DNA of 64,000 nucleotides, from NCBI RefSeq assembly GCF_005938105.1, contig NZ_VCPE01000003.1, positions 248,001-312,000 of the forward strand. The letters run 5' to 3'. A model generated the notes under the pieces. That model saw only the letters and a list, made by a program, of their open reading frames with translations, did no database searches and was not told the DNA's origin. How positions within the stretch are numbered: the first letter of the stretch is position 1; the number at the start of each line of letters is the position of its first letter. The stretch is from Brucella haematophila. GTDB lineage: Bacteria > Pseudomonadota > Alphaproteobacteria > Rhizobiales > Rhizobiaceae. The position numbers were made by a program, and so were the translations under genes. Shown here in pieces: positions 1 through 64,000 of the stretch.

Positions 1-333
1 GGGGCGACGATCACGTATTTTATGTTTTGGCGCAGTTTGATCGGATTGGGGAACGCTATTGTCGACCCATCGAATTAGGGCTTCTAATGCAGGCCGAATA
101 ATATTCTTCAGCTTCTCCGTTAATTCGCAATCAATCCGGCTTTCCGAGGCGAATGATAACCAGTCTATCTGGCTTCTGCGCATCGGAGGCTTTCTGTGCT
201 GGACGATCAGATCATCGAGATATGACTTGGTCCTATCGAGTATTTCTTCGGACACATGCGGCCTGACGCGTTTGTCGCAGAATTCAGAGATCATATTCCG
301 AAATTGAAGAGGTGAAGAAGTCTGTGTTTTCAT
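1..333 (-). CDS. Partial protein with integrase-like N-terminus (runs off left edge)
   Basis: An open frame starts at an ATG on the minus strand and stays open for 111 codons to the window edge, so only the N-terminal part is visible. The product is hydrophilic and starts MKTQTSSPLQFRNMISEF. The segment around residues 62-91 (IDWLSF ... ELTEKLKNIIRPALEALIRW) recalls the N-terminal region of large alphaproteobacterial site-specific recombinases, from memory only. No catalytic domain is within the window. If it is a recombinase, it would mark the edge of a mobile region next to the CDI locus. It could equally be an unrelated hypothetical protein. Confidence 0.5.
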   Translation of the reverse strand, partial: MKTQTSSPLQFRNMISEFCDKRVRPHVSEEILDRTKSYLDDLIVQHRKPPMRRSQIDWLSFASESRIDCELTEKLKNIIRPALEALIRWVDNSVPQSDQTAPKHKIRDRRP

Positions 334-545
334 TGCAGCCCAAATTGCTAAATTGACCGGCTTCTTGCCGGGCGTGGGCTGCTAATGCGAATTGATTAAT
401 CAATGCTGAAGGCTGAGAATAAGAGGGCGTGTACATGTCTGCTATGATCCAAATTATATACGCGATGATCAGGTTTATGTTCTTTCAAGTGACACGCCCT
501 GATCTAAAAATCAGGGCGCTGATGTTTACTTCTGCCGTTCAGAGG

Positions 546-1526
546 TTAGTCCGATCCTGCGACGGTGAAAACAGATGGATCGATGCTGATCTCGTCTTCG
601 ATACCGAGCTTTACGATGATTGCAGGGAGAATTTTATGGATAGCGCGCATGCCGACCAATAATTCGTTCATATATATGTCGGGATGCAAACGAATAGCGT
701 TTCGTCCGAAACTCTCAAGCTCCGCCTCGGATCCAAGTTCGCCAGGGGATGAATACACCAGGTCCAACAGTTCGGCGCGAAGCGGAACACCGCCCCTATA
801 CGCTCGTTGCTTGGCAAAGTTCAGCCAGTTCGTGTAATCCTTACGCGTCTGATATCGAAACGTGTTGAACTTTGGTGCTAAGGTCCGGTCTACTTCTATC
901 TTGGATGCGGCTAGGTCCATAAGGCAAGGCTCGATATTCCCGGCGGGGGAATCGAAGAGTTCGAGCTCGTCATCCATAATGATCTCTTCTACGTAAGCCG
1001 CATAGAAGCCGTATACGTCGTTAAGAGCGTGATAGATCGACATTATGAGTGACGTGAAAGGATGGGCTTCAAGAGCCTCTATATGTAGTTCGACACTGTC
1101 ATCGTCGTCAGCGAAATCAGCCTCATAGTCAAAATCCAGTTCCTTCGGAAAGCTGATTGGTATCGCTACGCCCATTTCCCGAAGCGTAAGAAACGTCTGC
1201 CATCCCAGTTGGTTGAACTCGTCCTCTTCCAACGGTGCAGTGTGGTACCCGGTTTCCGCATTTTCCGAAATGAGATCAGCCAGAAATCGTAGAAGACGGT
1301 TCCATTTTTTTGCGTATTCCACCGATCCGGTCCAGGTGACAAATTCGGGATCAAGATCCTCGATTTTGGCGAGTGCGCGCAATCGATCCGCCATATCCGA
1401 CGAGATATGCTCGCCCTTTTTCCATTTGCTGATTTGGGTTGGTGATACTTTCAGGAGTGCTGCGAGCTCTTTTTGAGAGCATGTTTGTGCGTCGAGGGCT
1501 AATTGTACGAGAGCCGCACTGTTCAT
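546..1526 (-). CDS. XRE-family helix-turn-helix transcriptional regulator
   Basis: A 326-residue protein whose residues ~8-55 form a Cro/CI-type helix-turn-helix (SQKELAALLKVSPTQISKWK is the typical turn and recognition helix). The remaining ~270 residues contain a strongly acidic patch near residue 135 (FADDDDSVE) and no domain I recognise. It is probably a DNA-binding repressor with a private sensor or oligomerisation domain. It is divergent from the ialB-tpsB-cdiA operon, separated by ~540 bp, and a palindromic site lies just upstream of its start, which suggests autoregulation and possibly control of the secretion operon. Start choice: the HTH begins within ten residues of this ATG. Confidence 0.8.
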   Translation of the reverse strand: MNSAALVQLALDAQTCSQKELAALLKVSPTQISKWKKGEHISSDMADRLRALAKIEDLDPEFVTWTGSVEYAKKWNRLLRFLADLISENAETGYHTAPLEEDEFNQLGWQTFLTLREMGVAIPISFPKELDFDYEADFADDDDSVELHIEALEAHPFTSLIMSIYHALNDVYGFYAAYVEEIIMDDELELFDSPAGNIEPCLMDLAASKIEVDRTLAPKFNTFRYQTRKDYTNWLNFAKQRAYRGGVPLRAELLDLVYSSPGELGSEAELESFGRNAIRLHPDIYMNELLVGMRAIHKILPAIIVKLGIEDEISIDPSVFTVAGSD

Positions 1527-1569
1527 GGATTTGATCCTATCTGCAAAACGATGGCTAAACTTCGCACAA

Positions 1570-1599
1570 TTTACTAAATTGTCAATTTATTTTAGTAAA
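1570..1599. promoter_or_regulatory. Nested palindromic operator upstream of the XRE gene
   Basis: TTTACTAAA and its exact inverted copy TTTAGTAAA are separated by 12 bp. An inner inverted pair AAATT / AATTT lies between and overlapping them. The site ends ~44 bp upstream of the XRE start in an AT-rich stretch, as expected for a phage-type repressor operator. Function is inferred from position and symmetry. Confidence 0.5.
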
Positions 1600-2066
1600 C
1601 TTGAAAATCGTGTTAAAGCAGAGAATGTGGCACGAAGGTTCATATCCCTTCAAGGCGAGGGGTCTATGCTCGGGCGGCAGGTTCGCTTCTTGATCAGCAA
1701 TCTGCGTCCCGTTGCGTTCGTTAGAACGGGTTGGGTGCATTCAGAGTTTCACGTTGCCGACGCCAAAGATAATAAGCTTCCTAAGTATTGTATTGGTAAA
1801 AAGTCTAATTCCTTGGTGAATTTCGCCATCTGATGTTGACTCAGTGAACAAAATCACGCATTCGATAAAGCTCTAGTAAGGGTTGTATTTACTGTTTTCC
1901 TGCCATGCGGGAGGTGTCGAGGGCCACTTTATACAGCAGTGCAACCAAATGCATTTGGGTTCAATACGAATAAGGTCTCGGAAGTGGAGCGTTATTGTTC
2001 ACTTCTTTTTTGATGATCTACCGACCTGTTGAGGGACAAGTCGTTTGAATTGGGGATTTATTGGGA
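1600..2066. other. AT-rich divergent intergenic region
   Basis: About 470 bp between the XRE operator and the secretion operon, richer in A+T than the flanking genes. It must hold the promoter of the ialB-tpsB-lipoprotein-cdiA operon. I see no convincing gene, RNA or further repeat in it. Confidence 0.4.
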
Positions 2067-2651
2067 ATGCATTTTGTCAAGACTTTAACGTCTTCAGGCG
2101 TTTTTGCGTCTATTTTTCTGGTGAGTGTAACTGCTGGTTCGGCGCAGGATGCGCCTGTTGCGGCGGAAACGCCTGCTGTTCAATCCACCCGTTTCGATGA
2201 CTGGTATTATCGCTGTGTTGATGTGAAGGCTTCGGACGGCAAATCTGTTGCGCAATGTGAGGTTGCACAGATCTCTCAGGTGAAGCAGGGCGACCAGGAC
2301 GTCAACGTTCTCACGCTGGCCATTGCAAAGACAGCGCCTGAAGCTGGCAAAAAGCCTTCTGACAATGATTTGTTACTGACAGCACTTGTGCCCCTCAATG
2401 TCGTTTTGCCAATTGGCCTCGGTTTTTCTGCTGATGGCAAGGACGTGGTGACGGTTCCCTATCGCAATTGTAATCAGGCAGGTTGCTGGGCGCAGCAGAA
2501 GCTTGACGGCAAGATGCTGGCAGCGTTGCAGAAGGGGTCTGCCGGAGAGGCTCGACTTCGTCTGATGAACGGCCAGAACATCAATCTCAAATTCTCATTG
2601 AAGGGCCTGACCAAGGCGCTCGCAGAACTTCAAAAGCCATCAAAGGCCTGA
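2067..2651 (+). CDS. Invasion-associated locus B (IalB) family periplasmic protein
   Basis: A 194-residue exported protein. An N-terminal signal peptide ends near residue 26 (VTAGSA before QDAP). The mature part has the IalB layout: FDDWYYRC near the start, a C...C pair (CVDVK, CEVAQ), a hydrophobic LLTALVPLNVVLPIGLG stretch and a second pair, CNQAGCW. IalB proteins are alphaproteobacterial periplasmic or envelope proteins first linked to Bartonella invasion; their biochemical role is unclear. The ATG is preferred over an in-frame TTG six bases earlier because GGGGA lies ten bases upstream. It is first in the secretion operon, 12 bp before tpsB, so an accessory role in TpsA export or assembly is plausible. 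Confidence 0.8.
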   Translation: MHFVKTLTSSGVFASIFLVSVTAGSAQDAPVAAETPAVQSTRFDDWYYRCVDVKASDGKSVAQCEVAQISQVKQGDQDVNVLTLAIAKTAPEAGKKPSDNDLLLTALVPLNVVLPIGLGFSADGKDVVTVPYRNCNQAGCWAQQKLDGKMLAALQKGSAGEARLRLMNGQNINLKFSLKGLTKALAELQKPSKA

Positions 2652-2663
2652 TCGGGAGCAGAT

Positions 2664-4418
2664 ATGATATATTCTGTTCGCCCGGCGAAGCTTGGCCTTG
2701 CGTTGGCTGTTTCCCTGCTCATGACTGGGACTTGCGTCTTTGCTCAGGCTCCAAATCCTGCGGCTTCGCCTGCCGATGACTTCATGCGTCGTCAGGCGGA
2801 ACAGGGTCTGGATAAGCGGTTAGATAGTTTGCGCGAAGCCACGCCACGCGGCGGATCATCCGTCAGGCCCGAGCAGGGCGAGGAGGGGACGGGCGCTGCA
2901 ACAGGCCCATGCTTTTCAATCAACCAAGTCGATGTTGAAGGCGTAACGCTGCTTTCAAAGGCTGCACTTGATCCGGTTCTTTCGCCCTATCGCAACAAGT
3001 GCATCGGCCTTGCCGATATCAATGTTCTTCTGAAAGACCTTACCAATCTCTACATGGATGCGGGCTATATCACGTCGCGCGTCTATGTGCCCGAACAGGA
3101 TATTGCAGGCACCAAAGTTCTGCGCCTTGTCGCTGCTGAAGGCACGCTTTCCGATATTTATCTGAATGGAAAGCCAGCAGACTATCCCGGGCTCCTGGCA
3201 ACCGCCTTTCCGGGTATGAAAGGCAGGGCGGCGAATATCCGCGATGTTGAGCAGGGGCTTGATCAGATCAATCGCCTGTCATCGAACAATGCCAAGACGT
3301 CGATGTTGCCGGGCAAGGAGCCGGGTGCCTCCATTCTCAATGTTGAGAACAAGCCCGGTCTGCCGTGGCATTTCTCCATTGCGAATAACAATCTCGGCCA
3401 GAAATCGACGGGCTATTCCCGCTCATCAATATCGTTCCGCATGGATAATCTGGTCAATCTGAACGATCTCGTTTCGCTGACCTATGAGCATAGCGGGCCG
3501 GACTATCCATGGCCCAATGATGGTGTCGGTCAAAGCAACAGCATTTCAGGTTCGATCAGCGTTCCATACGGCTACTGGACCTTCACGCTCAACGGCTCAT
3601 ATTACAAATATCGCAGCTCGGTTCCGGGGAACTATGGCGATATCGACACATCGGGCGATTCCGGTCAGCTCGGTTTCAATGTCGACCGCGTCATTCTGCG
3701 CGATCAGAACTCCATCACCACACTCAATGCAGGCATTGCCTATAAGGAAACCAACAATTTCCTGATGGGCAATCTGATCGAAGTCGGCAGTCGGCAATAC
3801 TCCGTCGCCAATCTGGGGATTTCTCATTCACGCCGCATGCTGGGTGGGCTCTGGGTGTTCGATCTGAGCTATAATCAGGGGCTCGGCCTCTTTGGCGCAA
3901 CGAAACGCGGTGATCCCGGCGCGGGTGATGCTGAACCGGAATTCTCCAAATTCACCGGCACGATCAATGTTACCAAGCCCTTCCAGCTTGCAAACCAAAA
4001 CCTGCAGTTCTCGACGCTGATCAACGGGCAATATTCGCCAGACAACCTCTATGGCGCCGAGCAGATTTCACTGGGCGGTTATTCCAACGTGCGCGGTACG
4101 CGCGACAGCATCCTGTTTGGCAATAATGGCCTGTTCACCCGCAACGAGATCACATGGCGCACATTGCCATGGAAAGATAGCGAGCTTCTGACCAAGCGTC
4201 TGGGCGAATTCCGGCCCTATGCGGCTCTCGATTACGGCCACGTGTTCGGTCAGGACCGTTTCGCCATAGAAGGCGGCGATGTGTCCGGCTGGACAGTCGG
4301 TGCACGTCTGGCAGGCGGCAATATCGGGGCCGATATCGGCTATTCGCGCATCATCAAGAGTACAGCCGACACCAGTTCAAAAGATTTGTTTTTTGTTAGC
4401 ACATCACTGCAGTGGTGA
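2664..4418 (+). CDS. cdiB: TpsB/CdiB outer-membrane transporter (ShlB/FhaC/HecB family)
   Basis: A 584-residue Omp85-superfamily transporter for the large exoprotein encoded downstream. A signal peptide ends near residue 27 (CVFA before QAPN). A periplasmic POTRA region spans about residues 75-230 (CFSINQVDVEGVTLL; then YMDAGYITSRVYVPEQDI, the usual second strand-helix unit). The C-terminal ~340 residues are barrel-like and carry SLGGYSNVRGTRDS, the conserved VRG(Y/F) lid-lock motif with T in place of the aromatic residue. The chain ends in W, as outer-membrane barrels do. Length fits FhaC/CdiB (550-590). It is co-transcribed with the lipoprotein and cdiA genes. Confidence 0.93.
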   Translation: MIYSVRPAKLGLALAVSLLMTGTCVFAQAPNPAASPADDFMRRQAEQGLDKRLDSLREATPRGGSSVRPEQGEEGTGAATGPCFSINQVDVEGVTLLSKAALDPVLSPYRNKCIGLADINVLLKDLTNLYMDAGYITSRVYVPEQDIAGTKVLRLVAAEGTLSDIYLNGKPADYPGLLATAFPGMKGRAANIRDVEQGLDQINRLSSNNAKTSMLPGKEPGASILNVENKPGLPWHFSIANNNLGQKSTGYSRSSISFRMDNLVNLNDLVSLTYEHSGPDYPWPNDGVGQSNSISGSISVPYGYWTFTLNGSYYKYRSSVPGNYGDIDTSGDSGQLGFNVDRVILRDQNSITTLNAGIAYKETNNFLMGNLIEVGSRQYSVANLGISHSRRMLGGLWVFDLSYNQGLGLFGATKRGDPGAGDAEPEFSKFTGTINVTKPFQLANQNLQFSTLINGQYSPDNLYGAEQISLGGYSNVRGTRDSILFGNNGLFTRNEITWRTLPWKDSELLTKRLGEFRPYAALDYGHVFGQDRFAIEGGDVSGWTVGARLAGGNIGADIGYSRIIKSTADTSSKDLFFVSTSLQW

Positions 4419-4438
4419 GGTGCAACGTGGGGGAATGC

Positions 4439-5023
4439 ATGTTTTCGAAAGTGAGTTTGAAGGGGCAGGGATTGATCAAGGCGGTCCTGATCGTCGTTGC
4501 AGGCGTCTTCGTTCTATCAGGTTGCGCCAGCCGCGACCCGCGTCTTTTGGAAGCTTTGAAAGGCACCAGAGTTGCTGAAGTCAGGGTCGAAGCAACGCCC
4601 GACGTCGGCACAGGCTTGCCAATGATTAATGGCAAAACGCCCGAACAACAGGTTGCCATTGTAACCGCTGCCTTGCGCAAAGTCGCAGCTCGCGACCTGA
4701 CGGGTTATCCAGGCGGTTCCACCCCGGCGCGTCTGGTAATCACATTGCAGCAAGCCGATCTCGCATCCGAACAGGGCCGTGTGATCTTGAGCAGTGACAG
4801 CTGGATCAGGGGCACGGTTCGTCTTGAAGACATCAAGACGGGACGTCTGATCGCCCAAAACCCGCGCGTTGTGGGCCAGAACCGTGGTGTGAAGGGTGAT
4901 GGTTTAGGCATTGTGGTCGCCATGGCCATCAATGCAGCAATGACCAAGAGCCAGGAACATCTGGCGGAAAAGCTCGCAGAGGATTTCACCGTCAATACGA
5001 AGACGTGGTTGACGCCAAAATAA
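4439..5023 (+). CDS. Lipoprotein of the CDI/TPS operon
   Basis: A 194-residue predicted lipoprotein. A hydrophobic signal segment (AVLIVVAGVFVLSGC) ends in a lipobox with Cys29. The mature region is soluble, with a beta-rich middle (ARLVITLQQADL, SWIRGTVRLEDIKTGRLIA) and an amphipathic C-terminal helix. I do not recognise a named family. The ATG is chosen because GGGGGAA lies five bases upstream; in-frame GTG codons further upstream lack this. It sits 20 bp after tpsB and 55 bp before cdiA, so it may help exoprotein secretion or surface display. A lipoprotein between the B and A genes is not part of the simplest cdiBAI order. Confidence 0.8.
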   Translation: MFSKVSLKGQGLIKAVLIVVAGVFVLSGCASRDPRLLEALKGTRVAEVRVEATPDVGTGLPMINGKTPEQQVAIVTAALRKVAARDLTGYPGGSTPARLVITLQQADLASEQGRVILSSDSWIRGTVRLEDIKTGRLIAQNPRVVGQNRGVKGDGLGIVVAMAINAAMTKSQEHLAEKLAEDFTVNTKTWLTPK

Positions 5024-5078
5024 TTGGTGCCCTGGAACTTTTAGATTCACCTCACCAGAGATTTTGAGGAACAGACTG

Positions 5079-8000
5079 ATGAAATGCAAATCTATCCGCG
5101 CATCGGTTTTAAACGAAGCAAGCTCTGGAGCTGGTAGGCGCGTCTTGCGTCTCACAGCCCGGATTGCTCGTCAGTCTGTCGCCACACTTTTAAGTGGGCT
5201 TCTGGTTTTCCAGCCAATGCTGGTTCAGGCGCAGGTTGCGCCCGACACAGGCGCGCCTATCGGTAATCAACCGGGCGTCGGGGCCGCGCCAAATGGTGTG
5301 CCGCTCGTCGATATCGTAACGCCGAATGGGCAGGGACTGTCACATAACAAGTATAACGACTTCAATGTCGGTAATCCGGGCCTGATCCTCAACAACCATA
5401 ATGGGGAATTTGGCACTTCGAAACTCGGTGGTGTTACGCCCGGCAATGCCAATCTGAAGAATAGTGGTCCTGCGTCGGTTATCCTGAATGAAGTGACGAG
5501 CGGCAATCGCTCGGCGCTTCAGGGTGCCACAGAAGTGTTCGGCGGTCGCGCCGATGTTATCATTGCCAACCCGAACGGCATCACATGCGATGGCTGCGGC
5601 TTTATCAACACGCCGCGCGCAACGCTGACGACAGGCACGCCGGACATTGACGGCACAGGGCGGCTCTCTGGTTTCACGGTTCAGGGCGGCGACGTCACCT
5701 TTGGGTCGAAGGGCGGTAATTTTGCCTCGGGCGACGGTGCTGTTGATTTGTTCGATATTGTGTCACGTCGCATTCAAATCGACGGTCCGGTCAATGGCAA
5801 GAATCTGCGCCTTTCTGCGGGGCGTCAGAAGTTCAATTACGCTACCGGTGAAGCCACTGCTCTGGACGGTGCCGACGATGCGGGTGAATTCGCCATCGAT
5901 GGCTCGGCTCTTGGTGCTATGCAAGCGGACCGGATCAAGATCGTCGTCACCGACAAGGGTGCTGGCGTACGCATGCGCAATGATATGGCCGCGAACGCAG
6001 GTGAGCTGACGCTCTCTGCCGATGGCAAGATATCGCTTGGCAATGCATCCGGTCGTGATGGTGTTTCCATCCAGTCGAAGAGCAGGCAGGTCAAAGCCAA
6101 AAAGGTAACGTCGAAAAAACGTGTGGTCGTGAAAGCAGCCAAAGGCATTACTTTGGAAGCAGTATCCGCCGACGAAGATGTCATTTTGGGTAATGGCGAT
6201 GGTTTGCTTTCCGTGGGTGCGGATGTTGCATCCCTCGGCAATATTGAATTGACTTCGTCTGGTGCGATTGCAACAGGGAATATCTCTGCCGGACAGAATG
6301 TAAACCTTCAGGCGGGCCAAGGCATTACAGCTGGCCAGGTCAATGCCGATCGTTCGACCAGTCTGACCACAGCATCCGGCAACATCGCACTGTCTGGTAC
6401 TGGCAAAGCGGGTGGCGGCGCGCTGAATATCACTGCCACATCGGGTGCGATCAGCGCTGCCTCGCTTGTCAGCTTCAACAATATGGCGCTCACCGCCGGG
6501 ACTGACATCGCGACCAGTGACATTCTGTCTGGTGGTGCACTTGTTGCCTCCGCGCGTTCGCTGAAAGCGGGCAATGTTGTCTCCGGTGTTGATGTTGCCA
6601 AAACAAACGCGGCCAATGGCGCTATCCAGATTGGTTCGACGGGCGACATGCGCCTTGCGACTACGGGGAGTGTTGATGTTGCTTCGCTGCTTTCTGCCGG
6701 AAACCTGAACCTTTCAGGTGCATCGATTACAGCCCAAAACGTGACCAGCCACGGCATCGTTACGATTGCGGGCGATACGAATGTTTCAGGCCAGTTGCTG
6801 GGTAGCGGTGGCATCAGCGTCACGGGTGCGAACATCAAGGCTGGCGCTATCATTTCCGGCGTCGATTTTGCTGCAAGCAAGTCCTCCAATGGTGCCATTG
6901 TCGTCGGAAATTCTGGAGACACAACACTTGTAGCGCAAGCCGGAACGATTGATGTCGGCACGCTTTTGTCGGCGGGCAATGTTCTTGCTGATGCGGCTAC
7001 ATTCAAAGCCACAAATGTCACCAGTCATGGCACGACCAATATCTCCGGCACGACGGCGATCAGCGGTCAGCTGTTGTCCGGTTCTGACATTACCATCAAG
7101 GGGACTTCCATTGATCTCGGCACGGCTGTTGCCGGTGTCGATCCGGCAGCGCTCGAAAAGGGCAATGTCGTTCTCGCAAACGCGGCCCATGCGCTCAATC
7201 TGACGGCGACGGCTGGCAATCTGACAGCGCAGCGTCTTCTGTCATCCGGCGACACGGTTGCCACTGCAACGGGCAACCTCTCCGCCAATACGACTGCGCA
7301 CGGCGACCTCAATCTTACCGCGGGCGGCACGCTCACGCTTTCCGCTCAGTCTCTGGCAGGCGGCAATGCCACGCTCAAGGCGGGCTCGATGAACATCGGA
7401 ACGCTTGTTTCCGGTGTCGACTTCATGGCGACAGAACAGGCGGGCGGCGCACTTGTCCTTAATGCCGGGCAAACGGTCCTCACGGCGAGCGGCCGGATCG
7501 ATGCTGGAACATTGCTGTCGGCGGGGTCTCTGACGGTCAATGCCGGGACATTCCTTGCAGCCAATGTTACCAGCAACGACACGGCAACGATTACAGGCAA
7601 TACGACGATCAGTGGTCAATTGCTGTCCGGTTCCGATGTTTCTGTGACGGGCCCGGCGATCAATATCGGCACGGTCGTCGCAGGCGTGGATCTGGTTACG
7701 TTGGCCAAGGGCAATATCGCAACAGGTAGCACCGCGCATACGCTTAACCTTACGGCTACAGCTGGTAACGTCACCGCAACCCGTCTTCTATCGTCAGGTA
7801 GTACGACAGCGTCGGCAAGCGGCAATCTTTCGGCGAACACGATTGCACATGGCAACCTCAACCTGACTGCAGGCGGCACGCTCACTTTGTCCGGCCAGTC
7901 GCTGGCAGGTGGCAACGCGACGCTCAATGCCAGTGCGATCAATGTCGGAACGCTTGTATCCGGCGTGGATTTTGCTGCCACTGAACAATCCGGTGGTGCG

Positions 8001-11000
8001 ACCACTGCGGGTGGTTCTCTTATCCTGAAAACGGGTACGGCCAGTGCAGGCCAGATGACCCTTGGAGCGACTGGTGGCTCGATCACTGCTGATCAGTTGC
8101 TGAGCGGTGGCGATCTCAAGGCGAAGGCCCAGCAGAATATCTCTTATAGCAGCTTGCAGAGTTTTGCCTCTGCCGATCTCAATGCGATTCTGGGGACAAT
8201 CAGCCTCGACAAGAATACCGTCGCGAAGGGCAATATTGCCCTTACGCTGCAAAGCCTTGATCTTAGCAACAATCGCTCCAGGCTTGCGACTGCTGGAACG
8301 CTGATCGTCAATGCGGCCAGCGCTAACCTTACCAATTCCACGCTGACTTTCGGCGGCATTGCATTGAACCTCTCGGGTTCTGCAAACGCTTCGAACGCAA
8401 AAATTCGGGCAGTGACTGCAGATGGCGGCACCGGCAACATCGCGATCACAGCATCGACGGTAACCACGACATCGGCCACCGCGCTCCTTGCCGCCAATGA
8501 CCTCACTTTGACGCTGGCGTCGCTTTCCAACACCGGACAGCTCGCCGCCAACAACAATCTGACCTTCAACATCTCGGGCAACTTTACCAACACACCGAGC
8601 GGCCTTGTTTATGCAGGGCAAAATGGTCGCCTCTATGTTGCAGGCGATCTGCTGAACGATCAGGGCGCAATCCTTATCGGCAATGACCTGACCATTGCCG
8701 CGAATGCGGCTGGCGGACGCAACAATTCCATTACCAATGTTTCCGGTCTCATTAAGGCTGGGCGCGATGCCACGATCACGACAGCCAATCTGACCAACAG
8801 GCGAGTTTCTACGCCGACCTGGTCCACTGTTGTTGTCGCCGACAACGAGATATCCAAATTTGTGCTCAACCCGGCCACCTGGGGTAAGCCGCTCGGGCAC
8901 ATCTTCGTCAATTCCGATACCAATGCGCCGCTCAATCTCTATCCGGGCGAAGACTATGCGGGTCTGGAATGGATGAGCCAGCTTTATGGCGTCATTACAT
9001 TTGCGGATGGAACATCCTACAGGACGCGCAGCCTCGCATCCTATGAAGAGAATGTACCCTGGAATTGGGGTGACAGCCTTCACGGCGTCGAAGCGATGAA
9101 GCGCTTTTTGAAGGAAAATTACCCGACGGATGCTGACGGCAACATTATTCTGACACCGGACCTGCAAAGCAAGGCAGTCATTATCGTCAATAGAAACGAC
9201 GCGTTTGCCTGGACATTTGCCTGGGATGACAGCACCCAGATGCGCCAGACAATTCACAAGCAGCAGTTCGATAGCGCTCTTTCGCCTGAGGCTTTGATTC
9301 AGACAGGGCGTGATCTCAATATCGATGCCACGATCCAGAACAATGCCTATAGCTCCATTGAAGCAGGTCGCAATGCGAAGCTGACTGGTTCTGTGCTCAA
9401 CAATGAGGGCGTGGCGCTTTATCAGACCGTCACATCGACCTGCGAAGCGACAGGCGGCTGCGAGGCTTACGATGCAAATGACGATCACGACGCCGTCAAT
9501 GATCTCGATAAAGGCAATTCACGCGTCACGAGCCAGACAATTGTCGGCGGAGCATTTGGCAATATCAAAGCCGCTGGCAATATGGACATTAGCGGCTTTG
9601 CCAGCGTCAATTCGAACGCTGCCACGAGTTCTATTGCTGGTGGGGCACAGCTTTCGTCCGCACCTTCCAGCAGCGATCCGACCGCAGCGCTCAACGGGCT
9701 GACTGCTGCAGGCGCGCTGTTCACGCCAAACCCGGCAATCGCCAACCTGCTGGCCGAAAAGGGCATTTCTGTTTCGGGTAATGGTCTGCAAGCGGGCGGC
9801 TTACCTTTATCGCCTGCGGAAATCATCGCTGCGCTTGGATCTAGCGCACCGAAGCCCAATTCCGGCGGCTTTGGCGGCACCATTCCCGGACAGGTCTTTC
9901 TATACGAGACGCGTGCTGAGTTCCTCGACGTCGGTAAGTTCTATGGCTCCGGCTATTTCATCAATCGTGTCGGTTATAATCCCGATCATTCCGTTCCCTT
10001 CCTGGGCGACGCCTATTTTGAAAACCAGCTTGTCGATCAGCAGCTAAGGCAGTTGATCAATCAGGGACTGGGCGCTAGCTCGTTCATTCCCGGTAGCGAT
10101 ACAATCGAGCAAATGAAGGTTCTGCTGGATCGCGGCGCTGATTTTGCAGCGGCCAATGGCTTGACCATTGGAGAAAAGCTTTCGCCTGACCTCATCGCAA
10201 ATCTAACAGAGACGATGGTCTGGTATGAGAAAAAGACGATCAACGGCATCGAGGTGCTGGTCCCGACTGTCTACATTGCAGATGCTGACAAAGCCAATCT
10301 GACCGTTGCCGGTGCCATCATCTCCGGCGATACGGTCAATATGAATGTCGGCGACGTCAACAATTCGGGCATGATCTTAGCCAAGACGGATTTGCAGCTC
10401 GCGGCGACGAATATTACGGCGACGGGCGGCAGCTTTAATGCTGGCAATAATCTTCAGCTCAATGCTTCCAAAAGCCTCACGATTGCGGCTGGAACGATGC
10501 AGATCGGCGGCGAGACCTTCGTCAAATCCGGCAGTGGTGTTCAGGCCGGTGGCAATGCGAGCCTTACCGCGGGCGATGCACTCACACTGCGTGGCGCGGA
10601 GGTTAACGCTGGTGGCGATGTTAGCCTGACCGGGCAGAGCGTGACGCTCGACACGGCGAAAGCAACCAATAATGGTTCGGATAATGTGATCGGCACGACT
10701 GTGCAGTCGGGCGGTGATACGACGATTACCGCGACAGACGACGTGAACATCATCGGGTCGGATGTGGCTGCAAAAGGCAATCTCGACATTGAGGCCGAGC
10801 AGGGTTCCGTCAATGTTGTCGCGGCAGGGGTGGATAAAAAGGTCAACGGCGTTGCTGGCACCCGCATGTCGCAAACGGATTCGACCTGGGCGGCAGGGTC
10901 CAGCCTCTCTTCCGGTGGCGATACCAACGTCAAAGCTGGCGATGATATTCTGATCTCTGGATCGAAGGTCAGTGCGGACGGAGACGTTTCGCTGGAGGCC

Positions 11001-14000
11001 AAGGACGACATCAATATCACTGTCGCGCAGCAGCGCACAGAAACCAACGGCTCGGAAGTCAAACAGGGTTCGACAACTCATATCGGTTCGGAGATCAATT
11101 CCGGCGGTTCGGTCACCGTTGCAGCAGGCGACAAATCGGATGCCGATAATGCGCACGACCTCAACATTATTGGCTCGAAGATCGACGCCAAGGGCAAGGT
11201 CGATCTGAGTGCAACGGACAATGTCACGATCGCTGAAGCCCGCGATACGAGCTATCTAGAGGTCGACACAAGTTCGAAGCGCATATTCTCGAGTAAGGAA
11301 ACCCATAGCCGCACCGAGACGGAAACAGCTCTCGGTTCATCCATCAGCGGCGGTGGCGGTGTTGATATCAGTTCCGGCCAGGATACGACCATCTCGGCCT
11401 CGAAGGTTCAGGCCGGTACAGCAGACAACAAGGCCGATCTGAATATCGATGCAGGTGGTGATCTGATCATCGCTTCCGGTAAGAACACGACCGAGACGGA
11501 TACGTCCAAATCGAAGTCCGGGCTGCTCTCGAAGGCGAGCGGCGAGGGCCACGCCTATGACGAAACGACCATTGCATCCGAGCTTGGTGCATCCGGCAAT
11601 GTCAACCTCAATGCTGGCGACAATGTTGCGATCTCTGGATCGAAAGTCACAGCGGGCGATAATATCGCCATCGAAGGCGATAGCGTTTCCATTATCGGCG
11701 CGCAGGAGGGGCATGATGCGTCATCCTCTAGCAAAAAGTCCGGGCTGGGTGCCGGTTCCGGCGGCGGCTTCTATTCAGTCTGGGGCAAGGAAGAAAATAG
11801 TAGCAAGGAAAGCATTGTTGCTAATGTCGGCTCCGAGCTCTCGGCGGGTGGTGATGTTTCGATCAAGGCCCGTGAGAGCGACGTCAACATTGTCGGCTCG
11901 AAAGTGGAAGCGGGCAAGTCCTGCGAGGACTGCGGCGACATCGCACTCGATGCGGCGCGTGACGTCAACATCCTGCCGGGCGCGGAAAGCTATGCTTCCG
12001 AGGACAAGGAAAAGCGTTCGGGCTTTGGCATTCAGCTGAAGTCGAGCGAAGGCAGCGCTTCCATCGGTATTGGTTTCGGTTCGTCGAAAGACGAAACCCG
12101 GCAGGGCGCGGAAACCAATGCGGGCTCCAGTTTGCGGGCTGGCAACAATGTCACAATCAATGCGGGGCGCGATGCGAACCTTCAGGCCGCCACAGTTGAA
12201 GCCGACAACGATGTCGCCATTACAGCGGAGCGCGATGTCAATCTTCTGGCCGCACAGGACAAGACCAACTACGAGCATATGCATGAGGAACTGTTTGCCG
12301 GGATCACCGCTACAGTCTCTACCGGTCTGGTCAGTTCGGCCAAGAGCATTGCAGATGCTGCAGGCAAAGTTGCCAATGTGTCGGATGGCTATTCGGCTGC
12401 CAATGCGGGCTTTGCGGGACTGAAAGCCTATGATGCGATCAACAATCTCTCATCTATGGTGATGCCGGATGCCAACGGCAACTATGGCAATATTGCCTCA
12501 GCCTCCATCGGGGTAGGCTTCGAATATTCGAAATCGAAGGAAAATGCCGAAAGCTCGATACCGGTTGTGACAGGTATTCGCGGCGGCAACAGCGTATCCA
12601 TTGAAGCCAAATCGGGCGACATCAACAGCCATGGCGCACAGATCGTTGCTGGCTATGACGAAAATGGTCTGCTGTCCGGCGGTGCTGGCGATATCAGCCT
12701 GAAAGCTGGTAACGACATCAATCTGGAAAGCGCGCAGGCGACGAATAGCTCATCTTCGTCCAGCAAATCAGCTGGCGCAAGCATTGGCTATTCTGTCGGG
12801 ATTGGACTTGGCGGCACGACCGGGGGCTGGACCGGAAGTGCGAACGGTAGTTCGGGTAAGTCGAACAGCAATGGCACGACGCAGGTTAACAGCCACGTCA
12901 CCGGTACAGGCGATATCAATATTGAATCTGGTCGCGACACCAATCTGAAGGGTGCAGTTGTCGAAGGTGAGACAATTACTGCCAATGTCGGGCGCGATCT
13001 CAACATCATCTCGGTTCCTGACACAGGTGAAAGTTCGAACGAGTCGTCCTCATTCGGCGTGAGCGGCTCATTGAGCGGTGGAACACCGAAGGTTACCGGT
13101 GTTTCGCCGGGCTTTGGGACTGGCTCCGGCGAAACCAACTGGATCGGCGAACAATCCGGTCTTGTTTCCAAGGGCGAGATGGATGTCTATGTCGAGCGCA
13201 ACACGCATCTTGGTGCTGGCAAGATCATTTCTGAAAGCGGTGATCTGAAACTCGATACCGGCACCCTTACCCATGAGGACTTCTCTGGCTCGAAGAAGTA
13301 TGAAGGTTTCGACATTCAGGCCAATATCGACCTGACGCCGAAGGATGCAGACGGCAACAAGCAGCAGCAGCCGGATCAGACTTCTCAGCCAAAGAACTCG
13401 GCTGAAGGCACCTATCAGCTCGACGATACACGTCAGGAAGTACGCGCTACCCTCGGGCCGGGCGAGATCATCATCCGTGAAAAGGACAAGCAGGCGGAGC
13501 TGGAAGCGAGCGGCCAGACTGAAGACGTCGCCGCGCTCAACCGCGATCCCGACAAGGCCTACGAGATCACCAAGGATAAGCATGTCGAGATCGAATATTA
13601 TCTGTCGGATACCTCGGTAAAGGCGGCGTTGGAGGCAGGCCAGACGTTGGCCGAAACTTTCGGTAATGCCCTTGATCAGATGGTCAAGGATGGCAAGCGG
13701 ACACCGGAACAGGCAGCACTTTCTAAAGAGATGTTTCCGTTTCTTGATGACCCGAATGTTCGAGCAGCCTTGGCGCAATGTGCCCAGCAACATGGTGCTG
13801 TCGATTTCAGTATTTTCAGCTGGATTGTACCCTCGGCTCACGCGCAGACAGGTTGTGCAATTCCGGTAAATGGGCAGATCAAGTATTTCTCTCCTACGCA
13901 GGCAGGAACGTGTCTGGCTGACTATGACCAGTTGACCGGTGTCGTACGGGGAATGATCAGTGCGACCGGGGTAACAATCGCAGGGCTAGCTGGTGCATTT

Positions 14001-14552
14001 CTTCTGACGTCGACGACGGCTGCAGGAACGGACATTAATCAGAAGTTCACTGCCGGAGACGGGAGCACTGTACTGATTACTGGCAAGGGCGACCAGCCGA
14101 TCCGGCAAATTCTCGTAACCTACCCCGATGGCACTACGGCAAATCTGACGATTGAGACCTATGACGACGGCGGTGCTGTTCGCCTTACCAGTGGTATGAT
14201 CGGCACGCGGCCGATGACGCCGGGCCAGCTGAAAGACATGGGTTATGTACTCACCAATGCAGGTATACCGAGCGTGGTGATGAACTCTAGCGGTGGGAAT
14301 GGCGATCAAAAATATTTTCCGCCACCCAAAACGGCGGGGGAAATAACAGGCTTCCCTGATTTAGTGCCATCAAAACCACTGGGAGGACGGCAGCGTTGGA
14401 CCGATAAGAAGGGCAACATCTATGAATGGGATTACCAGCACGGTGCTCTTGAAAAATATGACAAGACGGGCAAGAAGCATTTAGGAGAGTTCGATCCGAA
14501 AACGGGTGAGCAAACTAAACCACCAAAGCCCGGAAGAACAACGAAGACTTGA
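5079..14552 (+). CDS. cdiA: CdiA: giant TpsA exoprotein with colicin E3-type ribonuclease C-terminus
   Basis: A 3157-residue contact-dependent inhibition effector. A long basic signal peptide ends near residue 52. The TPS domain (~53-300) contains NPNGI at 164-168. Beta-helical repeats run to ~1230, interrupted by a Trp/Tyr-rich non-repeat stretch (~1240-1400, possible receptor-binding part). A KFYGSGYF ... GDAYFENQLV segment (~1607-1680) is typical of CdiA/HMW-type TpsA, and FHA-2-like repeats follow to ~2700. After FSWIVPSAHA (2913-2922) the C-terminus is unique. The last ~80 residues match colicin E3's rRNase domain: YEWDYQHGALE and HLGEFDPKTG, with Asp3118, His3121, Glu3125 and Arg3153 spaced exactly as E3 Asp510, His513, Glu517, Arg545. 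Predicted to cleave 16S rRNA in the target cell. The ATG start follows GAGGA by eight bases. Confidence 0.93.
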   Translation: MKCKSIRASVLNEASSGAGRRVLRLTARIARQSVATLLSGLLVFQPMLVQAQVAPDTGAPIGNQPGVGAAPNGVPLVDIVTPNGQGLSHNKYNDFNVGNPGLILNNHNGEFGTSKLGGVTPGNANLKNSGPASVILNEVTSGNRSALQGATEVFGGRADVIIANPNGITCDGCGFINTPRATLTTGTPDIDGTGRLSGFTVQGGDVTFGSKGGNFASGDGAVDLFDIVSRRIQIDGPVNGKNLRLSAGRQKFNYATGEATALDGADDAGEFAIDGSALGAMQADRIKIVVTDKGAGVRMRNDMAANAGELTLSADGKISLGNASGRDGVSIQSKSRQVKAKKVTSKKRVVVKAAKGITLEAVSADEDVILGNGDGLLSVGADVASLGNIELTSSGAIATGNISAGQNVNLQAGQGITAGQVNADRSTSLTTASGNIALSGTGKAGGGALNITATSGAISAASLVSFNNMALTAGTDIATSDILSGGALVASARSLKAGNVVSGVDVAKTNAANGAIQIGSTGDMRLATTGSVDVASLLSAGNLNLSGASITAQNVTSHGIVTIAGDTNVSGQLLGSGGISVTGANIKAGAIISGVDFAASKSSNGAIVVGNSGDTTLVAQAGTIDVGTLLSAGNVLADAATFKATNVTSHGTTNISGTTAISGQLLSGSDITIKGTSIDLGTAVAGVDPAALEKGNVVLANAAHALNLTATAGNLTAQRLLSSGDTVATATGNLSANTTAHGDLNLTAGGTLTLSAQSLAGGNATLKAGSMNIGTLVSGVDFMATEQAGGALVLNAGQTVLTASGRIDAGTLLSAGSLTVNAGTFLAANVTSNDTATITGNTTISGQLLSGSDVSVTGPAINIGTVVAGVDLVTLAKGNIATGSTAHTLNLTATAGNVTATRLLSSGSTTASASGNLSANTIAHGNLNLTAGGTLTLSGQSLAGGNATLNASAINVGTLVSGVDFAATEQSGGATTAGGSLILKTGTASAGQMTLGATGGSITADQLLSGGDLKAKAQQNISYSSLQSFASADLNAILGTISLDKNTVAKGNIALTLQSLDLSNNRSRLATAGTLIVNAASANLTNSTLTFGGIALNLSGSANASNAKIRAVTADGGTGNIAITASTVTTTSATALLAANDLTLTLASLSNTGQLAANNNLTFNISGNFTNTPSGLVYAGQNGRLYVAGDLLNDQGAILIGNDLTIAANAAGGRNNSITNVSGLIKAGRDATITTANLTNRRVSTPTWSTVVVADNEISKFVLNPATWGKPLGHIFVNSDTNAPLNLYPGEDYAGLEWMSQLYGVITFADGTSYRTRSLASYEENVPWNWGDSLHGVEAMKRFLKENYPTDADGNIILTPDLQSKAVIIVNRNDAFAWTFAWDDSTQMRQTIHKQQFDSALSPEALIQTGRDLNIDATIQNNAYSSIEAGRNAKLTGSVLNNEGVALYQTVTSTCEATGGCEAYDANDDHDAVNDLDKGNSRVTSQTIVGGAFGNIKAAGNMDISGFASVNSNAATSSIAGGAQLSSAPSSSDPTAALNGLTAAGALFTPNPAIANLLAEKGISVSGNGLQAGGLPLSPAEIIAALGSSAPKPNSGGFGGTIPGQVFLYETRAEFLDVGKFYGSGYFINRVGYNPDHSVPFLGDAYFENQLVDQQLRQLINQGLGASSFIPGSDTIEQMKVLLDRGADFAAANGLTIGEKLSPDLIANLTETMVWYEKKTINGIEVLVPTVYIADADKANLTVAGAIISGDTVNMNVGDVNNSGMILAKTDLQLAATNITATGGSFNAGNNLQLNASKSLTIAAGTMQIGGETFVKSGSGVQAGGNASLTAGDALTLRGAEVNAGGDVSLTGQSVTLDTAKATNNGSDNVIGTTVQSGGDTTITATDDVNIIGSDVAAKGNLDIEAEQGSVNVVAAGVDKKVNGVAGTRMSQTDSTWAAGSSLSSGGDTNVKAGDDILISGSKVSADGDVSLEAKDDINITVAQQRTETNGSEVKQGSTTHIGSEINSGGSVTVAAGDKSDADNAHDLNIIGSKIDAKGKVDLSATDNVTIAEARDTSYLEVDTSSKRIFSSKETHSRTETETALGSSISGGGGVDISSGQDTTISASKVQAGTADNKADLNIDAGGDLIIASGKNTTETDTSKSKSGLLSKASGEGHAYDETTIASELGASGNVNLNAGDNVAISGSKVTAGDNIAIEGDSVSIIGAQEGHDASSSSKKSGLGAGSGGGFYSVWGKEENSSKESIVANVGSELSAGGDVSIKARESDVNIVGSKVEAGKSCEDCGDIALDAARDVNILPGAESYASEDKEKRSGFGIQLKSSEGSASIGIGFGSSKDETRQGAETNAGSSLRAGNNVTINAGRDANLQAATVEADNDVAITAERDVNLLAAQDKTNYEHMHEELFAGITATVSTGLVSSAKSIADAAGKVANVSDGYSAANAGFAGLKAYDAINNLSSMVMPDANGNYGNIASASIGVGFEYSKSKENAESSIPVVTGIRGGNSVSIEAKSGDINSHGAQIVAGYDENGLLSGGAGDISLKAGNDINLESAQATNSSSSSSKSAGASIGYSVGIGLGGTTGGWTGSANGSSGKSNSNGTTQVNSHVTGTGDINIESGRDTNLKGAVVEGETITANVGRDLNIISVPDTGESSNESSSFGVSGSLSGGTPKVTGVSPGFGTGSGETNWIGEQSGLVSKGEMDVYVERNTHLGAGKIISESGDLKLDTGTLTHEDFSGSKKYEGFDIQANIDLTPKDADGNKQQQPDQTSQPKNSAEGTYQLDDTRQEVRATLGPGEIIIREKDKQAELEASGQTEDVAALNRDPDKAYEITKDKHVEIEYYLSDTSVKAALEAGQTLAETFGNALDQMVKDGKRTPEQAALSKEMFPFLDDPNVRAALAQCAQQHGAVDFSIFSWIVPSAHAQTGCAIPVNGQIKYFSPTQAGTCLADYDQLTGVVRGMISATGVTIAGLAGAFLLTSTTAAGTDINQKFTAGDGSTVLITGKGDQPIRQILVTYPDGTTANLTIETYDDGGAVRLTSGMIGTRPMTPGQLKDMGYVLTNAGIPSVVMNSSGGNGDQKYFPPPKTAGEITGFPDLVPSKPLGGRQRWTDKKGNIYEWDYQHGALEKYDKTGKKHLGEFDPKTGEQTKPPKPGRTTKT
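7070..7995 (+). repeat. Long internal repeat units inside the cdiA filament region
   Basis: Two successive segments (roughly 7070-7450 and 7615-7995) encode nearly the same ~125 residues: SGQLLSGSD ..., a LTATAGN(L/V)TA(Q/T)RLLSSG block, and SLAGGNATL ending in IGTLVSGVDF or VGTLVSGVDF. Shorter related blocks (LLSAG ... NVTSHG) precede them from about 6540. These are coding repeats of the beta-helix, not a CRISPR or satellite. Boundaries are approximate. Confidence 0.65.
13191..13640 (+). repeat. cdiA 3' homology block, copy A
   Basis: This 450-bp segment of cdiA recurs downstream at a constant offset of 1644 bp with no visible insertion or deletion. It encodes NTHLGAGKIISESGDLKLD through VKAALEAG, just upstream of the variable toxin region, and so provides a recombination target between the active gene and the orphan module. 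Confidence 0.9.
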
Positions 14553-14562
14553 GGCGAGCAGA

Positions 14563-14808
14563 ATGGCGATTTGTTTGGTGATTGATTTGTTTCATCGGGA
14601 CCGCGATGAGCTAGTGACGATGTTGCAGCTTGAAGAAAGTGATCTCCAGTTCTTTCGGGAAACCTTATGTGTTCCGGATGAAGACCCCCTTATGTATGGG
14701 GCATATAAGATTGATGTTGAGGCCAATGAAAAAATTTACCAGCGATATGGGTTCAGGTTGGATTTGAAAAGGTTTGAATGCTTTGCCAGCTATCGAGGAA
14801 GCCTGTGA
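14563..14808 (+). CDS. cdiI: Immunity protein, colicin E3/cloacin immunity family
   Basis: An 81-residue acidic protein encoded ten bases after the cdiA stop. By eye it follows the colicin E3 immunity protein (84-85 residues) through its length: an N-terminal VIDLFHRDRDEL strand-loop, a central FFRETLCVPDEDPLMYG (E3: MESLGVPFKDNVNNG), then QRYGFRLDLKRFECFASYR (E3: [22 protein letters not shown]). The family binds the toxin domain and blocks rRNA access. The start ATG follows GAGGCGAG; an in-frame GTG lies inside cdiA. Pairing with the E3-like C-terminus makes it the cognate CdiI. Detection by sequence search could be weak because the protein is short. Confidence 0.85.
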   Translation: MAICLVIDLFHRDRDELVTMLQLEESDLQFFRETLCVPDEDPLMYGAYKIDVEANEKIYQRYGFRLDLKRFECFASYRGSL

Positions 14809-14813
14809 CGTAA

Positions 14814-15761
14814 TTGAGCGGGGTTGATCTGACCGTCGAGGGCAACACGCATCTGGGCGCAGGCAAGATCATCTCCGAAAGTGGTGATCTGAAGCTCGAT
14901 ACGGGTACGCTCACGCATGAGGACTTCTCCGGCTCGAAGAAATATGAAGGCTTCGATATTCAGGCCAATATCGACCTGACGCCGAAGGATGCTGACGGCA
15001 ACAAGGAACAGCAGCCGGATCAGACATCACAGCCACGAATAACTGCCGAGGGTACGTACCAACTCGACGATACGCGCCAGCAAGTACGCGCTACCGTCGG
15101 ACCGGGTGAGATCATTATCCGTGACAAGGACAAACAGGCAGATCTCGAAGCGAGCGGCCAGACCGAAGACCTGGCTGCCCTCAACCGCGAGCCCAAAAAA
15201 GCTTACGAGATCACCAAGGATAAGCATGTCGAGATCGAGTATTATCTGTCGGATACCTCGGTCAAGGCGGCGTTGGAGGCGGGGGCGGAGGTTACGCAGG
15301 TACTAGGTCAGGTTCTTGATCGCATGCTGGCGAATGGTGACCTATCACCACAAGAACGTGCGGACGCGCGTAAGCTAGAACCTTACATGAAGGACCCGAA
15401 AGTGATCGCAGGCTTACGCGATTGCACCGGGCATGCTTCGAGCAACTTTAGTCCATTCAGCTGGATTGTTCCATCTGCTCACGCGAACGCAGCCACGTGT
15501 ACAGCGATTGCGACGGATGGCACGGTTAAGAGCGCTAAGCAGCCCAACGTGAATACGAATGTTACGGCAGACCAGTTCAAGAACAATCTTATATCGAACG
15601 GTTATAAAGTTGTCAGTTCAGGTACTAGCAAAAACGGAAGCTTTACTGTTTTAAGCAAGGGGACCTCTCGCTATACGATCTACACGAGGTCTTCGACTAG
15701 CGGAAATGGTGCTCAATATGTTGGCCCTGATGGAAAGACAGTAAAGTTTTCGCTAAAGTGA
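14814..15761 (+). pseudogene. Orphan cdiA C-terminal toxin module (silent cassette)
   Basis: An open frame of 315 codons with no good start or ribosome site. It opens inside the 450-bp copy of the cdiA 3' region, continues through a diverged linker (QVLGQVLDRMLANGDLSP) to FSPFSWIVPSAHA, then carries a different toxin of ~90 residues. That domain is small and basic at its end (SNGYKVVSSGTSKNGSFTVL, YVGPDGKTVKFSLK) and lacks the colicin E3 motifs. I cannot assign it to a family; a small RNase fold is possible. It lacks signal peptide, TPS domain and repeats, so it cannot be exported alone. Recombination into cdiA would swap the toxin. It is intact to its stop codon, which argues for retention rather than decay. 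Confidence 0.85.
14835..15284 (+). repeat. cdiA 3' homology block, copy B
   Basis: Gap-free partner of the block at 13191-13640. Encoded differences are few and mostly conservative (for example KQQQPDQ versus KEQQPDQ, REKDKQAEL versus RDKDKQADL). Many differences fall at third codon positions, so the copies have diverged under protein-level constraint. Confidence 0.9.
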
Positions 15762-15783
15762 ACGAAAAGTAAGAGATAAAAAT

Positions 15784-16191
15784 ATGGCTATATATATACC
15801 TATAGAAATAGGAATGAATATTCAGTCGAGCAAAAGCGATCTTTTGAAATTGGTTTGGGTGGGAAAGGAATTAATTTCATATTTTTCTATGCAAGATGAA
15901 GGGAATAAATGTGCGGAAGTTAGGTTTGAACAGGTAGAGATCGTTAGAATACTTGATGAGATGGCATTGAGTACGGAATACGAAGATGATATGAATGTTG
16001 GTTTGATCCCGGAACATTTCGCCTATGAGGTTAAAGATTCAAGTTTTTGGAAACAACAGTCAGATGCATTTAAGGCAGTATATTGTGATACCAAGCATTT
16101 CAGATTAATTACTGGTTGGACTTGTCTGGATGTAATTTCAACATCATCTCCTGAGTTTCGATCGGCTGATAGTTTAAATTTAAGCTTATGA
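15784..16191 (+). CDS. Presumed immunity protein of the orphan toxin module
   Basis: A protein of up to 135 residues, 22 bp after the orphan toxin. An alternative start, MNIQSSKSDLL, lies ten codons in and may be the true one, because the first ten residues (MAIYIPIEIG) are unusual. It is acidic, with EVRFEQVEIVRILDEM and HFRLITGWTCLDVIS as its most distinctive segments. I do not recognise its family. Base composition is clearly more AT-rich than cdiA, as is common for exchanged toxin-immunity pairs. Its position directly after a toxin C-terminus makes an immunity role likely; no other evidence supports function. Confidence 0.7.
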   Translation: MAIYIPIEIGMNIQSSKSDLLKLVWVGKELISYFSMQDEGNKCAEVRFEQVEIVRILDEMALSTEYEDDMNVGLIPEHFAYEVKDSSFWKQQSDAFKAVYCDTKHFRLITGWTCLDVISTSSPEFRSADSLNLSL

Positions 16192-16348
16192 AATATCTCT
16201 CGGCGCAGTAAGGACCCCTCCAGGTTCATCTCGTTGTTGGTAACCGCGACGCCTTTGGTACATCCGTTCCCGGGCAAATAGGGAGCTATTCCGGCGGATG
16301 CAGAATAGCGTTTCGCAGTGCTGGTGTCGTTTAGCAAGGTAAGTTTAA

Positions 16349-16615
16349 ATGAACGCAAAGGAAATTATCGGCGCGTCCCTTTACTCCGACGATCATAATG
16401 AAATTGTAGTAGTGATTGAAAGGAGTTTGGACCAGCGTGATGAAGATGTTATCGCGGCATGTGCTCATGCCATAGGACACTTGGTTCGCAGGTTTCATGT
16501 GGATGTTTCATCATTAAGAGATCGTTTGATTAAAGAATCTGAAAAATTTGGTGATTCCGCTTTTTTATCTGGCGCTATTTTGGATATGGATGATGACATA
16601 AAGCATTTCTCCTAA
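16349..16615 (+). CDS. Small orphan immunity-like protein
   Basis: An 88-residue acidic, AT-rich gene after the orphan immunity gene. It is mostly helical by appearance (IIGASLYSDDHNEIVVVIE; DVIAACAHAIGHLVRRFHVD), with a HEAT-like helical pair reminiscent of small immunity proteins. No toxin gene precedes it. The 157 bp before it contain a 40-codon stretch without stops (about 16217-16336, encoding LVVGNRDAFGTSVPGQIG and beyond) that could be the last scrap of a lost toxin. It could protect against sibling toxins. Function is inferred only from context. Confidence 0.55.
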   Translation: MNAKEIIGASLYSDDHNEIVVVIERSLDQRDEDVIAACAHAIGHLVRRFHVDVSSLRDRLIKESEKFGDSAFLSGAILDMDDDIKHFS

Positions 16616-16697
16616 AAGTAACTCAACGTGAATCGAACTCTTCTAAAGTTGTGATGTCAACGCTGTTTGATGCTGACACTGAATGGATGATTGCAGA

Positions 16698-16857
16698 ATG
16701 GCGATTGTTGGGATTGATCTGGGCACATCTAATTCGCTGGTTTCGGTCTGGGAGGACGATGGTCCAAGAGCTTTGGAAAATGCTCTTGGAGAAACTCTGA
16801 CGCCGTCAGCATCGGTGATGCGGGCGAAGTACTGGTAGGCTGCGCCGCGATTGATCG
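16698..16857 (+). pseudogene. Truncated Hsp70/HscC-like chaperone gene, 5' fragment
   Basis: The fragment starts [20 protein letters not shown], the phosphate-1 ATP-binding motif of Hsp70 proteins in its HscC-like form, and continues [11 protein letters not shown]. The frame then shifts: the starting frame stops at a TAG at 16836-16838, whereas another frame gives [16 protein letters not shown], the expected next Hsp70 segment. The gene is cut by the left end of the IS6 element about 50 codons in. No remaining Hsp70 sequence occurs on the far side of the element, so the rest was deleted rather than merely interrupted. Confidence 0.85.
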
Positions 16858-17751
16858 GGCTTTGTTGCAAAAAAAACGGCAGATCGGGGAAAGAACGCCG
16901 AAGATTTTCAGCGAGGCTGTTCATGAGCGATTTCAAGTGGCGTCATTTTCAGGGAAAAATTATTCTTTGGGCTGTCCGCTGGTACTGCCGCTATGGGATC
17001 AGCTACCGGGATCTTGAACAGATGATGGGTGAACGGGGCGTGCCTGTTGATCATTCCACGATCTATCGCTGGGTGCAGAAATATGCGCCAGAGATTGAAA
17101 AACGACTACGCTGGCATTGGCGTCGGCCGCAATCGACGAGTTGGCGTGTCGATGAAACCTATGTCAAAGTTCGCGGTAGATGGACATACCTGTACCGGGC
17201 CGTCGACAAGTTCGGCAACACGATCGATTTCTATCTGTCGCCGACACGCAATACCAAAGCAGCCAAACGATTTCTCGGCAAGGCTTTGAATGGCTTGAAG
17301 GATTGGGAAAAGCCAACGGTCATCAATACCGATAAGGCGCCGACCTACGGGATCGGGATCTCGGAACTGAAGGTCGAAGGCAAATGCCCGGGAGAGCTTA
17401 TACACCGGCAGGTCAAATATCTGAATAATGTCGTCGAGGCCGATCACGGCAAGCTCAAACAATTGATCAAGCCTGTGAGAGGATTCAAGACGCTGAAAAC
17501 GGCGTACGCAACGATCAAGGGATTCGAGGTGATGCGCGCCTTACGCAAGGGCCAAGCAGCGATTTTCAATCTCACCGGCGATGTCCGTGGAGAAGCCCGC
17601 ATCGTTGAACGGGCTTTCGGCATCGGACCGAGCGCACTGACGGAGGCTGTAGCACTGCTCACTCAGAGTCTAGAAAATCGTCAAGCTGCCAGGTAACCGT
17701 CGTCCCGACCAACCGTCTTTTTTGGCCAAAATCGAAATTTGCAACAGAGCC
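16858..17751 (+). mobile_element. IS6-family insertion sequence
   Basis: About 894 bp with terminal inverted repeats GGCTTTGTTGCAAA (left) and GGCTCTGTTGCAAA (right, read inward), 13 of 14 positions identical and typical of IS6/IS26 relatives. It encodes one DDE transposase. The eight bases on each side (ATTGATCG left, GGCGTTCC right) do not match, so there is no target duplication. Left and right flanks are broken pieces of unrelated genes. This pattern is expected after IS6-type replicative deletion or recombination between two copies. Confidence 0.92.
16923..17696 (+). CDS. IS6-family transposase
   Basis: A 257-residue DDE transposase starting MSDFKWRHFQG. It has an N-terminal helix-turn-helix (ISYRDLEQMMGERGVPVDHS) and a catalytic triad at Asp77 (RVDETYVK), Asp137 (NTDKAP) and Glu172 (VEADHGK), the DD(34)E spacing of the family. 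The length is slightly above IS26 Tnp (~240) and normal for alphaproteobacterial IS6 members. The frame can be extended upstream into the terminal repeat, but the ATG used here gives the family-typical N-terminus. No frameshift or stop is seen, so the element may be active. Confidence 0.92.
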   Translation: MSDFKWRHFQGKIILWAVRWYCRYGISYRDLEQMMGERGVPVDHSTIYRWVQKYAPEIEKRLRWHWRRPQSTSWRVDETYVKVRGRWTYLYRAVDKFGNTIDFYLSPTRNTKAAKRFLGKALNGLKDWEKPTVINTDKAPTYGIGISELKVEGKCPGELIHRQVKYLNNVVEADHGKLKQLIKPVRGFKTLKTAYATIKGFEVMRALRKGQAAIFNLTGDVRGEARIVERAFGIGPSALTEAVALLTQSLENRQAAR

Positions 17752-18990
17752 GGCGTTCCCTATAATGCCTATAGACTTTCAACCATAGACGGGTGGGCCA
17801 TGAGGCTCATCTCCATGTTTCCGCAACGTGGTGCGTACGACCCGAACATTCTGAAACTGGCGAACGCCAGAAGCGACTATCCCAATATCCGCGTCGCCGC
17901 CATGAATCTTCTGAAGGCCGGACATATCAACGAGGTCCTCGCAGCGAGTTATGAACGCCTGATTGTCGATGAATATCAGGACTGCTCAATTCGACAGCAT
18001 GCCGTCGTCGCCTATGCGGCGCAAACGCTGCCGACCTGTGTGTTAGGCGATCCCATGCAGGCCATCTTCGGTTTTGGAAGTGATCAACTGGCGAGTTGGG
18101 ATGAGTATGTATGCAAACATTTCCCCATTTCCGGTGAACTTGAAACGCCGTGGCGTTGGATCAACGCCGGCAAAGAAGATTTTGGGCGCTGGCTGTTGAA
18201 GGTGCGCAAAAAGCTTCTGAACAGCGAAGCGATAGATCTTACCACTGCCCCCGCAGAGCTTTGCTGGGTTCATTTGGATGGTACAGAGGACATGGTGAGG
18301 CAGATGCGGGCGGCACGGACGACACCTCCGACAGCTGAGGGTCGCGTGCTGATTATCGGACGCAGCACCAGCCCGCAAAGTCAGCGGGATATGGCAAGCC
18401 GTACACCTGGCGCAGTCACCGTCGAAAATGTCGATCTGCGAGATTTTGTTGATTTTGCGAAACGTTTTGACTTCAGGGCAACTGACGCCTTTGTGAAGCT
18501 CACGACCTTCGCCGGTGAGGTCATGACCAATGTCGGCACACCCGACCTCATTGCGCGCGACCGCTCATTACAAAATGGAACCGCACGCAAAGCCGCCTCC
18601 GATGCCGAACAGGCCGCCCTTTCTTTCTGCGCCAATCCATCCTCGAAATCAGCGGCCAATCTGATAGTGGAAATTAACAAGCTAGGCGGTGTACGACAGC
18701 ATCGCCCTGCCGTTGTTCGTGCCTGCGTGAAAGCACTCGAGCAATGCGACGGTACGGACGGCAATACGTTCTACGATGCCGCGGTCCGAATACGAGAACA
18801 GCACCGCCTCATAGGACGCCCTCTCGCCAAACGCTCCGTAGGTAGCACCCTGCTGCTTAAAGGTCTTGAAGCCGACGTTTGCGTCATCCTCGAAGCTCAT
18901 GAGCTTGATGCCAAGAACCTATATGTCGCAATGACGCGTGGATCGGCAAAGTTGGTACTGTGTTCTAGGTCAAACCAAATGCAGCCTTAA
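17752..18990 (+). pseudogene. UvrD/Rep-like superfamily 1 helicase lacking its N-terminus
   Basis: The 412 visible codons are in frame from the IS end. Present are the motif Ib-like STIDGWAMRL, motif II IVDEYQDC, motif III VLGDPMQAIFGFG, and the C-terminal motifs TLLLKGLEADVCVILE and LYVAMTRGSAKLVL. Missing is everything before motif Ib, including the Walker A loop, so ATPase activity must be lost. A full protein would have been near 480-490 residues, close to short UvrD-like helicases such as GajB of Gabija; this is only a size argument. An in-frame TTG in the IS end could allow translation of the remnant. Confidence 0.82.
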
Positions 18991-19349
18991 CCCGGCAGAG
19001 GGCTACCGCCGATCTTGGACCCACTATTGTTGTTAAGTACGCCACAGTCACACAATTCGATGCGCCGCAAATATTCGATTTTTATTTTCGATTCCAGATT
19101 CAGAAGCCTCTCGGATACAGAATTATGACTGTCCGCCTGAGTGGGCTCGTCTCCGGATATCGGACCGTCCGCCAGTGGCCCAATCTTGTCGCTAGGAAAC
19201 CATTGCCGGCTTGAGGCAAAGCATTTCCGTGCTACAAGCTCAGCGTTGTTCGAGGGAGTCGATCCTCCCTTCCAAAAGGCTTCAGGTAGTGGGATGCGTC
19301 ACAGATAGGCGCTTTATTGTAAACGGATGAAAGGCCGACAGAACGCTAA
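18991..19349. other. Intergenic stretch, nothing identified
   Basis: About 360 bp between the helicase remnant and the nuclease gene. One short hairpin (GAGGGA ... TCCTCCCT, near 19250-19272) is visible. I see no gene, RNA or repeat. Confidence 0.3.
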
Positions 19350-19985
19350 ATGGGTTTTCACGATGCGATGCGGACTGCAGCCCACTCTGCCGAGCAAGCC
19401 GTCTCCAAGGCGATGACAAAATACCGCGACGGTCTCGTGACCGATGAGGACGATTTGACCGGTGTTCTGATAGGCAGTCTCGATGCCGAATTCTCCGCAG
19501 AAAGTGTTAGTGACATCGGTGGGCTCAATTGGTCGAGTTCGATACTGCGTCATCGCAAATGGGTGGCCGCGGAGGAGAAGCGCATTGGCGCCGACATGAT
19601 CATCCACGTCCGAGTTGACACGCCCCTGCAGACATATTCGAAGGCAGTCCTTGTGCAGGCTAAGCGACATGAGCCGGGTGAACAGATGAGCGCCAAGGAA
19701 CGAAACGAACTGTTGGGACAGTGCAAGAAGATGTTGGCAGTTACTCCCGCCGCGTTTGTTTTCGACTATGCCAAAGGCGAGATGAGATGCGCATCTGCGA
19801 CGAGAATCGAAGGTTCAACGAACAACGATCTTCACGCTGCCTGCAATTGGACAGCCTACCGATTTTTTCTCGAGTTCTTCCGCTGCCCGATAGGGGACCC
19901 GCGGATCACGTCTGCCAAAGCCGCAGACCTTCCAGCCCCCATCGTACTGAAGCTGGTCGGAACTGGGGACCTCACACATGAATAG
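19350..19985 (+). CDS. Putative PD-(D/E)XK-type nuclease
   Basis: A 211-residue soluble protein. The core IGADMIIHVRVDTP ... SKAVLVQAKRHEP gives Asp82 and Gln103-Ala-Lys105, the D-x(n)-(E/Q)XK arrangement of restriction-endonuclease-fold nucleases of the Mrr type. The N-terminal ~60 residues are helical; the C-terminal part (FVFDYAKGEMRCASATRIEG) continues the alpha/beta fold. No partner methylase or specificity domain is present. It lies 359 bp after a truncated SF1 helicase, a pairing seen in phage-defence loci, so it may be the surviving part of such a system. The assignment rests on motif reading only. Confidence 0.55.
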   Translation: MGFHDAMRTAAHSAEQAVSKAMTKYRDGLVTDEDDLTGVLIGSLDAEFSAESVSDIGGLNWSSSILRHRKWVAAEEKRIGADMIIHVRVDTPLQTYSKAVLVQAKRHEPGEQMSAKERNELLGQCKKMLAVTPAAFVFDYAKGEMRCASATRIEGSTNNDLHAACNWTAYRFFLEFFRCPIGDPRITSAKAADLPAPIVLKLVGTGDLTHE

Positions 19986-20448
19986 GCCGGATCCGGTTAA
20001 TCTCTCGAGGGTTCGAACGTCCGCTCTGGCCCTGTTCCTAGCGTGAAGCTGCCGGACAGAAAACGGCCCCATTCTGGTCGTCAGAATCCGATGACCTGAC
20101 TGGCAATCAGCACATCGCCCAACGGCAAAGGCATTTTCCAACGCCAGACGAAAGACGAGAGAATGGCTGTCGGCGGAAGACAATACTAGGCTAACAAAAC
20201 CGATCACGGAAGATGTCCATTAAAATTTTTCGATGCTGCCCGATACACCTGCATCCACTCGATGTGCCCCCGAAATAATCTCTGATTTCATAAAACAAAA
20301 TTTACCCTCACGCGAAATACCAACTAAGCTTATCGGTCTGTCAGCGTCAGACACAGATTTCGCCAACGCAGTTCAGCTGTTTCAACGGCACCGTAACCTT
20401 AACCTGTGTGCAGATGCGTGTTGATCTATTATGTCGTGATTGGGCAGT
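19986..20448. other. Intergenic stretch, nothing convincing
   Basis: About 460 bp between the nuclease and an IS6 remnant. A 63-codon open frame (20233-20424) has no ribosome site or recognisable content, and I do not call it. The TTCGAAC near 20013 is not part of a foldable tRNA. Confidence 0.3.
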
Positions 20449-20724
20449 TTACAGGCCAGCGATATCGCGCCAGACAGTGTTGGTGGCTTTGCGCAGTTCG
20501 CGGTGAGTGGCAGAGGTGAAGCGCTCGCGGGGAAAATGATGAAGGCTGTAGATCGGGTCGTAAATGGATGCGGAACGCTCCAAGTGTCGTGCTGACTTGA
20601 AACGCTTCATGACCCGTTCTCGCCGTCTTGTCGGTCGATGATATTTCTCGGCCCGATTGTTCAAACCTTTGTGCTGGTGATGATCGCAGTACGTGTGTCC
20701 GATTTCCCGGTTGGCGGCACCATA
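20449..20724 (-). pseudogene. C-terminal remnant of a second IS6-family transposase
   Basis: The frame reads YGAANREIGHTYCDHHQHKG then NNRAEKYHRPTRRRERVMKR and ends WRDIAGL. The asparagine-arginine-alanine-glutamate segment carries the catalytic Glu of IS6-like transposases and the following HRPTRRRER is characteristic. The catalytic Asp residues and the N-terminal half are missing and no start codon is present. It differs in sequence from the intact element at 16.9 kb, so it comes from another IS. It lies at the border of the catabolic island. Confidence 0.8.
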
Positions 20725-20825
20725 AGAACGGTGCCTTTTTTCACTCTAATCGGTAAATGACTGCATTAAGTGGCAGCCCATGTTCCTCTTGCTCATCGTG
20801 CACATAGCCAAGGCTTTGTCTGTCT

Positions 20826-20840
20826 ATCGGATATGCCTAT
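20826..20840 (+). promoter_or_regulatory. Putative LysR operator, ATCGG-N5-CCTAT
   Basis: ATCGG-atatg-CCTAT, one mismatch from the island consensus ATAGG-N5-CCTAT and obeying T-N11-A. It lies 145 bp before the mesaconyl-CoA hydratase-like gene, the first gene of the long eight-gene operon. Confidence 0.55.
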
Positions 20841-20985
20841 TGGTCAAAACGCACGGGTTCGCTTAGACCTACTTCTAGGGACCAGTCACCGGACTGGAGG
20901 AGAAACTATCAGCAGATACAGCGTTTATAGCGTGGGCCTTCGCCTGCCCGCTTGCCTTTGTCTGTTCTAAAGCAGGAGTTGCGCC

Positions 20986-21801
20986 ATGTCCGAGCCTGAT
21001 CCTTGGGCAAGCTATATCGGCCGCGAAGTCAGTCGCGATGGCGTGCTTGATACGGCGACCATTGCCCGGTTTGATGCGACGCTGGGTCTGGATCATCCAT
21101 CGGGCAGCTTGCCGTTGGGATTTCATTGGTGCGCCGGGGTTGAGACCTATCCGACGGATACGCTTGGTACGGATGGACATCCGCCAAAGGGCGACTTTCT
21201 GCCGCCTATTCCCTTGCCGCGCCGGATGTGGGCTGGCGGAGCGCTGGAAATCAATCAATCCCTGCGCGCTGGTCAGGCATTCACCCGTCTTTCCCGTATT
21301 GCGGATGTGAAAGAGAAGTCCGGGCGCTCGGGTAGTCTGGTCTTCGTCACTGTCGAACACGAGATTTATGTCGATAGCCAACTGCACATCAGGGAACGGC
21401 AGGATATCGTCTATCGCCCCGCAGAGCAGGCGGCAGAAACTCCAGTCCTGCCACCTGCTCCAGCGCGGGAAGAAGGCGATTTTCTGCCGGATTCGCGGCT
21501 CTTGTTTCGGTATTCTGCACTGACCTTCAATAGTCATCGTATCCATTACGATCTGCCCTACGCGCAGGCCGAGGAGAACTATCCGGCATTGGTCGTGCAT
21601 GGGCCACTACAGGCAACATTGCTGGCAGCGAAAGCCGCAAATGTTCTCGGGCGTCCATTGCGTCGCTTCAGTTTCCGCGGCGTTGCGCCAGCATTCGCTA
21701 ACGTACCACTTGCGATCCGCTTTGAGCAAAAGGAAGGCGGTGCACTTGGTCTTCACACACAACAATTCGGCAAACCATGCATGCAGGCGGAAGCCGCATG
21801 A
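20986..21801 (+). CDS. Mesaconyl-C4-CoA hydratase-like protein (HTD2/MaoC-type hot-dog)
   Basis: A 271-residue protein with the signature of the FAS1-like/HTD2 dehydratase group: TDGHPPKGDFLPPIPLPRRM followed by WAGGALEI, LVFVTVEHEIY and, in the second hot-dog half, RLLFRYSALTFNSHRIHYD, where HRIHYD holds the hydratase His. Members include mesaconyl-C4-CoA hydratase of the 3-hydroxypropionate bicycle, which forms (S)-citramalyl-CoA, at about this length. The island also encodes a 2-methylfumaryl-CoA isomerase that would make its substrate, which favours this role. AGGAG precedes the ATG. First gene of an operon with etfBA and an acyl-CoA dehydrogenase. Confidence 0.75.
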   Translation: MSEPDPWASYIGREVSRDGVLDTATIARFDATLGLDHPSGSLPLGFHWCAGVETYPTDTLGTDGHPPKGDFLPPIPLPRRMWAGGALEINQSLRAGQAFTRLSRIADVKEKSGRSGSLVFVTVEHEIYVDSQLHIRERQDIVYRPAEQAAETPVLPPAPAREEGDFLPDSRLLFRYSALTFNSHRIHYDLPYAQAEENYPALVVHGPLQATLLAAKAANVLGRPLRRFSFRGVAPAFANVPLAIRFEQKEGGALGLHTQQFGKPCMQAEAA

Positions 21802-21850
21802 CATCCAGTGCAGTGGTTTCGGGTGCTGTGCCTGGGAAAGGGAATAAGCG

Positions 21851-22609
21851 ATGAAAGTTCTCGTCCCCGTCAAACGCGTGATTGATTACAACGTGAAAGT
21901 ACGGGTCAAACCAGATGGCTCCGGGGTCGATCTGGCCAATGTCAAAATGTCGATCAATCCTTTCGATGAGATCGCCGTCGAAGAGGCGATCCGGCATAAG
22001 GAAAAGGGCCAGATTGCCGAAGTTATCCTATTGTCCGTTGGGCCAGGAGCAGCGCAAGAAGTGTTGCGGGCCGGTCTTGCTATGGGTGCTGATCGTGCGA
22101 TTTTGGTGGAAGCCGATGGTGGGCGCAGCATCGAACCATTGGCTGTGGCTAAAGTGATCGCAGCAATCGCACAGCGCGAAGCCGTGGATCTGATCATTGC
22201 CGGCAAGCAAGCGATAGACGACGATCTTGGCTCGACTGCCCAAATGACCGCTGGTTTGCTGAACTGGCCACAGGCAACTTTCGCTTCGGCGGTCGAACTT
22301 CTGGACAGTGGCGTCGTGGTAACCCGCGAGGTTGATGGCGGTCTCCAAGTGTTGCGGATGGCTCTTCCTGCCGTTATCTCCGCTGATCTGCGTTTGAACC
22401 AACCGCGCTACGCGTCGCTTCCCAACATCATGAAGGCCAAGAAAAAGCCGCTGGATGTCATCAAGGCAGAAGATCTTGGCATTGATCTCAGCCCACGCCT
22501 TGAAGTGCTGCGGGTGGTTGAACCCGCCGCGCGCAAGGCCGGTATTCGCGTGAGTTCTGTGGCCGAGCTAGTCAGCAAGTTGAAAGATGAAGCAGGTGTG
22601 TTCAGATGA
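21851..22609 (+). CDS. etfB: Electron transfer flavoprotein, beta subunit
   Basis: A 252-residue EtfB. It starts [20 protein letters not shown], continues [20 protein letters not shown], and has the [20 protein letters not shown] nucleotide-binding loop and [13 protein letters not shown], all standard for the family. With EtfA it accepts electrons from acyl-CoA dehydrogenases and passes them to ETF-ubiquinone oxidoreductase. Its ATG follows GGGAATAAG, and its stop overlaps the etfA start by four bases, indicating translational coupling. An extra etf pair inside a catabolic operon suggests dedication to the acyl-CoA dehydrogenases here. No ETF-quinone oxidoreductase gene is in the window. Confidence 0.95.
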
Positions 22610-23532
22610 CAGTATTGGTTATTGCAGATGTAACCGGCAACACGCTCGGTAAAGACGCAACAGCGAAAGCGCTCAGCGGTGTGAAAGCTTTGGGCAAGGT
22701 GCATCTCCTGCTCCTGGGGCAGGGTCTGGAGCAAGCAGCCGTGGAAGCGGCGAAGCTTGACGGCGTAACCAAAGTTCTGGTGGCGGATGATGCCGCCTAT
22801 GCACGGCAGATGGCTGAGCCGGCAGTAGCACTGCTCCAAATGCTAGCTCATTCATACAGTCATATAACAGCGCCATCGACCGCATCGACAAAGAATTTGC
22901 TTCCACGTTTGGCGGCGAAGCTTGATGTCATGATGCTGACGGATGTGATGCAGATACATGACGTCGATACCTTTTCGCGACCGATATATGCGGGCAACGC
23001 CATCGAAACGGTTCGCTCGAAAGACGTGGTAAAAGTCTTTACCCTGCGCACCGCGAGTTTCCGACCAGTGGGCGAGGGAGCGTCCGCTCAGATTGAGGCG
23101 GTGAGTGCAGGCCCCGATACAGTCAGCGCTGTATGGGTTGAGGATCGTCTCGCTCACTCAGAGCGACCCGATCTGAGCGCCGCCAGGATAGTGGTTTCGG
23201 GTGGTCGTGCGTTGGGCTCGAAAGAGAATTTCGCCTTGATAGAAGGGCTGGCGGACAAGCTGAATGCCGCTGTCGGCGCCAGCCGTGCTGCGGTCGATTC
23301 CGGTTATGCGCCGAATGACTGGCAGGTCGGCCAGACCGGTAAGGTGGTTGCGCCCGAGTTGTATGTAGCTGTTGGCATTTCCGGCGCGATCCAGCATCTC
23401 GCCGGCATGAAAGACAGCAGGATTATCGTGGCGATCAATAAGGACGAAGAGGCGCCGATTTTCCAGATTGCCGATTACGGCCTGGTGGGTGACCTGTTTG
23501 CCATCTTGCCCGAACTTACACAGACATTTTGA
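22606..23532 (+). CDS. etfA: Electron transfer flavoprotein, alpha subunit
   Basis: A 308-residue EtfA. The N-terminal domain begins [14 protein letters not shown]. The C-terminal FAD domain has [35 protein letters not shown], the [19 protein letters not shown] loop and [18 protein letters not shown]. These are the conserved FAD-binding elements and the length is normal. It forms a heterodimer with EtfB in the cytoplasm. The start codon overlaps the etfB stop (ATGA). Confidence 0.95.
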
Positions 23533-23551
23533 TCCAGTCAGGAAATAAGCG

Positions 23552-24457
23552 ATGCTTGAGGGCAAAGTAGTTTTGATTACGGGCGCGGGTGGTGGCATTG
23601 GCCGCGCGCTTGCGCTTGGTGCCGCGAAAGCCGGTGCAAAAGTCGTCGTCAATGACATCGGCGCAAGCTTGCAGGGCGAGCGCGGGGATGTGGGTGTCGC
23701 GCACCGGGTGGTTGATGAGATTATCGCCGCTGGCGGCGAGGCCGTGGCTTCGACTGGTTCCGTTGCCGAGCCTGACGAGGCCGCAACCGCCGTGCGGACC
23801 GCAGTGGATCATTTTGGTCGTCTTGACGGTCTGGTGAACAATGCAGGCATCTTGCGCGACGGGTTCTTCCACAAGATGAGCTTTGCTGATTTTGATGCGG
23901 TGTTGAAGGTCAGTCTCTATGGCGCTTTCAACATGAGCCGCGCTGCTGCCGATGTTTTCCGGGCACAAAATTCGGGCTCCATTCTGCACATGACATCGAC
24001 CTCCGGTCTGATCGGCAATTTTGCGCAGGCCAATTATGCCACTGCAAAGCTCGCAATGGTGGCCTTGTCGAAATCGATTTCGCTGGATTTGGCACGCTGG
24101 AATGTGCGCTCAAATTGCATCGCGCCGTTCGCCTGGAGCCGAATGACCTCCAACATCAAGGCCGATAGCGCTGAACAGGAGGAACGCATCAATCGTTTGC
24201 GCCAGATGAAGCCCGAGAAAATCGTGCCGCTGGTCAACGCACTTCTTTCCGATCAAACCGCAGACATCACAGGCCAGATTTTCTCGGTGCGCAACAACGA
24301 ACTGTTCCTCATGAACCAGATTCGTCCGATCCGGTCCGTTCATCGCGGCGAGGGCTGGGATGAGGAGAGTTTGCTTGGCCACGGCCTGCCAGCACTTCGC
24401 AGCAGTTTTGCCAAGCCGGATGTCTCGGCTGACGTTTTTCCGTGGGACCCTGTCTAA
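23552..24457 (+). CDS. SDR oxidoreductase, multifunctional-enzyme-2-like hydroxyacyl-CoA dehydrogenase
   Basis: A 301-residue short-chain dehydrogenase. It has the nucleotide motif TGAGGGIG (residues ~10-17), NNAG near residue 97, a catalytic Ser in MTSTSG and YATAK. The segment VVNDIGASLQGERGD is typical of the (3R)-hydroxyacyl-CoA dehydrogenase unit of peroxisomal multifunctional enzyme type 2 and bacterial relatives, which supports oxidation of a hydroxyacyl-CoA. A ~50-residue tail (VHRGEGWDEESLL ...) also fits that group. It sits between etfA and the methylsuccinyl-CoA dehydrogenase-like gene in one operon, with AGGAAATAAG before its ATG. Confidence 0.85.
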   Translation: MLEGKVVLITGAGGGIGRALALGAAKAGAKVVVNDIGASLQGERGDVGVAHRVVDEIIAAGGEAVASTGSVAEPDEAATAVRTAVDHFGRLDGLVNNAGILRDGFFHKMSFADFDAVLKVSLYGAFNMSRAAADVFRAQNSGSILHMTSTSGLIGNFAQANYATAKLAMVALSKSISLDLARWNVRSNCIAPFAWSRMTSNIKADSAEQEERINRLRQMKPEKIVPLVNALLSDQTADITGQIFSVRNNELFLMNQIRPIRSVHRGEGWDEESLLGHGLPALRSSFAKPDVSADVFPWDPV

Positions 24458-24467
24458 GGAGTTTGTC

Positions 24468-26126
24468 ATGAACGATATGAGCTGGAACCGCCTGACAGGT
24501 GATCTCCTTGTTGCCCGCGCCGGAGCGGCGGTGGCGGATGTCAATGCACTAACGGTGCGCGCGCAAGACAAGCTGAAGCACGAACTGGCCGAAAACGGCA
24601 AGATTTCGAATCGGTTGCTCGATGCGCGGCAACATGCCGCCCACACGCTGGCATGGTTTGCAACCTACGCCCGCGCGCTCGAGCAGATGGCGGGCTGGGC
24701 GCGCAATCTGTCGACGGAAGGAAAATTCACTGAGATCGATAGCGCGATCCTGTCGGTGACCTTTGGTGAATATCTCAACCATATTCGCGGCGGTATTCCG
24801 ATGTGGCAGGGCGAATATGCCCGCATTGCCGATCTTGGTATCGAGTGGGAACCAGCTGATGCGACCAAAGAACTTATCGCCAGCGGTTCCACGCCGGAGA
24901 TGCGTGAAGCCCTTTACCGGCTGATCGTCGATGCGGGTCCGGTTGCCAGCTTCGGCACGACCGGACAGAGTGAAGAGCTGAACATGATGCGAGATATCTT
25001 CCGCCGTTATGCGGAAGATAAAGTTATCCCTCACGCCCATGAGTGGCATCTGAAAGACGAACTGATCCCGCATTCGGTCATTCAGGATCTGAACGAAATG
25101 GGCGTCTTTGCGATGACGATTCCGGAAGAATGGGGAGGGATGGGGCTCCCCAAGGAATCGATGGTTGTCGTATCGGAAGAACTTTCCCGCGGCTACATCG
25201 GTGTGGGTTCCCTTGGTACGCGCGCTGAAATTGCTGCCGAGCTGATCATTGGTGGTGGTACTGACGCTCAGAAAGAAAAGTGGCTGCCAAAGCTGGCGTC
25301 TGGCGAGGTGTTGCCGACAGCGGTGTTCACTGAGCCGGACACGGGTTCTGATCTTGGTAGTCTGCGCACACGGGCAGAACAGGACGCGGCGGGTGACTGG
25401 CGCGTGACCGGAAACAAGACGTGGATTACCCATGCCGCACGCGCCAACATGATGACGCTTCTCGTGCGCACTGAACCCGGTTCCAAGGATCATCGCGGCC
25501 TTTCGATGCTGCTGGCTGAAAAGCAGGCCATGACAAAAACGGAGGACTTTCCGTCTGAAAACATGACGGGCGGCGAAATTCCGGTGATCGGATATCGCGG
25601 CATGAAGGAATATGAGCTGTCCTTCGACGGTTTCCACGTCAAGGCTGAGAATCTTCTTGGTGGTGTGACTGGTCAGGGCTTCCGGCAATTGATGCAAACC
25701 TTCGAAAGCGCGCGCATTCAAACGGCGGCGCGTGCCGTGGGCGTGGCTCAGGCTGCACTGGAGCAGGGCATGCGTTACAGTCAGGAGCGCAAGCAGTTCG
25801 GTCGCCCGATCGGAGTTTTCCAGCGAGTTTCGGGAAAGATGGCGGTTGCTGCTGCTGAGATCATGGCAGCGCGTCAGATCACCTATTATTCGGCGCGCCG
25901 CAAAGATGGTGGTGAGCGCTGTGATCTGGAAGCGGGCATGGCGAAGCTGCTGGCTGCTCGCGTGGCGTGGACTACCGCCGATAGTGCACTTCAAATCCAT
26001 GGCGGCAACGGCTTTGCGCAGGAATACGTCATTTCGCGACTTTTGGCCGATGCGCGCATTCTGAACATTTTCGAAGGCGCCGGTGAAATCCAAGCGCAGG
26101 TGATTGCGCGCCGACTGCTGGAATAG
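24468..26126 (+). CDS. mcd: Acyl-CoA dehydrogenase, (2S)-methylsuccinyl-CoA dehydrogenase-like
   Basis: A 552-residue flavoprotein, ~160 residues longer than ordinary acyl-CoA dehydrogenases. The N-terminal extension includes QHAAHTLAWFATYARALEQM and FGEYLNHIRGGIPMWQGE, hallmarks of methylsuccinyl-CoA dehydrogenase (Mcd) of the ethylmalonyl-CoA pathway, whose length is also ~550. The dehydrogenase part has AVFTEPDTGSDLGSLRT, FAD loops and IFEGAGEIQ with the catalytic Glu near 536. The reaction would be methylsuccinyl-CoA to mesaconyl-C1-CoA, electrons going to the nearby ETF. The start follows AAGGAG. No ethylmalonyl-CoA mutase or crotonyl-CoA carboxylase gene is in the window, so here Mcd probably serves catabolism of an external substrate. 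Confidence 0.82.
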   Translation: MNDMSWNRLTGDLLVARAGAAVADVNALTVRAQDKLKHELAENGKISNRLLDARQHAAHTLAWFATYARALEQMAGWARNLSTEGKFTEIDSAILSVTFGEYLNHIRGGIPMWQGEYARIADLGIEWEPADATKELIASGSTPEMREALYRLIVDAGPVASFGTTGQSEELNMMRDIFRRYAEDKVIPHAHEWHLKDELIPHSVIQDLNEMGVFAMTIPEEWGGMGLPKESMVVVSEELSRGYIGVGSLGTRAEIAAELIIGGGTDAQKEKWLPKLASGEVLPTAVFTEPDTGSDLGSLRTRAEQDAAGDWRVTGNKTWITHAARANMMTLLVRTEPGSKDHRGLSMLLAEKQAMTKTEDFPSENMTGGEIPVIGYRGMKEYELSFDGFHVKAENLLGGVTGQGFRQLMQTFESARIQTAARAVGVAQAALEQGMRYSQERKQFGRPIGVFQRVSGKMAVAAAEIMAARQITYYSARRKDGGERCDLEAGMAKLLAARVAWTTADSALQIHGGNGFAQEYVISRLLADARILNIFEGAGEIQAQVIARRLLE

Positions 26127-26175
26127 CCGGGGCTTCCAACACCTTGGCAAGCATATCAATATGGGAATGAGAGCA

Positions 26176-27369
26176 ATGGCATCTCCGCTTAAAGGCTTGA
26201 GAATACTGGATACAACGGCCTATATTTCGGGGCCCTATGCTTCGGCGCTATTGGGTGCGCTGGGAGCCGAGGTGGTGAAGATCGAGCCGCCAAAGGGTGA
26301 GGCATTTCGACGGGGTATTGGCACCGGTTCCAAATATTTTCGTCAGTATAATGTTGGCAAAAGGTCGGTGGTCATCAATCTGAAAAAGCCCGAAGGTGTG
26401 GCTTTGATCAAGCAGATGGTGCCCCAATTCGATGTTTTCATGGAAAACTCGCGTCCGGGTAAAATGGAAGCGATGGGCTTGGGCCGTGAGGCGCTCCTAG
26501 CGCTGAACCCACGGCTGGTCTATTCTTCGGTCTCGGGTTTTGGTGACGGCGGTCCTTTCCGGGATCGCGCAGCATATGACTCCATAGGCCAAAGCATGTC
26601 TGGCTTTTACTCAATCATGAACGATGAGAGTAATGCCCGCCTGTCCGGAACCTGCGTGGCGGATCTCATGACAGCCGTGGTTTCGGCAATGGGAATTCTG
26701 GCTTCGCTGGTTGGGCGCGATACGGGGGCAGGTGCGGGTACACGTGTGGTGGAGACTTCGCTGCTTGAAGCCATGTCGGTGTTGACTGTGGATGCGGTTG
26801 TGCAGCATTTCGATGAGGACATTGTGCCCACGCGATCCAGCCGCCATCCGCAGGCGCAGAATTTCTGTCTTGCCACAGCTAGCGGTGGTTCGATCACATT
26901 GCATATGTCGTCGTCCGAGAAGTTCTGGCAGGCGCTGGCGCGCGCGATCGGGCGTGAAGATCTGATCTCGCGGCCCGAATTTGCGCGGTTTCCCAATAGG
27001 ATAGACAATTATATTCAGCTGAAAACCCTTATGGAAACGGAATTTCTCAAACGGTCCCGTGCTGAATGGGAAGCCATTCTGGCAGCAGCGGATGTGCCTT
27101 TCGCGCCGGTTCTGACGATAGCTGAAGCGATATACCACCCACAGACGGAGTGGTTGGATTTGCTGGAAACCCCGCGGGATGGCCAGAGCTTCGTTCGTCC
27201 GCCGTGGCGCTTTGGTGGTGCGCGTCCGCATATTCCTGGTGCCGCACCCGAGATTGGCGATGGAACAACCGAAGTCCTGCGTGAATGGCTCTCGGATGCC
27301 CAATTGCAGGACTATCTCGCGCGCGGTGTTGTCGAAAGCGCGACCGAAAAACTAGCAGAACCTGTTTGA
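26176..27369 (+). CDS. CaiB/BaiF family CoA-transferase
   Basis: A 397-residue class III CoA-transferase: ASPLKGLRILDTTAYISGPY at the start, GAEVVKIEPP, the ENSRPGKMEAMGL loop and Asp163 in GTCVADLMTAV, equivalent to the aspartyl-CoA nucleophile of formyl-CoA transferase (Asp169). It would activate a carboxylic acid by moving CoA from succinyl-CoA or another thioester; the substrate cannot be read from sequence. Two further in-frame ATGs lie up to 15 bases upstream; the one used gives the family N-terminus. It follows the Mcd-like gene by 49 bp and may activate the acid that Mcd oxidises. Confidence 0.88.
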   Translation: MASPLKGLRILDTTAYISGPYASALLGALGAEVVKIEPPKGEAFRRGIGTGSKYFRQYNVGKRSVVINLKKPEGVALIKQMVPQFDVFMENSRPGKMEAMGLGREALLALNPRLVYSSVSGFGDGGPFRDRAAYDSIGQSMSGFYSIMNDESNARLSGTCVADLMTAVVSAMGILASLVGRDTGAGAGTRVVETSLLEAMSVLTVDAVVQHFDEDIVPTRSSRHPQAQNFCLATASGGSITLHMSSSEKFWQALARAIGREDLISRPEFARFPNRIDNYIQLKTLMETEFLKRSRAEWEAILAAADVPFAPVLTIAEAIYHPQTEWLDLLETPRDGQSFVRPPWRFGGARPHIPGAAPEIGDGTTEVLREWLSDAQLQDYLARGVVESATEKLAEPV

Positions 27370-27386
27370 GTGATTGAGGGCCTATC

Positions 27387-28169
27387 ATGTCTGTAATTGA
27401 AGAACTATTCGGTGTGCGCGACAAAAGCGTGGTCATCACCGGTGGCAGCCGCGGCATCGGTGAGGCGATTGCCGAGATTTTTGTAAAGGCTGGCGCGCGT
27501 GTTTATATCTGCGCCCGTCGGGCGGAAGAGGTGAACGCGACCGCTGCACGCCTGTCGGAATTCGGTCATTGCAAAGGCCTTTCGGCAGATCTGTCTGCGG
27601 AAGCAGGGCGCAAGGCATTTATCGCTGATCTGTCGCAACATGAGAGCAGTCTGGATGTGCTGATCAACAATGCTGGCACCATCTGGGCGGCCCCTTTGGC
27701 CGAATATCCCGAAAGTGGATGGGACAAGGTCTTTGATCTCAATGTGAAAGGGCTTTTCTTCTTCATTCGTGACCTTGTGCCGATGCTGGCGAAGGCCGGT
27801 CGTCATGGCGCTCCAGCGCGGGTGATCAATGTTGGCTCTATTGATGCTTTTCATGTGCCCAAGCACGAAACCTATGCCTATTCATCATCGAAAGCGGCGG
27901 TGCACCATCTGTCGGCCCATCTGGCTGCACAGCTTGCGCCGCAGCATATCACCGTCAATGTCATTGCTCCCGGCTTGTTTCCGTCGAAAATGCTGGCCAA
28001 CTCACTAGAGACAAAGGGCGAAGAGGTGCTGATCGAACCGGTTCCGCTGAAGCGCCTGACGGGACCGAATGATATGGCGGGCGCCGCGATCTATCTGGCC
28101 TCCGCTGCTTCGGCCTATGTCACGGCTGCTATGATCCCCGTCGATGGCGGACTGGCAACCACACTTTAG
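27387..28169 (+). CDS. SDR family oxidoreductase
   Basis: A 260-residue classical short-chain dehydrogenase: TGGSRGIG at residues ~18-25, CARR after strand 2 (suggesting NADPH), NNAG, a catalytic Ser in NVGSIDAF, YSSSK and a C-terminal PVDGGLATTL. The substrate is unknown; RhlG-like 3-oxoacyl reductases share this layout. It starts 17 bp after the CoA-transferase gene in the same operon and precedes the racemase gene, so it probably acts on a hydroxy- or oxo-acyl intermediate. Confidence 0.85.
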   Translation: MSVIEELFGVRDKSVVITGGSRGIGEAIAEIFVKAGARVYICARRAEEVNATAARLSEFGHCKGLSADLSAEAGRKAFIADLSQHESSLDVLINNAGTIWAAPLAEYPESGWDKVFDLNVKGLFFFIRDLVPMLAKAGRHGAPARVINVGSIDAFHVPKHETYAYSSSKAAVHHLSAHLAAQLAPQHITVNVIAPGLFPSKMLANSLETKGEEVLIEPVPLKRLTGPNDMAGAAIYLASAASAYVTAAMIPVDGGLATTL

Positions 28170-28238
28170 AATGGGTTCCTCAGCGCAGGCTATGTGTTGG
28201 AGAACAGACATCTCACGGACTTCATGAGAGGAACGACT

Positions 28239-29393
28239 ATGACCGGACCACTAAAAGGCCTGCGGGTGATCGAGCTTGCCGCAATGGGTCCAGTTCCCTT
28301 CACCGGCATGTTGCTTGCCGACATGGGTGCGGAGGTGATCAGGGTGGATCGCACAGTCGATACCGATCTTGGCATCGCCCATGAAACCAGCGCTGAGCTG
28401 CGCGGGCGCAACAAACGCTCGGTTGCAATCGACCTGAAATCGCCTGAGGGACGCGGGTTGTTTCTGGAGCTGGTAGGCAAGGCCGATGTCGTGCTGGAAG
28501 GATGGCGGCCCGGCGTCGCGGATCGGCTTGGCATCGGCTATGACGCCTGCCGCGCTGTCCAACGTAAGATCATCTATGGCAAGGCGACCGGCTGGGGCTC
28601 GGACGGTCCGCTTGCCCTGACCGCCGGTCACGACATCAATTACATTGCTTTGACGGGAGCATTGTCGATGATCGGCGAGGCGGGACACGCGCCGGTGCCA
28701 CCATTAAACCTGGTGGGCGATTATGGCGGTGGTGCGATGTATCTAGCATTCGGGCTGCTCGCCGCCCATTACGAAGCACAGCGGTCAGGCGAGGGGCAGA
28801 TTGTCGATGCGGCGATGGTGGACGGCGTGACGTCGCTTTTGACGGTGTTTTACGGATTTCAAGCAGCCGGCAAACTCAATCCGGAACGAGGCGGAAATAT
28901 TCTCGATGGAGGCGCGCCTTATTATACGACCTACCAGACGCTGGATGGCGGTTGGCTGGCGGTCGGCTGTATTGAAGCGCGTTTTTACGTTGAGTTTCTC
29001 AAAGGTCTGCGTCTTGATCCGCAAAGTCTTCCGGCTCAAAATGACCGTAGTCAATGGCTCACACTGCGCCAGCGCTTTGCCGACATAATCGCCACAAAAA
29101 CGCGCGCCAATTGGGAAGTCGTTTTCGATGGCACCGATGCTTGCGTCACGCCAGTACTGAGCCTCTCAGAAGCGGCAAGCCATCCGCATAATGTGGCCCG
29201 AGGCGCGACCCAGATGTTTAATGGTGTTGCCCATCCCGCTCCCGCACCGCGTTTCTCGCGCAGTCTGGGCGAACTTGTCCTCTCTCCCCCTTCCGAAGGT
29301 GAGCAGTCGCGAGCCGTTTTGCAGGACTGGGGAATTGACGACACGCAGATCGCTGATGCTTTGGCAAAGGGTATTGTTAAGCAGCAAGTTTGA
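28239..29393 (+). CDS. Alpha-methylacyl-CoA racemase
   Basis: A 384-residue CaiB-superfamily protein with racemase rather than transferase residues: His131 in AGHDINYIALTG, Asp161 in LVGDYGGG and Glu246 in GCIEARFY. These correspond to His126, Asp156 and Glu241 of the mycobacterial enzyme MCR, all with a constant offset of five. It interconverts 2R and 2S 2-methylacyl-CoA esters so that stereospecific acyl-CoA dehydrogenases can act. Its presence indicates a 2-methyl-branched thioester in the pathway; methylsuccinyl-CoA is one candidate. AGAGGAA precedes the ATG. It is the last gene of the first operon. Confidence 0.9.
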   Translation: MTGPLKGLRVIELAAMGPVPFTGMLLADMGAEVIRVDRTVDTDLGIAHETSAELRGRNKRSVAIDLKSPEGRGLFLELVGKADVVLEGWRPGVADRLGIGYDACRAVQRKIIYGKATGWGSDGPLALTAGHDINYIALTGALSMIGEAGHAPVPPLNLVGDYGGGAMYLAFGLLAAHYEAQRSGEGQIVDAAMVDGVTSLLTVFYGFQAAGKLNPERGGNILDGGAPYYTTYQTLDGGWLAVGCIEARFYVEFLKGLRLDPQSLPAQNDRSQWLTLRQRFADIIATKTRANWEVVFDGTDACVTPVLSLSEAASHPHNVARGATQMFNGVAHPAPAPRFSRSLGELVLSPPSEGEQSRAVLQDWGIDDTQIADALAKGIVKQQV

Positions 29394-29418
29394 TTTTGCT
29401 CGTCAGGTGAATGGGAGA

Positions 29419-29437
29419 TTATAGGCGTTCCCTATAA
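29419..29437 (+). promoter_or_regulatory. Perfect LysR-type dyad, ATAGG-N5-CCTAT
   Basis: TTATAGG-cgttc-CCTATAA is a perfect 7-bp inverted repeat. It contains the island consensus and lies ~215 bp before the MaoC gene and just after the racemase gene, so the MaoC gene may have its own regulated promoter. Confidence 0.6.
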
Positions 29438-29653
29438 CACAAAACAGAAGGGTCTATGTTAGCCCCCACATTGCCTAAACATCGTTGCGGGACCGGCAGA
29501 AGTGATCGTATCGTCAAGCCACGGCCGCTTTTGATCCGGTCGATAGTCTTATCGCACGGCCTGCATATCTCGCCTTCCGTCGCAACTGGACGACTGAGCG
29601 AGGGATGAAACGTGTGCCGATCCATCAATAATTCTGCTGGAGGAGAACAGCCC

Positions 29654-30145
29654 ATGTCCGTCAATTACGAAGAACTGGCCACCGGAAAATACTATGAAGA
29701 CCTCGAACCTGGAAAAACCTATCGGCACGCTATCACGCGCACTGTAACCGAAACGGACAATCTGCTCTTTTCGGCGCTGGCCTATAATTGCGCGTGGCTG
29801 CATATGGATGAGGAATATTGCAAGACGTCCATTTACGGCAAGCGGATTGTCAATTCGCTGTTCACACTGACACTTGTGTGCGGTGTTGGCGTCAACGAAA
29901 TGACCCTTGGCACCACACTTGCCAATCTCGGCTTCACCGATGTGAAATTTCCGAAGCCGGTTTTCTTCGGCGATACGATTTACTCCGAAACGGAGGTTAT
30001 TTCGAAGCGTGAATCGAAGTCTCGTCCGGGCACTGGCATTGTCGAATTTGAACTACGCGGCATCAATCAACGCAGTGAGCTGGTCGTCTCGCTGCGCCGT
30101 ACTGGCTTGATGCTCAAGCGCCCGGTCAAGGTTGAAGCTGCCTGA
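29654..30145 (+). CDS. MaoC-family enoyl-CoA hydratase-like protein
   Basis: A 163-residue single hot-dog protein: TRTVTETDNLLFSALAYN, CAWLHMDEEY, RIVNSLFTL, LGFTDVKFPKPVFFGDTIY. The D-x4-H dyad of (R)-specific hydratases appears as Asn45-x4-His50, as I recall for the MaoC subgroup working on dicarboxyl-CoA esters such as itaconyl- or mesaconyl-CoA. It may hydrate an unsaturated CoA ester in parallel with the HTD2-type protein upstream. GGAGGAGAA lies just before the ATG; an upstream in-frame start has no such site. A strong bidirectional terminator follows. Confidence 0.85.
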   Translation: MSVNYEELATGKYYEDLEPGKTYRHAITRTVTETDNLLFSALAYNCAWLHMDEEYCKTSIYGKRIVNSLFTLTLVCGVGVNEMTLGTTLANLGFTDVKFPKPVFFGDTIYSETEVISKRESKSRPGTGIVEFELRGINQRSELVVSLRRTGLMLKRPVKVEAA

Positions 30146-30240
30146 TAACAAGCTGCGAGAAGCAATCTGCTGTCTCGCAATGGTGCAAGCTTTCCCCGCT
30201 ATCGTAATGTGGCTGCCAAGCCATATGAAGGACACACCCA

Positions 30241-30278
30241 AAACTGCCGGGATCGACTTTCCGATCCCGGCAGTTTTT
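30241..30278. terminator. Bidirectional rho-independent terminator
   Basis: A perfect 15-bp stem (AAACTGCCGGGATCG and its complement) with a six-base loop and a T run. It separates the convergent MaoC and hydrolase genes and can act on both strands. Confidence 0.85.
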
Positions 30279-30298
30279 AAGAACAGAATTGTCCGATT

Positions 30299-31192
30299 TC
30301 AGGAAGGCGCTGACGCCAGACGCGCGTCATCTCGTAATGCACGCGCGAAGTTCAATATCTCGGTGATGAACGGATCATTGTCTTCGCCCTGCACCATGTG
30401 CCCCGCGCCCTTGATGCAGATGTATCTTCCATTGCGGGCGATGTTCAGAAAGTCCCGCGCCCCTTCCTCGGAGAGAAAGTCCGAATGCTCTCCGCGCAGC
30501 AGCAAGACCGGCCTTTCGATCCGCGCCAATGCATCCGACAATCTGCTGCGCCGTCCCTCCAGTTCGGCGGTTCGGCTGGCAAGCAGACGCGGATCCCAGT
30601 GCCAGCGCAGACGACCATCCGGCGTCTGCCGCAGGCTGCGGACCAATCCACGTCCTGGCTGGCGCGGCGGTTCACCGCGATAATGGGCAACGGCAAGTGC
30701 CACCGCTTCAAGATTTTCATAACCATCGGGCGCTGAACTCATGAAGGAGCGGATGCGATTGAAACCCTTCTCCTCGGTCATGGGCGCAACATCGAGAAGC
30801 ACAAGTCCAGCGACTTCTAGTCCGGCGCCTGCCGCGACTATTCCCGTCATTCCACCCATGGACGCGCCGACCAGAATCGGCTTGCGAATGTGGAGTTTCG
30901 AGAGGATCGTTTCCAGATCAATTGTGAGTTTCAGCTGGCCATAGTCGCCTATTGGGCACCAGTCACTGTCGCCGTGCCCGCGTGCATCGAACGTGGTGAC
31001 ACTGAACCCGGCATCAACAAGTTTTCGGGCAATCCCGTCCCATGAAGCGCGCATCTGGCCGCCCCCATGAAGCAGAACCAATGCAGGGCTGTTTACGTCA
31101 CCATAACGATCATAGGCGATGCTCAGACCGTCACGCGTTTCAATATACCCATGCGGTTCCGGGGTTCCCTCAAGCCGCTGGCCTGCACTCAT
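30299..31192 (-). CDS. Alpha/beta hydrolase
   Basis: A 297-residue alpha/beta-hydrolase fold enzyme: LVLLHGGGQMRASWD oxyanion segment, FDARGHGDSDW, nucleophile Ser111 in VGASMGG, Asp238 in GEHSDF and His265 in GAGHMVQGED. It is cytoplasmic, with no signal peptide. The family includes meta-cleavage and lactone or ester hydrolases; the substrate is unknown. The start is set at the ATG preceded by GAGGAGAG; an upstream in-frame start lacks a site. It is second in a two-gene unit after the SnoaL-like gene, beyond a terminator, so it may act early on the growth substrate rather than in beta-oxidation. Confidence 0.88.
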   Translation of the reverse strand: MSAGQRLEGTPEPHGYIETRDGLSIAYDRYGDVNSPALVLLHGGGQMRASWDGIARKLVDAGFSVTTFDARGHGDSDWCPIGDYGQLKLTIDLETILSKLHIRKPILVGASMGGMTGIVAAGAGLEVAGLVLLDVAPMTEEKGFNRIRSFMSSAPDGYENLEAVALAVAHYRGEPPRQPGRGLVRSLRQTPDGRLRWHWDPRLLASRTAELEGRRSRLSDALARIERPVLLLRGEHSDFLSEEGARDFLNIARNGRYICIKGAGHMVQGEDNDPFITEILNFARALRDDARLASAPS

Positions 31193-31227
31193 CACACTCT
31201 CCTCGGTAAGTGGCCGCGTCACTGCAC

Positions 31228-31761
31228 CTATTGCGTCGCGATTTTCGCACGAAAGGCGATGGCCGGGTCATTGCTGTCCCGCCGTCCGCGACTGCCATTC
31301 ATTGGCGGCTCGCTGCCATCGGCAATCAGCTTCTGGGTCAGATCGTAAACAACCATTCGGTTGGCGACCCGCCAGTTGTTTTCGCGCTTTTGAAAATGAT
31401 CGAGGTAGCGACCGACGATCAGATCATCGCGGCTTGTTATGTCGGGCTCGGGGTCGTCCTGACGCTTCATGGCCACAAAATAGGTCTCGACAAAAGCATT
31501 CTCCGTATTGATCCAGTCGATCATAATGTTGCCCAAAAAATGCACGGAACGTCTGGTCGCTGCATGGCGCGCATCCACCCATTCAATGAAGCCATCTCGG
31601 CCTCCACTATAGGTGCCATGCTGATCGGTTGCGTCTTCATGATAGCAGTCGCGGACAGTTTTCCAGTCCTTGCGGTCCACTGAACGTGCGTAACGCGCCA
31701 GTTCGTTACGAATTGTTGCTTCCGCTTCCAAGCGGATCAGCCGTAGTTCCAGATCTGTCAT
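31228..31761 (-). CDS. SnoaL/NTF2-like protein
   Basis: A 177-residue protein of the cone-shaped NTF2-like fold: EATIRNELARYARSVDRKDW, then CYHEDATDQHGTYSG, AFVETYFVAMKR and RENNWRVANRMVVYDL. This matches the SnoaL_4 group often found beside catabolic dehydrogenases and hydrolases as isomerases, dehydratases or hydroxylating-enzyme partners. The active-site pocket cannot be assigned. A second SnoaL-like gene in this window (55741) has similar DxHG and WRIAARV segments. It is 35 bp upstream of the hydrolase gene on the same strand. Confidence 0.8.
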   Translation of the reverse strand: MTDLELRLIRLEAEATIRNELARYARSVDRKDWKTVRDCYHEDATDQHGTYSGGRDGFIEWVDARHAATRRSVHFLGNIMIDWINTENAFVETYFVAMKRQDDPEPDITSRDDLIVGRYLDHFQKRENNWRVANRMVVYDLTQKLIADGSEPPMNGSRGRRDSNDPAIAFRAKIATQ

Positions 31762-31781
31762 AGCGGCCTCCCTCCGGCATT

Positions 31782-31812
31782 AAAAAAGGCTGGCCCGCAG
31801 ACAATGCGGGCC
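31782..31812 (-). terminator. Rho-independent terminator on the minus strand
   Basis: A perfect 8-bp stem, GGCCCGCA and complement around a five-base loop, followed on the minus strand by AGCC and six T. It ends the citE-acs-acd-thl-ech unit and separates it from the SnoaL-hydrolase pair. Confidence 0.8.
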
Positions 31813-31830
31813 TTACGCTGAATTTGAGGA

Positions 31831-32637
31831 TTAAGCTTCCCGCACGAAGACAGGTGCTCGCTTCTCCCGATGGGAGGCGACGCCTTCCATAACATCGGGG
31901 CCCGAGACACCGATGAATTCGTAGCCGAGCGACGCTTCGAAGATTCCTGCGTTCTGGCGGTACCACATATTCATCGAGTGCTTCGTGAAGGCGATCGATT
32001 CCTGCGCGCCGAAGCTGAGCTTTCGGGCGACATCGCGTGCTGTTTCCAAAAGCTTGTCTTCGTCAACCGACATCGAAACAAGGCCATAATCATCGGCCTG
32101 CTGGCCGGTGATCTTGTCACACGTGAAAAGCAGATACTTGGCTTTTGCCATTCCGCACAGCAATGGCCAGACCATTGCCGCATGATCGCCAGCTGCGATC
32201 CCTAGCCGTGTGTGGCCATCAACGATTTTCGCATTCTTGGCGGCGATCGAAATGTCGGCCATTAATGCGATGACCAGACCTGCACCAACTGCTGCGCCGT
32301 GAATGGCCGAAATGATCGGCTTGCTGCAGTTGATCATGTTATAGAACAGGTCGCGGCTTTCACGCAGAACCTTGATTCGTGTTGCATAATCTCGGTTCTG
32401 CGCTTCGATAAGCGCAAAATCACCGCCCGCTGAAAAGGCTTTGCCCGCACCGCGCACCAGTGCTACGCGAACTTTCGGATCGCGGTCGATGTCACGCCAG
32501 ATTTCAGGAATATCGGTGTGAAGCTTTTCGTCCACAGCATTCAGATTGGGGCCATCGAAGATGATTTCGAGAACGCCAGGCACGTTTTCTTCGAACTTCA
32601 TCGCGTGGCTATATTTAGCTTGATAGTGCTTGATCAC
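31831..32637 (-). CDS. Enoyl-CoA hydratase/isomerase (crotonase family)
   Basis: A 268-residue crotonase: [17 protein letters not shown] forms the first oxyanion element, [18 protein letters not shown] the second, then [20 protein letters not shown]. The last segment has the LGIxAGD variant common in short-chain 2-enoyl-CoA hydratases in place of a Glu-containing loop, so hydration rather than another crotonase reaction cannot be proved. It is the last gene of the beta-oxidation operon, 19 bp after the thiolase stop, and would hydrate the product of the acyl-CoA dehydrogenase. Confidence 0.88.
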
Positions 32638-32656
32638 TGTCTGTCCTCCGGAATTC

Positions 32657-33871
32657 TTATATTTTGGTTCGCTCGAAAATGGCCGTCAGACCCTGACCGC
32701 CGCCGATGCACATCGTCTCGAGCGCGTAACGGCCATCGCGACGTTCCAGTTCGCGCAGCATGGTCGCAAGAATACGCACACCGGTTGCGCCTACCGGATG
32801 GCCAAGCGAAATGCCGGAACCATTCACGTTGAGCCGTTCGAAATCGGCCTTGGTCAGCTTCCACTCACGCGTGCAGGCGAGCACCTGTGCGGCAAAAGCT
32901 TCGTTCAATTCGATAAGGTCCATGTCCGTCATGGCGAGACCAGCACGCGCCAGTGCCTTTTCCGAGGAAGGGACTGGACCAATGCCCATGCGGGAGGGTT
33001 CGACACCAGCTGCTGCCCAGGTCACGAGTTTTGCGAGCGGGCGCAGACCGATCGCCTTTGCTTTTTCCAATGTCGTCACGATGCATGCGGCCGCTGCATC
33101 GTTTTGCCCTGATGCATTGCCAGCCGTGACCGTCGCGTCAGCGTCATACTTCAACATCACGGCTTTCAATGCTGAGAGCGAGGCGATGGTCGTATCGGCG
33201 CGTGGATGTTCGTCTTGTTCAAATAGAACGGCGCCCTTGCGCGTCTTGATTTCGACTGGAACGATCTCTTCGGCAAAGATGTCGGACTCGATCGCCTTGA
33301 TCGCCTTGGCGTGAGAGTTTGCGGCGAATTCGTCCTGCTCTTCGCGTGGTATCGAATATTCGCGCCGCAAATTTTCGGCCGTTTCGAGCATGCCGCCCGG
33401 CACGGGGTAATATTTCCCGCCAGCCGTGATGCGCCCGCGCGCGATACGGTCCCAGAATGGCTGGCTGTCGCCCTTGAGGCCAAATCGCCCGCCCAGAACG
33501 TAGTGTTCCGCCTGACTCATGCTTTCCGCGCCGCCTGCAATCACCAGATCGGCGATCCCTGTCTGTACACGCATGGCGGCGTCGATCACGGCTTGCAGGC
33601 CTGATCCGCAACGGCGGTCGAGCTGTAATCCGGGAACCGAAATATCAAGCCCAGCATCCAGCGCCGCAACTCTGCCAATCGCCGGAGCCTCACCATTGGG
33701 ATAACATTGGCCGAAGATGACATCGTCAACATCGCCTGAGGTAATCCCTGAGCGAGCGACAAGCGCTTTCACAACGGCCGCAGCCAAATCGGCGGTGGGG
33801 ATGTCTTTCAACGTGCCGCCATAACGCCCGACGGGCGTGCGGAGCGGCTCACAGATATAGGCGTCGCGCAT
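32657..33871 (-). CDS. Acetyl-CoA acyltransferase (thiolase)
   Basis: A 404-residue thiolase with a complete active site: Cys88 in LDRRCGSGLQAV, His358 in GISLGHPVGATG and Cys388 in ETMCIGGGQG; the His-Cys spacing of 30 equals that of Zoogloea thiolase. NEAFAAQVLA is also conserved. It cleaves a 3-oxoacyl-CoA to acetyl-CoA plus a shortened acyl-CoA. The start MRDAYICEPLRTPVGRYGG gives the family N-terminus; an in-frame start 54 bases upstream is unlikely. It lies between the acyl-CoA dehydrogenase and enoyl-CoA hydratase genes in a classical beta-oxidation operon. Confidence 0.94.
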   Translation of the reverse strand: MRDAYICEPLRTPVGRYGGTLKDIPTADLAAAVVKALVARSGITSGDVDDVIFGQCYPNGEAPAIGRVAALDAGLDISVPGLQLDRRCGSGLQAVIDAAMRVQTGIADLVIAGGAESMSQAEHYVLGGRFGLKGDSQPFWDRIARGRITAGGKYYPVPGGMLETAENLRREYSIPREEQDEFAANSHAKAIKAIESDIFAEEIVPVEIKTRKGAVLFEQDEHPRADTTIASLSALKAVMLKYDADATVTAGNASGQNDAAAACIVTTLEKAKAIGLRPLAKLVTWAAAGVEPSRMGIGPVPSSEKALARAGLAMTDMDLIELNEAFAAQVLACTREWKLTKADFERLNVNGSGISLGHPVGATGVRILATMLRELERRDGRYALETMCIGGGQGLTAIFERTKI

Positions 33872-33903
33872 AACATACCTTGGATGAGGTTGGATGGTCG
33901 TAT

Positions 33904-33923
33904 GGGGGCCTTGTGTGGCCCCC
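33904..33923. other. Intergenic hairpin between thiolase and acyl-CoA dehydrogenase genes
   Basis: GGGGGCC-ttgtgt-GGCCCCC, a perfect 7-bp GC stem without a T run. It may reduce downstream expression or protect mRNA 3' ends in the operon. Confidence 0.5.
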
Positions 33924-33936
33924 ACAATTGATGAGG

Positions 33937-35106
33937 TTAGTAAGATTTCGGCAGGCCGAGAACCTTGTCGGAGATGAAGTTCAGAACCATCTGCTGGCTG
34001 ATCGGAGCGATCTTCAGATGGCGGGATTCCTTCCAGTAACGCTCGACGTGATATTCGGTGGCCATGCTGTAGCCGCCGTGAAACTGCATGGCGCAGTCAG
34101 CAGCATTGAAGCCTGCTTCCGAACCCAGAAACTTGGAGGCGTTGGCCTCGGGGCCGCAGGGCAAGCCTTCGTCGAATAGGCGGGCAGCTTTCTGCGCCAT
34201 CAGTTCGGCAGCCTCCAGACGGATCCACGCATCGGCCAGCGGATGGGCAACAGCCTGGTTCTTGCCGATCTGGCGATCGAACACGACGCGATCCTTTGCG
34301 TATTGTACCGTGAGGTTCAGAGCACCTCGGCCAAGGCCGATGGCGGTGAAGGCCACAGCAATACGCTCCGGATTCAAGCCATCGAGCAGGCACCGGAAGC
34401 CCTTGCCTTCTTCGCCGATGATTTCGCCCTCGAAAACTTCGAAATCGTCAAAGACCATTTCATTGCTGTCAACGGCATTGCGCATGATCTTGTCGATACG
34501 ATTGATCTCGACGCCCTTTTTGCCCTTCAGTCGGGTCAGAAACAGGGTCATCCCATCATAGGGACGTTCAGGATTGCGTGGCGCAGTGCGCGTCAACAAC
34601 AGGATGCGGTCGGCGTTTTTCGCATTCGAAATCCACACCTTGCGGCCATTGACGAGATAGCGCCCGTTGCCTGCCTTTTTTGCGAAGGTCGAAAGACGCG
34701 ACGTGTCGACACCATTGTCCGGTTCCGACACGCCGAAGCACATCATCTCTTCGCCGCTTGCCAGTTTCGGCAAGAATTCCTGTTTGATTTCTTCCGAACC
34801 GTGATGAATGATTGGGCCCGGAGGGAAGACATAGTACTGCAGAACCGAATTGCCGTTGAAGCCGCAACGTTGACCCAATTCGTTCAGGACGATGCCAACT
34901 TCCTGCATGCCAAGGCCCATGCCGCCATATTGCTCGGGCATGAAAATGCCGAGCCAGCCGCCATCGGCGAGCGCTTGCTTGAAGTCCCAGGGATATTCCT
35001 TGTTCTTGTCCTTTTTGCTCCAATAATCGTTACCGAACTGATCGGCGATCTTGCGGATCGACTCGCGTATCAGGTCTAGCTCTGATGTGTCCAATGCCAT
35101 GCGCAT
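33937..35106 (-). CDS. Acyl-CoA dehydrogenase
   Basis: A 389-residue flavoprotein: PEQYGGMGLGMQEVGIVLNE, CFGVSEPDNGVDTSRL (FAD/substrate loop), VNGRKVWISNAKNADRI and QFHGGYSMATEYHVERYW. The usual C-terminal YEG(T)xE glutamate is absent (LKIAPISQQMVL there); GLNPERIAVAF carries a Glu at the helix-G position used by isovaleryl-CoA dehydrogenase. That points to a branched or otherwise unusual acyl-CoA (inference). Electrons would go to the island's ETF. Normal length. It is 14 bp downstream of the CoA ligase gene. Confidence 0.9.
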   Translation of the reverse strand: MRMALDTSELDLIRESIRKIADQFGNDYWSKKDKNKEYPWDFKQALADGGWLGIFMPEQYGGMGLGMQEVGIVLNELGQRCGFNGNSVLQYYVFPPGPIIHHGSEEIKQEFLPKLASGEEMMCFGVSEPDNGVDTSRLSTFAKKAGNGRYLVNGRKVWISNAKNADRILLLTRTAPRNPERPYDGMTLFLTRLKGKKGVEINRIDKIMRNAVDSNEMVFDDFEVFEGEIIGEEGKGFRCLLDGLNPERIAVAFTAIGLGRGALNLTVQYAKDRVVFDRQIGKNQAVAHPLADAWIRLEAAELMAQKAARLFDEGLPCGPEANASKFLGSEAGFNAADCAMQFHGGYSMATEYHVERYWKESRHLKIAPISQQMVLNFISDKVLGLPKSY

Positions 35107-35120
35107 TACTCCGTTTTCGG

Positions 35121-37064
35121 TCAGGCCATGACCGGGATGAGATCGAGAGGGGTCGCGGCATCCAGCGCGGACATGTCGCCCGCCGGCTCGCCGAGATAAC
35201 GGGCGCGGATTGCGCGCCGCATGATTTTTCCGTTTTTGGTTTTTGGCAGGCCCGGCACTGCGATGAGCGCTGAAGGGGCCATTGCCTTGCCAACCGCCTT
35301 GATCACACAGGCGGATGCGTCCGCCTCATCAAGGGCCGCAGCATCTTTGGTCAAAGTAACAAAGGCGACGATGCGTTGGCCACGATCCTGATCCGGAACG
35401 CCAATGACCGCAGCTTCGGTGATCTGCGGATGGGTGACGAGGGCAGATTCAATTTCAGCAGGGCCGATGCGTCGGCCGGAAACTTTGATCGTATCGTCCG
35501 AGCGACCGTGGATGTGCCAGAAGCCTTGCGCGTCCACCGAGCAAAGATCGCCATGCAGCCAGGTGCCCGGCAATTGTGTCCAATAGGTGTTTTTGTAACG
35601 CTCATTGTTGTTCCAGAAGCCGTGGGTCATGCCTGGCCAGCTATTGTGGACACACAGCTCACCGATTCCTTCGGCACGGGCGCCATCAGGCGTCAGCACG
35701 TCGATATCCTGCCCCAGAAGTGGGCCGGAGAAACTGCCGGGGCTCTGTGGCGCGATGGTGTAGCAGCTCAGGAGGCCGCCGCCCGTTTCGGTGCCGCCGG
35801 TATAGTTCAGGATTGGAAGACGCTTTTCGCCGACCGTCTCGAACAGCCATTGCCAGGTTGGAGTGTCCCATGCTTCACCCGTCGAGATAAAGGCGCGCAG
35901 ACTTGAGATATTTTCCGTGGGAGCACCGTTCTTCAGGCCGCGCGCTGCCGTCGGTGCAAGTCCGAGAAGCGTTGCCTTATGGCGTTCGACAATATCCCAG
36001 AGGCGATTTTCGATTGGATAATCCGGCAGACCTTCGATGAACACCGCCGTGGCACCGAATTGCAAAATACCGTAGGTCATCAACGGGCCGAGCATCCAGC
36101 CGAGATCGGCAATCCAGGCAACGGTATCGTCCGACTGAATGTCAAAGGCATAGCCGAAATCGATAGCCGGCTTTAGAAGATAGCCGAGATGCGAATGCAC
36201 GATCCCCTTCGGCGCTCCGGTTGTGCCGGAGGTGAAGATGATCAGCAGTGGATCATTGGCTTCCATCGCAACGGGTGGAACCGGGCGATTATCGGCGGTG
36301 CCAAGTTCCGCCCACTCTATATCGTTAGCGGTATCGAAAGGCGCATCAACGCCGGAGTGACGGATCATCACCAGTTTCTCGACCGACGGCGCAAGTGCGC
36401 GCGCCTGATCGGCGATATCTTTCATCGGCACGACTTTGCCGCGCCGCGAGGTCGCATCCACCGTGACGAGTATCTTTGCTTCACAAGCATTAAGTCGCGC
36501 CGCCAGTGGCTCAGGGCCGTAGCCGGAAAATGCCGGAACGGCGATTGCGCCCAGTCGACCAACGGCTAGAATGGTCGCAATTGCTTCAGGCGAAACGGGT
36601 GCAAATATGCCGATGCGGTCGCCTTTGACGACACCGTGATCGGCAAGACCACGCGCCACGCGCACCACCTCATCGCGCAATTGGCGATAGGTATAGGTGC
36701 GAGTCTGACCCTGATCGCCTTCATAGACAATGGCGGACTTATCAGCCAAATCGGGGTTTTCTGCATGGCGGTCGACACAGTGCCATGACGCATTCAATTC
36801 TCCGCGGACAAACCAGCGTGGAAACTCCTTGCCGGCGCTATCGTCGCGTATCGTTTCCCATGGCCGGGTAAAATTGATGCCGAGATTGTCTGCCGCCGCC
36901 GCCCAAAACCAGTCAGGATTGTCGATGGCTGCGCGCTGCAGGTCACTCAGCGTATCATGTTCCCAGCCCTTCATGGCCTTCGCCAGGCGACTGCGGGCGA
37001 CATATTCTGCGGGAGGGATCCAGGCTGCGCCTTTGGCGCTGCCGAACTCGGATATGCCCTTCAT
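35121..37064 (-). CDS. AMP-forming acyl-CoA synthetase (acetyl-CoA synthetase-like)
   Basis: A 647-residue ANL-superfamily ligase: an ACAS-type N-terminus (NPDWFWAAAADNLGINFTRP), P-loop IFTSGTTGAPKGIVHSH, the substrate loop YTGGTETGGG, hinge motif IHGRSDDTIKVSGRRIGPAE and catalytic lysine in PKTKNGKIMRRAI. It activates a carboxylate with ATP and CoA. Length and N-terminus resemble acetyl- or propionyl-CoA synthetase, but family members accept larger acids, and clustering with acyl-CoA dehydrogenase, hydratase and thiolase suggests the growth substrate or a side-chain acid. The start MKGISEFGS is the only reasonable one. Confidence 0.9.
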   Translation of the reverse strand: MKGISEFGSAKGAAWIPPAEYVARSRLAKAMKGWEHDTLSDLQRAAIDNPDWFWAAAADNLGINFTRPWETIRDDSAGKEFPRWFVRGELNASWHCVDRHAENPDLADKSAIVYEGDQGQTRTYTYRQLRDEVVRVARGLADHGVVKGDRIGIFAPVSPEAIATILAVGRLGAIAVPAFSGYGPEPLAARLNACEAKILVTVDATSRRGKVVPMKDIADQARALAPSVEKLVMIRHSGVDAPFDTANDIEWAELGTADNRPVPPVAMEANDPLLIIFTSGTTGAPKGIVHSHLGYLLKPAIDFGYAFDIQSDDTVAWIADLGWMLGPLMTYGILQFGATAVFIEGLPDYPIENRLWDIVERHKATLLGLAPTAARGLKNGAPTENISSLRAFISTGEAWDTPTWQWLFETVGEKRLPILNYTGGTETGGGLLSCYTIAPQSPGSFSGPLLGQDIDVLTPDGARAEGIGELCVHNSWPGMTHGFWNNNERYKNTYWTQLPGTWLHGDLCSVDAQGFWHIHGRSDDTIKVSGRRIGPAEIESALVTHPQITEAAVIGVPDQDRGQRIVAFVTLTKDAAALDEADASACVIKAVGKAMAPSALIAVPGLPKTKNGKIMRRAIRARYLGEPAGDMSALDAATPLDLIPVMA

Positions 37065-37130
37065 CAGTTTGTTCTCCTGCGCTCTCCACCTCTGTTCGGG
37101 TGGAGCGAAGTTGATGGAATCTCGAAGGGA

Positions 37131-38033
37131 TCAGGCAACGTTTCGGCTCGCGGTCAGCATTTCGTAAAGGCCGACAACCTCGCGCGCAGTTTTGATATGC
37201 GCATAGTCAATGTGCTGGCCTTCATAGAGAAGGGCGGCGAGACCTTTGGCTTCTGCTTCGTTGAAGGCTTCGATCATGCCGCGATAGAAGATGACATCCT
37301 GTTCCGAAGGAGTGAAAACCTCGTTGGCAACTTCGATATGCGACGGATGGATGAGAACCATGCCACGATAACCAAGAGCCCGGTTCTGGCGTGCGAAGTT
37401 CCATGCGCCTTCCAGATTGTTCAGGTCTTGCCAGACGCCCACCAGGGGATGATTTTTGCCTGCCGCACGATTGGCCAGTACAGCACGCGAGCGCAAATAG
37501 AGCGTTTCCTGCCCGTCAGGACTGAACTCGAAACCGATGGAACGCGAAACATCCGCATCTCGCGCGGTGCCAGCAAACAGTGTCGCGCAGCGGGGCGAGG
37601 CATTGATCATGTTCTCGCAATCGGCATAGGCCTGCGCAGTTTCGAGATTGAGCACGAACTCGAACGTGCCTTCGGCAACCCCGTTCTTGCGCTCGAAATG
37701 TGTGGTGAGCGCATCAAATGCGATGATATCGCGTGAGCCGAAAGTTTTTGGCAGTGCAAAGCCGTGACATCCTGCGATAGCGACCTTCTCCAGATCGTCT
37801 CCAGCTATACCGGTGTCGAGGCTGTTCAGGCGTACATAGACCCCGCGATCCGGGTAGGACTGCGCAAGCTCGCGGATGGTAGCAGCAGCGACGTCGCGGG
37901 CTTGTGCTTTGAGATGGGTCGGTACGGAATCTTCAAGATCGATGATGACCCCGTCTGCACCCTTCTGCATGGCCTTGACTGCCCAGCCTTCGCGATGGGC
38001 GGGAACAAAGAGAACAGAGCGCATAGGTTTCAT
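37131..38033 (-). CDS. CitE-like HpcH/HpaI aldolase (beta-hydroxyacyl-CoA lyase)
   Basis: A 300-residue TIM-barrel lyase: RSVLFVPAHREGWAVKAM, the acidic metal loop VIIDLEDSVPTHLKAQAR, VYVRLNSLDTG, FVLNLETAQAY (metal-binding Glu) and GYRGMVLIHPSHIEVAN. This is the Mg-dependent CitE/malyl-CoA lyase family that splits citramalyl-, methylmalyl- or malyl-CoA type esters. It differs clearly from the second CitE-like protein encoded at 41.6-42.4 kb, so two C-C cleavage steps or two stereoisomers may be handled. First gene of the minus-strand operon leading into the ligase gene. Confidence 0.85.
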   Translation of the reverse strand: MKPMRSVLFVPAHREGWAVKAMQKGADGVIIDLEDSVPTHLKAQARDVAAATIRELAQSYPDRGVYVRLNSLDTGIAGDDLEKVAIAGCHGFALPKTFGSRDIIAFDALTTHFERKNGVAEGTFEFVLNLETAQAYADCENMINASPRCATLFAGTARDADVSRSIGFEFSPDGQETLYLRSRAVLANRAAGKNHPLVGVWQDLNNLEGAWNFARQNRALGYRGMVLIHPSHIEVANEVFTPSEQDVIFYRGMIEAFNEAEAKGLAALLYEGQHIDYAHIKTAREVVGLYEMLTASRNVA

Positions 38034-38362
38034 GGATACGGCCCTCCCAAGGCCAATCTGCTTTTGCTTGTGCTTTTTGTCGGCCGGAAATTGCGACGCG
38101 TAAACCCTTGTGAAAGCTGGTAAAGTCCGGTCCTAGATGCCCATAAGGTTTAGGCTATGGGCAGCCGCCTGAATGTAACCCGCATCGACATCGCGACGAT
38201 GTGTACTCAAACTATCACCGTGTGTTCTCATGATAGTCTCGCTATCCCGAGGGCATACAGCGGATGAGGCAATAGCAGCGATAGCCGGAACCGCTGGCTG
38301 TTCCTGTTGGCGGGTTCGACGCACCGCTCTATCCTGAAAATGTTTCTGATGGAGGGGATAAA
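38034..38362. promoter_or_regulatory. Divergent promoter region with dyad
   Basis: The region between the CitE-like gene (minus) and an SDR gene (plus). A dyad CCCATA-N10-TATGGG at 38140-38161 encloses AAGGTTTAGGC and looks like a degenerate relative of the island's ATAGG-N5-CCTAT sites. No gene is seen. Confidence 0.4.
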
Positions 38363-39133
38363 GTGGGACGATATAGTGGTGTCATCGCTCTGGTAACCGG
38401 AGGCGCGAGCGGTATTGGAAAGTCAACGGTTGAGCGCTTGATAGTCGAGGGCGCGAGCGTTGTGGTTGCTGATCTTTATCCCGCGAAAAGCGAAGGTGTG
38501 CTGCGCGAAATCGCAGCCAAAGGTGTGGATATAAGAGATTCCTTTGCCCTTGGTCTGGACGTGACGGATGGTCAGGCCGTGGAGGCCGCATTTGCCAATG
38601 TGAAGGCGCGTTTCGGCAGCATTGGCCTGCTGGTGAATTCAGCAGGTATTCGCGAAATCATTGCTCCACTCGATTTGCCGATCTCGGAGTGGAACCGCGT
38701 GCTGGATATCAATCTGACGGGATCATTCATGATGGCGCAGGCCTTCGGACGTCAGATTGTTGCGGCGGGTACATCCGGAGCGATTGTTAATATTGCCTCC
38801 ACTGCCGGGCTTGTCGCCAGCCGCAACCGTGCAGCTTATGTGGCGTCAAAGCACGGTGTGGTGGGCCTTACCAAACAGCTCGCCTATGATCTTGGGCCGA
38901 AGGGTATTCGCGTCAACGCAGTTGCACCTGCGGTGATCCGTACGCCCATGACAGAATCCTATTTCGACGATCCGCAGCGGATCGCGGAGGTGTTGAAAAA
39001 CTATCCACTAGGCCGTGTGGGGCGGCCCGAAGATGTTGCTTCGGCAGTGGCATTTCTGGGGTCTCACGATGCAGCCTTCATCAGCGGCGTCGTGCTGCCC
39101 GTCGACGGGGGGAATACAGCCGGAAAGCCTTGA
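38363..39133 (+). CDS. SDR family oxidoreductase
   Basis: A 256-residue classical SDR: TGGASGIG, ADLYPAKSEG after strand 2 (Asp favours NAD), NSAGIRE in place of NNAG, a catalytic Ser in NIASTAG, YVASK and PVDGGNTAGKP at the end. It begins with GTG, eight bases after GGAGGGG; no better ATG is nearby. It is transcribed alone, convergent with the LysR gene only eight bases away, and divergent from the CitE-ligase operon. The substrate is unknown; a hydroxyacyl dehydrogenase of the island is likely. Confidence 0.88.
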   Translation: MGRYSGVIALVTGGASGIGKSTVERLIVEGASVVVADLYPAKSEGVLREIAAKGVDIRDSFALGLDVTDGQAVEAAFANVKARFGSIGLLVNSAGIREIIAPLDLPISEWNRVLDINLTGSFMMAQAFGRQIVAAGTSGAIVNIASTAGLVASRNRAAYVASKHGVVGLTKQLAYDLGPKGIRVNAVAPAVIRTPMTESYFDDPQRIAEVLKNYPLGRVGRPEDVASAVAFLGSHDAAFISGVVLPVDGGNTAGKP

Positions 39134-39141
39134 GGCGACCT

Positions 39142-40140
39142 TCAGGCTGTCTCACTGTTTTCACGCGCGGGGTGTAATCTCGCAGAAAGCTTGTAGCGCT
39201 GGATCATCTCTTCGGTGATGCTGATAATCATGTTTTGAACCCAGAACGCCGCGCGTGACATGGGGCGAGAACGCTTGCGCACAAGATAAGCCGTGCGCTC
39301 CATCTTGACGCCTTCAATCGGGACGAGCGCTAGCGTTCCGGCGTTGACATGATGCATGACAGCGGCCTCGGAGAGAATTGTATAGGCGCTGGCACGACAG
39401 GCCATTTCAATGAGCGAAGGCAAAGGATCGATCTCCATCACCACGTTCAGCGAGGTGTTGAACGAGCGCGCATATTTTTCCGCCACGGTGCGTCCGCCAT
39501 GCGAATTGTTGGGCATCACGAGGGGCAGCTTTTCAAGTACGTCGACTGGCACGGGCTGAAGAGCCACGCCATTCGAACCGATTTCTCCCGGCCAATTGTC
39601 GGGGGCCGTGCATAGAAACAACTCTTCAGTATAAAGTGGTTGGGTCACGAATTGAGACGGATCCGGCGTTTCATAGACACAACCGATATGGACATCTTCC
39701 CGGTCGATTTTTTCCAGAATGATCCGTGACATCGCTTCGGTCAAATGCATCCTGATCGACGGCATTTCAGTTTGAACCGTTTCTGCCAGCGGCACCGACA
39801 GCACGAGCCCTACGGAAGGGGGCAACGCCACAGTCACCTGACCAGTTGTCGAGGTGCCAATGCTTTGCACGCCTTCGACCATGCTTTCCGACATTTGTAG
39901 AATCTGCTTGCCGCGTGCTGTCAGTGCGACACCGGCTTCGGTCAGTTCCACGCCACGCGCGCCGCGTATCGCAAGCTTGACGCCAAGACTGCGTTCGAGT
40001 TTTGCAATATTTTCCGAAAGCGAGGGTTGCGCCATGCCGAGTGAGTCAGCCGCAGCAGAAATGGATCCATGATCGGCAAGGGTCAGAAAATAATAGAGTT
40101 GGCGCAGGTTCAACGCCGGTGGCTTTTCCTGTGTGGACAT
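39142..40140 (-). CDS. LysR-family transcriptional regulator 1
   Basis: A 332-residue LTTR. The N-terminal winged helix-turn-helix reads LRQLYYFLTLADHGSISAAA, then MAQPSLSENIAKLERSLGVK. The effector domain includes IGCVYETPDPSQF and RASAYTILSE. It is closely related to the second LysR protein encoded near 53 kb: both share NWPGEIG, the RASAYTIL segment and VRKRSRP near the C-terminus, as in the NAC-like branch. It lies beside the Mct-citE operon, and an operator-like site (ATAGG-N5-CCTTT) lies 60 bp before its start, fitting autoregulation. It probably senses a CoA pathway acid. Confidence 0.92.
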   Translation of the reverse strand: MSTQEKPPALNLRQLYYFLTLADHGSISAAADSLGMAQPSLSENIAKLERSLGVKLAIRGARGVELTEAGVALTARGKQILQMSESMVEGVQSIGTSTTGQVTVALPPSVGLVLSVPLAETVQTEMPSIRMHLTEAMSRIILEKIDREDVHIGCVYETPDPSQFVTQPLYTEELFLCTAPDNWPGEIGSNGVALQPVPVDVLEKLPLVMPNNSHGGRTVAEKYARSFNTSLNVVMEIDPLPSLIEMACRASAYTILSEAAVMHHVNAGTLALVPIEGVKMERTAYLVRKRSRPMSRAAFWVQNMIISITEEMIQRYKLSARLHPARENSETA

Positions 40141-40200
40141 GACTTTCTCCTCTTACCCGGAGGATGTCGCCATTCCCGGGTAAAGGCAAAAGCAATATAT

Positions 40201-40215
40201 ATAGGGAGGCCCTTT
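40201..40215 (+). promoter_or_regulatory. Putative LysR operator upstream of LysR 1
   Basis: ATAGG-gaggc-CCTTT, one mismatch from consensus. Its reverse complement extended outward (GGTAAAGGGCC ... CCTAT) also occurs before the CoA-transferase gene at 44256. It is placed for autoregulation of lysR 1. Confidence 0.5.
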
Positions 40216-40275
40216 ACCCCTCAATTGCCATAGCTATAGATGGCTCGTATTCGCGAACCATCGTCCTGTGGCGCG

Positions 40276-41493
40276 TCAGACACCTATCACGCCCTGATCA
40301 ACAAGTTTGCTGATTTCGCCCGAAGGTAAACCCAGATGATCGGCAAGAACTGCCTCGCTGTCCTGACCCAGCCGTCTTGCGGGTTGAACCTGTCCCCGTT
40401 CACGCTTCGAGATGCGGGCAAAAGCGCCCGGTACAGGCACAGAACCTGCCGCAAGCTGCGCGACTGTCGAGAAAATTTCGTTGTCACGCACAAGTCTCGG
40501 ATCGTTTGCTATTGCCTCCGCGAGCGATTGATAGGGTTCCCAGCAAACGCCGCTCGCTTCCAGCCGAGCTGTCAGATCGACGAAATCAAGCTTCGCGGTC
40601 GCCTTTTCCAACAGTGCGAAGAGTGCTTCACGATAGCGGTAGCGCTGGCCTTCATCACGCGTAAATGAAACACCGAGAACTGCTTCCAGATCGCCGATTT
40701 CCTTGGCTATGTCGAAGGCCTGTACCAGAGATTTCCATTGTCGGGCTGTGATAGCGACGATCATGACGCGACGTCCGTCTCGTGTGGCAAAATCTCGACC
40801 GAATGCGCCGAACAAGGCGTTGCCGATACGCGGGCGGTCTCCTGCCATCAGAGTTTCGGATATCTGTCCGAGATGCCCAAGCGCGCCAATCGCGACATCG
40901 CTCAGTGCAAGATTGATCTCGATATCGCGTCCGTCGACGCGCCGCTGTCTTTCGGCGGCCATCAGGCTAAAGGCAGCATAGGCGCCGGTCAGTAGATCCC
41001 ACGCCGGAAGCACGGCATTGACAGGCTGCGCGCCATTCTGGCTGTCATCGCCGGTCATCATCGGAACGCCGACCGCAGCATTGATCGTGTAATCGACGCC
41101 GTTGCGACCATCAGGCCAACCTTGCACGCGAAGTGTCACCAGATCGGAGCGGCGCTCACGCAGTTTTGCATGGGCGAGAAAGCCGTCTCGGGGATAGTTG
41201 GTGACGAAAAGGCCGCGGCCGGGCCCGGGCGCTGTGATGATGGCTGCTGCAAGTTCACGGCCCTCGGGGCGGGAAAGGTCGAGGGCAACGGAGAGCTTTC
41301 CCTTGTTCAGCCCTTCCCAGTAGAGGCTGTCGCCCGCATCGTTGAGCGGCCAACGCCGATAATCCGGCCCGCCGCCAATATTGTCGAAGCGGATTACTTT
41401 CGCGCCAAATTGCTGGAGATGCAACGCACAGGATGGGGCCGCGATAAATGAAGCGCCTTCAACGACGGTCAAATCGCTCAAAAGATCATACAT
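40276..41493 (-). CDS. mct: 2-methylfumaryl-CoA isomerase (mesaconyl-CoA C1-C4 CoA transferase)
   Basis: A 405-residue CaiB-family protein that follows Chloroflexus Mct through its length: LTVVEGASFIAAPSCALHL, GAKVIRFDNIGGGPDYRRWP, LYWEGLNKGKLSVALDL, VDYTINAAVGVPMMTG, LPAWDLLTGAYAAFSLMAAE and IGNALFGAFGRDFATRDGR. Asp166 in PAWDLL is the CoA-carrying residue. Mct moves CoA within mesaconate from C1 to C4, in the 3-hydroxypropionate bicycle. The start is set at MYDLLSDLTVVEG; the frame is open 51 codons upstream into the next gene but that part is not family-like. It sits directly after a CitE-type lyase gene, which would cleave the citramalyl-CoA formed two steps later. Confidence 0.88.
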   Translation of the reverse strand: MYDLLSDLTVVEGASFIAAPSCALHLQQFGAKVIRFDNIGGGPDYRRWPLNDAGDSLYWEGLNKGKLSVALDLSRPEGRELAAAIITAPGPGRGLFVTNYPRDGFLAHAKLRERRSDLVTLRVQGWPDGRNGVDYTINAAVGVPMMTGDDSQNGAQPVNAVLPAWDLLTGAYAAFSLMAAERQRRVDGRDIEINLALSDVAIGALGHLGQISETLMAGDRPRIGNALFGAFGRDFATRDGRRVMIVAITARQWKSLVQAFDIAKEIGDLEAVLGVSFTRDEGQRYRYREALFALLEKATAKLDFVDLTARLEASGVCWEPYQSLAEAIANDPRLVRDNEIFSTVAQLAAGSVPVPGAFARISKRERGQVQPARRLGQDSEAVLADHLGLPSGEISKLVDQGVIGV

Positions 41494-41557
41494 GGTATTT
41501 CCGTTTCCGGCAGCGAAGTTTGCCGATGAGTCGAGATATCCGAGCCGGAATTCCGGA

Positions 41558-42352
41558 TCAGAGGCATATGTTGTGAGCAAGAATTGCGCGGGCGCGAATA
41601 CGGACGGGTTCGTCGACCATCGCTCCGTCGACTTTGACGGCGCCATCGCCGGATGCGAGCACTTTGGTCGCCCATTCAGTTTCGGCAGCAGTTGGCCGCC
41701 ATGCCTCGTGAACGGGAGCGACTTGCGCAGGGTGGATCAGAAGTTTACCGCCCATGCCCAAAGCCCGCGCATGCCGCGCATCGGCGCGTGTAATTTCCGG
41801 GCTTTTCACATCCGCTGTCACACCGTCGAGCGGGGCAGCAATCTGGGCGAGACGGGATGCGATCACCAGTTCCTGACGGATAGGCAGCAGAATCTCACGT
41901 TCATGCTCGCAGCCAAGATCAGCGCAGAAATCGATGGAACCAAAAGCGAGTTGCATGACTGCGTCCGACCTCGCCAAATCGCGCGCTGCGGCTATGCCCT
42001 TCGCGCTCTCGACAAGAGCAATCACCGGATGGCCCGTCATGTCCGCAACGCGGCTGATATCATCGGCTTTTTCGGACTTTGGCAGCATCACGGCTGCGAA
42101 GGGTAAGGATGCTGCGAGACGCAAGTCGTCGTCATGGAATTCCGTATCGCTGGCATTGATGCGCAAAACCACTGGCAAATCAGTGAAACTGACATTGGCT
42201 GCTGCTCGCGCTGCGGTCTTGCAATCCGCCGCGACTGCATCTTCCAGATCGAGGATAATGGAATCCGTACCCGATGCAGCCGCTTTTGCGAAACGTTCAG
42301 GGCGATTGGCGGGGACAAATATCGGAAACTGCAATGGTGCTGGCTTGGTCAT
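41558..42352 (-). CDS. CitE-like lyase, probable citramalyl-CoA lyase
   Basis: A 264-residue HpcH/HpaI-family protein: FPIFVPANRPERFAKAAASG, the metal loop IILDLEDAVAADCKTAAR, VVLRINASDTEFHDDDL, IALVESAKGI and GGKLLIHPAQVAPVH. It is shorter than malyl-CoA lyases and closer to stand-alone CitE/citramalyl-CoA lyases, which give acetyl-CoA plus pyruvate. It shares an operon with mct (64 bp apart), and that pairing is the main argument for citramalyl-CoA as substrate. The ATG MTKPAP is preferred; an in-frame TTG lies 15 bases upstream. Confidence 0.82.
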   Translation of the reverse strand: MTKPAPLQFPIFVPANRPERFAKAAASGTDSIILDLEDAVAADCKTAARAAANVSFTDLPVVLRINASDTEFHDDDLRLAASLPFAAVMLPKSEKADDISRVADMTGHPVIALVESAKGIAAARDLARSDAVMQLAFGSIDFCADLGCEHEREILLPIRQELVIASRLAQIAAPLDGVTADVKSPEITRADARHARALGMGGKLLIHPAQVAPVHEAWRPTAAETEWATKVLASGDGAVKVDGAMVDEPVRIRARAILAHNICL

Positions 42353-42507
42353 GGCTTTCTCGTTCAACTCTTCAAAAAGCTAACGGAACGAAAGATCAGC
42401 GCCAAACAGGTGAAACCTTCTTCTATCATCGGAAAAACCGAGATGTCGGGGGGGCAGTAAGCGAAAGCGATCAGGTACTGGTCGCCGTTCAAAAAGCGAT
42501 GTGGCCT

Positions 42508-42522
42508 ATCGGCTAAGCCTAT
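42508..42522 (+). promoter_or_regulatory. Putative LysR operator, ATCGG-N5-CCTAT
   Basis: ATCGG-ctaag-CCTAT, identical in its spacer to the perfect site at 53758. It lies between the divergent citE-mct operon and the MmgE/PrpD gene and can serve both. Confidence 0.6.
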
Positions 42523-42641
42523 TGTGAGGCTATAGTCATTGACCTGCAAAAATCAGACATTTATTCCCGACATCGAATTAGAAGTCCGTTCGGTTGCGGA
42601 GGAGACGTGCGCCGGACGGCATCACGTTTGTGGGGAGTAAT

Positions 42642-44030
42642 ATGACCGATCATTCTCAAACACTGGAAGAGGCCGTCGCGGCCTTTGTCGTCAACTTTAC
42701 CCATGCGGATATTGATGCACGGACGCTTGAGGCCGCAAAGGCCCTGATCAAAGACCAGTTTGCGATTCAGATCGGCGCTTCAGTGCTGCCATGGTCGCAA
42801 AAGACACTGGCATTTCGCGCACCGCACCCAGGCCGGGCAACGATTGTCAATCGTGCGGAACCTGCTTCGGCAGTTGACGCGGCTTACATGAACGCCACTT
42901 ATGGCCATGGTTTTGAGTATGATGATTTCTTCGGGAACGCTCATCCTGGTTGTGCGGTTGTTCCAGCAGCCTTTGCTCTTGGCGAAGAGCTGGGCGCTTC
43001 GCTTGAAGAGGTGCTGACTGCCCTGGTAGTTGGCTATGAAACCTATGTCCGTATAGGCAAATGGGGATCGCCCGCAGTTCTCAATGTTGGCTGGCAGCCC
43101 CATGCAATTTTCGCCAATTTCGGCACCGCCGCACTTGCAGCCAAGTTGATGAAACTCGACGTCGAACAGACCTTTCACGCGCTTGCCATTGCACTGAGCC
43201 ATGCCAGTGGTCCAACGGAATATGCGTCGACTGGAGGGTCCATCAAGCGCGTTCACGCTGGCATTGCCGTTCGCAACGGCATTGAGGCCGCTGGCCTTGC
43301 CGCTGCAGGTGTCACCGGCCCACGACGATTCCTGACTGGTGATCGTGGTCTTTATCGCATGTTCTGTCACAAAACGGTTGGCGATGAGGCGATTGCCGAT
43401 TTTCTGCCCGGCGTTGCGAATTTCATGCCGGGTTTGTCTTTCAAGCATTACTGCTGCTGTGCCTGCACCTTCTCCTATATCGAGGCCATGCAGGAATTGC
43501 AGGGACGGGCGCAGGATATCGAACGGGTGGAAGCGCGCGTTCAGACGATGGTCAACAATATCGTTGGCACTCGAAACGCAAATATCTATCAGCCTCGTAA
43601 TATCGAAGAGGTGCAATATTCGTTGCCTGCGCAAATGGCGATGTCGGCACTTGGTATCGGCAACGGGTTTTCTGCTCATCATGCTGTGCTTGAAGGAAAG
43701 ATCGATCTGAAAGATGGTTCGCCCGTCTATGATCTGATCAACCGTATCAAGATCGAAATTTCGCCCGAGCTTGATGAGAAATACCGCCACTTCGTCGCTG
43801 ATGTGACCGTACACTTAAAAGACGGAACCACCGAGACGATTTTCCGCGAGCAGTCCAAAGGCTCGCCTATGAAGCCCTATACTGCCGCTGAACATCTGGA
43901 AAAGTTGAGCGATCTGACTGATGGCGTGATGGGGCGCGAGCAGGCAGCGCGCCTGTGGGCGCTGGTGGATGAAATGCGCTTTGATCGCAAGGCGAGCGAG
44001 ATTGCATCGCTTCTCGTTCCCGGACGCTAA
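42642..44030 (+). CDS. MmgE/PrpD family protein
   Basis: A 462-residue member of the 2-methylcitrate dehydratase / cis-aconitate decarboxylase / epimerase superfamily: VVGYETYVRIGKWG, WQPHAIFANFGTAALAAKLM, the active-site segment GGSIKRVHAGIAVRNG and GVTGPRRFLTGDRGLYRMF. Members dehydrate, decarboxylate or epimerise tri- and dicarboxylic acids without a metal. In this setting it may interconvert a methyl-branched hydroxy acid with its unsaturated form, such as citramalate and mesaconate, or make itaconate. The specific reaction cannot be read. The ATG MTDHSQ follows GGGGAG. It is divergent from citE-mct across a LysR-type site. Confidence 0.85.
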   Translation: MTDHSQTLEEAVAAFVVNFTHADIDARTLEAAKALIKDQFAIQIGASVLPWSQKTLAFRAPHPGRATIVNRAEPASAVDAAYMNATYGHGFEYDDFFGNAHPGCAVVPAAFALGEELGASLEEVLTALVVGYETYVRIGKWGSPAVLNVGWQPHAIFANFGTAALAAKLMKLDVEQTFHALAIALSHASGPTEYASTGGSIKRVHAGIAVRNGIEAAGLAAAGVTGPRRFLTGDRGLYRMFCHKTVGDEAIADFLPGVANFMPGLSFKHYCCCACTFSYIEAMQELQGRAQDIERVEARVQTMVNNIVGTRNANIYQPRNIEEVQYSLPAQMAMSALGIGNGFSAHHAVLEGKIDLKDGSPVYDLINRIKIEISPELDEKYRHFVADVTVHLKDGTTETIFREQSKGSPMKPYTAAEHLEKLSDLTDGVMGREQAARLWALVDEMRFDRKASEIASLLVPGR

Positions 44031-44141
44031 TGTTTCGCTGAGTATCTCAGCACAGGAACTGCAATAAATTTCAGAACATGGCTGAGCGGGCAACTCATGG
44101 AGTTGTCCGTATAGCCGCTCGCGTCATGGAGGTGGGTAGGC

Positions 44142-44160
44142 GGTAAAGGGCCCTACCTAT
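44142..44160 (+). promoter_or_regulatory. Degenerate LysR-type site
   Basis: GGTAAAGGGCCCTACCTAT. Its first 11 bases and last five match the reverse complement of the site before lysR 1 (40201-40218), with one extra spacer base. It lies ~95 bp before the CoA-transferase gene. Confidence 0.45.
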
Positions 44161-44255
44161 AGCGCGCATAGTTCCTGACTTTGGCTCAGCCGCGCCAGTG
44201 GATCGTTACCCAAGCGAACCATAAACTCTTACAAAATTGCCTTTGGAGAACACAT

Positions 44256-45440
44256 ATGACTGCAATATTGGAGGGAATTCGCGTTCTCGATTTTGGACGC
44301 TGGATCGCTGGTCCCTACAGCGCTCATCTTCTGGCCGATCTAGGTGCGGATGTTGTTCGAATAGAGCGCCCCAAAGGTGAGGACGACCGGTTTCTCATGC
44401 CGGTCACGGCCCATGGCGAAGGCGCGCAATATATGCAGTGCAACGGAGGCAAGCGTTCTCTGGCGCTGGATATGAATTCGCCAGCGGGACGCGAGGTGAT
44501 GCGTCGTATGATCGAAAAGGCGGATGTTGTCGTCGCCAATTATTCTCCCAATGGGCTCAAGCATTTCGGTCTTGATTACGAAACCCTGCAGGCAATCAAG
44601 CCGGACATTATCCTGGCATCGGCGTCAGCCTATGGCACCGAGGGACCGATGGCCGAACGGATAGGCTTTGACGGTGTCGGGCAGGCGGTAAGCGGTGCGA
44701 TCTATCTCACCGGGGAGCCCGGAAAGCCCTATCGCGCAGCGACAGCGCCAATCGATTTCGCGACCTCGTTGTCACTGGCTTATGGAACGCTTGCGGCGAT
44801 CATCGGCAAGATGCGCACCGGCAAGGGAGCACATGTGCAGGCCTCGCTTGTCGGGACCTCGCTCAACCTGACCAACCAGATTTTGATGGAAGAGGCGAGC
44901 GGATTCACCCATCGCGAACCCACCGGAAACCGCAGTCCTATGTCGGGTCCATCCGATGTCTTTCGGGCCAAGGATGGCTGGTTCATCATGCAGGTCATCG
45001 GTCAGAAGGTTTTCCAGCGCTGGTGCAAAGTTGTCGGTCGTGAAGATCTGATCGGAGAGCCACGTTTCGCCACCGACCAGTTACGTGGTGAAAACGGCGC
45101 TGAACTGAGCGCAATTATGCAAGCATGGTGCGAAGCCCGTCTGCGCGATGATTGTATCGACATACTTGGCAAGGCGAATATTGGATGCGGCCCGGTCTTG
45201 GCACCTGTCGAAGTGGTTGCTGGAACACTGGATCTGCGCAATACCTTCATGCGCGAGGTGGAGTTTCCGAACTCTCAACCGGTTCCTATTGCGTCACCGC
45301 CAGCGCGCCTTTCGCATGGCACTGTGGATATGGCCCGTCCGCCAGTGCTGGGCGAACATAGTGATGCGGTGCTGGTCGATTATGGTTTCACTGCCACGGA
45401 CATAGCCGCATTGCGCGGTGTTGGCGTAGTGACCGGGTGA
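44256..45440 (+). CDS. CaiB/BaiF family CoA-transferase
   Basis: A 394-residue class III CoA-transferase: IRVLDFGRWIAGPYSAHLLA, GADVVRIERPKGED, ANYSPNGLKHFGLDYETL and Asp167 in ATAPIDFATSL (nucleophile position). Lacks the His and Asp of the racemase subgroup. It most resembles succinyl-CoA-dependent transferases acting on dicarboxylic acids, but the substrate is not readable. TTTGGAGAA precedes the ATG; an in-frame upstream start is rejected. It follows the MmgE/PrpD gene and a LysR-like site, so it may activate mesaconate, itaconate or methylsuccinate. Confidence 0.88.
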   Translation: MTAILEGIRVLDFGRWIAGPYSAHLLADLGADVVRIERPKGEDDRFLMPVTAHGEGAQYMQCNGGKRSLALDMNSPAGREVMRRMIEKADVVVANYSPNGLKHFGLDYETLQAIKPDIILASASAYGTEGPMAERIGFDGVGQAVSGAIYLTGEPGKPYRAATAPIDFATSLSLAYGTLAAIIGKMRTGKGAHVQASLVGTSLNLTNQILMEEASGFTHREPTGNRSPMSGPSDVFRAKDGWFIMQVIGQKVFQRWCKVVGREDLIGEPRFATDQLRGENGAELSAIMQAWCEARLRDDCIDILGKANIGCGPVLAPVEVVAGTLDLRNTFMREVEFPNSQPVPIASPPARLSHGTVDMARPPVLGEHSDAVLVDYGFTATDIAALRGVGVVTG

Positions 45441-45520
45441 TCGTGCAAGCTGGCGTAGCTCGCATCGTCCCCGCCTCATTCAGAGCTGGTAAACTTCATC
45501 GACGACGAGGACTGACGCAA

Positions 45521-45934
45521 TCAGCGCCTGGCAACGGTCTTGAAAGTGCCCATACCGAAAGCGACAAGAGTGCCTTCGGTATCAACGACACGGGCTTCGA
45601 GATGCATGATGCTGCGGCCACGGCGCTGAGTGGCCGAACGGCAGTAAAGCGTGCCTTTGCCCGCGCTGACATAGTTGATGTTCAAGTTCAGCGTGGCGCT
45701 AAGCGCACTTCCTTCACCATCTTCGAGACCTGCCGCAAGCCCGAGCGTCGTGTCAATCAATGTTGCGATGGCTCCGCCATGAACCACGCCGCGCCTGTTT
45801 AACAATAGTGGGTTTTCGGGCATTACCACTTCGACTTCGCGCCCATTGCAGAAAGTGACTTCCATGCCGGCGGCGATCGAAAATGGTGCTAGATCAATGT
45901 TCAGGATTGTATTCGTGGTCATTGGAGGCAGCAT
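45521..45934 (-). CDS. PaaI-type acyl-CoA thioesterase (hot-dog fold)
   Basis: A 137-residue (or 133, if MTTNTILNID is the start) hot-dog thioesterase: NRRGVVHGGAIATLIDTTLG, with the HGG motif, ATLNLNINYVSAGKGTLYC and VVDTEGTLVAFGMGTFK. PaaI-like enzymes release CoA from stalled or dead-end thioesters during aromatic and branched acid degradation. Neither start has a good ribosome site. It is convergent with the CoA-transferase gene and divergent from an SDR gene across a perfect LysR-type dyad. Confidence 0.85.
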   Translation of the reverse strand: MLPPMTTNTILNIDLAPFSIAAGMEVTFCNGREVEVVMPENPLLLNRRGVVHGGAIATLIDTTLGLAAGLEDGEGSALSATLNLNINYVSAGKGTLYCRSATQRRGRSIMHLEARVVDTEGTLVAFGMGTFKTVARR

Positions 45935-45993
45935 TCCTGAAAATAACGTCGTGTTCGAACTCTACAGAGCACAGATAACAAAGAAAATGCAGA

Positions 45994-46008
45994 TAGGAAG
46001 CTCCTATA
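45994..46008 (+). promoter_or_regulatory. Perfect LysR-type dyad, ATAGG-N5-CCTAT
   Basis: ATAGG-aagct-CCTAT, exact consensus, placed between the divergent thioesterase and SDR genes, 59 and 74 bp from their starts. Confidence 0.65.
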
Positions 46009-46082
46009 TGAGATATCCGTCGTTCATGTGTTCTCCATTGAATCGCGATGGCTGATCCTGCTTCCGAAAAAGGGAGGACGCG

Positions 46083-46838
46083 ATGAATCTCGGAATACGA
46101 GGCAAACGCGCCGTCATTATTGGCGGCAGTTCGGGCTTGGGTTTTGCAGCAGCAACGGCACTGGCAGAGGAGGGCGTTGATGTCACCCTCTTTGCGCGGA
46201 ATAATGAGGCTCTGGAAGAGGCAGCAAGGCAACTTGGCCGGTTGAATGTTCAATCGGACTGCGTTGCAGGTGATGTTACTCGGCTGGATGACCTGAATCA
46301 GCTGGCAGAACACCTCACGGAAAGAGGCGGCCTCGACATTCTGGTTTTGAACACGCCGCGTCCACCCAGTCCCATGCGGGACTTTCTGGATGAAACCGAC
46401 GATCAGCGCTGGCGGGAGGCGCATCGTGACCAACTGGATGCAGGTCTGAATGTTCTACGCGTGCTGCCACGGTTGCTTTGCGGTAAAGGCTGGGGGCGAG
46501 TGATCGGCATCACGTCCGCGAGCGTCAAAAATCCTATGCCGCGTCACGCGATATCGACGATCTTCCGCGCTGGTATACAAGCGGCGTTGAAACATCTGGC
46601 GCTGGAGCTTGCCTCCGAAGGGATTACGGTGAACGCGGTTGCACCGGCAACAATCGTCACGCCGACATTTTCACAATTCCACGATCTCGAAGCGAGGATA
46701 CAGGCAACGCCGTTGGGTCGGGCGGGAACGCCGGAGGAGCTTGGAGCCTGCGTCGCTTTCCTTGCATCGCAACAGGCGGGGTATCTCACGGGCCAGATTT
46801 TGCAGCTCGATGGTGGCAGGACCGGAGGGCTTTTATAG
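46083..46838 (+). CDS. Atypical SDR family protein
   Basis: A 251-residue SDR with a good nucleotide motif (GGSSGLG, residues ~14-20) but an altered active site. NNAG is replaced by LNTPRPPSP, and where YxxxK is expected the chain reads HAISTIFRAGIQ after ITSASVKNP. The Ser remains, Tyr and Lys are missing and an Arg occupies the Lys region. A known SDR subgroup with the LSNxxR pattern looks similar, so this may be a genuine variant enzyme. AGGGAGGA lies nine bases before the ATG. It is followed by the ABC transporter genes. Confidence 0.82.
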   Translation: MNLGIRGKRAVIIGGSSGLGFAAATALAEEGVDVTLFARNNEALEEAARQLGRLNVQSDCVAGDVTRLDDLNQLAEHLTERGGLDILVLNTPRPPSPMRDFLDETDDQRWREAHRDQLDAGLNVLRVLPRLLCGKGWGRVIGITSASVKNPMPRHAISTIFRAGIQAALKHLALELASEGITVNAVAPATIVTPTFSQFHDLEARIQATPLGRAGTPEELGACVAFLASQQAGYLTGQILQLDGGRTGGLL

Positions 46839-46898
46839 GCGGGTGCATTGGCAGAACCTTGATCTGCTCTAGGATTTGGCGGTGAAGCGCGGGCCGAT

Positions 46899-46914
46899 CC
46901 ATTATGCATAATGG
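46899..46914. promoter_or_regulatory. 16-bp perfect palindrome before the ABC importer operon
   Basis: CCATTATGCATAATGG, 31 bp before the binding-protein start. It differs from the LysR-type dyads in the island and may be an operator for another regulator. Confidence 0.45.
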
Positions 46915-46945
46915 GTTGAATTAAGGCTCAGAGAAGGAGGATCTC

Positions 46946-47971
46946 ATGCGCCGTAGCTCCAATCATTTTACCCATGCCATCAAAGCATCCCTTGTTGCCC
47001 TTGCCGCTTTCGCGCTGACGGGTGCGGCTTCGGCTGAAGTTGCGGGCGACTGGAACGGGATCGTTGCTAAGGCCAAAGAGGAGGGCCGGGTCAACTATTA
47101 TTCTGTCATGCCGCCAGCTCAGAACGATGCGCTGATAACGGCGTTTCAAAAGACATATCCGGAAATCAAGGTTGTGGTCGTGCGCGGCGCCGGTGAGTTG
47201 GCTGGTCGTATCGCGGCTGAACAACAGGCCGGTTCTGATGGCGCGGATGTGTTCGCTTTCGCCGATACGGGCTGGTTTGCAACCAACAAGGAAAACTTGC
47301 TGGATCTGAAAGGCCCCAATGTGGAAGCCTTTCCCAAAGCGGGTTGGACGGTTGATGGCAAGTCTGTGAATCTTTCCTTTTCGCCGCTTGGCTTTCTTGT
47401 GTGGAACACAGCCCGCGTGAAAGATGGTCTCAAAGAATGGAACGACCTTCTTGCCCCGGAACTCAAAGGTCACGTCGGTACCCGCGAGGGGATGACCTCT
47501 ACGCTGGCAGGTTTTCTGGAATTCGTGCATGACCGGCTCGGACAGGACTATTTCGAGGCTTTCGGCAAACAACAGCCACGCTTCTACCCGTCCACCGTGC
47601 CGCTGACACAGGCTGTCGCTTCAGGTGAGGTTTGGGCCGCCAATACTGGCAATGTTGCAACCATCATCCAACTGGTGGCTCAGGGTGCGCCGATCGATTT
47701 TTCGGTCCCCAAACCAAGCTTTGCAAATCCGCAAGCTGGTGCGGTATTGGGCAGCTCCAAGCGTCCAAACGCGGCACTCGTGTTCGTGGATTTCGCCGCC
47801 TCACCCGAAGGCCAGAAGGCATTGAACGGCAATCATCTTGGCGCGAGCCCCATACCGGGTCTTGAAGGCACCTTGCAGCTTGCCGACTTCGATGTTCTTG
47901 ACCCCACCAAATATCCCCCATCCGTGCGGCAGGAATGGCAGGCGAAATTCGACAAGGCCTGGCGGAATTAA
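46946..47971 (+). CDS. ABC transporter periplasmic substrate-binding protein (family 1, iron/organic-anion type)
   Basis: A 341-residue exported binding protein. A signal peptide of ~30 residues ends ALTGAASA. The mature chain has the FbpA/FutA-like order: KAKEEGRVNYYSVMPPAQND, FQKTYPEIKVVVVRGAG, GRIAAEQQAGSDGADVFAFA, FSPLGFLVWNTARVKDG and an end typical of class F binding proteins. The tyrosines that bind ferric iron are not evident, so the ligand is more likely an organic acid or phosphonate; the catabolic setting supports an acid. GGAGGATCTC precedes the ATG. First gene of a three-gene importer operon. Confidence 0.88.
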   Translation: MRRSSNHFTHAIKASLVALAAFALTGAASAEVAGDWNGIVAKAKEEGRVNYYSVMPPAQNDALITAFQKTYPEIKVVVVRGAGELAGRIAAEQQAGSDGADVFAFADTGWFATNKENLLDLKGPNVEAFPKAGWTVDGKSVNLSFSPLGFLVWNTARVKDGLKEWNDLLAPELKGHVGTREGMTSTLAGFLEFVHDRLGQDYFEAFGKQQPRFYPSTVPLTQAVASGEVWAANTGNVATIIQLVAQGAPIDFSVPKPSFANPQAGAVLGSSKRPNAALVFVDFAASPEGQKALNGNHLGASPIPGLEGTLQLADFDVLDPTKYPPSVRQEWQAKFDKAWRN

Positions 47972-48051
47972 CGACTGCCCCTTGATCTGAAAGCGGGGGC
48001 GGCGTGCTATCGGCATTCTGCCCCGACTTCAAGCTTGTAACAGGGGAAATC

Positions 48052-49782
48052 ATGACGAATTTCACCATTGTCGGGAATGCGGACAAGAATTCGCGTTTCA
48101 ATGCCTTTCTGCATATGCTCTGGCGCCAAAAGCCTTGGCTTTTGCTGCTGATTGCAGTTGCAATTCTGGTTTTTATGCCAATCGGCGCCCTGTTGAGGCT
48201 GGCGCTGGAAGATGGGGCCGCTGGTCTTAGAACAGTTATGGCAGAGGCCAATACACCGAAGATTCTATGGAACACCGTTGTGCTTGCCTTTGGCGCGCTC
48301 GTCGTGGCTATGGTCTGCGGTACGGCTGTTGCGCTCTCTGTTTGGGCGCTGCCGCCGTCGATCCGACGCTACACATCGTTCCTGCCGGTGCTGCCGCTTT
48401 TGATCCCAAGCGTTGCACATGTGATCGGCTTTGTTTTCCTCTTCTCGCCCGAGAATGGATACATCAATTCTGTTCTGCGTCTGTTGCCGTTCTTCTCCGA
48501 GAGCTACAGCGGTCCGTTGAATATCTACACGATCTGGGGGATCATTTTTTACACCGGCTTTTCGCTGGCGTCATACGTCTTCCTGTTCGTCTACACTGGT
48601 CTGCAGGATATGGGCACTGACTATATCCAGGCTGCAAGAGCCAATGGCGCAAGTCCGGTGCGGACATTGTTCACGATTACGTTGCCCATGCTACGTCCGG
48701 TTCTGGTCTATGCAGGCATGATTGTGCTGCTGTTGTCGATGGGGCAGTTTACCGGTCCGCTGATGCTGGGCCGTCGACAGGGCATCGACGTGATCACCAC
48801 GCAGATGTATCTCGTAACGACGGAATTCCCCGTCAACTATGCCATGGGCGCATCCTATGCTCTGCCATTGTTGATCGTCGCAGCTGCGATCCTATGGATG
48901 CAACATCGCATTATCGGTAATCGTGACCGATTTATCGGGCGCGGAAATGCCTCGCTTGCAATGCTGCCCGTGACACTCACCACCCGTGTCGTTGCGGTGT
49001 CGGTCATTTCAATTTTTGCCCTGTTATCGGCGATCTTGCCACTGTTGGCGTTGCTGTTCGTTGCGCTGTCACCGTTCTGGTCTGGGTCGTTGTCCATTTC
49101 GAATTTGACGATTGCCAACATTCAGGCAGTGCTGGCAAGTCCGATCATGTTGGATTCCGTGGTGACGACACTGCGCCTCGCGCTGACCACCATCGTGATC
49201 CTGCTGCCGCTGGGTATGCTGGTGGCGATGGCGATTTTCTACCGCAATCTGCTATGGCGTCCGCTGTCCATGGCGCTTGATGTAGTCGCCAATCTGCCGC
49301 TTGCTGTTCCGAGTGCTTTGATGGGCTTTGGCTTCCTGTTTGCCTATTCGGCACTTCCTTTCGGTCTCTATGGGTCGGCTCTTGGGATGATACTCGCCTT
49401 CGTCACGATCAAGCTGCCCTTTGCGGTCCGCTATCAGCTTTCATCGCTGATCGCACTTGGCTCGGTTCAGGTTGAAGCGGCACGCGCAAATGGCGCAGGC
49501 GCGTTCAGAACCTTTTTCCAAATCATTTTGCCGCTGGCGCGAAGCGGCGTGACTGCGGCCGGCGCTGTCATCTTCGTGTTGTTGATCCACGAATTTGGCG
49601 TGGCGTTGATGCTGCGCTCTACCGATACCAATGTGATGTCGGTGGTCTTGTTCGATCTTTTCAATGCTGGCGGTCTCTATCCGCAGGTAGCCGCTTTCGC
49701 TCTGGTAATGACCTTCATCACCATGGTTGGCGTTTTCGTCGCGCTGTGGGTTGGCGGCACCAAAGCCTTCGCCAAGATGTAA
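48052..49782 (+). CDS. ABC transporter permease, two fused membrane domains
   Basis: A 576-residue inner-membrane protein with about twelve transmembrane segments in two halves. Each half carries an EAA-type coupling loop: QAARANGASPVRTLFTITLP and EAARANGAGAFRTFFQIILP. This is the FbpB/ThiP-like fused architecture that works with a single ATPase. The ATG follows CAGGGGAA; an upstream in-frame start is not used. It lies between the binding-protein and ATPase genes. Confidence 0.93.
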   Translation: MTNFTIVGNADKNSRFNAFLHMLWRQKPWLLLLIAVAILVFMPIGALLRLALEDGAAGLRTVMAEANTPKILWNTVVLAFGALVVAMVCGTAVALSVWALPPSIRRYTSFLPVLPLLIPSVAHVIGFVFLFSPENGYINSVLRLLPFFSESYSGPLNIYTIWGIIFYTGFSLASYVFLFVYTGLQDMGTDYIQAARANGASPVRTLFTITLPMLRPVLVYAGMIVLLLSMGQFTGPLMLGRRQGIDVITTQMYLVTTEFPVNYAMGASYALPLLIVAAAILWMQHRIIGNRDRFIGRGNASLAMLPVTLTTRVVAVSVISIFALLSAILPLLALLFVALSPFWSGSLSISNLTIANIQAVLASPIMLDSVVTTLRLALTTIVILLPLGMLVAMAIFYRNLLWRPLSMALDVVANLPLAVPSALMGFGFLFAYSALPFGLYGSALGMILAFVTIKLPFAVRYQLSSLIALGSVQVEAARANGAGAFRTFFQIILPLARSGVTAAGAVIFVLLIHEFGVALMLRSTDTNVMSVVLFDLFNAGGLYPQVAAFALVMTFITMVGVFVALWVGGTKAFAKM

Positions 49783-49798
49783 TGGCAGGAGTTTCCCG

Positions 49799-50944
49799 AT
49801 GAATATGATGACCAGTACTGAAACCCTAACACACAGCAATGCCGTGGAAGTGGGCAACCTGTCAAAGAGTTACGGCTCTGGCAAAAGCGCTGTACGTATT
49901 CTCGACAATCTTGGGATCAGCGTGGCACAGGGGGAAATGCTGGTTTTGCTGGGACCTTCGGGCTGTGGCAAGACCACTCTGCTACGCTGTATCGTTGGGT
50001 TGGAACAACCTGACAGCGGCCGAATTGAACTTGGCAGTAAAATCGTTGTCGATACAGAGCGCGGGCTGGTACTGCCACCAGATAAACGCGGCGTGGGTAT
50101 GGTGTTCCAGAACTATGCGCTCTGGCCGCATATGACTGTGGCGCAGAATGTCGCTTTTCCACTGAAATGCCGCAAACAGGCAGCCGAGATTGGCAGAGGC
50201 CGTGTTCAGGAAGCGCTGGACGTTGTGCAATGTGGTCATTTGGCCGAACGCTATCCTTCGCAGCTTTCCGGCGGACAACAGCAGCGCGTTGCGCTGGCGC
50301 GCGCCCTTGCATCGCGCCCACAGGTGATGCTGATGGATGAACCCCTTTCAAATCTGGACGCGCTCTTGCGCGTCGATCTCCGCAGCCAGCTCCATCAATT
50401 GCATAAGAAGCTCGGGTTTACCGGCATTTATGTAACCCACGACCAGAATGAAGCCATCAGTCTTGGAACACGGGTTGTTGTGATGCGCGCCGGACAGATG
50501 GAGCAGATTGGCGCACCGATGGAGATTTATAGCCGCCCGGCCAATGAATATGTCGCAGAGTTTCTCGGATTGCGAAATGCTCTGTCAGTGCGGGTTGACG
50601 AACACGGACTTATGTTTGTCGGCAAGGACAAGGCGCAGCTGCCCGCAAACTTTTTGCCAGCGGGCGAGTATCGTCTACGTATGCGTCCTGTCGACCTCGT
50701 CATGGCAAACGGTCGCGAGGAGAATGCAGGAAACCGTGCCTGGATTGACGGAACAGTTCTCGACAGTATCAGCTATTGCGATATCAGCGAGGTAACGGTT
50801 GATATCGGCGGACACAGCATGCTGGTTGAAGGTAAAGGACTTGGATCACCTGAAGTCGGTCAGAGCGTCCGGATCGGAATCGATCTTGAGCAGGCTAAGT
50901 TCTTCCGGGAGAGCAGGCTCGCATCGACCCGTTTTCTGGGATGA
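49799..50944 (+). CDS. ABC transporter ATP-binding protein
   Basis: A 381-residue ATPase: Walker A LLGPSGCGKTTLLR, Q-loop VFQNYALWPHMTV, signature QLSGGQQQRVALARAL, Walker B VMLMDEPLSNLDA and switch His in YVTHDQNEA. A C-terminal TOBE-like domain follows (~residues 255-381). It belongs to the spermidine/iron/molybdate-type importer group. The ATG MNMMTS follows GGAG; longer upstream starts fall in the permease gene. It energises the importer with the two genes upstream. Confidence 0.95.
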   Translation: MNMMTSTETLTHSNAVEVGNLSKSYGSGKSAVRILDNLGISVAQGEMLVLLGPSGCGKTTLLRCIVGLEQPDSGRIELGSKIVVDTERGLVLPPDKRGVGMVFQNYALWPHMTVAQNVAFPLKCRKQAAEIGRGRVQEALDVVQCGHLAERYPSQLSGGQQQRVALARALASRPQVMLMDEPLSNLDALLRVDLRSQLHQLHKKLGFTGIYVTHDQNEAISLGTRVVVMRAGQMEQIGAPMEIYSRPANEYVAEFLGLRNALSVRVDEHGLMFVGKDKAQLPANFLPAGEYRLRMRPVDLVMANGREENAGNRAWIDGTVLDSISYCDISEVTVDIGGHSMLVEGKGLGSPEVGQSVRIGIDLEQAKFFRESRLASTRFLG

Positions 50945-51002
50945 CCAGGGCGACAGCTTTGCGCGTTCAGTGGTGCAGAGAGAAAAGCCATTTCGAAATC
51001 CT

Positions 51003-51019
51003 CCTATGTCCCGCATAGG
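51003..51019. promoter_or_regulatory. Inverted-order dyad CCTATG-N5-CATAGG
   Basis: The half-sites of the island motif in reversed order around TCCCG, ~170 bp before the next SDR gene. It may bind the same regulators weakly. Confidence 0.3.
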
Positions 51020-51189
51020 CCAATTCCACCGATAGAAATTCTCAAATTGACGCACGCATGATTGAGCGCAAAAAAGTCTTATGTGCACCGGCATTCGAGG
51101 ATGTATCCGGAGGCGCTAACGGGGCTCCGCCAAGCGCATTCGGCATAAGTTACAGTTATCAGATGTGAAGTGATGAGGATAAGCTGAAC

Positions 51190-52023
51190 ATGAGCAAGAC
51201 ATGGTTGATCACCGGTGCTGACAAGGGGCTGGGATATTCTGCAGCCGAGACGGCGTTAAAGCGAGGAGATAACGTCGTCGTCACGGTGCTGGCTTCAGAT
51301 GGTCGCCACCCACTCAGCGAGACCTTTCCGGAGCGTTTCAGGTCGTTTCATTTGAATGCGGCGGATGTCGCGCGCGTACCAGAGGTCGTTGCGCAAGCGG
51401 AAGCGGCGTTCGGCCGGATTGATGTGCTGGTCAATAATGCGGGCTATGGCCTCATTAGTCTGATCGAAGAAACTCCCCCAGAGAAATATCGCGCTCTTTT
51501 CGACGTGAATTTCTTCGGTCTTGCAGAGATTACTCGCGCCGTCTTGCCGATCATGCGGCGGCAGCGCAGCGGCCATATCATCAATCTGTCCTCTGTCGCA
51601 GGTTTCGGGGCCGTTGCCGGGTTTGGCTTCTACAGCGCAACGAAATATGCGGTTGAAGGCTTGTCTGAATCTCTGGCCCATGAGGTCGGACCGTTGGGAA
51701 TAAAGGTGACGATTATCGAGCCTGGGCCGTTCCGCAGCGATTTTGCTGGTGGTTCTCTGGATGCGTTGATCAGCGACAATGAAGATTACGCTGCAGCTGC
51801 CGAATATGTGCGCACCTATCAGACCAGCAAACATGGGAAGCAACCGAACGACCCGGCCAAATTTGGTCCGGCGCTCTGCAAATTGGTGGATGCCACTGAA
51901 CCGCCACTGCGCCTGCCTCTTGGCGTGGAGGCTGTCGCCCATCTACGCAATGAGATGGCCCAAGTCGAAGGGGAACTGCAAATGTGGTACGAACTGGCAA
52001 GTTCAACCAGCTTTAGTTCCTGA
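51190..52023 (+). CDS. SDR family oxidoreductase
   Basis: A 277-residue SDR: ITGADKGLG nucleotide motif, NNAGYGLISLIEE, a catalytic Ser in NLSSVAGFGAVAG, YSATK and EPGPFRSDF. The ~30-residue tail and the EPGPFR segment match a common extended-length SDR group often labelled oxidoreductase/SDR without known substrate. It is followed by a cupin gene (40 bp), with which it likely forms an operon. Confidence 0.86.
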   Translation: MSKTWLITGADKGLGYSAAETALKRGDNVVVTVLASDGRHPLSETFPERFRSFHLNAADVARVPEVVAQAEAAFGRIDVLVNNAGYGLISLIEETPPEKYRALFDVNFFGLAEITRAVLPIMRRQRSGHIINLSSVAGFGAVAGFGFYSATKYAVEGLSESLAHEVGPLGIKVTIIEPGPFRSDFAGGSLDALISDNEDYAAAAEYVRTYQTSKHGKQPNDPAKFGPALCKLVDATEPPLRLPLGVEAVAHLRNEMAQVEGELQMWYELASSTSFSS

Positions 52024-52063
52024 TCTGTTGGGAGGCACAGCGGCGCTTGAGAGGGGAAAAGGT

Positions 52064-52585
52064 ATGAGTAACGCCATCTATGCGCGACGGGTCGTGTCAG
52101 GTCATGATAGAGCGGGAAAGTCGATCGTGCTTAGCGATGCAATGACCGCATCCAGGGTTGCGACAGACGCTTTCACCATCAATCAGATCTGGCAGGTAGA
52201 CCAGCTTCCGCCGCACGTTCTTGTCGAAGACAGCTCCGTGGGTGAAGTGTCGATTGCACCGCCGGTTGGCGGCTTCGTATACCTTGTCACGACGTTTCCA
52301 CCGGACGCTTCATGGGATTTTGCCGGTCGCTACAAGGATGCGCTCGCTGCATCGGGCGGTGCGAATGCTCATGTCGAGGCGAGCGAAATTCCCGGCATGC
52401 ATGAGACCGATACCGTCGATATTATCACGGTCATTTCTGGTGAGATTTACGCGGTGCTTGAAGCGGGAGGAGTTTGCTTGAAGGCAGGTGACTCTTTCGT
52501 CCAGAGGGGCACGCGACACACCTGGAGCAACCGCACGCATGAGCCGTGTACTATCGTTGCTGTTATGATGGGCGCGCACCGTTAG
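52064..52585 (+). CDS. Cupin domain protein
   Basis: A 173-residue protein with a C-terminal single cupin: EIPGMHETDTVDIITVISGE (first motif, only partly matching the usual HxH), then CLKAGDSFVQRGTRHTWSNR with His in the second motif. The N-terminal ~80 residues (NQIWQVDQLPPHVLVEDS) are cupin-like strands. Related proteins in catabolic clusters are isomerase/dioxygenase-like or small-molecule binders. The start is set by GAGGGGAAAAGG before the ATG. Metal binding is uncertain. Confidence 0.82.
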   Translation: MSNAIYARRVVSGHDRAGKSIVLSDAMTASRVATDAFTINQIWQVDQLPPHVLVEDSSVGEVSIAPPVGGFVYLVTTFPPDASWDFAGRYKDALAASGGANAHVEASEIPGMHETDTVDIITVISGEIYAVLEAGGVCLKAGDSFVQRGTRHTWSNRTHEPCTIVAVMMGAHR

Positions 52586-52656
52586 AATGCGATGGGCCTT
52601 TCGCGATTATTGGCTATGACATTCAATTTTTGCGCGACTTACAAGCTGGAATACCG

Positions 52657-52678
52657 GCGGATGGCATCTGCCATCCGC
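52657..52678. terminator. Terminator-like hairpin between convergent cupin and LysR genes
   Basis: A 10-bp perfect stem GCGGATGGCA with a tight TC loop, no clear T run. Placed between two converging genes. Confidence 0.5.
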
Positions 52679-52688
52679 TGAAGTGTGT

Positions 52689-53717
52689 TCAACCGGCCAT
52701 CTTCGTAATCTGTTCGGTGGAAGGCAGGGCTTTGGCGGCTTCGCCCTGCAATACGGCGCGAATACCGTAGCGCTGGACCATCTCCTGAATGATCAGGAAA
52801 ATGCGCGATTCAACCACCGCGCAAGCGCGGCTAACTGGACGCGAACGCTTGCGCACCATATAGGCGTTGCGTCGAATGGTCGGCTCCTCAATGGGCACGA
52901 GAGCAAGCGTACCTTCGGCAACCTGCTTGCTGACCGCACCGTGTGATAGGATCGTATAGGCGCTGGCGCGACTGACCATCTCCACGAGATGGGGCAATGA
53001 ATCAATCGCCGCAACCACATTGAGTTGTATGCCGATTGAGCGTGCGAACTTTTCCTGCAGTTTGCGCGCACCGTGGGCAGGGCTGGTTAGCACCAACGGC
53101 ATTTCCTGAAGCCGTGCGGCGCTGATAGGATTGAGCGCTATGCCGTCTGGACCAATCTCGCCGGGCCAATTATCAGTTGCTGTGACGAGGAAGAGTTCTT
53201 CCGATAGCAAAGGTTCGAACGAGTAAGGCACACTATCATAGGCTTCATAGACACAACCGATATCAACGCGGTCTGTGCTGATCCAATCGATAATGTCTCC
53301 GGACATAGCTTCAGCAATGTGAAGGCGGATGTCTGGATACTCTGTGTGAATGGTCTCCAGTAAAGGAACGCTGAGGAGTGTGCTCAGTGATGGTGGCAGT
53401 CCCACAGAAACCGGGCCGCGTGGTTCGCCGCTCAGGCTTCTGATATCTTCAACCAGATCATCGAGACTTTTCAGGATATCCGCTCCACGACGGGTGAGCG
53501 CCATCCCTGCTTCCGTCATCTGAATGCCGCGGGTACCACGGATTATCAGCTGCACATCCAGCATCTTTTCAAGCTTGGCAATGTTTTCCGAAAGTGAAGG
53601 CTGCGCCATGTTCATTGCACTTGCAGCTGCCGAGATCGACCCATGTTCGGCAAGCGCCAGAAAATAGGATAGCTGCCGAAAATTCAGCAGCGCATGACCC
53701 TTGTCCATATTGACCAT
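52689..53717 (-). CDS. LysR-family transcriptional regulator 2
   Basis: A 342-residue LTTR, a paralogue of LysR 1: the helix-turn-helix reads LAEHGSISAAASAMNMAQPS then LSENIAKLEKMLDVQ. Shared effector-domain segments include IGCVYEAYDS, NWPGEIGPDGIALNP, SRASAYTILS and MVRKRSRPVSRA. The ATG is preceded by TAGGAGGAA; an upstream in-frame start is less good. A perfect ATAGG-N5-CCTAT dyad lies ~40 bp upstream of its start, so it is probably autoregulated. The two regulators may recognise the same sites with different inducers. Confidence 0.92.
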   Translation of the reverse strand: MVNMDKGHALLNFRQLSYFLALAEHGSISAAASAMNMAQPSLSENIAKLEKMLDVQLIIRGTRGIQMTEAGMALTRRGADILKSLDDLVEDIRSLSGEPRGPVSVGLPPSLSTLLSVPLLETIHTEYPDIRLHIAEAMSGDIIDWISTDRVDIGCVYEAYDSVPYSFEPLLSEELFLVTATDNWPGEIGPDGIALNPISAARLQEMPLVLTSPAHGARKLQEKFARSIGIQLNVVAAIDSLPHLVEMVSRASAYTILSHGAVSKQVAEGTLALVPIEEPTIRRNAYMVRKRSRPVSRACAVVESRIFLIIQEMVQRYGIRAVLQGEAAKALPSTEQITKMAG

Positions 53718-53757
53718 CAGTAAATTCCTCCTAGCCTGAGACAGGCTCTCCAAATCG

Positions 53758-53772
53758 ATAGGCTAAGCCTAT
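53758..53772 (+). promoter_or_regulatory. Perfect LysR-type dyad, ATAGG-N5-CCTAT
   Basis: ATAGG-ctaag-CCTAT, extended to ATAGGC-taa-GCCTAT. It is immediately upstream of lysR 2, in the position expected for autoregulation. Confidence 0.65.
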
Positions 53773-54049
53773 GGATGTGCGCGTCAAGGAAAAATCAAGC
53801 AAAGGCCCTGCCTGCTCGACCTCTTGTGACTGCATGTTGATGCCGCAGAGCCGTCGGGGCATTTCTCACCGGGCCCCCGCAGGTGCAAGTTTTGACAATT
53901 CCGTTGGCGACACCGGGCCCTTCCGGGTTTTCAATTCTCTTTTGATTTCTTGGAGATAGAGTTTAAGCGCCAGTACTTCGCCGTCATTATTCGCTCCGAT
54001 GAGCTAGCGCCGGACCTTATCTGTCCTGTTGGCAGAATATGTCTGATGG

Positions 54050-54064
54050 ATAGGAAGTGGCTAT
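54050..54064 (+). promoter_or_regulatory. Putative LysR operator, ATAGG-N5-GCTAT
   Basis: ATAGG-aagtg-GCTAT, one mismatch, ~160 bp before the beta-hydroxyacid dehydrogenase gene. Confidence 0.5.
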
Positions 54065-54226
54065 ATTAGACAAAGGTAAAACCTATATCGACGTTGTCGC
54101 AATATGCGAAGGTCTTGCTACTCTGACTTGAATGCGCCTTTCTCGATAACATGTGGCAGGTGTAGGGCGTCGATGCCCGCCGGGAGAACCGGGCCGCAAC
54201 ACATTTCCAACGAAATCGAGTTAAAG

Positions 54227-55135
54227 ATGAAAGTCGGATATATTGGCCTGGGTAGCATGGGCGGTGCGCTGGCTGCAAGGCTTCTGCTCAGACATGAGCT
54301 GACCGTCTATGATCAGTCCACCACTGCGGTTGAGCGCCTGGTGGAAAAGGGAGCGGTTGCTGCAGAAACACCAGCTGCTCTTGGAGCTTCATGCGACGTC
54401 GTTTTCCTGTGTCTGCCGACCTCAGCTCATGTTCGTGAAGTTATCTTTGGCCCTGTTGGTCTTTCCGGCGTCTTACGCGCGGGTTCGATGATCATCGACC
54501 AAACGACCGGCGATCCAGACGAAACCCGGCGATTGGCAAAGGAATTGGCTAGCGTCGGAATCGAACTGATCGATGCGCCCGTCAGCGGTGGGATTGCTGG
54601 TGCTCAAGCCGGTACCATTGCCATTATGGTTGGCGCCAGTGAGGAGAAGTTCTCACGAGCTTTCCCACTGCTCGAATCCATTAGCAACAATGTCTATCAT
54701 GCGGGCGAAATCGGTAATGGCCATGTCATCAAGCTGGTGAACAACCTGCTCTCTATGACGCAACGTCTACTGTCTTTTGAAGCTATGACCCTTGCCGCGA
54801 AGAATGGAGTGCCTCCTGAAAAGGCGGTTGATATTCTCATCGCCGGCGGTGGTCGTAATGCATATCTGGAAAGAATGATGGGACCGCGAATCCTGAAGGG
54901 TGAGCTGAATGTGGGCTTCACCTTGGGGCTTGCACATAAGGATGTGCGGCTTGCCTGCCAGCTTGGTGTCGATTCCGGAGTTCCGATGTTCTTCGGCAAT
55001 CTGACTCGCGAATTATATCAGACCTTTATAGCTGAAAAGGGACCGTCCAGTCAGGTCGATACGGCTGCATTGATCTACGATCGGCTCGCTGGCACGACCG
55101 TCGTTCCAACAGATAGCGATCAACTAGAGGCATAA
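54227..55135 (+). CDS. NAD(P)-dependent beta-hydroxyacid dehydrogenase (3-hydroxyisobutyrate dehydrogenase family)
   Basis: A 302-residue enzyme: MKVGYIGLGSMGGALAARLL (Rossmann motif with the family signature), VFLCLPTSAHVREV, IDAPVSGGIAGAQAGTIAIM (substrate-binding DAPVSGG) and GNGHVIKLVNNLLS with the catalytic Lys. The LALGLAHKDV-like segment (TLGLAHKDVRLA) is also conserved. It oxidises a 3-hydroxy acid such as 3-hydroxyisobutyrate or reduces tartronate semialdehyde. The family N-terminus fixes the start. It leads the gene set with two cupin/SnoaL genes, a reductase and an aldehyde dehydrogenase. Confidence 0.9.
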   Translation: MKVGYIGLGSMGGALAARLLLRHELTVYDQSTTAVERLVEKGAVAAETPAALGASCDVVFLCLPTSAHVREVIFGPVGLSGVLRAGSMIIDQTTGDPDETRRLAKELASVGIELIDAPVSGGIAGAQAGTIAIMVGASEEKFSRAFPLLESISNNVYHAGEIGNGHVIKLVNNLLSMTQRLLSFEAMTLAAKNGVPPEKAVDILIAGGGRNAYLERMMGPRILKGELNVGFTLGLAHKDVRLACQLGVDSGVPMFFGNLTRELYQTFIAEKGPSSQVDTAALIYDRLAGTTVVPTDSDQLEA

Positions 55136-55212
55136 TGAGAAGTCAAGCAGGGGATAGCGTGACCACCATGACGCCCCAAGATCAAAGATGCTAAAAGAGG
55201 CAGGAGCATTCT

Positions 55213-55611
55213 ATGAGGATTACACGAAACGGAACCGAGAAATCCACCATTGGCAGTGCGGCCACATTTACCGGACATGTTCGCCGCGATGGGTTCTTTG
55301 CTGCACCCGCACCTGCGCATCTCGTCGGCGGCACGGTAACATTTGATCCCGGCGCGCGTACGGCGTGGCATACGCATCCTCTGGGTCAACTGTTGATCTA
55401 TACGACTGGCGTCGGTCGAGTTCAGGTTTGGGGCGAACCGGTACAAGAGGTCAGCCCCGGCGATCTAGTCTGGTTCGAGCCCGGTGAAAAGCATTGGCAC
55501 GGCGCTTCGCCGGACGTTGGGGCGACCCATATTGCTCTGGTTGAAGCCGTGAATGGCGAGACAACCGACTGGCAGGAACATGTCACGGATGGCCAGTATC
55601 GCGGCGATTGA
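55213..55611 (+). CDS. Cupin domain protein
   Basis: A 132-residue single cupin with full metal-ligand motifs: TAWHTHPLGQLLIYTTGVG (His-x-His and Gln) and GDLVWFEPGEKHWHGASP (His). This group is close to the small cupins found with carboxymuconolactone decarboxylases and quercetinase-like proteins. The substrate is unknown. It follows the dehydrogenase gene by 77 bp and precedes a perfect LysR-type dyad. Confidence 0.85.
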   Translation: MRITRNGTEKSTIGSAATFTGHVRRDGFFAAPAPAHLVGGTVTFDPGARTAWHTHPLGQLLIYTTGVGRVQVWGEPVQEVSPGDLVWFEPGEKHWHGASPDVGATHIALVEAVNGETTDWQEHVTDGQYRGD

Positions 55612-55667
55612 AGTTGGTTAGGCTCATGCTTGGTAAGCGGTTCTGGTTTCCGTTGCCTTGTCAACTG

Positions 55668-55682
55668 ATAGGTCATTCCTAT
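55668..55682 (+). promoter_or_regulatory. Perfect LysR-type dyad, ATAGG-N5-CCTAT
   Basis: ATAGG-tcatt-CCTAT, exact consensus, ~60 bp before the SnoaL-like gene that heads the reductase/aldehyde dehydrogenase unit. Confidence 0.65.
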
Positions 55683-55740
55683 GGGCACGGATTGGAGGGG
55701 TGGGGATATATTGCCGGCAAACATCGGGGAGGATTTGGCG

Positions 55741-56358
55741 ATGTCGATGGATGAGATGATGGCAGGCGTTCTGGAACTCCTGGACAGGGAGGCGATCAGG
55801 CAATGCCTGCATCGTTATTCGCGAGGAGTAGACCGGTTCGACCGGGAAATGGTTTTGTCTGCTTTTCACGAGGACAGTTTGGATGAGCACGGCAAGTTTG
55901 TCGGCACACCGGAGGAGTTCGTAGACTGGGCATTAGCGCAGCATAGCGGGGCACACCAGTCGCACCAGCATTGCCTGCTCAACCACACATGCGAGATTGA
56001 TGGCGCAACGGCCCATGCGGAAACCTATTTCATGTTCATTTCCATGAACCGCAGTGGTAAGCCAGTTACCATTGGCGGCGGTCGTTATGTCGACCGCCTG
56101 GAGAAACGGCATGGACAGTGGCGGATCGCTGCCCGTGTGACGCTTCGCGATTGGGGGATGACAGACGAGATTGCCGATGTGTCAGATCTAAGCGCCTTCA
56201 CCTCAACGCGCGCGCTGCTTTCCGACGCCGAACGACGCTTCATGAACGAAGGCCGCGGCAGCGCCCGTAATCGCAGCGACCCTTCTTATGACCGGCCGCT
56301 TACAGTCGATCCGGCTCGCCGTGATGCCTATCTCGCTTTGAAAGGACAGGTGTCGTGA
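55741..56358 (+). CDS. SnoaL/NTF2-like protein
   Basis: A 205-residue protein of the same SnoaL_4-type group as the one encoded at 31228-31761: REAIRQCLHRYSRGVDRFDR, FHEDSLDEHGKFVG, AHAETYFMFISMNRSG and GQWRIAARVTLRDWG. A C-terminal ~50-residue extension (FMNEGRGSARNRSDPSYDRP) also has a counterpart there. Such proteins accompany oxygenases or act as dehydratases. GGGGAGGA lies just before the ATG chosen. The stop overlaps the GTG start of the next gene by four bases. Confidence 0.82.
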   Translation: MSMDEMMAGVLELLDREAIRQCLHRYSRGVDRFDREMVLSAFHEDSLDEHGKFVGTPEEFVDWALAQHSGAHQSHQHCLLNHTCEIDGATAHAETYFMFISMNRSGKPVTIGGGRYVDRLEKRHGQWRIAARVTLRDWGMTDEIADVSDLSAFTSTRALLSDAERRFMNEGRGSARNRSDPSYDRPLTVDPARRDAYLALKGQVS

Positions 56359-57335
56359 ACGGAACAATGCACGCCGTTGCATTCGATGCTTTCGGCACGC
56401 CGGACAACTTGCGTATAGCGGAATTTCCCATTCCCCTGCCGCGTCGCGGGGAAGTCGTCGTTCGCGTCACCGCCGCATCGGTCAATCCGACCGATCTCAT
56501 GATGCTCTCCGGCCAACAGGCCCGCATGATGGCCGAACTTTCACCACCCTATGTCGGTGGCATGGAGTTTTCCGGTCATGTTCATGAGGTGGGCGAGGGC
56601 GTTAACGTCGTCGCTAAGGGTGATGCAGTCATCGGTGTCGTCAATCCTCGGCGACCTGAAGGAGGGGCACAGGCGGCCTATGTTCGTGTCCCAGCGGCTT
56701 CGGTGGCAAAGCTCAAACCGGAAGTCGATCTCGTTTCTGCGGCGACAGTACCAATGAATGCGCTGACCGCTCATATGACGCTCGATCTGCTCAGCCTCCA
56801 GCCCGGCCAATCGGTGCTCGTCACCGGCGGTTCAGGCATGCTCGGTGGTAGCGTCATTCAACTGGCGCGTCGCGCGGGCCTACACGTGGTCGCGACAGGT
56901 TCGACCGATGACTGGCCGCTATTACGCTCTTTGGGAGCCGATACTTGTGTGTCGCGCGACGAAGCTGGCATGGTTGGGGCGGTGCGCGAAGCCTTTCCTG
57001 AAGGTGTCGACGGTCTCGTCGACGGTGCGCTGATCGGTAACAACATATCATTTCTGGTCCGAGACGGCGGTACCGCTGTCTCGCTCCGCATTACTTCTCC
57101 GATCGAAGATAAGCGGCTGAAAACGCCTTATGTTTCGGTCATTGCGGGTATGGAGCGCACGGATATTCTGGACGCTATAGCGTCTGGAATCGAGGAACGA
57201 GCTATTGTGCCCCGTGTGGCCGAAGGTGGACGCTTTTCGTTCAAACATGCCGCAGACGCATATCGCATGGCGTTGCGGGGTGGGTTTCGCGGTCGTGTGG
57301 TACTTCTCTTTGATGATGCCGTCGCGTCCGATTAA
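56355..57335 (+). CDS. Quinone reductase-like MDR oxidoreductase
   Basis: A 326-residue medium-chain dehydrogenase/reductase of the zinc-free quinone oxidoreductase type: VTAASVNPTDLMMLSGQ, GGMEFSGHVHEVGEGV, VLVTGGSGMLGGSVIQLARR (NADPH motif) and GGFRGRVVLLFDD at the end. No structural-zinc cysteines are visible. It reduces an enone, quinone or enoyl thioester with NADPH. It starts with GTG overlapping the previous stop (translational coupling); an ATG four codons later is an alternative. It lies directly upstream of the aldehyde dehydrogenase gene. Confidence 0.88.
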   Translation: MNGTMHAVAFDAFGTPDNLRIAEFPIPLPRRGEVVVRVTAASVNPTDLMMLSGQQARMMAELSPPYVGGMEFSGHVHEVGEGVNVVAKGDAVIGVVNPRRPEGGAQAAYVRVPAASVAKLKPEVDLVSAATVPMNALTAHMTLDLLSLQPGQSVLVTGGSGMLGGSVIQLARRAGLHVVATGSTDDWPLLRSLGADTCVSRDEAGMVGAVREAFPEGVDGLVDGALIGNNISFLVRDGGTAVSLRITSPIEDKRLKTPYVSVIAGMERTDILDAIASGIEERAIVPRVAEGGRFSFKHAADAYRMALRGGFRGRVVLLFDDAVASD

Positions 57336-57341
57336 TTCGAT

Positions 57342-58832
57342 ATGACAGGGAGGACGCTGGACGTGGTCTGGCAGGGAAAATACGATAAGTTGTTTGTTGC
57401 TGGTCGCTGGGTGGTCCCGAAGGGGGCGGATCGCATCGAGGTCATTTCGCCAGTGACTGAGCAGGTCATCGCCGCCGTTCCCTCGGCTTCGATGGCCGAT
57501 GTGGATGCGGCGGTCGCCTCGGCGCGGCAGGCTTTCGACAAAGGCCCTTGGCCGCGCATGAGCGTGGAGGAGCGAATTGCGATTGTCAGCCGTTTGCGCG
57601 ACTGTTTTGCCGCGCGGCAGGATGTGCTCGGCCAGCTCATTTCCGATGAGATGGGCAGTCCGATCACTTTCTCGAAGACGCTTCAGGCTGGCGTGCCCGT
57701 CATGATGCTCGATGCCTTCATCGACATCGCACGCAATTTTCCGTTTCGCGAAACCCGGCGCTCTGCCACCGGTCACGGTTTGGTGGTTCGCGAACCGAAA
57801 GGCGTGGTTGCAGCCATCGTGCCCTGGAATGTGCCGATGATGACGACGATCATGAAGCTCGGCCCCGCTCTTTTGTCAGGTTGCACTATTGTGCTGAAAC
57901 CCGCACCGGAAACGCCGCTTTCTGCCTATATGCTGGGCGAAATGCTGGAAGAGGCCGGTGTGCCGGAAGGTGTCGTCTCCATTTTGCCAGCGGGGCGCGA
58001 AGCCAGCGAATATCTCGCGCTTCATCCTGGCGTCGACAAGGTGACGTTTACCGGCTCGACGGCAGCGGGGCGTCATCTCGCTGCGAAATGCGGCGAACTG
58101 ATCCGCCCGATCACACTCGAACTCGGCGGAAAATCCGCGGGCATCTTTCTCGACGATGCCGATATCGTTGCAGGGGTCGAGGCGTTGCGTCTTGGTTCAT
58201 TGCGAAATTCAGGGCAAGTTTGCAGTCTCAAGACGCGACTTCTGGTCTCACGTCAGCGGCGCGACGAGCTTCTGGATGCATTCTCGGCAGTTCTCGCGAC
58301 AATGCCGGTTGGCGATCCAGCCAATCCAGCAACCCAGATTGGACCGATGGTGACAAAACGACAGATGGAGAGGGTCTCCCACTACATTGATGTGGGCATC
58401 GCCGATGGTGCTCGCACGGTGGTGGGTGGACCGGGTCGACCGGCTGATCTCAATCGTGGCTGGTTCGTCAAGCCGACGCTTCTTGCGGATGTCGATCCGA
58501 CTTCGACCATCGCCCAGGAGGAAATTTTTGGCCCGGTGATCTGTGTCACCACCTATGACAGCGAGGACGAGGCCATCGCAATCGCAAATAACTCGGTCTA
58601 TGGTCTAAATGGCGCGATCTTCTCTGCCGATGTCGAGAAGGCGATCCGTCTCGCCGGGCGCATCAAGACGGGCACGGTGGAGATCAATGGCTGCGGAGTT
58701 GGCTTTGCTTCACCAATCGGTGGGGTCAAGCAATCGGGCATCGGTCGCGAGGGCGGGCGTGAGGGTTTTGAACCCTATCTCGAAGTGAAATCTATCGGCC
58801 TTCCGAAAGACTACGAAAACGCAACGGCCTGA
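57342..58832 (+). CDS. NAD(P)-dependent aldehyde dehydrogenase
   Basis: A 496-residue aldehyde dehydrogenase: VVAAIVPWNVPMMTTIMKLG, VTFTGSTAAGRHLAAKCGE (coenzyme loop), catalytic base Glu in ITLELGGKSAGIF, nucleophile Cys in NSGQVCSLKTR and QEEIFGPVICVTTY. The length is normal. It oxidises an aldehyde to an acid in the cytoplasm; the substrate could be a semialdehyde or branched aldehyde feeding the CoA ligase and transferases. It begins seven bases after the reductase stop. Confidence 0.93.
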   Translation: MTGRTLDVVWQGKYDKLFVAGRWVVPKGADRIEVISPVTEQVIAAVPSASMADVDAAVASARQAFDKGPWPRMSVEERIAIVSRLRDCFAARQDVLGQLISDEMGSPITFSKTLQAGVPVMMLDAFIDIARNFPFRETRRSATGHGLVVREPKGVVAAIVPWNVPMMTTIMKLGPALLSGCTIVLKPAPETPLSAYMLGEMLEEAGVPEGVVSILPAGREASEYLALHPGVDKVTFTGSTAAGRHLAAKCGELIRPITLELGGKSAGIFLDDADIVAGVEALRLGSLRNSGQVCSLKTRLLVSRQRRDELLDAFSAVLATMPVGDPANPATQIGPMVTKRQMERVSHYIDVGIADGARTVVGGPGRPADLNRGWFVKPTLLADVDPTSTIAQEEIFGPVICVTTYDSEDEAIAIANNSVYGLNGAIFSADVEKAIRLAGRIKTGTVEINGCGVGFASPIGGVKQSGIGREGGREGFEPYLEVKSIGLPKDYENATA

Positions 58833-58851
58833 CCTTTCTGGAGGTCAGGCC
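58826..58851. terminator. Hairpin shared by two convergent genes
   Basis: A perfect 10-bp stem GGCCTGACCT with a six-base loop. It overlaps the stop codons of the aldehyde dehydrogenase and MFS genes, with no T run. Likely terminator or 3' end stabiliser for both. Confidence 0.6.
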
Positions 58852-60452
58852 CTCAACATCGTTCCTGCCTGGCGGGGCACGCGGGTCTGCAGCATCAAAT
58901 GCACGACGGGCTCAGCATTCTCCAGCTGCAAATCGATCACTTGCTGGCGCAAGGCCGCAGTTTCGCTCGTTCTGCGGCTCATCATGCGGCGATAATCTGT
59001 CCAGCTATTCGTCTGAAAACTTTCTGTCCATCGCCCTGTCCGGCGCAAGTCGCGCAGGAGAACCCAGTGCGTGGCACCCAACCTTGTCAGGTGTCGCCGG
59101 CGCGTTTCCATTAATGCCATGAACGTCGATACGTGGCCCGCATCGATCTGGTGTTCGATAACCACATGTAGCGGGCCGCCATGTGAAGTCATGTTTTGCT
59201 CGTCGGCCAGTTCTGTCGTCCCCAGTGGGTCATGGTTGATGCCGGTCGTATCCGGCAAGGGAAACTTCACGGCAAGGGCGAAAGCGCCAAGCATTAGCAC
59301 GGTTGCACCACCAAGCGCGCCTTCAGTTCTGAAATGCTCAGCCACGACACCCCATAACCAACCACCGATGGACAGGCCCAGAAAGGCGGAGGACAAGAAC
59401 ATTGCAACCATGCGTCCTGCGATCCAGCGGGGCGAGGACAATTGCAATACACTGTTCTGCAGCGAGTGCACGGTCAGCCAGCAGGCACCACCGAGCACGG
59501 TGGAGGGAAGACCGCCCCACAAGTTGCGACTGATTGCAAGAAGCGCCATCGCAACCGCGCTCATGAGAAAAGCCGAGCAGACAATGTGATCGACCGTAAA
59601 CCGGCGGCGCAGATATTTCATGCATAGACCACCAAGGATCGCGCCAAACCCGTAACCTCCGAAGAGGAAGCCATAGGTTAGCGCCCCTTGACCGAACTGA
59701 TCGCGGGCTACCAGCGGCAACATAGCCATGACGCAGATGGCGGCGAGCGAGAAGCAGAAAACCCGCAGCAACAGGATCTGTAGCGGCTGTGATACTGCGA
59801 GGAAGCGAAAGCCAAGCACGAGCGCTGAACGAAAACCTTCCCTGTCGTTGCTCTTGGCTTGCACTGGAGAACGGAAAAACATAACGATCAGCGCTGGCAG
59901 ATAGCTGACAGCGCCGACCATGAATGTAATGCCCGCACCGGCACTGGCAACCAGAATGCCGCCGATGGAGGGGCCAACTGTACGCATGACATTGGCACCG
60001 ATATTGTGCAGAGACACAGCCTCGACCAGCCTTTCGCGCGGTACGATATCGCCGAGCGAGGACTGCCAAGATGGTGTGAAGATGGCGACGCCTGACCCAA
60101 CCGCGAAGATCAGGGCGAGGATTGACCATGGCGTCAACATGCTCGTGACCGAGAAGAACGCCAGTCCGACCGACGCCAGCAGGCTGATTGCCAGCGATAT
60201 AATCATGGTGATGCGACGGTCGAACGTATCGGCCATCGCGCCGGCTACTACCGAGAATGCCACCATAGGCAGGGCATAGGCGGTCTGTATCAGCGATACC
60301 AATGCTGCCGATGGCGTCAGCGCTGTCATGAGCCATCCACCGGCCACCACATGGATGAACATGCCGAGAAACGACAGTTCGACCGCAGCCCATAGCGTGA
60401 AGAACTGCGTGTTGCGCAAAAGGGAGGGCGGAGTTTCCGTCTTTCCTGTCAT
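58845..60452 (-). CDS. MFS transporter with C-terminal dimeric alpha/beta-barrel-like domain
   Basis: A 535-residue protein. Residues ~1-400 form a twelve-helix MFS permease of the MFS_3/EntS type: LWAAVELSFLGMFIHVVAGG, VVAGAMADTFDRRITMIISL (the loop 2-3 motif), GAVSYLPALIVMFF. Residues ~425-535 are soluble: PLHVVIEHQIDAGHVSTFMA, METRRRHLTRLGATHWVLLR, with an antibiotic-monooxygenase-like ferredoxin barrel pattern. This fusion recurs in a proteobacterial MFS family. Likely an exporter protecting against pathway intermediates or aromatic substrates; the direction of transport is inferred from family. Confidence 0.87.
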   Translation of the reverse strand: MTGKTETPPSLLRNTQFFTLWAAVELSFLGMFIHVVAGGWLMTALTPSAALVSLIQTAYALPMVAFSVVAGAMADTFDRRITMIISLAISLLASVGLAFFSVTSMLTPWSILALIFAVGSGVAIFTPSWQSSLGDIVPRERLVEAVSLHNIGANVMRTVGPSIGGILVASAGAGITFMVGAVSYLPALIVMFFRSPVQAKSNDREGFRSALVLGFRFLAVSQPLQILLLRVFCFSLAAICVMAMLPLVARDQFGQGALTYGFLFGGYGFGAILGGLCMKYLRRRFTVDHIVCSAFLMSAVAMALLAISRNLWGGLPSTVLGGACWLTVHSLQNSVLQLSSPRWIAGRMVAMFLSSAFLGLSIGGWLWGVVAEHFRTEGALGGATVLMLGAFALAVKFPLPDTTGINHDPLGTTELADEQNMTSHGGPLHVVIEHQIDAGHVSTFMALMETRRRHLTRLGATHWVLLRDLRRTGRWTESFQTNSWTDYRRMMSRRTSETAALRQQVIDLQLENAEPVVHLMLQTRVPRQAGTMLRA

Positions 60453-60483
60453 GGGTATTTCCGCCGAAATTTCCTGCTTGTTA

Positions 60484-61284
60484 TCAGCTGCTTAGTGTCA
60501 TGCCGCCATCGACCGTAAGACTGACGCCGGTGATGAACCGGGATTCCTCGCTGGCAAGGAAAACAGCGGCCTTGGCAACATCCCAGGCATCGCCCATCCA
60601 GCCCATCGGGATACGCGAGACACGCTCGCGCCACTTGTCGTCCAGTTCCTCGGGCTTGACGCCGTGGTTCTTTAATGCGGACAGCTTGGCCATGGGCGTA
60701 TCCATCAGCCCTGGCAGAATGGCATTCACTCGAACCTGCCGCGAAGCATATTCGGCGGCCGTCACGCGGGTCAGGTGGTTCATTGCGGCCTTGGTGGTAT
60801 AGTAGGAAGCATAGGGCGTTCCGAGATAGCGCAGCGATGAAATCGACGAGACGTTGACAATTGCGCCGCCGCCTTGCGCGACCATGGGCGGGATTGCGTG
60901 CTTCATAGCGAGGTAACAGCTTTTCAAGTTTACATCAAAAACGCGGTCCCAGTCTTCTTCAGGCAATTCGACGACACCGCCATTGATCACGATGCCGACA
61001 TTGTTGTGCAACACGTCGATACGGCCGAAAGCCTTGAGACAAGCCTGAACCGCCGCGGCGACATCGGCTGATACGGCGGCGTTACCAGCAATCGCAATGG
61101 CCTGGCCGCCTTCATCTCTGATAATGGCTGCTGTTTCCTCGGCGGCATCCGGCTGCAAGTCGAAGCAGGCGACGCTTGCCCCTTCGCGTGCAAATTGGAC
61201 GGCGCAGGCTTTGCCGTTGCCCCAACCCGGTCCGGCGCTGCCTGCACCCATGACCAGTGCAACCTTGTGCTTCAATCGTTGCAT
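60484..61284 (-). CDS. SDR family oxidoreductase
   Basis: A 266-residue SDR: VMGAGSAGPGWGNGKA, an extended form of the TGxxxGxG loop, CFDLQPDAAEE (Asp favours NAD), HNNVGIVINGG in place of NNAG, SSISSLRYLG and YYTTKAA, and LTVDGGMTLSS at the end. The longer glycine loop and NNVG are a known SDR variant. It is transcribed towards the MFS gene 31 bp away, probably as one unit. The substrate is unknown. Confidence 0.87.
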   Translation of the reverse strand: MQRLKHKVALVMGAGSAGPGWGNGKACAVQFAREGASVACFDLQPDAAEETAAIIRDEGGQAIAIAGNAAVSADVAAAVQACLKAFGRIDVLHNNVGIVINGGVVELPEEDWDRVFDVNLKSCYLAMKHAIPPMVAQGGGAIVNVSSISSLRYLGTPYASYYTTKAAMNHLTRVTAAEYASRQVRVNAILPGLMDTPMAKLSALKNHGVKPEELDDKWRERVSRIPMGWMGDAWDVAKAAVFLASEESRFITGVSLTVDGGMTLSS

Positions 61285-61755
61285 CTATTCTGCCTCCCTT
61301 GGCATTCCCGGAACGAGTGCGCTTGGACTCGTTGGTCTCAAATTTCTCATCGAAACATTCATAATCTGCTGCGGGTAAACTGTGATCTTCATTTTTCCTA
61401 TGCCTATCAAAGTCTACTCCTTCGGATTGTCGCTCGAACATTAGGTCGGTTGAATAACGGGTATGCAGACAGTCGGTAAGGCTTGCCATAGGGAGTGCCG
61501 ATGGATGCGCTAGGGCGAGGAGCGGCGGTATAGAAGTTGACCGTCGTTTCCGTTGTGATCACTCGGTCCTTGTGGCTAAGTGCGATCAACACAGAACGTT
61601 TCCGGAAACACCGGAAGAGGAGGAGACCGACGCTGCCAGTGGAGAGGCTTGCGTCGTGTGTCGTCGCATCAGCGGCATGATCTGTTTGAAAAAGGACGTT
61701 TCGTGCGCACGGCGACTCGCGGTACGCGGTGCGTTCAATCGTTCGGAGGAGACGA
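61285..61755. promoter_or_regulatory. Divergent promoter region of SDR and MHS transporter genes
   Basis: About 470 bp without a credible gene. It contains tandem CCTAT half-sites at 61397-61407 (CCTATGCCTAT) and a fuller dyad at 61488-61502. Confidence 0.45.
61488..61502 (+). promoter_or_regulatory. Putative LysR operator, ATAGG-N5-CCGAT
   Basis: ATAGG-gagtg-CCGAT, the mirror of the ATCGG-N5-CCTAT form found at 20826 and 42508. It lies between the SDR and MHS transporter genes. Confidence 0.5.
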
Positions 61756-63069
61756 ATGACTATTATACGAGACCATGACGTCGGCCATGCTGCCGCCGTC
61801 ACCGCCAGCGCAACACCGTCCAAGAGAACCAATGCTGTCATCGGGACCACGATCGGCAATGTCCTCGAATGGGTCGATTTTGCTTCCTACGCATTCTTCG
61901 CGACGATTATTGCATCGCATTTCTTTCCGGCTGGGGATGATTTCCTCGCGCTGATGAGCACATTCGCGGTCTTCGGCGTCGGCTTCGTTGCTCGCCCGCT
62001 CGGCGCCTTGTTCTTCGGTCGCTTTGGCGACAAGAGGGGTCGCAAGCTCGCGCTACTGATTTCGATGCCGCTGATGGGTATCGGCACGCTCTTTGTCGGG
62101 GCCACCCCTTCTTATGATTCCATTGGCATTCTTGCGCCGATTATGCTCATTTTGGGTCGTGTCATGCAGGGCTTTGCGGCTGGCGGCGAAGTGGGGAACG
62201 CCATCGCTTTTCTGCTCGAATGGGCTCCCGCAAAACGCCGCGCGCTTTACAGTGGTCTCCAACAGTGCACTTCGCTGCTTGGCACCCTGATCGGTTCCGG
62301 CACGGCGGCCCTGTTGACAACGATCATGACGACAGAGGATCTCCATTCGTGGGGCTGGCGTATTCCGTTTCTGGTCGGTGGATTGCTGGTTGCGCCGCTC
62401 GGTCTCTATCTCCGTCGACACATCGATGAATCACCAACTTTCGAACGCGCGCCCGATCCATCATTTGTGACGGATACGCGCAGCCAATGGATGCAGGGTG
62501 CCAAGTCGCTCGCGCTTTCAGCCGGATGGGTGGTTTCATTCTACATCTACCTCATCTATCTCATGACTTTCGTCACCAAATATTCCGGCATTTCCTCCCA
62601 GACCGCTCTCTGGGCGAATACCGCTGGTCTTGCTTCGATGATGATCAGCATTCCGATATTCGGTCTGATTTCGGACAAGGTTGGTCGCAAGCCGCCACTT
62701 TTCGTTGGCCTTCTGTTGTCCCTGGTTCTGGCCTATCCGGTTTTCTCGCTCCTGCTCGGCGGGATATCCATTGCGCAGCTCTTCGCGATTTTCATCGGTA
62801 TGGGCGCGCTGACCGGAATTTTTGCAGGTATCATGCCAGCTACCATGTCTGAAATGTTCCCGACCAAACTGCGTACGACTGGCGTGTCGGTCAGCTTCGG
62901 TCTTGCAACAGCAATCTTTGGCGGCTTTGCGCCTTTCATAGCGACCTCGCTGATCAACGTTACCGGCTCACCGCTATCTCCGACATATTATCTGGTCGTT
63001 GCTTCCGCAGTTTCCCTGCTGACGCTTGTGACTAGTGTTCGAGAAACCGCTCATTCGCGACTTGATTAA
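61756..63069 (+). CDS. MFS transporter, metabolite:H+ symporter (MHS) family
   Basis: A 437-residue twelve-helix transporter: the IGTTIGNVLEWVDFASYAFF first helix, GRFGDKRGRKLALLIS (MFS loop 2-3 motif), LQGFAAGGEVGNA-like RVMQGFAAGGEVGNAIAF and PATMSEMFPTKLRTTGVSVS are signatures of the ProP/KgtP/ShiA group, which import organic acids or osmolytes with protons. This is the likeliest uptake system for a dicarboxylate growth substrate here, alongside the ABC importer. The ATG follows GGAGGAGACGA; a clear terminator follows. Confidence 0.92.
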   Translation: MTIIRDHDVGHAAAVTASATPSKRTNAVIGTTIGNVLEWVDFASYAFFATIIASHFFPAGDDFLALMSTFAVFGVGFVARPLGALFFGRFGDKRGRKLALLISMPLMGIGTLFVGATPSYDSIGILAPIMLILGRVMQGFAAGGEVGNAIAFLLEWAPAKRRALYSGLQQCTSLLGTLIGSGTAALLTTIMTTEDLHSWGWRIPFLVGGLLVAPLGLYLRRHIDESPTFERAPDPSFVTDTRSQWMQGAKSLALSAGWVVSFYIYLIYLMTFVTKYSGISSQTALWANTAGLASMMISIPIFGLISDKVGRKPPLFVGLLLSLVLAYPVFSLLLGGISIAQLFAIFIGMGALTGIFAGIMPATMSEMFPTKLRTTGVSVSFGLATAIFGGFAPFIATSLINVTGSPLSPTYYLVVASAVSLLTLVTSVRETAHSRLD

Positions 63070-63088
63070 TGGAAACTAGAATAAAATT

Positions 63089-63108
63089 GGCCGGGATGAC
63101 CGGCCTTT
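63089..63108 (+). terminator. Rho-independent terminator of the MHS transporter gene
   Basis: GGCCGG-gatga-CCGGCC followed by TTTATT, 20 bp after the stop. Confidence 0.8.
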
Positions 63109-63205
63109 ATTAGCAGAAGAGAAGTTCTTCTATTTGGTCGAATTCCAACATGCAATCAAAGTTGACAGCTTGATGCGAAACCGTCACCATTGTTCGTGCG
63201 TGTTC

Positions 63206-63440
63206 TCACTTCACTCTATACCGCAATACCTCAACGAGAAGCGAAAATGCTGGCGTCGGTTATCCACGGATGGGGAAATTAGAGCCGGTAGTCGGGAAAG
63301 AGCTCACACCAGTCGCTTAAGACATGGATAAGACGTCCGTGGGCGAGATATGGTCCAAGCTGTCCTTCGGCCAGGTAGACTAAGCCGCAACCTTCAGCGG
63401 CGCGTCGAGCATCAGATTACGCATTTTGGATTGCGCCATC
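63206..63440 (-). pseudogene. LysR-family regulator, C-terminal fragment
   Basis: Three pieces in different frames line up with the end of LysR proteins: AAEGCGLVYLAEGQLGPYLA then GRLIHVLSDWCELFPDYRL before a stop at 63279, followed in another frame by TPAFSLLVEVLRYRVK and a stop at 63206. No N-terminal DNA-binding domain is found. It belongs to the common LysR branch with the LPE...DGRLV...W pattern, not to the two intact regulators of the island. It marks decay at the island's right border. Confidence 0.65.
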
Positions 63441-64000
63441 AACGGGACGAGGTTGATCAATGTTCTTGACTGGCAATCAGAGCGGTTGACGTTGGCTTTG
63501 CAGCAAAGCACCTTATCTCAGACGTACGCGATGACTTCCACAACAGCCGGCTCGGACCGCCTCAGGACATCGCGATTGTTCACGGAAAATGTAGCCGCAG
63601 AATAGAGCTAACCATATGAGTGAGATTGTGAATTTAATTACGCAGTCTTATGCGGATAACGACTGGAATACGTTCACGACGCCTTTGCCCAACTCTTTGT
63701 TTACCGTGCCACCGATCCGCGACGTTTCAGAAAAGTTCCCAATGTCACGTCGGTTCACCTTTGGGCGGCCTTCGCACTATCTTGCTCCAATGAAGAATGG
63801 GTTGTAAAAAGATCGTACTCACCGATCATCAATCGGAGGGCGGCTATGGCTATTGGGAAAATACGGCTTAACACATGACAATTGTTCGTCTGTCGGCCAA
63901 AAAAATGACTCATTCAGGCTTCTTTGAACACGGCTGAACCGCTATCGGCGGTTCAAAACAATGGGTCCTTCCCCTACACGACCTTGACCATTCTTTTTCC
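63441..64000. other. Right-edge region without recognised genes
   Basis: A 63-codon open frame (63616-63807, MSEIVNLITQSYADNDWNTF ...) has an ATG but no clear ribosome site or family. A short hairpin TGAACCGC ... GCGGTTCA lies at 63935-63955. Nothing else is supported. Confidence 0.3.

Follow-up and report, generated by a model that had tools for sequence, protein, structure and literature searches.

The window, a stretch of 64,000 nucleotides of Brucella haematophila DNA, contains an island of genes whose lower half probably turns methylsuccinyl-CoA into pyruvate and acetyl-CoA, by a catabolic route built, as far as sequence comparison can tell, from enzymes of two other pathways. The evidence tips somewhat towards a broader statement, namely that the island would represent an undescribed, widespread and often plasmid-borne module of alpha- and betaproteobacteria, Mcd-Mct-Meh-Ccl. 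The module would carry the C1-CoA ester of methylsuccinate, end product of the breakdown of branched dicarboxylates similar to 3-methyladipate, to pyruvate and acetyl-CoA, with its own clade of intramolecular CoA-transferases (a re-modelled CoA channel, L43P and R314G) and, in the majority of relatives, its own group of Mcd (Tyr243 to Trp). The island gene set was probably acquired by B. haematophila, and we found no description of this gene combination as a pathway in the literature.

The proposed route has four steps. The methylsuccinyl-CoA dehydrogenase, Mcd, would oxidize (2S)-methylsuccinyl-C1-CoA to mesaconyl-C1-CoA, its electrons going to a co-encoded ETF; the Mct-like enzyme, by way of an aspartyl-linked intermediate, would shift the CoA of that same molecule from its C1 to its C4; mesaconyl-C4-CoA and water would be combined into (S)-citramalyl-CoA by the Meh/Ich-like hydratase; and the RipC/Ccl-like lyase would split the latter into acetyl-CoA and pyruvate. 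This order, already suggested in an earlier note on the same DNA, has several kinds of support: the observed conservation of residues, the presence and linkage of the genes, the co-occurrence of Mct and Mcd where Ccr is missing, and the fact that neither Ccr nor a full-length mesaconyl-C1-CoA hydratase (Mch) turned up in this genome at our thresholds. All substrates, and the direction of flow, are those that we infer from sequence; the entry compound is a guess.

The four enzymes of the proposed route

Homology searches, through both PDB and profile matches, located in the island all four enzyme types that the earlier note had announced. The long-form Mcd is encoded at 24360..26126 on the forward strand, with a likely start at 24465, near where homology begins. 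With phmmer, residues 46-588 match PDB entry 6es9 at 739 bits, and the runner-up, 8ciw, also labelled methylsuccinyl-CoA dehydrogenase, scores 298 bits. The N-terminal extension of about 170 residues ahead of the acyl-CoA dehydrogenase core is present, the Pfam core beginning at residue 204 of 588. The genome has no other long Mcd, the next match being at 37%.

The pocket of Mcd is known to comprise three carboxylate-binding arginines, a C2-methyl pocket formed by Ala285 and Phe287, and the catalytic Glu535 (PMC5798300): R252, R376, R421, A285, F287 and E535 are all kept in the island protein. The thirteen positions that were checked (243, 248, 252, 285, 287, 318, 320, 375, 376, 380, 418, 421 and 535) match all 20 Ccr-adjacent Mcds, which we chose from 85 genomes carrying both genes; none of 14 outgroup dehydrogenases has the full set. 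Among Mct-linked Mcds, the checked positions other than 243 are identical in 45 of 47. Ser283 of the Paracoccus Mcd is a proline in the island, as in 20/20 of the Ccr-adjacent Mcds. The island Mcd is of the long C1 type, predicted to act on (2S)-methylsuccinyl-C1-CoA.

The Mct-like gene lies on the reverse strand (40276..41646, likely start ATG at 41493, about where homology begins). Its product had been called a clear 2-methylfumaryl-CoA isomerase, and the best PDB matches agree: 8apq, which bears that name, at 357 bits and 45% identity, and 7xkg at 354 bits, the next match falling to just 76 bits. However, its TIGR04253 score of 378.9 bits is under the NCBIfam equivalog cut-off of 725, so we class it outside TIGR04253, in a sister clade with the putative function of Mct. 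Arg47, Asn100, Asp135, Tyr136 and Asp165 are preserved; three of these, the nucleophile Asp165 and the mesaconate-binding Arg47 and Tyr136 (PMC9196870, PMC9813914), are kept in the window copy, in 80/80 genome loci and in 5/5 plasmid copies. Several residues of the CoA channel differ, which suggests a diverged clade: L43, R75, R104 and R314 become P, S, D and G, with the milder substitutions I74L and F101Y. L43P occurs in 73 of the 80 loci and R314G in 72. All known intramolecular enzymes have Leu or Ile at position 43, which narrows the channel (PMC9813914); the island copy has Pro.

The hydratase gene meh1 (20986..21801, forward strand; PF13452) encodes the mesaconyl-C4-CoA hydratase-like protein that had been expected, of the Meh/Ich type: its similarity to 8khg, a solved itaconyl-CoA hydratase, amounts to 186 bits over residues 6-243 of 271, most of the protein, and the dehydrogenase in its gene row is the long C1-type one. 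The CitE-type lyase citE2 (41558..42367, reverse strand), presumed to be the (S)-citramalyl-CoA lyase, resembles the acyl-CoA lyases 9nzb (172 bits) and 8khl (171 bits). Its best NCBIfam model is NF038242, RipC_Ccl, at 153.8 bits, under the equivalog cut-off of 375. Between the end of citE2 and the probable start of mct, which share a strand, there are 64 bp, which makes the single operon proposed earlier for lyase and isomerase plausible.

Only one hydratase and one lyase had been listed; both are there, but the island holds a second such pair, of the beta-methylmalyl-CoA type, which counts against the main reading. The hydratase, maoC (29612..30145, forward strand), is a half-size, single-domain MaoC protein nearest to mesaconyl-CoA hydratase, with 97 bits to the beta-methylmalyl-CoA dehydratase 8hgn and a partial PF19315 match of 46.5 bits covering 20-175 of 353 profile positions. 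The lyase, citE1 (37131..38033, reverse strand), is closer to malyl/beta-methylmalyl-CoA lyases, with 102 bits to 5ugr and 73 to 8khl. In the host genome, Ccr has no match above cut-off, and the search for a full-length Mch returned the half-length island match and one sub-cut-off match elsewhere; the C4 branch thus remains the open one.

The other genes of the island

The ETF and transferases that had been described as dedicated to the route were recovered. ETF beta (21851..22609; PF01012) and ETF alpha (22606..23532; PF00766, PF01012) follow meh1 on the forward strand, and three class III CoA-transferases (PF02515) lie on that strand: frc1 (26104..27369; 295 bits, best PDB match YfdE, 4hl6, at 174 bits), frc2 (28194..29393; 270 bits) and frc3 (44181..45440; 361 bits). 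The transporters exist as an ABC importer (46946..50944, forward strand; PF13416, PF00528 and PF00005 for binding protein, permease and ATPase), but outside the span 20986..45440 that had been assigned to the island, and proximity alone ties it to the route.

The upper half would consist of a ligase or the CoA-transferases, an acyl-CoA dehydrogenase, a hydratase, an SDR and a thiolase, and most likely shortens a methyl-branched dicarboxylyl-CoA. The candidates on the reverse strand are an enoyl-CoA hydratase (31831..32637; NF005595, 390 bits, above the cut-off of 292), the thiolase (32657..33925; NF004853, 681 bits, above 551), the short acyl-CoA dehydrogenase acad2 (33937..35106; PF00441) and an acetyl-CoA-synthetase-like acyl-CoA ligase (35121..37064; NF001208, 547 bits, below 657). 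A PRK07791-like SDR on the forward strand (23552..24457; NF005861, 254 bits, cut-off 373) is the presumed 3-hydroxyacyl-CoA dehydrogenase. Thiolysis of 4-methyl-3-oxoadipyl-CoA would yield acetyl-CoA and methylsuccinyl-C1-CoA, precisely the ester that Mcd requires, and we consider the neighbouring thiolase its probable supplier.

Three further SDRs (PF13561) are on the forward strand: sdr260 (27387..28169), with a 65% relative in both Caballeronia loci, sdr256 (38363..39133), and sdr251 (46083..46838), with a 56% relative adjoining prpD in C. hypogeia. The same strand carries an MmgE/PrpD-family protein (42594..44030; PF03972): a relative at 60% occurs in the island of C. hypogeia, and the nearest PDB entry is IDS-epimerase, at 89 bits. 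On the reverse strand are an alpha/beta-hydrolase (30299..31222; PF12697), a SnoaL-like protein (31228..31761; PF13577, with a 38% relative in C. hypogeia) and a LysR-type regulator (39142..40140; PF00126, PF03466).

The module in other genomes, and rival readings

The linkage of mct and mcd is not due to chance. Of 80 Mct loci, 44 have a co-oriented Mcd gene no more than 8 kb away, within about 1 kb in 35 of them and within 220 bp in 26, and in most loci with Mcd the gene next to mct encodes an Mcd whose methylsuccinyl pocket is intact. The linkage is seen in alpha- and betaproteobacteria. Among 201 Ccr-negative genomes of the host's class, 19 have both genes, 9 Mct only, 12 Mcd only and 161 neither, giving Fisher p-values of 2.7e-12 with our genome and 1.2e-11 without it, both of which overstate the case since the genomes are related and not independent. 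Against the main reading, the two genes are not associated in Ccr-positive genomes (p=0.31), and Mct stands without Mcd in reach in 36/80 loci, some cut by contig ends, and, within the class, in 10 of 38 genomes. Thiolase relatives of at least 50% occur in 19/28 full-flank loci with Mcd versus 3/19 without. A relative of Meh was present in each of 16 genomes tested, and such relatives adjoin mct-mcd in several loci. Of the four enzymes, the lyase is conserved least outside the island: in 16 Mct genomes, a RipC-like protein reaches at least 44% in 7, is weaker in 3, and is absent at E<=1e-25 in 6, and just 5 of the 44 loci with Mcd have a citE2-like gene near mct.

The module is common and often plasmid-borne. 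Plasmid pSHV1 of Sphingobium herbicidovorans has a minimal operon, mct-mcd-hydratase (MaoC_N)-lyase (CitE); a gene for pyruvate carboxylase lies about 5 kb past it, and two MaoC genes and one CitE gene about 55 kb away. An Ancylobacter polymorphus plasmid assembles mct-mcd, thiolase and hydratase-lyase-etfBA-ETF-QO in about 33 kb; one of Sphingomonas paeninsulae aligns consecutive thiolase, dehydrogenase, mct, mcd and hydratase genes; and a contig of Caballeronia hypogeia repeats 19 of 23 island genes.

In a first rival reading, maoC and citE1 do the work, as in the lower steps of the ethylmalonyl-CoA pathway: maoC would hydrate mesaconyl-C1-CoA to beta-methylmalyl-CoA, citE1 would cleave it to glyoxylate and propionyl-CoA, and the Mct-like enzyme would be a side valve. 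The nearest relatives of both proteins point that way, and two Caballeronia genomes retain both genes as neighbours upstream of their mct-mcd, but the same contigs also bear the meh1-citE2 pair. The distant MaoC and CitE genes of pSHV1 are likewise in its favor; yet tblastn gave no match to the island maoC in the stretches around mct or the hydratase-lyase pair of three plasmids. Since such a route would need no Mct, which is a conserved neighbour of Mcd, and since maoC is half-size in a genome where no full-length mesaconyl-CoA hydratase was found, we judge this reading unlikely.

It is also improbable that the Mct-like enzyme handles another dicarboxylyl-CoA, for instance swapping CoA on methylsuccinyl-CoA or a larger branched intermediate, in a module related to the mesaconyl route but distinct from it. 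The prevalent L43P and R314G and the loci without Mcd in reach would fit, and ThnP, an intramolecular CoA-transferase of another family, acts on the CoA esters of 2-(carboxymethyl)cyclohexane-1-carboxylate, according to excerpts of PMC11659651; however, R47 and Y136, which hold mesaconate, do not vary, nor does the nucleophile D165, mct adjoins an Mcd with an intact pocket in most loci that have one, and Meh relatives are universal in the genomes tested. Very improbable, finally, is that the cluster is an extended form of the known pseudomonad and Cupriavidus pathway for methylsuccinate and itaconate (Ict, Msi, (RS)-methylsuccinyl-C4-CoA dehydrogenase, Ich, Ccl). The two have in common class III CoA-transferases, a PrpD-family protein and enzymes like Ich and Ccl, but the published dehydrogenase is C4-specific and the pathway, in the excerpts of PMC12290011, has no Mct, while the island dehydrogenase is the long C1-type, with its 739 bits to 6es9. 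In Variovorax dw_308 and S. subterraneum, apparent clusters of the known type (hydratase, short dehydrogenase, CoA-transferase, lyase) stand apart, with neither mct nor mcd found in the 20 kb around them and mct-mcd located elsewhere.

Comparison with known systems

The combination had been thought unusual. A route through C1-type Mcd and Mct was indeed not found described, but the arrangement is widespread, and a similar route for methylsuccinate, one that runs by way of C4-CoA esters, has been published (excerpts of PMC12290011 and PMC9875883). In the excerpts of these papers, the cluster of C. necator and Pseudomonas aeruginosa includes Ich and Ccl related to the island enzymes, also with a PrpD-family protein and a CoA-transferase nearby. 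Its C4-specific dehydrogenase gives mesaconyl-C4-CoA directly, whereas the island has the long C1-type Mcd and Mct instead, plus a beta-oxidation set. The authors who described that pathway regard methylsuccinyl-C1-CoA as a dead end in Cupriavidus necator; the C1-type dehydrogenase and Mct of the island appear to use it.

The ethylmalonyl-CoA pathway has an Mcd with the same active site, but leads to glyoxylate and propionyl-CoA, whereas the island, in a genome where no Ccr and no full-length Mch were found, would presumably lead to pyruvate and acetyl-CoA. The second cycle of the 3-hydroxypropionate bicycle, found in Chloroflexus and Roseiflexus and partially in Accumulibacter, Kentron and others, shares with the island the order Mct, mesaconyl-C4-CoA hydratase, citramalyl-CoA cleavage (general knowledge and excerpts of PMC6593406). 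Its mesaconyl-C1-CoA comes from glyoxylate and propionyl-CoA, whereas that of the island presumably comes from oxidation of methylsuccinyl-CoA, and its Mct is 45% identical to the island enzyme, a sister clade with changed CoA-channel residues. The 4-methylmuconolactone (mml) pathway of Cupriavidus ends, according to excerpts of PMC6449761, by thiolysis in methylsuccinyl-CoA and acetyl-CoA, as we propose for the island.

The four enzymes of the proposed route

The earlier note proposed that four island enzymes lead from methylsuccinyl-CoA through mesaconyl-C1-CoA, mesaconyl-C4-CoA and citramalyl-CoA to pyruvate and acetyl-CoA. The finding stands, on kept residues, on the linkage of mct and mcd, and on their co-occurrence in genomes that lack Ccr, the crotonyl-CoA carboxylase/reductase. 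This four-step route is the best-supported reading of the island, and we consider it quite probable.

The two key enzymes, the long (2S)-methylsuccinyl-CoA dehydrogenase Mcd and the mesaconyl-CoA C1-C4 transferase-like Mct, are 45-63% identical to solved structures. The closest solved relative of the window Mcd is 6es9 (739 bits): the residues named for the Paracoccus Mcd in the consulted part of PMC5798300 match the numbering of its alignment, and from this agreement we infer that 6es9 is the structure of that paper. The window Mcd keeps S248, R252, A285, F287, W318, T320, Y375, R376, E380, T418, R421 and E535. Ser283 of the Paracoccus enzyme is replaced by Pro, as it is in 20/20 Mcds encoded next to Ccr, a set hand-picked out of 85 genomes carrying both genes. 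A 13-residue string that includes position 243 is identical in the window Mcd and in the same 20/20, and occurs in 0/14 outgroup dehydrogenases; 44 of 47 Mct-linked Mcds differ from it by the sole change Tyr243Trp, and one (locus L047) is identical. Tyr243 is described in the same part of PMC5798300 as one of the contacts holding the loop that bears Arg376. The change to Trp is found in every Mct-linked Mcd of two tree groups, of 35 and 9, that are possibly a single clade; Tyr is retained in the window copy and in L047.

Two of the 47 Mct-linked Mcds are without A285 and F287. These long Mcd relatives, at locus L009 and on plasmid 3 of Variovorax SRS16 (L098, 8316..11215), lie beside or near Mct and have Ile at both positions; they possibly act on another substrate. 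The Mct from Variovorax shares 57% identity with 8apq, a solved 2-methylfumaryl-CoA isomerase.

A FastTree phylogeny at first suggested that Mct and Mcd came to be paired several times independently. The careful Mcd tree needs four label changes, at least two of them forced by starred branches. Independent origins are not claimed, because the AU test rejects neither single-clade arrangement: the groups of 35 and 9 united (p = 0.58, the constrained tree being the better) or the window Mcd grouped with the 35 (p = 0.25). The window Mcd may belong to a different lineage from the Caballeronia Mcd, a placement that is not firm, its whole basis being 99/97 support with P. denitrificans and Tyr243.

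The window Mct shares 45% identity with 8apq and about 24% with two class III transferases of the island, and it fails the curated NCBIfam model for Mct. Residue roles were taken from the parts consulted of PMC9196870 and PMC9813914: R47, N100, D135, Y136 and D165 are unchanged in the window copy, in 80/80 genome loci and in 5/5 plasmid copies. The three other island transferases have D165 in 3/3, R47 in 1/3 and Y136 in 0/3. L43 is replaced by Pro in 73/80 loci, and R314 by Gly in 72/80. Judged by its predicted active site, the window protein works like Mct.

The hydratase (meh, 20986..21801) matches the itaconyl-CoA hydratase 8khg (186 bits), and a relative was present in all 16 genomes tested, the host and 15 hand-picked from the 80 loci. 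The lyase citE2 (41558..42367) matches 9nzb (172 bits) and 8khl (171 bits), which we take to be pseudomonad-type citramalyl-CoA lyases. In the same 16 genomes, a citE2-like lyase has at least 44% identity in 7 (the host included), is weaker in 3, and was not found at E≤1e-25 in 6: the lyase is the softest link of the route in other genomes.

A rival outlet for mesaconyl-C1-CoA is suggested by a second pair, maoC (29612..30145) and citE1 (37131..38033), which resembles the beta-methylmalyl-CoA dehydratase and the malyl/beta-methylmalyl-CoA lyases, and may act in that branch or upstream. This branch is weakened, although we keep it as a rival, since the half-size island MaoC is the only match over the PF19315 cut-off in the host genome, so that the search found no ordinary mesaconyl-C1-CoA hydratase there, a result that favours the C4 branch. 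In Caballeronia, the relatives of maoC and citE1 adjoin each other, ahead of a ligase gene. As a source of methylsuccinyl-CoA, the ethylmalonyl-CoA pathway is rejected for this genome, in which no Ccr match passes the cut-off.

Linkage of mct and mcd across genomes

A genome scan yielded 176 stretches encoding Mct relatives, the best 80 of which were analysed. Measured as gaps between tblastn matches, a same-strand Mcd lies within 8 kb at 44/80 of these loci, within about 1 kb at 35/80 and within 220 bp at 26/80. Flanks were compared at the 47 loci having at least 9 kb on each side, 28 with Mcd and 19 without: a thiolase at 50% identity or more accompanies 19/28 against 3/19 (p = 0.0008), and the hydratase 18/28 against 3/19 (p = 0.0012), both p-values being optimistic because many loci come from related sphingomonads. 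There was no significant difference for citE2, ech and acad2.

In a survey of 289 genomes sampled evenly across the class, the host included, the thresholds used gave 38 with mct, 116 with long mcd and 88 with Ccr (87 above the family cut-off). Among the 201 Ccr-negative genomes, 19 have both genes, 9 mct only, 12 mcd only and 161 neither (p = 2.7e-12, or 1.2e-11 without the host). The corresponding counts in the 88 Ccr-positive genomes are 9, 1, 76 and 2 (p = 0.31). The 12 genomes with long Mcd but neither Ccr nor Mct at these thresholds include G033, G064 and G136. Seven Caulobacteraceae loci (L016, L018, L028, L029, L043, L055 and L060) have mct beside relatives of MaoC and, weakly (36-38%), of CitE, without mcd; in L018 the gene after that for MaoC is of the alkyl-sulfatase type.

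With Mct as query, tblastn reached 24 plasmid records; five were examined, together with Sphingomonas paeninsulae, reached via its Mcd. The Sphingobium herbicidovorans plasmid pSHV1 carries a bare operon, mct-mcd-MaoC_N-CitE, followed by GMC oxidoreductase and MFS genes, with pyc about 5 kb further on; some 40-55 kb from the operon the plasmid also has two MaoC genes, one CitE gene and genes for thiolases and ligases. Plasmid pA of Ancylobacter polymorphus ZM13 has mct-mcd, a ligase, an SDR, hydratases, a 3-hydroxyacyl-CoA dehydrogenase, a thiolase, MmgE/PrpD and hydratase-lyase-etfBA-ETF-QO. The Mct of Pseudorhizobium flavum plasmid 2 groups as sister to the window Mct (support 0.993); along with mct, this plasmid carries genes for an ABC importer, hydratase-lyase-etfBA-ETF-QO, an MFS gene and pyc, and no long Mcd was seen within the 29 kb examined. 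The presence of pyc near the module on two plasmids would fit pyruvate as its product. In S. paeninsulae, thiolase, dehydrogenase, mct, mcd and hydratase genes are consecutive, and no lyase was seen within 17.6 kb; in Azospirillum brasilense, mcd is about 2 kb from mct, with neither hydratase nor lyase within 17 kb. The Variovorax SRS16 plasmid combines its diverged Mcd with an Mct of the bicycle branch. On plasmid pNL2 of Novosphingobium aromaticivorans (L124, 8406..10849), mcd adjoins a MaoC_N hydratase, with no mct in the 8 kb before or the 10 kb after.

Chromosomal copies include that of Mesorhizobium Root554, with genes for hydratase, CoA-transferase, PrpD, TRAP transporter, mct, mcd, aldehyde dehydrogenase and lyase. 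The strongest evidence for the island as one functional unit is a single 34-kb contig of the betaproteobacterium Caballeronia hypogeia, which holds 19/23 genes of window 20986..46838 at 38-73% identity; no match to sdr301, abh or lysR1 was found on it, and sdr256 is ambiguous.

The reading of PrpD as a methylsuccinate isomerase finds no support: around the top plasmid match (50%), neither mct nor mcd lies within the 19 kb examined, although a prpD relative at 60% identity is found upstream of the C. hypogeia island. On plasmid pEP1 of Sphingobium EP60837 (L121, 7336..12272), relatives of sdr251 (53%), prpD (50%) and lysR2 (64%) stand together, with no mct or mcd within 19 kb around the prpD relative; these three genes could be a unit in their own right that was added to the island.

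Layout and probable acquisition of the island

On the plus strand, the hydratase gene is followed by etfB, etfA, an SDR, mcd, frc1, an SDR, frc2 and maoC, the frc genes encoding class III CoA-transferases. The minus-strand series runs from citE1 through an acs-like ligase (35121..37064), acad2, thiolase (32657..33925), enoyl-CoA hydratase and SnoaL-like genes to an alpha/beta-hydrolase gene (30299). Beyond both series lie genes for an SDR and a LysR regulator, then citE2 and mct, in that order on the minus strand, then prpD and frc3 on the plus strand, and finally a further SDR gene and an ABC importer, whose binding protein had no match at E≤1e-20 in the NCBIfam scan. The mct frame opens at 41646 and similarity to solved Mct starts about 50 residues in; the likely start is the ATG at 41493, 64 bp past the end of citE2.

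The host genome is 5.5 Mb in 55 contigs; how often Ccr and Mcd occur in its class would suggest Alphaproteobacteria. At E≤1e-60, mct is absent from 11 other genomes of the genus (two of them less than 90% complete) and from 8 others of the order; long mcd (E≤1e-130) is in 0/11 and 4/8. Since none of the 19 relatives has mct, and none of the 11 long mcd, the island was probably acquired. Its G+C does not depart from that of its surroundings. An IS240-type transposase gene (PF13610) lies upstream, at 16851..17696. In a whole-island search of sequenced plasmids, the 20 records listed out of 48 matched in pieces of at most 1% of the query, mostly ETF genes.

Elsewhere in the window, 2664..14552 holds a probable two-partner secretion pair, a ShlB/FhaC-type transporter (2664..4418) and a 3162-residue open frame (5064..14552). 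Downstream, at 54104..58832, 3-hydroxyisobutyrate-dehydrogenase-like, SnoaL-like, zinc alcohol dehydrogenase and aldehyde dehydrogenase genes possibly form a further catabolic unit.

Relation to known pathways

Thiolysis of 4-methyl-3-oxoadipyl-CoA would presumably, on chemical reasoning, give the C1 ester. The part consulted of PMC6449761 describes one natural pathway in which thiolysis yields methylsuccinyl-CoA. In the passages seen of the following papers, methylsuccinyl-C1-CoA is called a dead end for Cupriavidus necator (PMC12290011), methylsuccinate breakdown via C4-CoA esters is already established (PMC12290011, PMC9875883), and partial sets of 3-hydroxypropionate bicycle genes, including mct, are called uncommon and disjunct (PMC6593406).

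To the earlier note the combination seemed unusual. Among the matches listed by our searches of the open-access literature, we found no account of Mcd and Mct joined in a catabolic route, and no relevant title on terpenoid or steroid links; however, the route appears common across genomes. If it is real, a module of many soil and water bacteria joins methyl-branched dicarboxylates to pyruvate with the thioester retained, and the retention of Mcd by some Ccr-negative genomes (19/31 in the survey) is explained. Annotation would then go wrong in taking Mct to indicate the bicycle, or Mcd the ethylmalonyl-CoA pathway.

The route combines known enzyme types in a new way and involves no new kind of chemistry. 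In the FastTree phylogeny, the window Mct, the 80 loci and 3/5 plasmid copies form a branch separate from two bicycle Mcts (0.98 and 0.94); the Variovorax and Azospirillum copies fall on the bicycle side.
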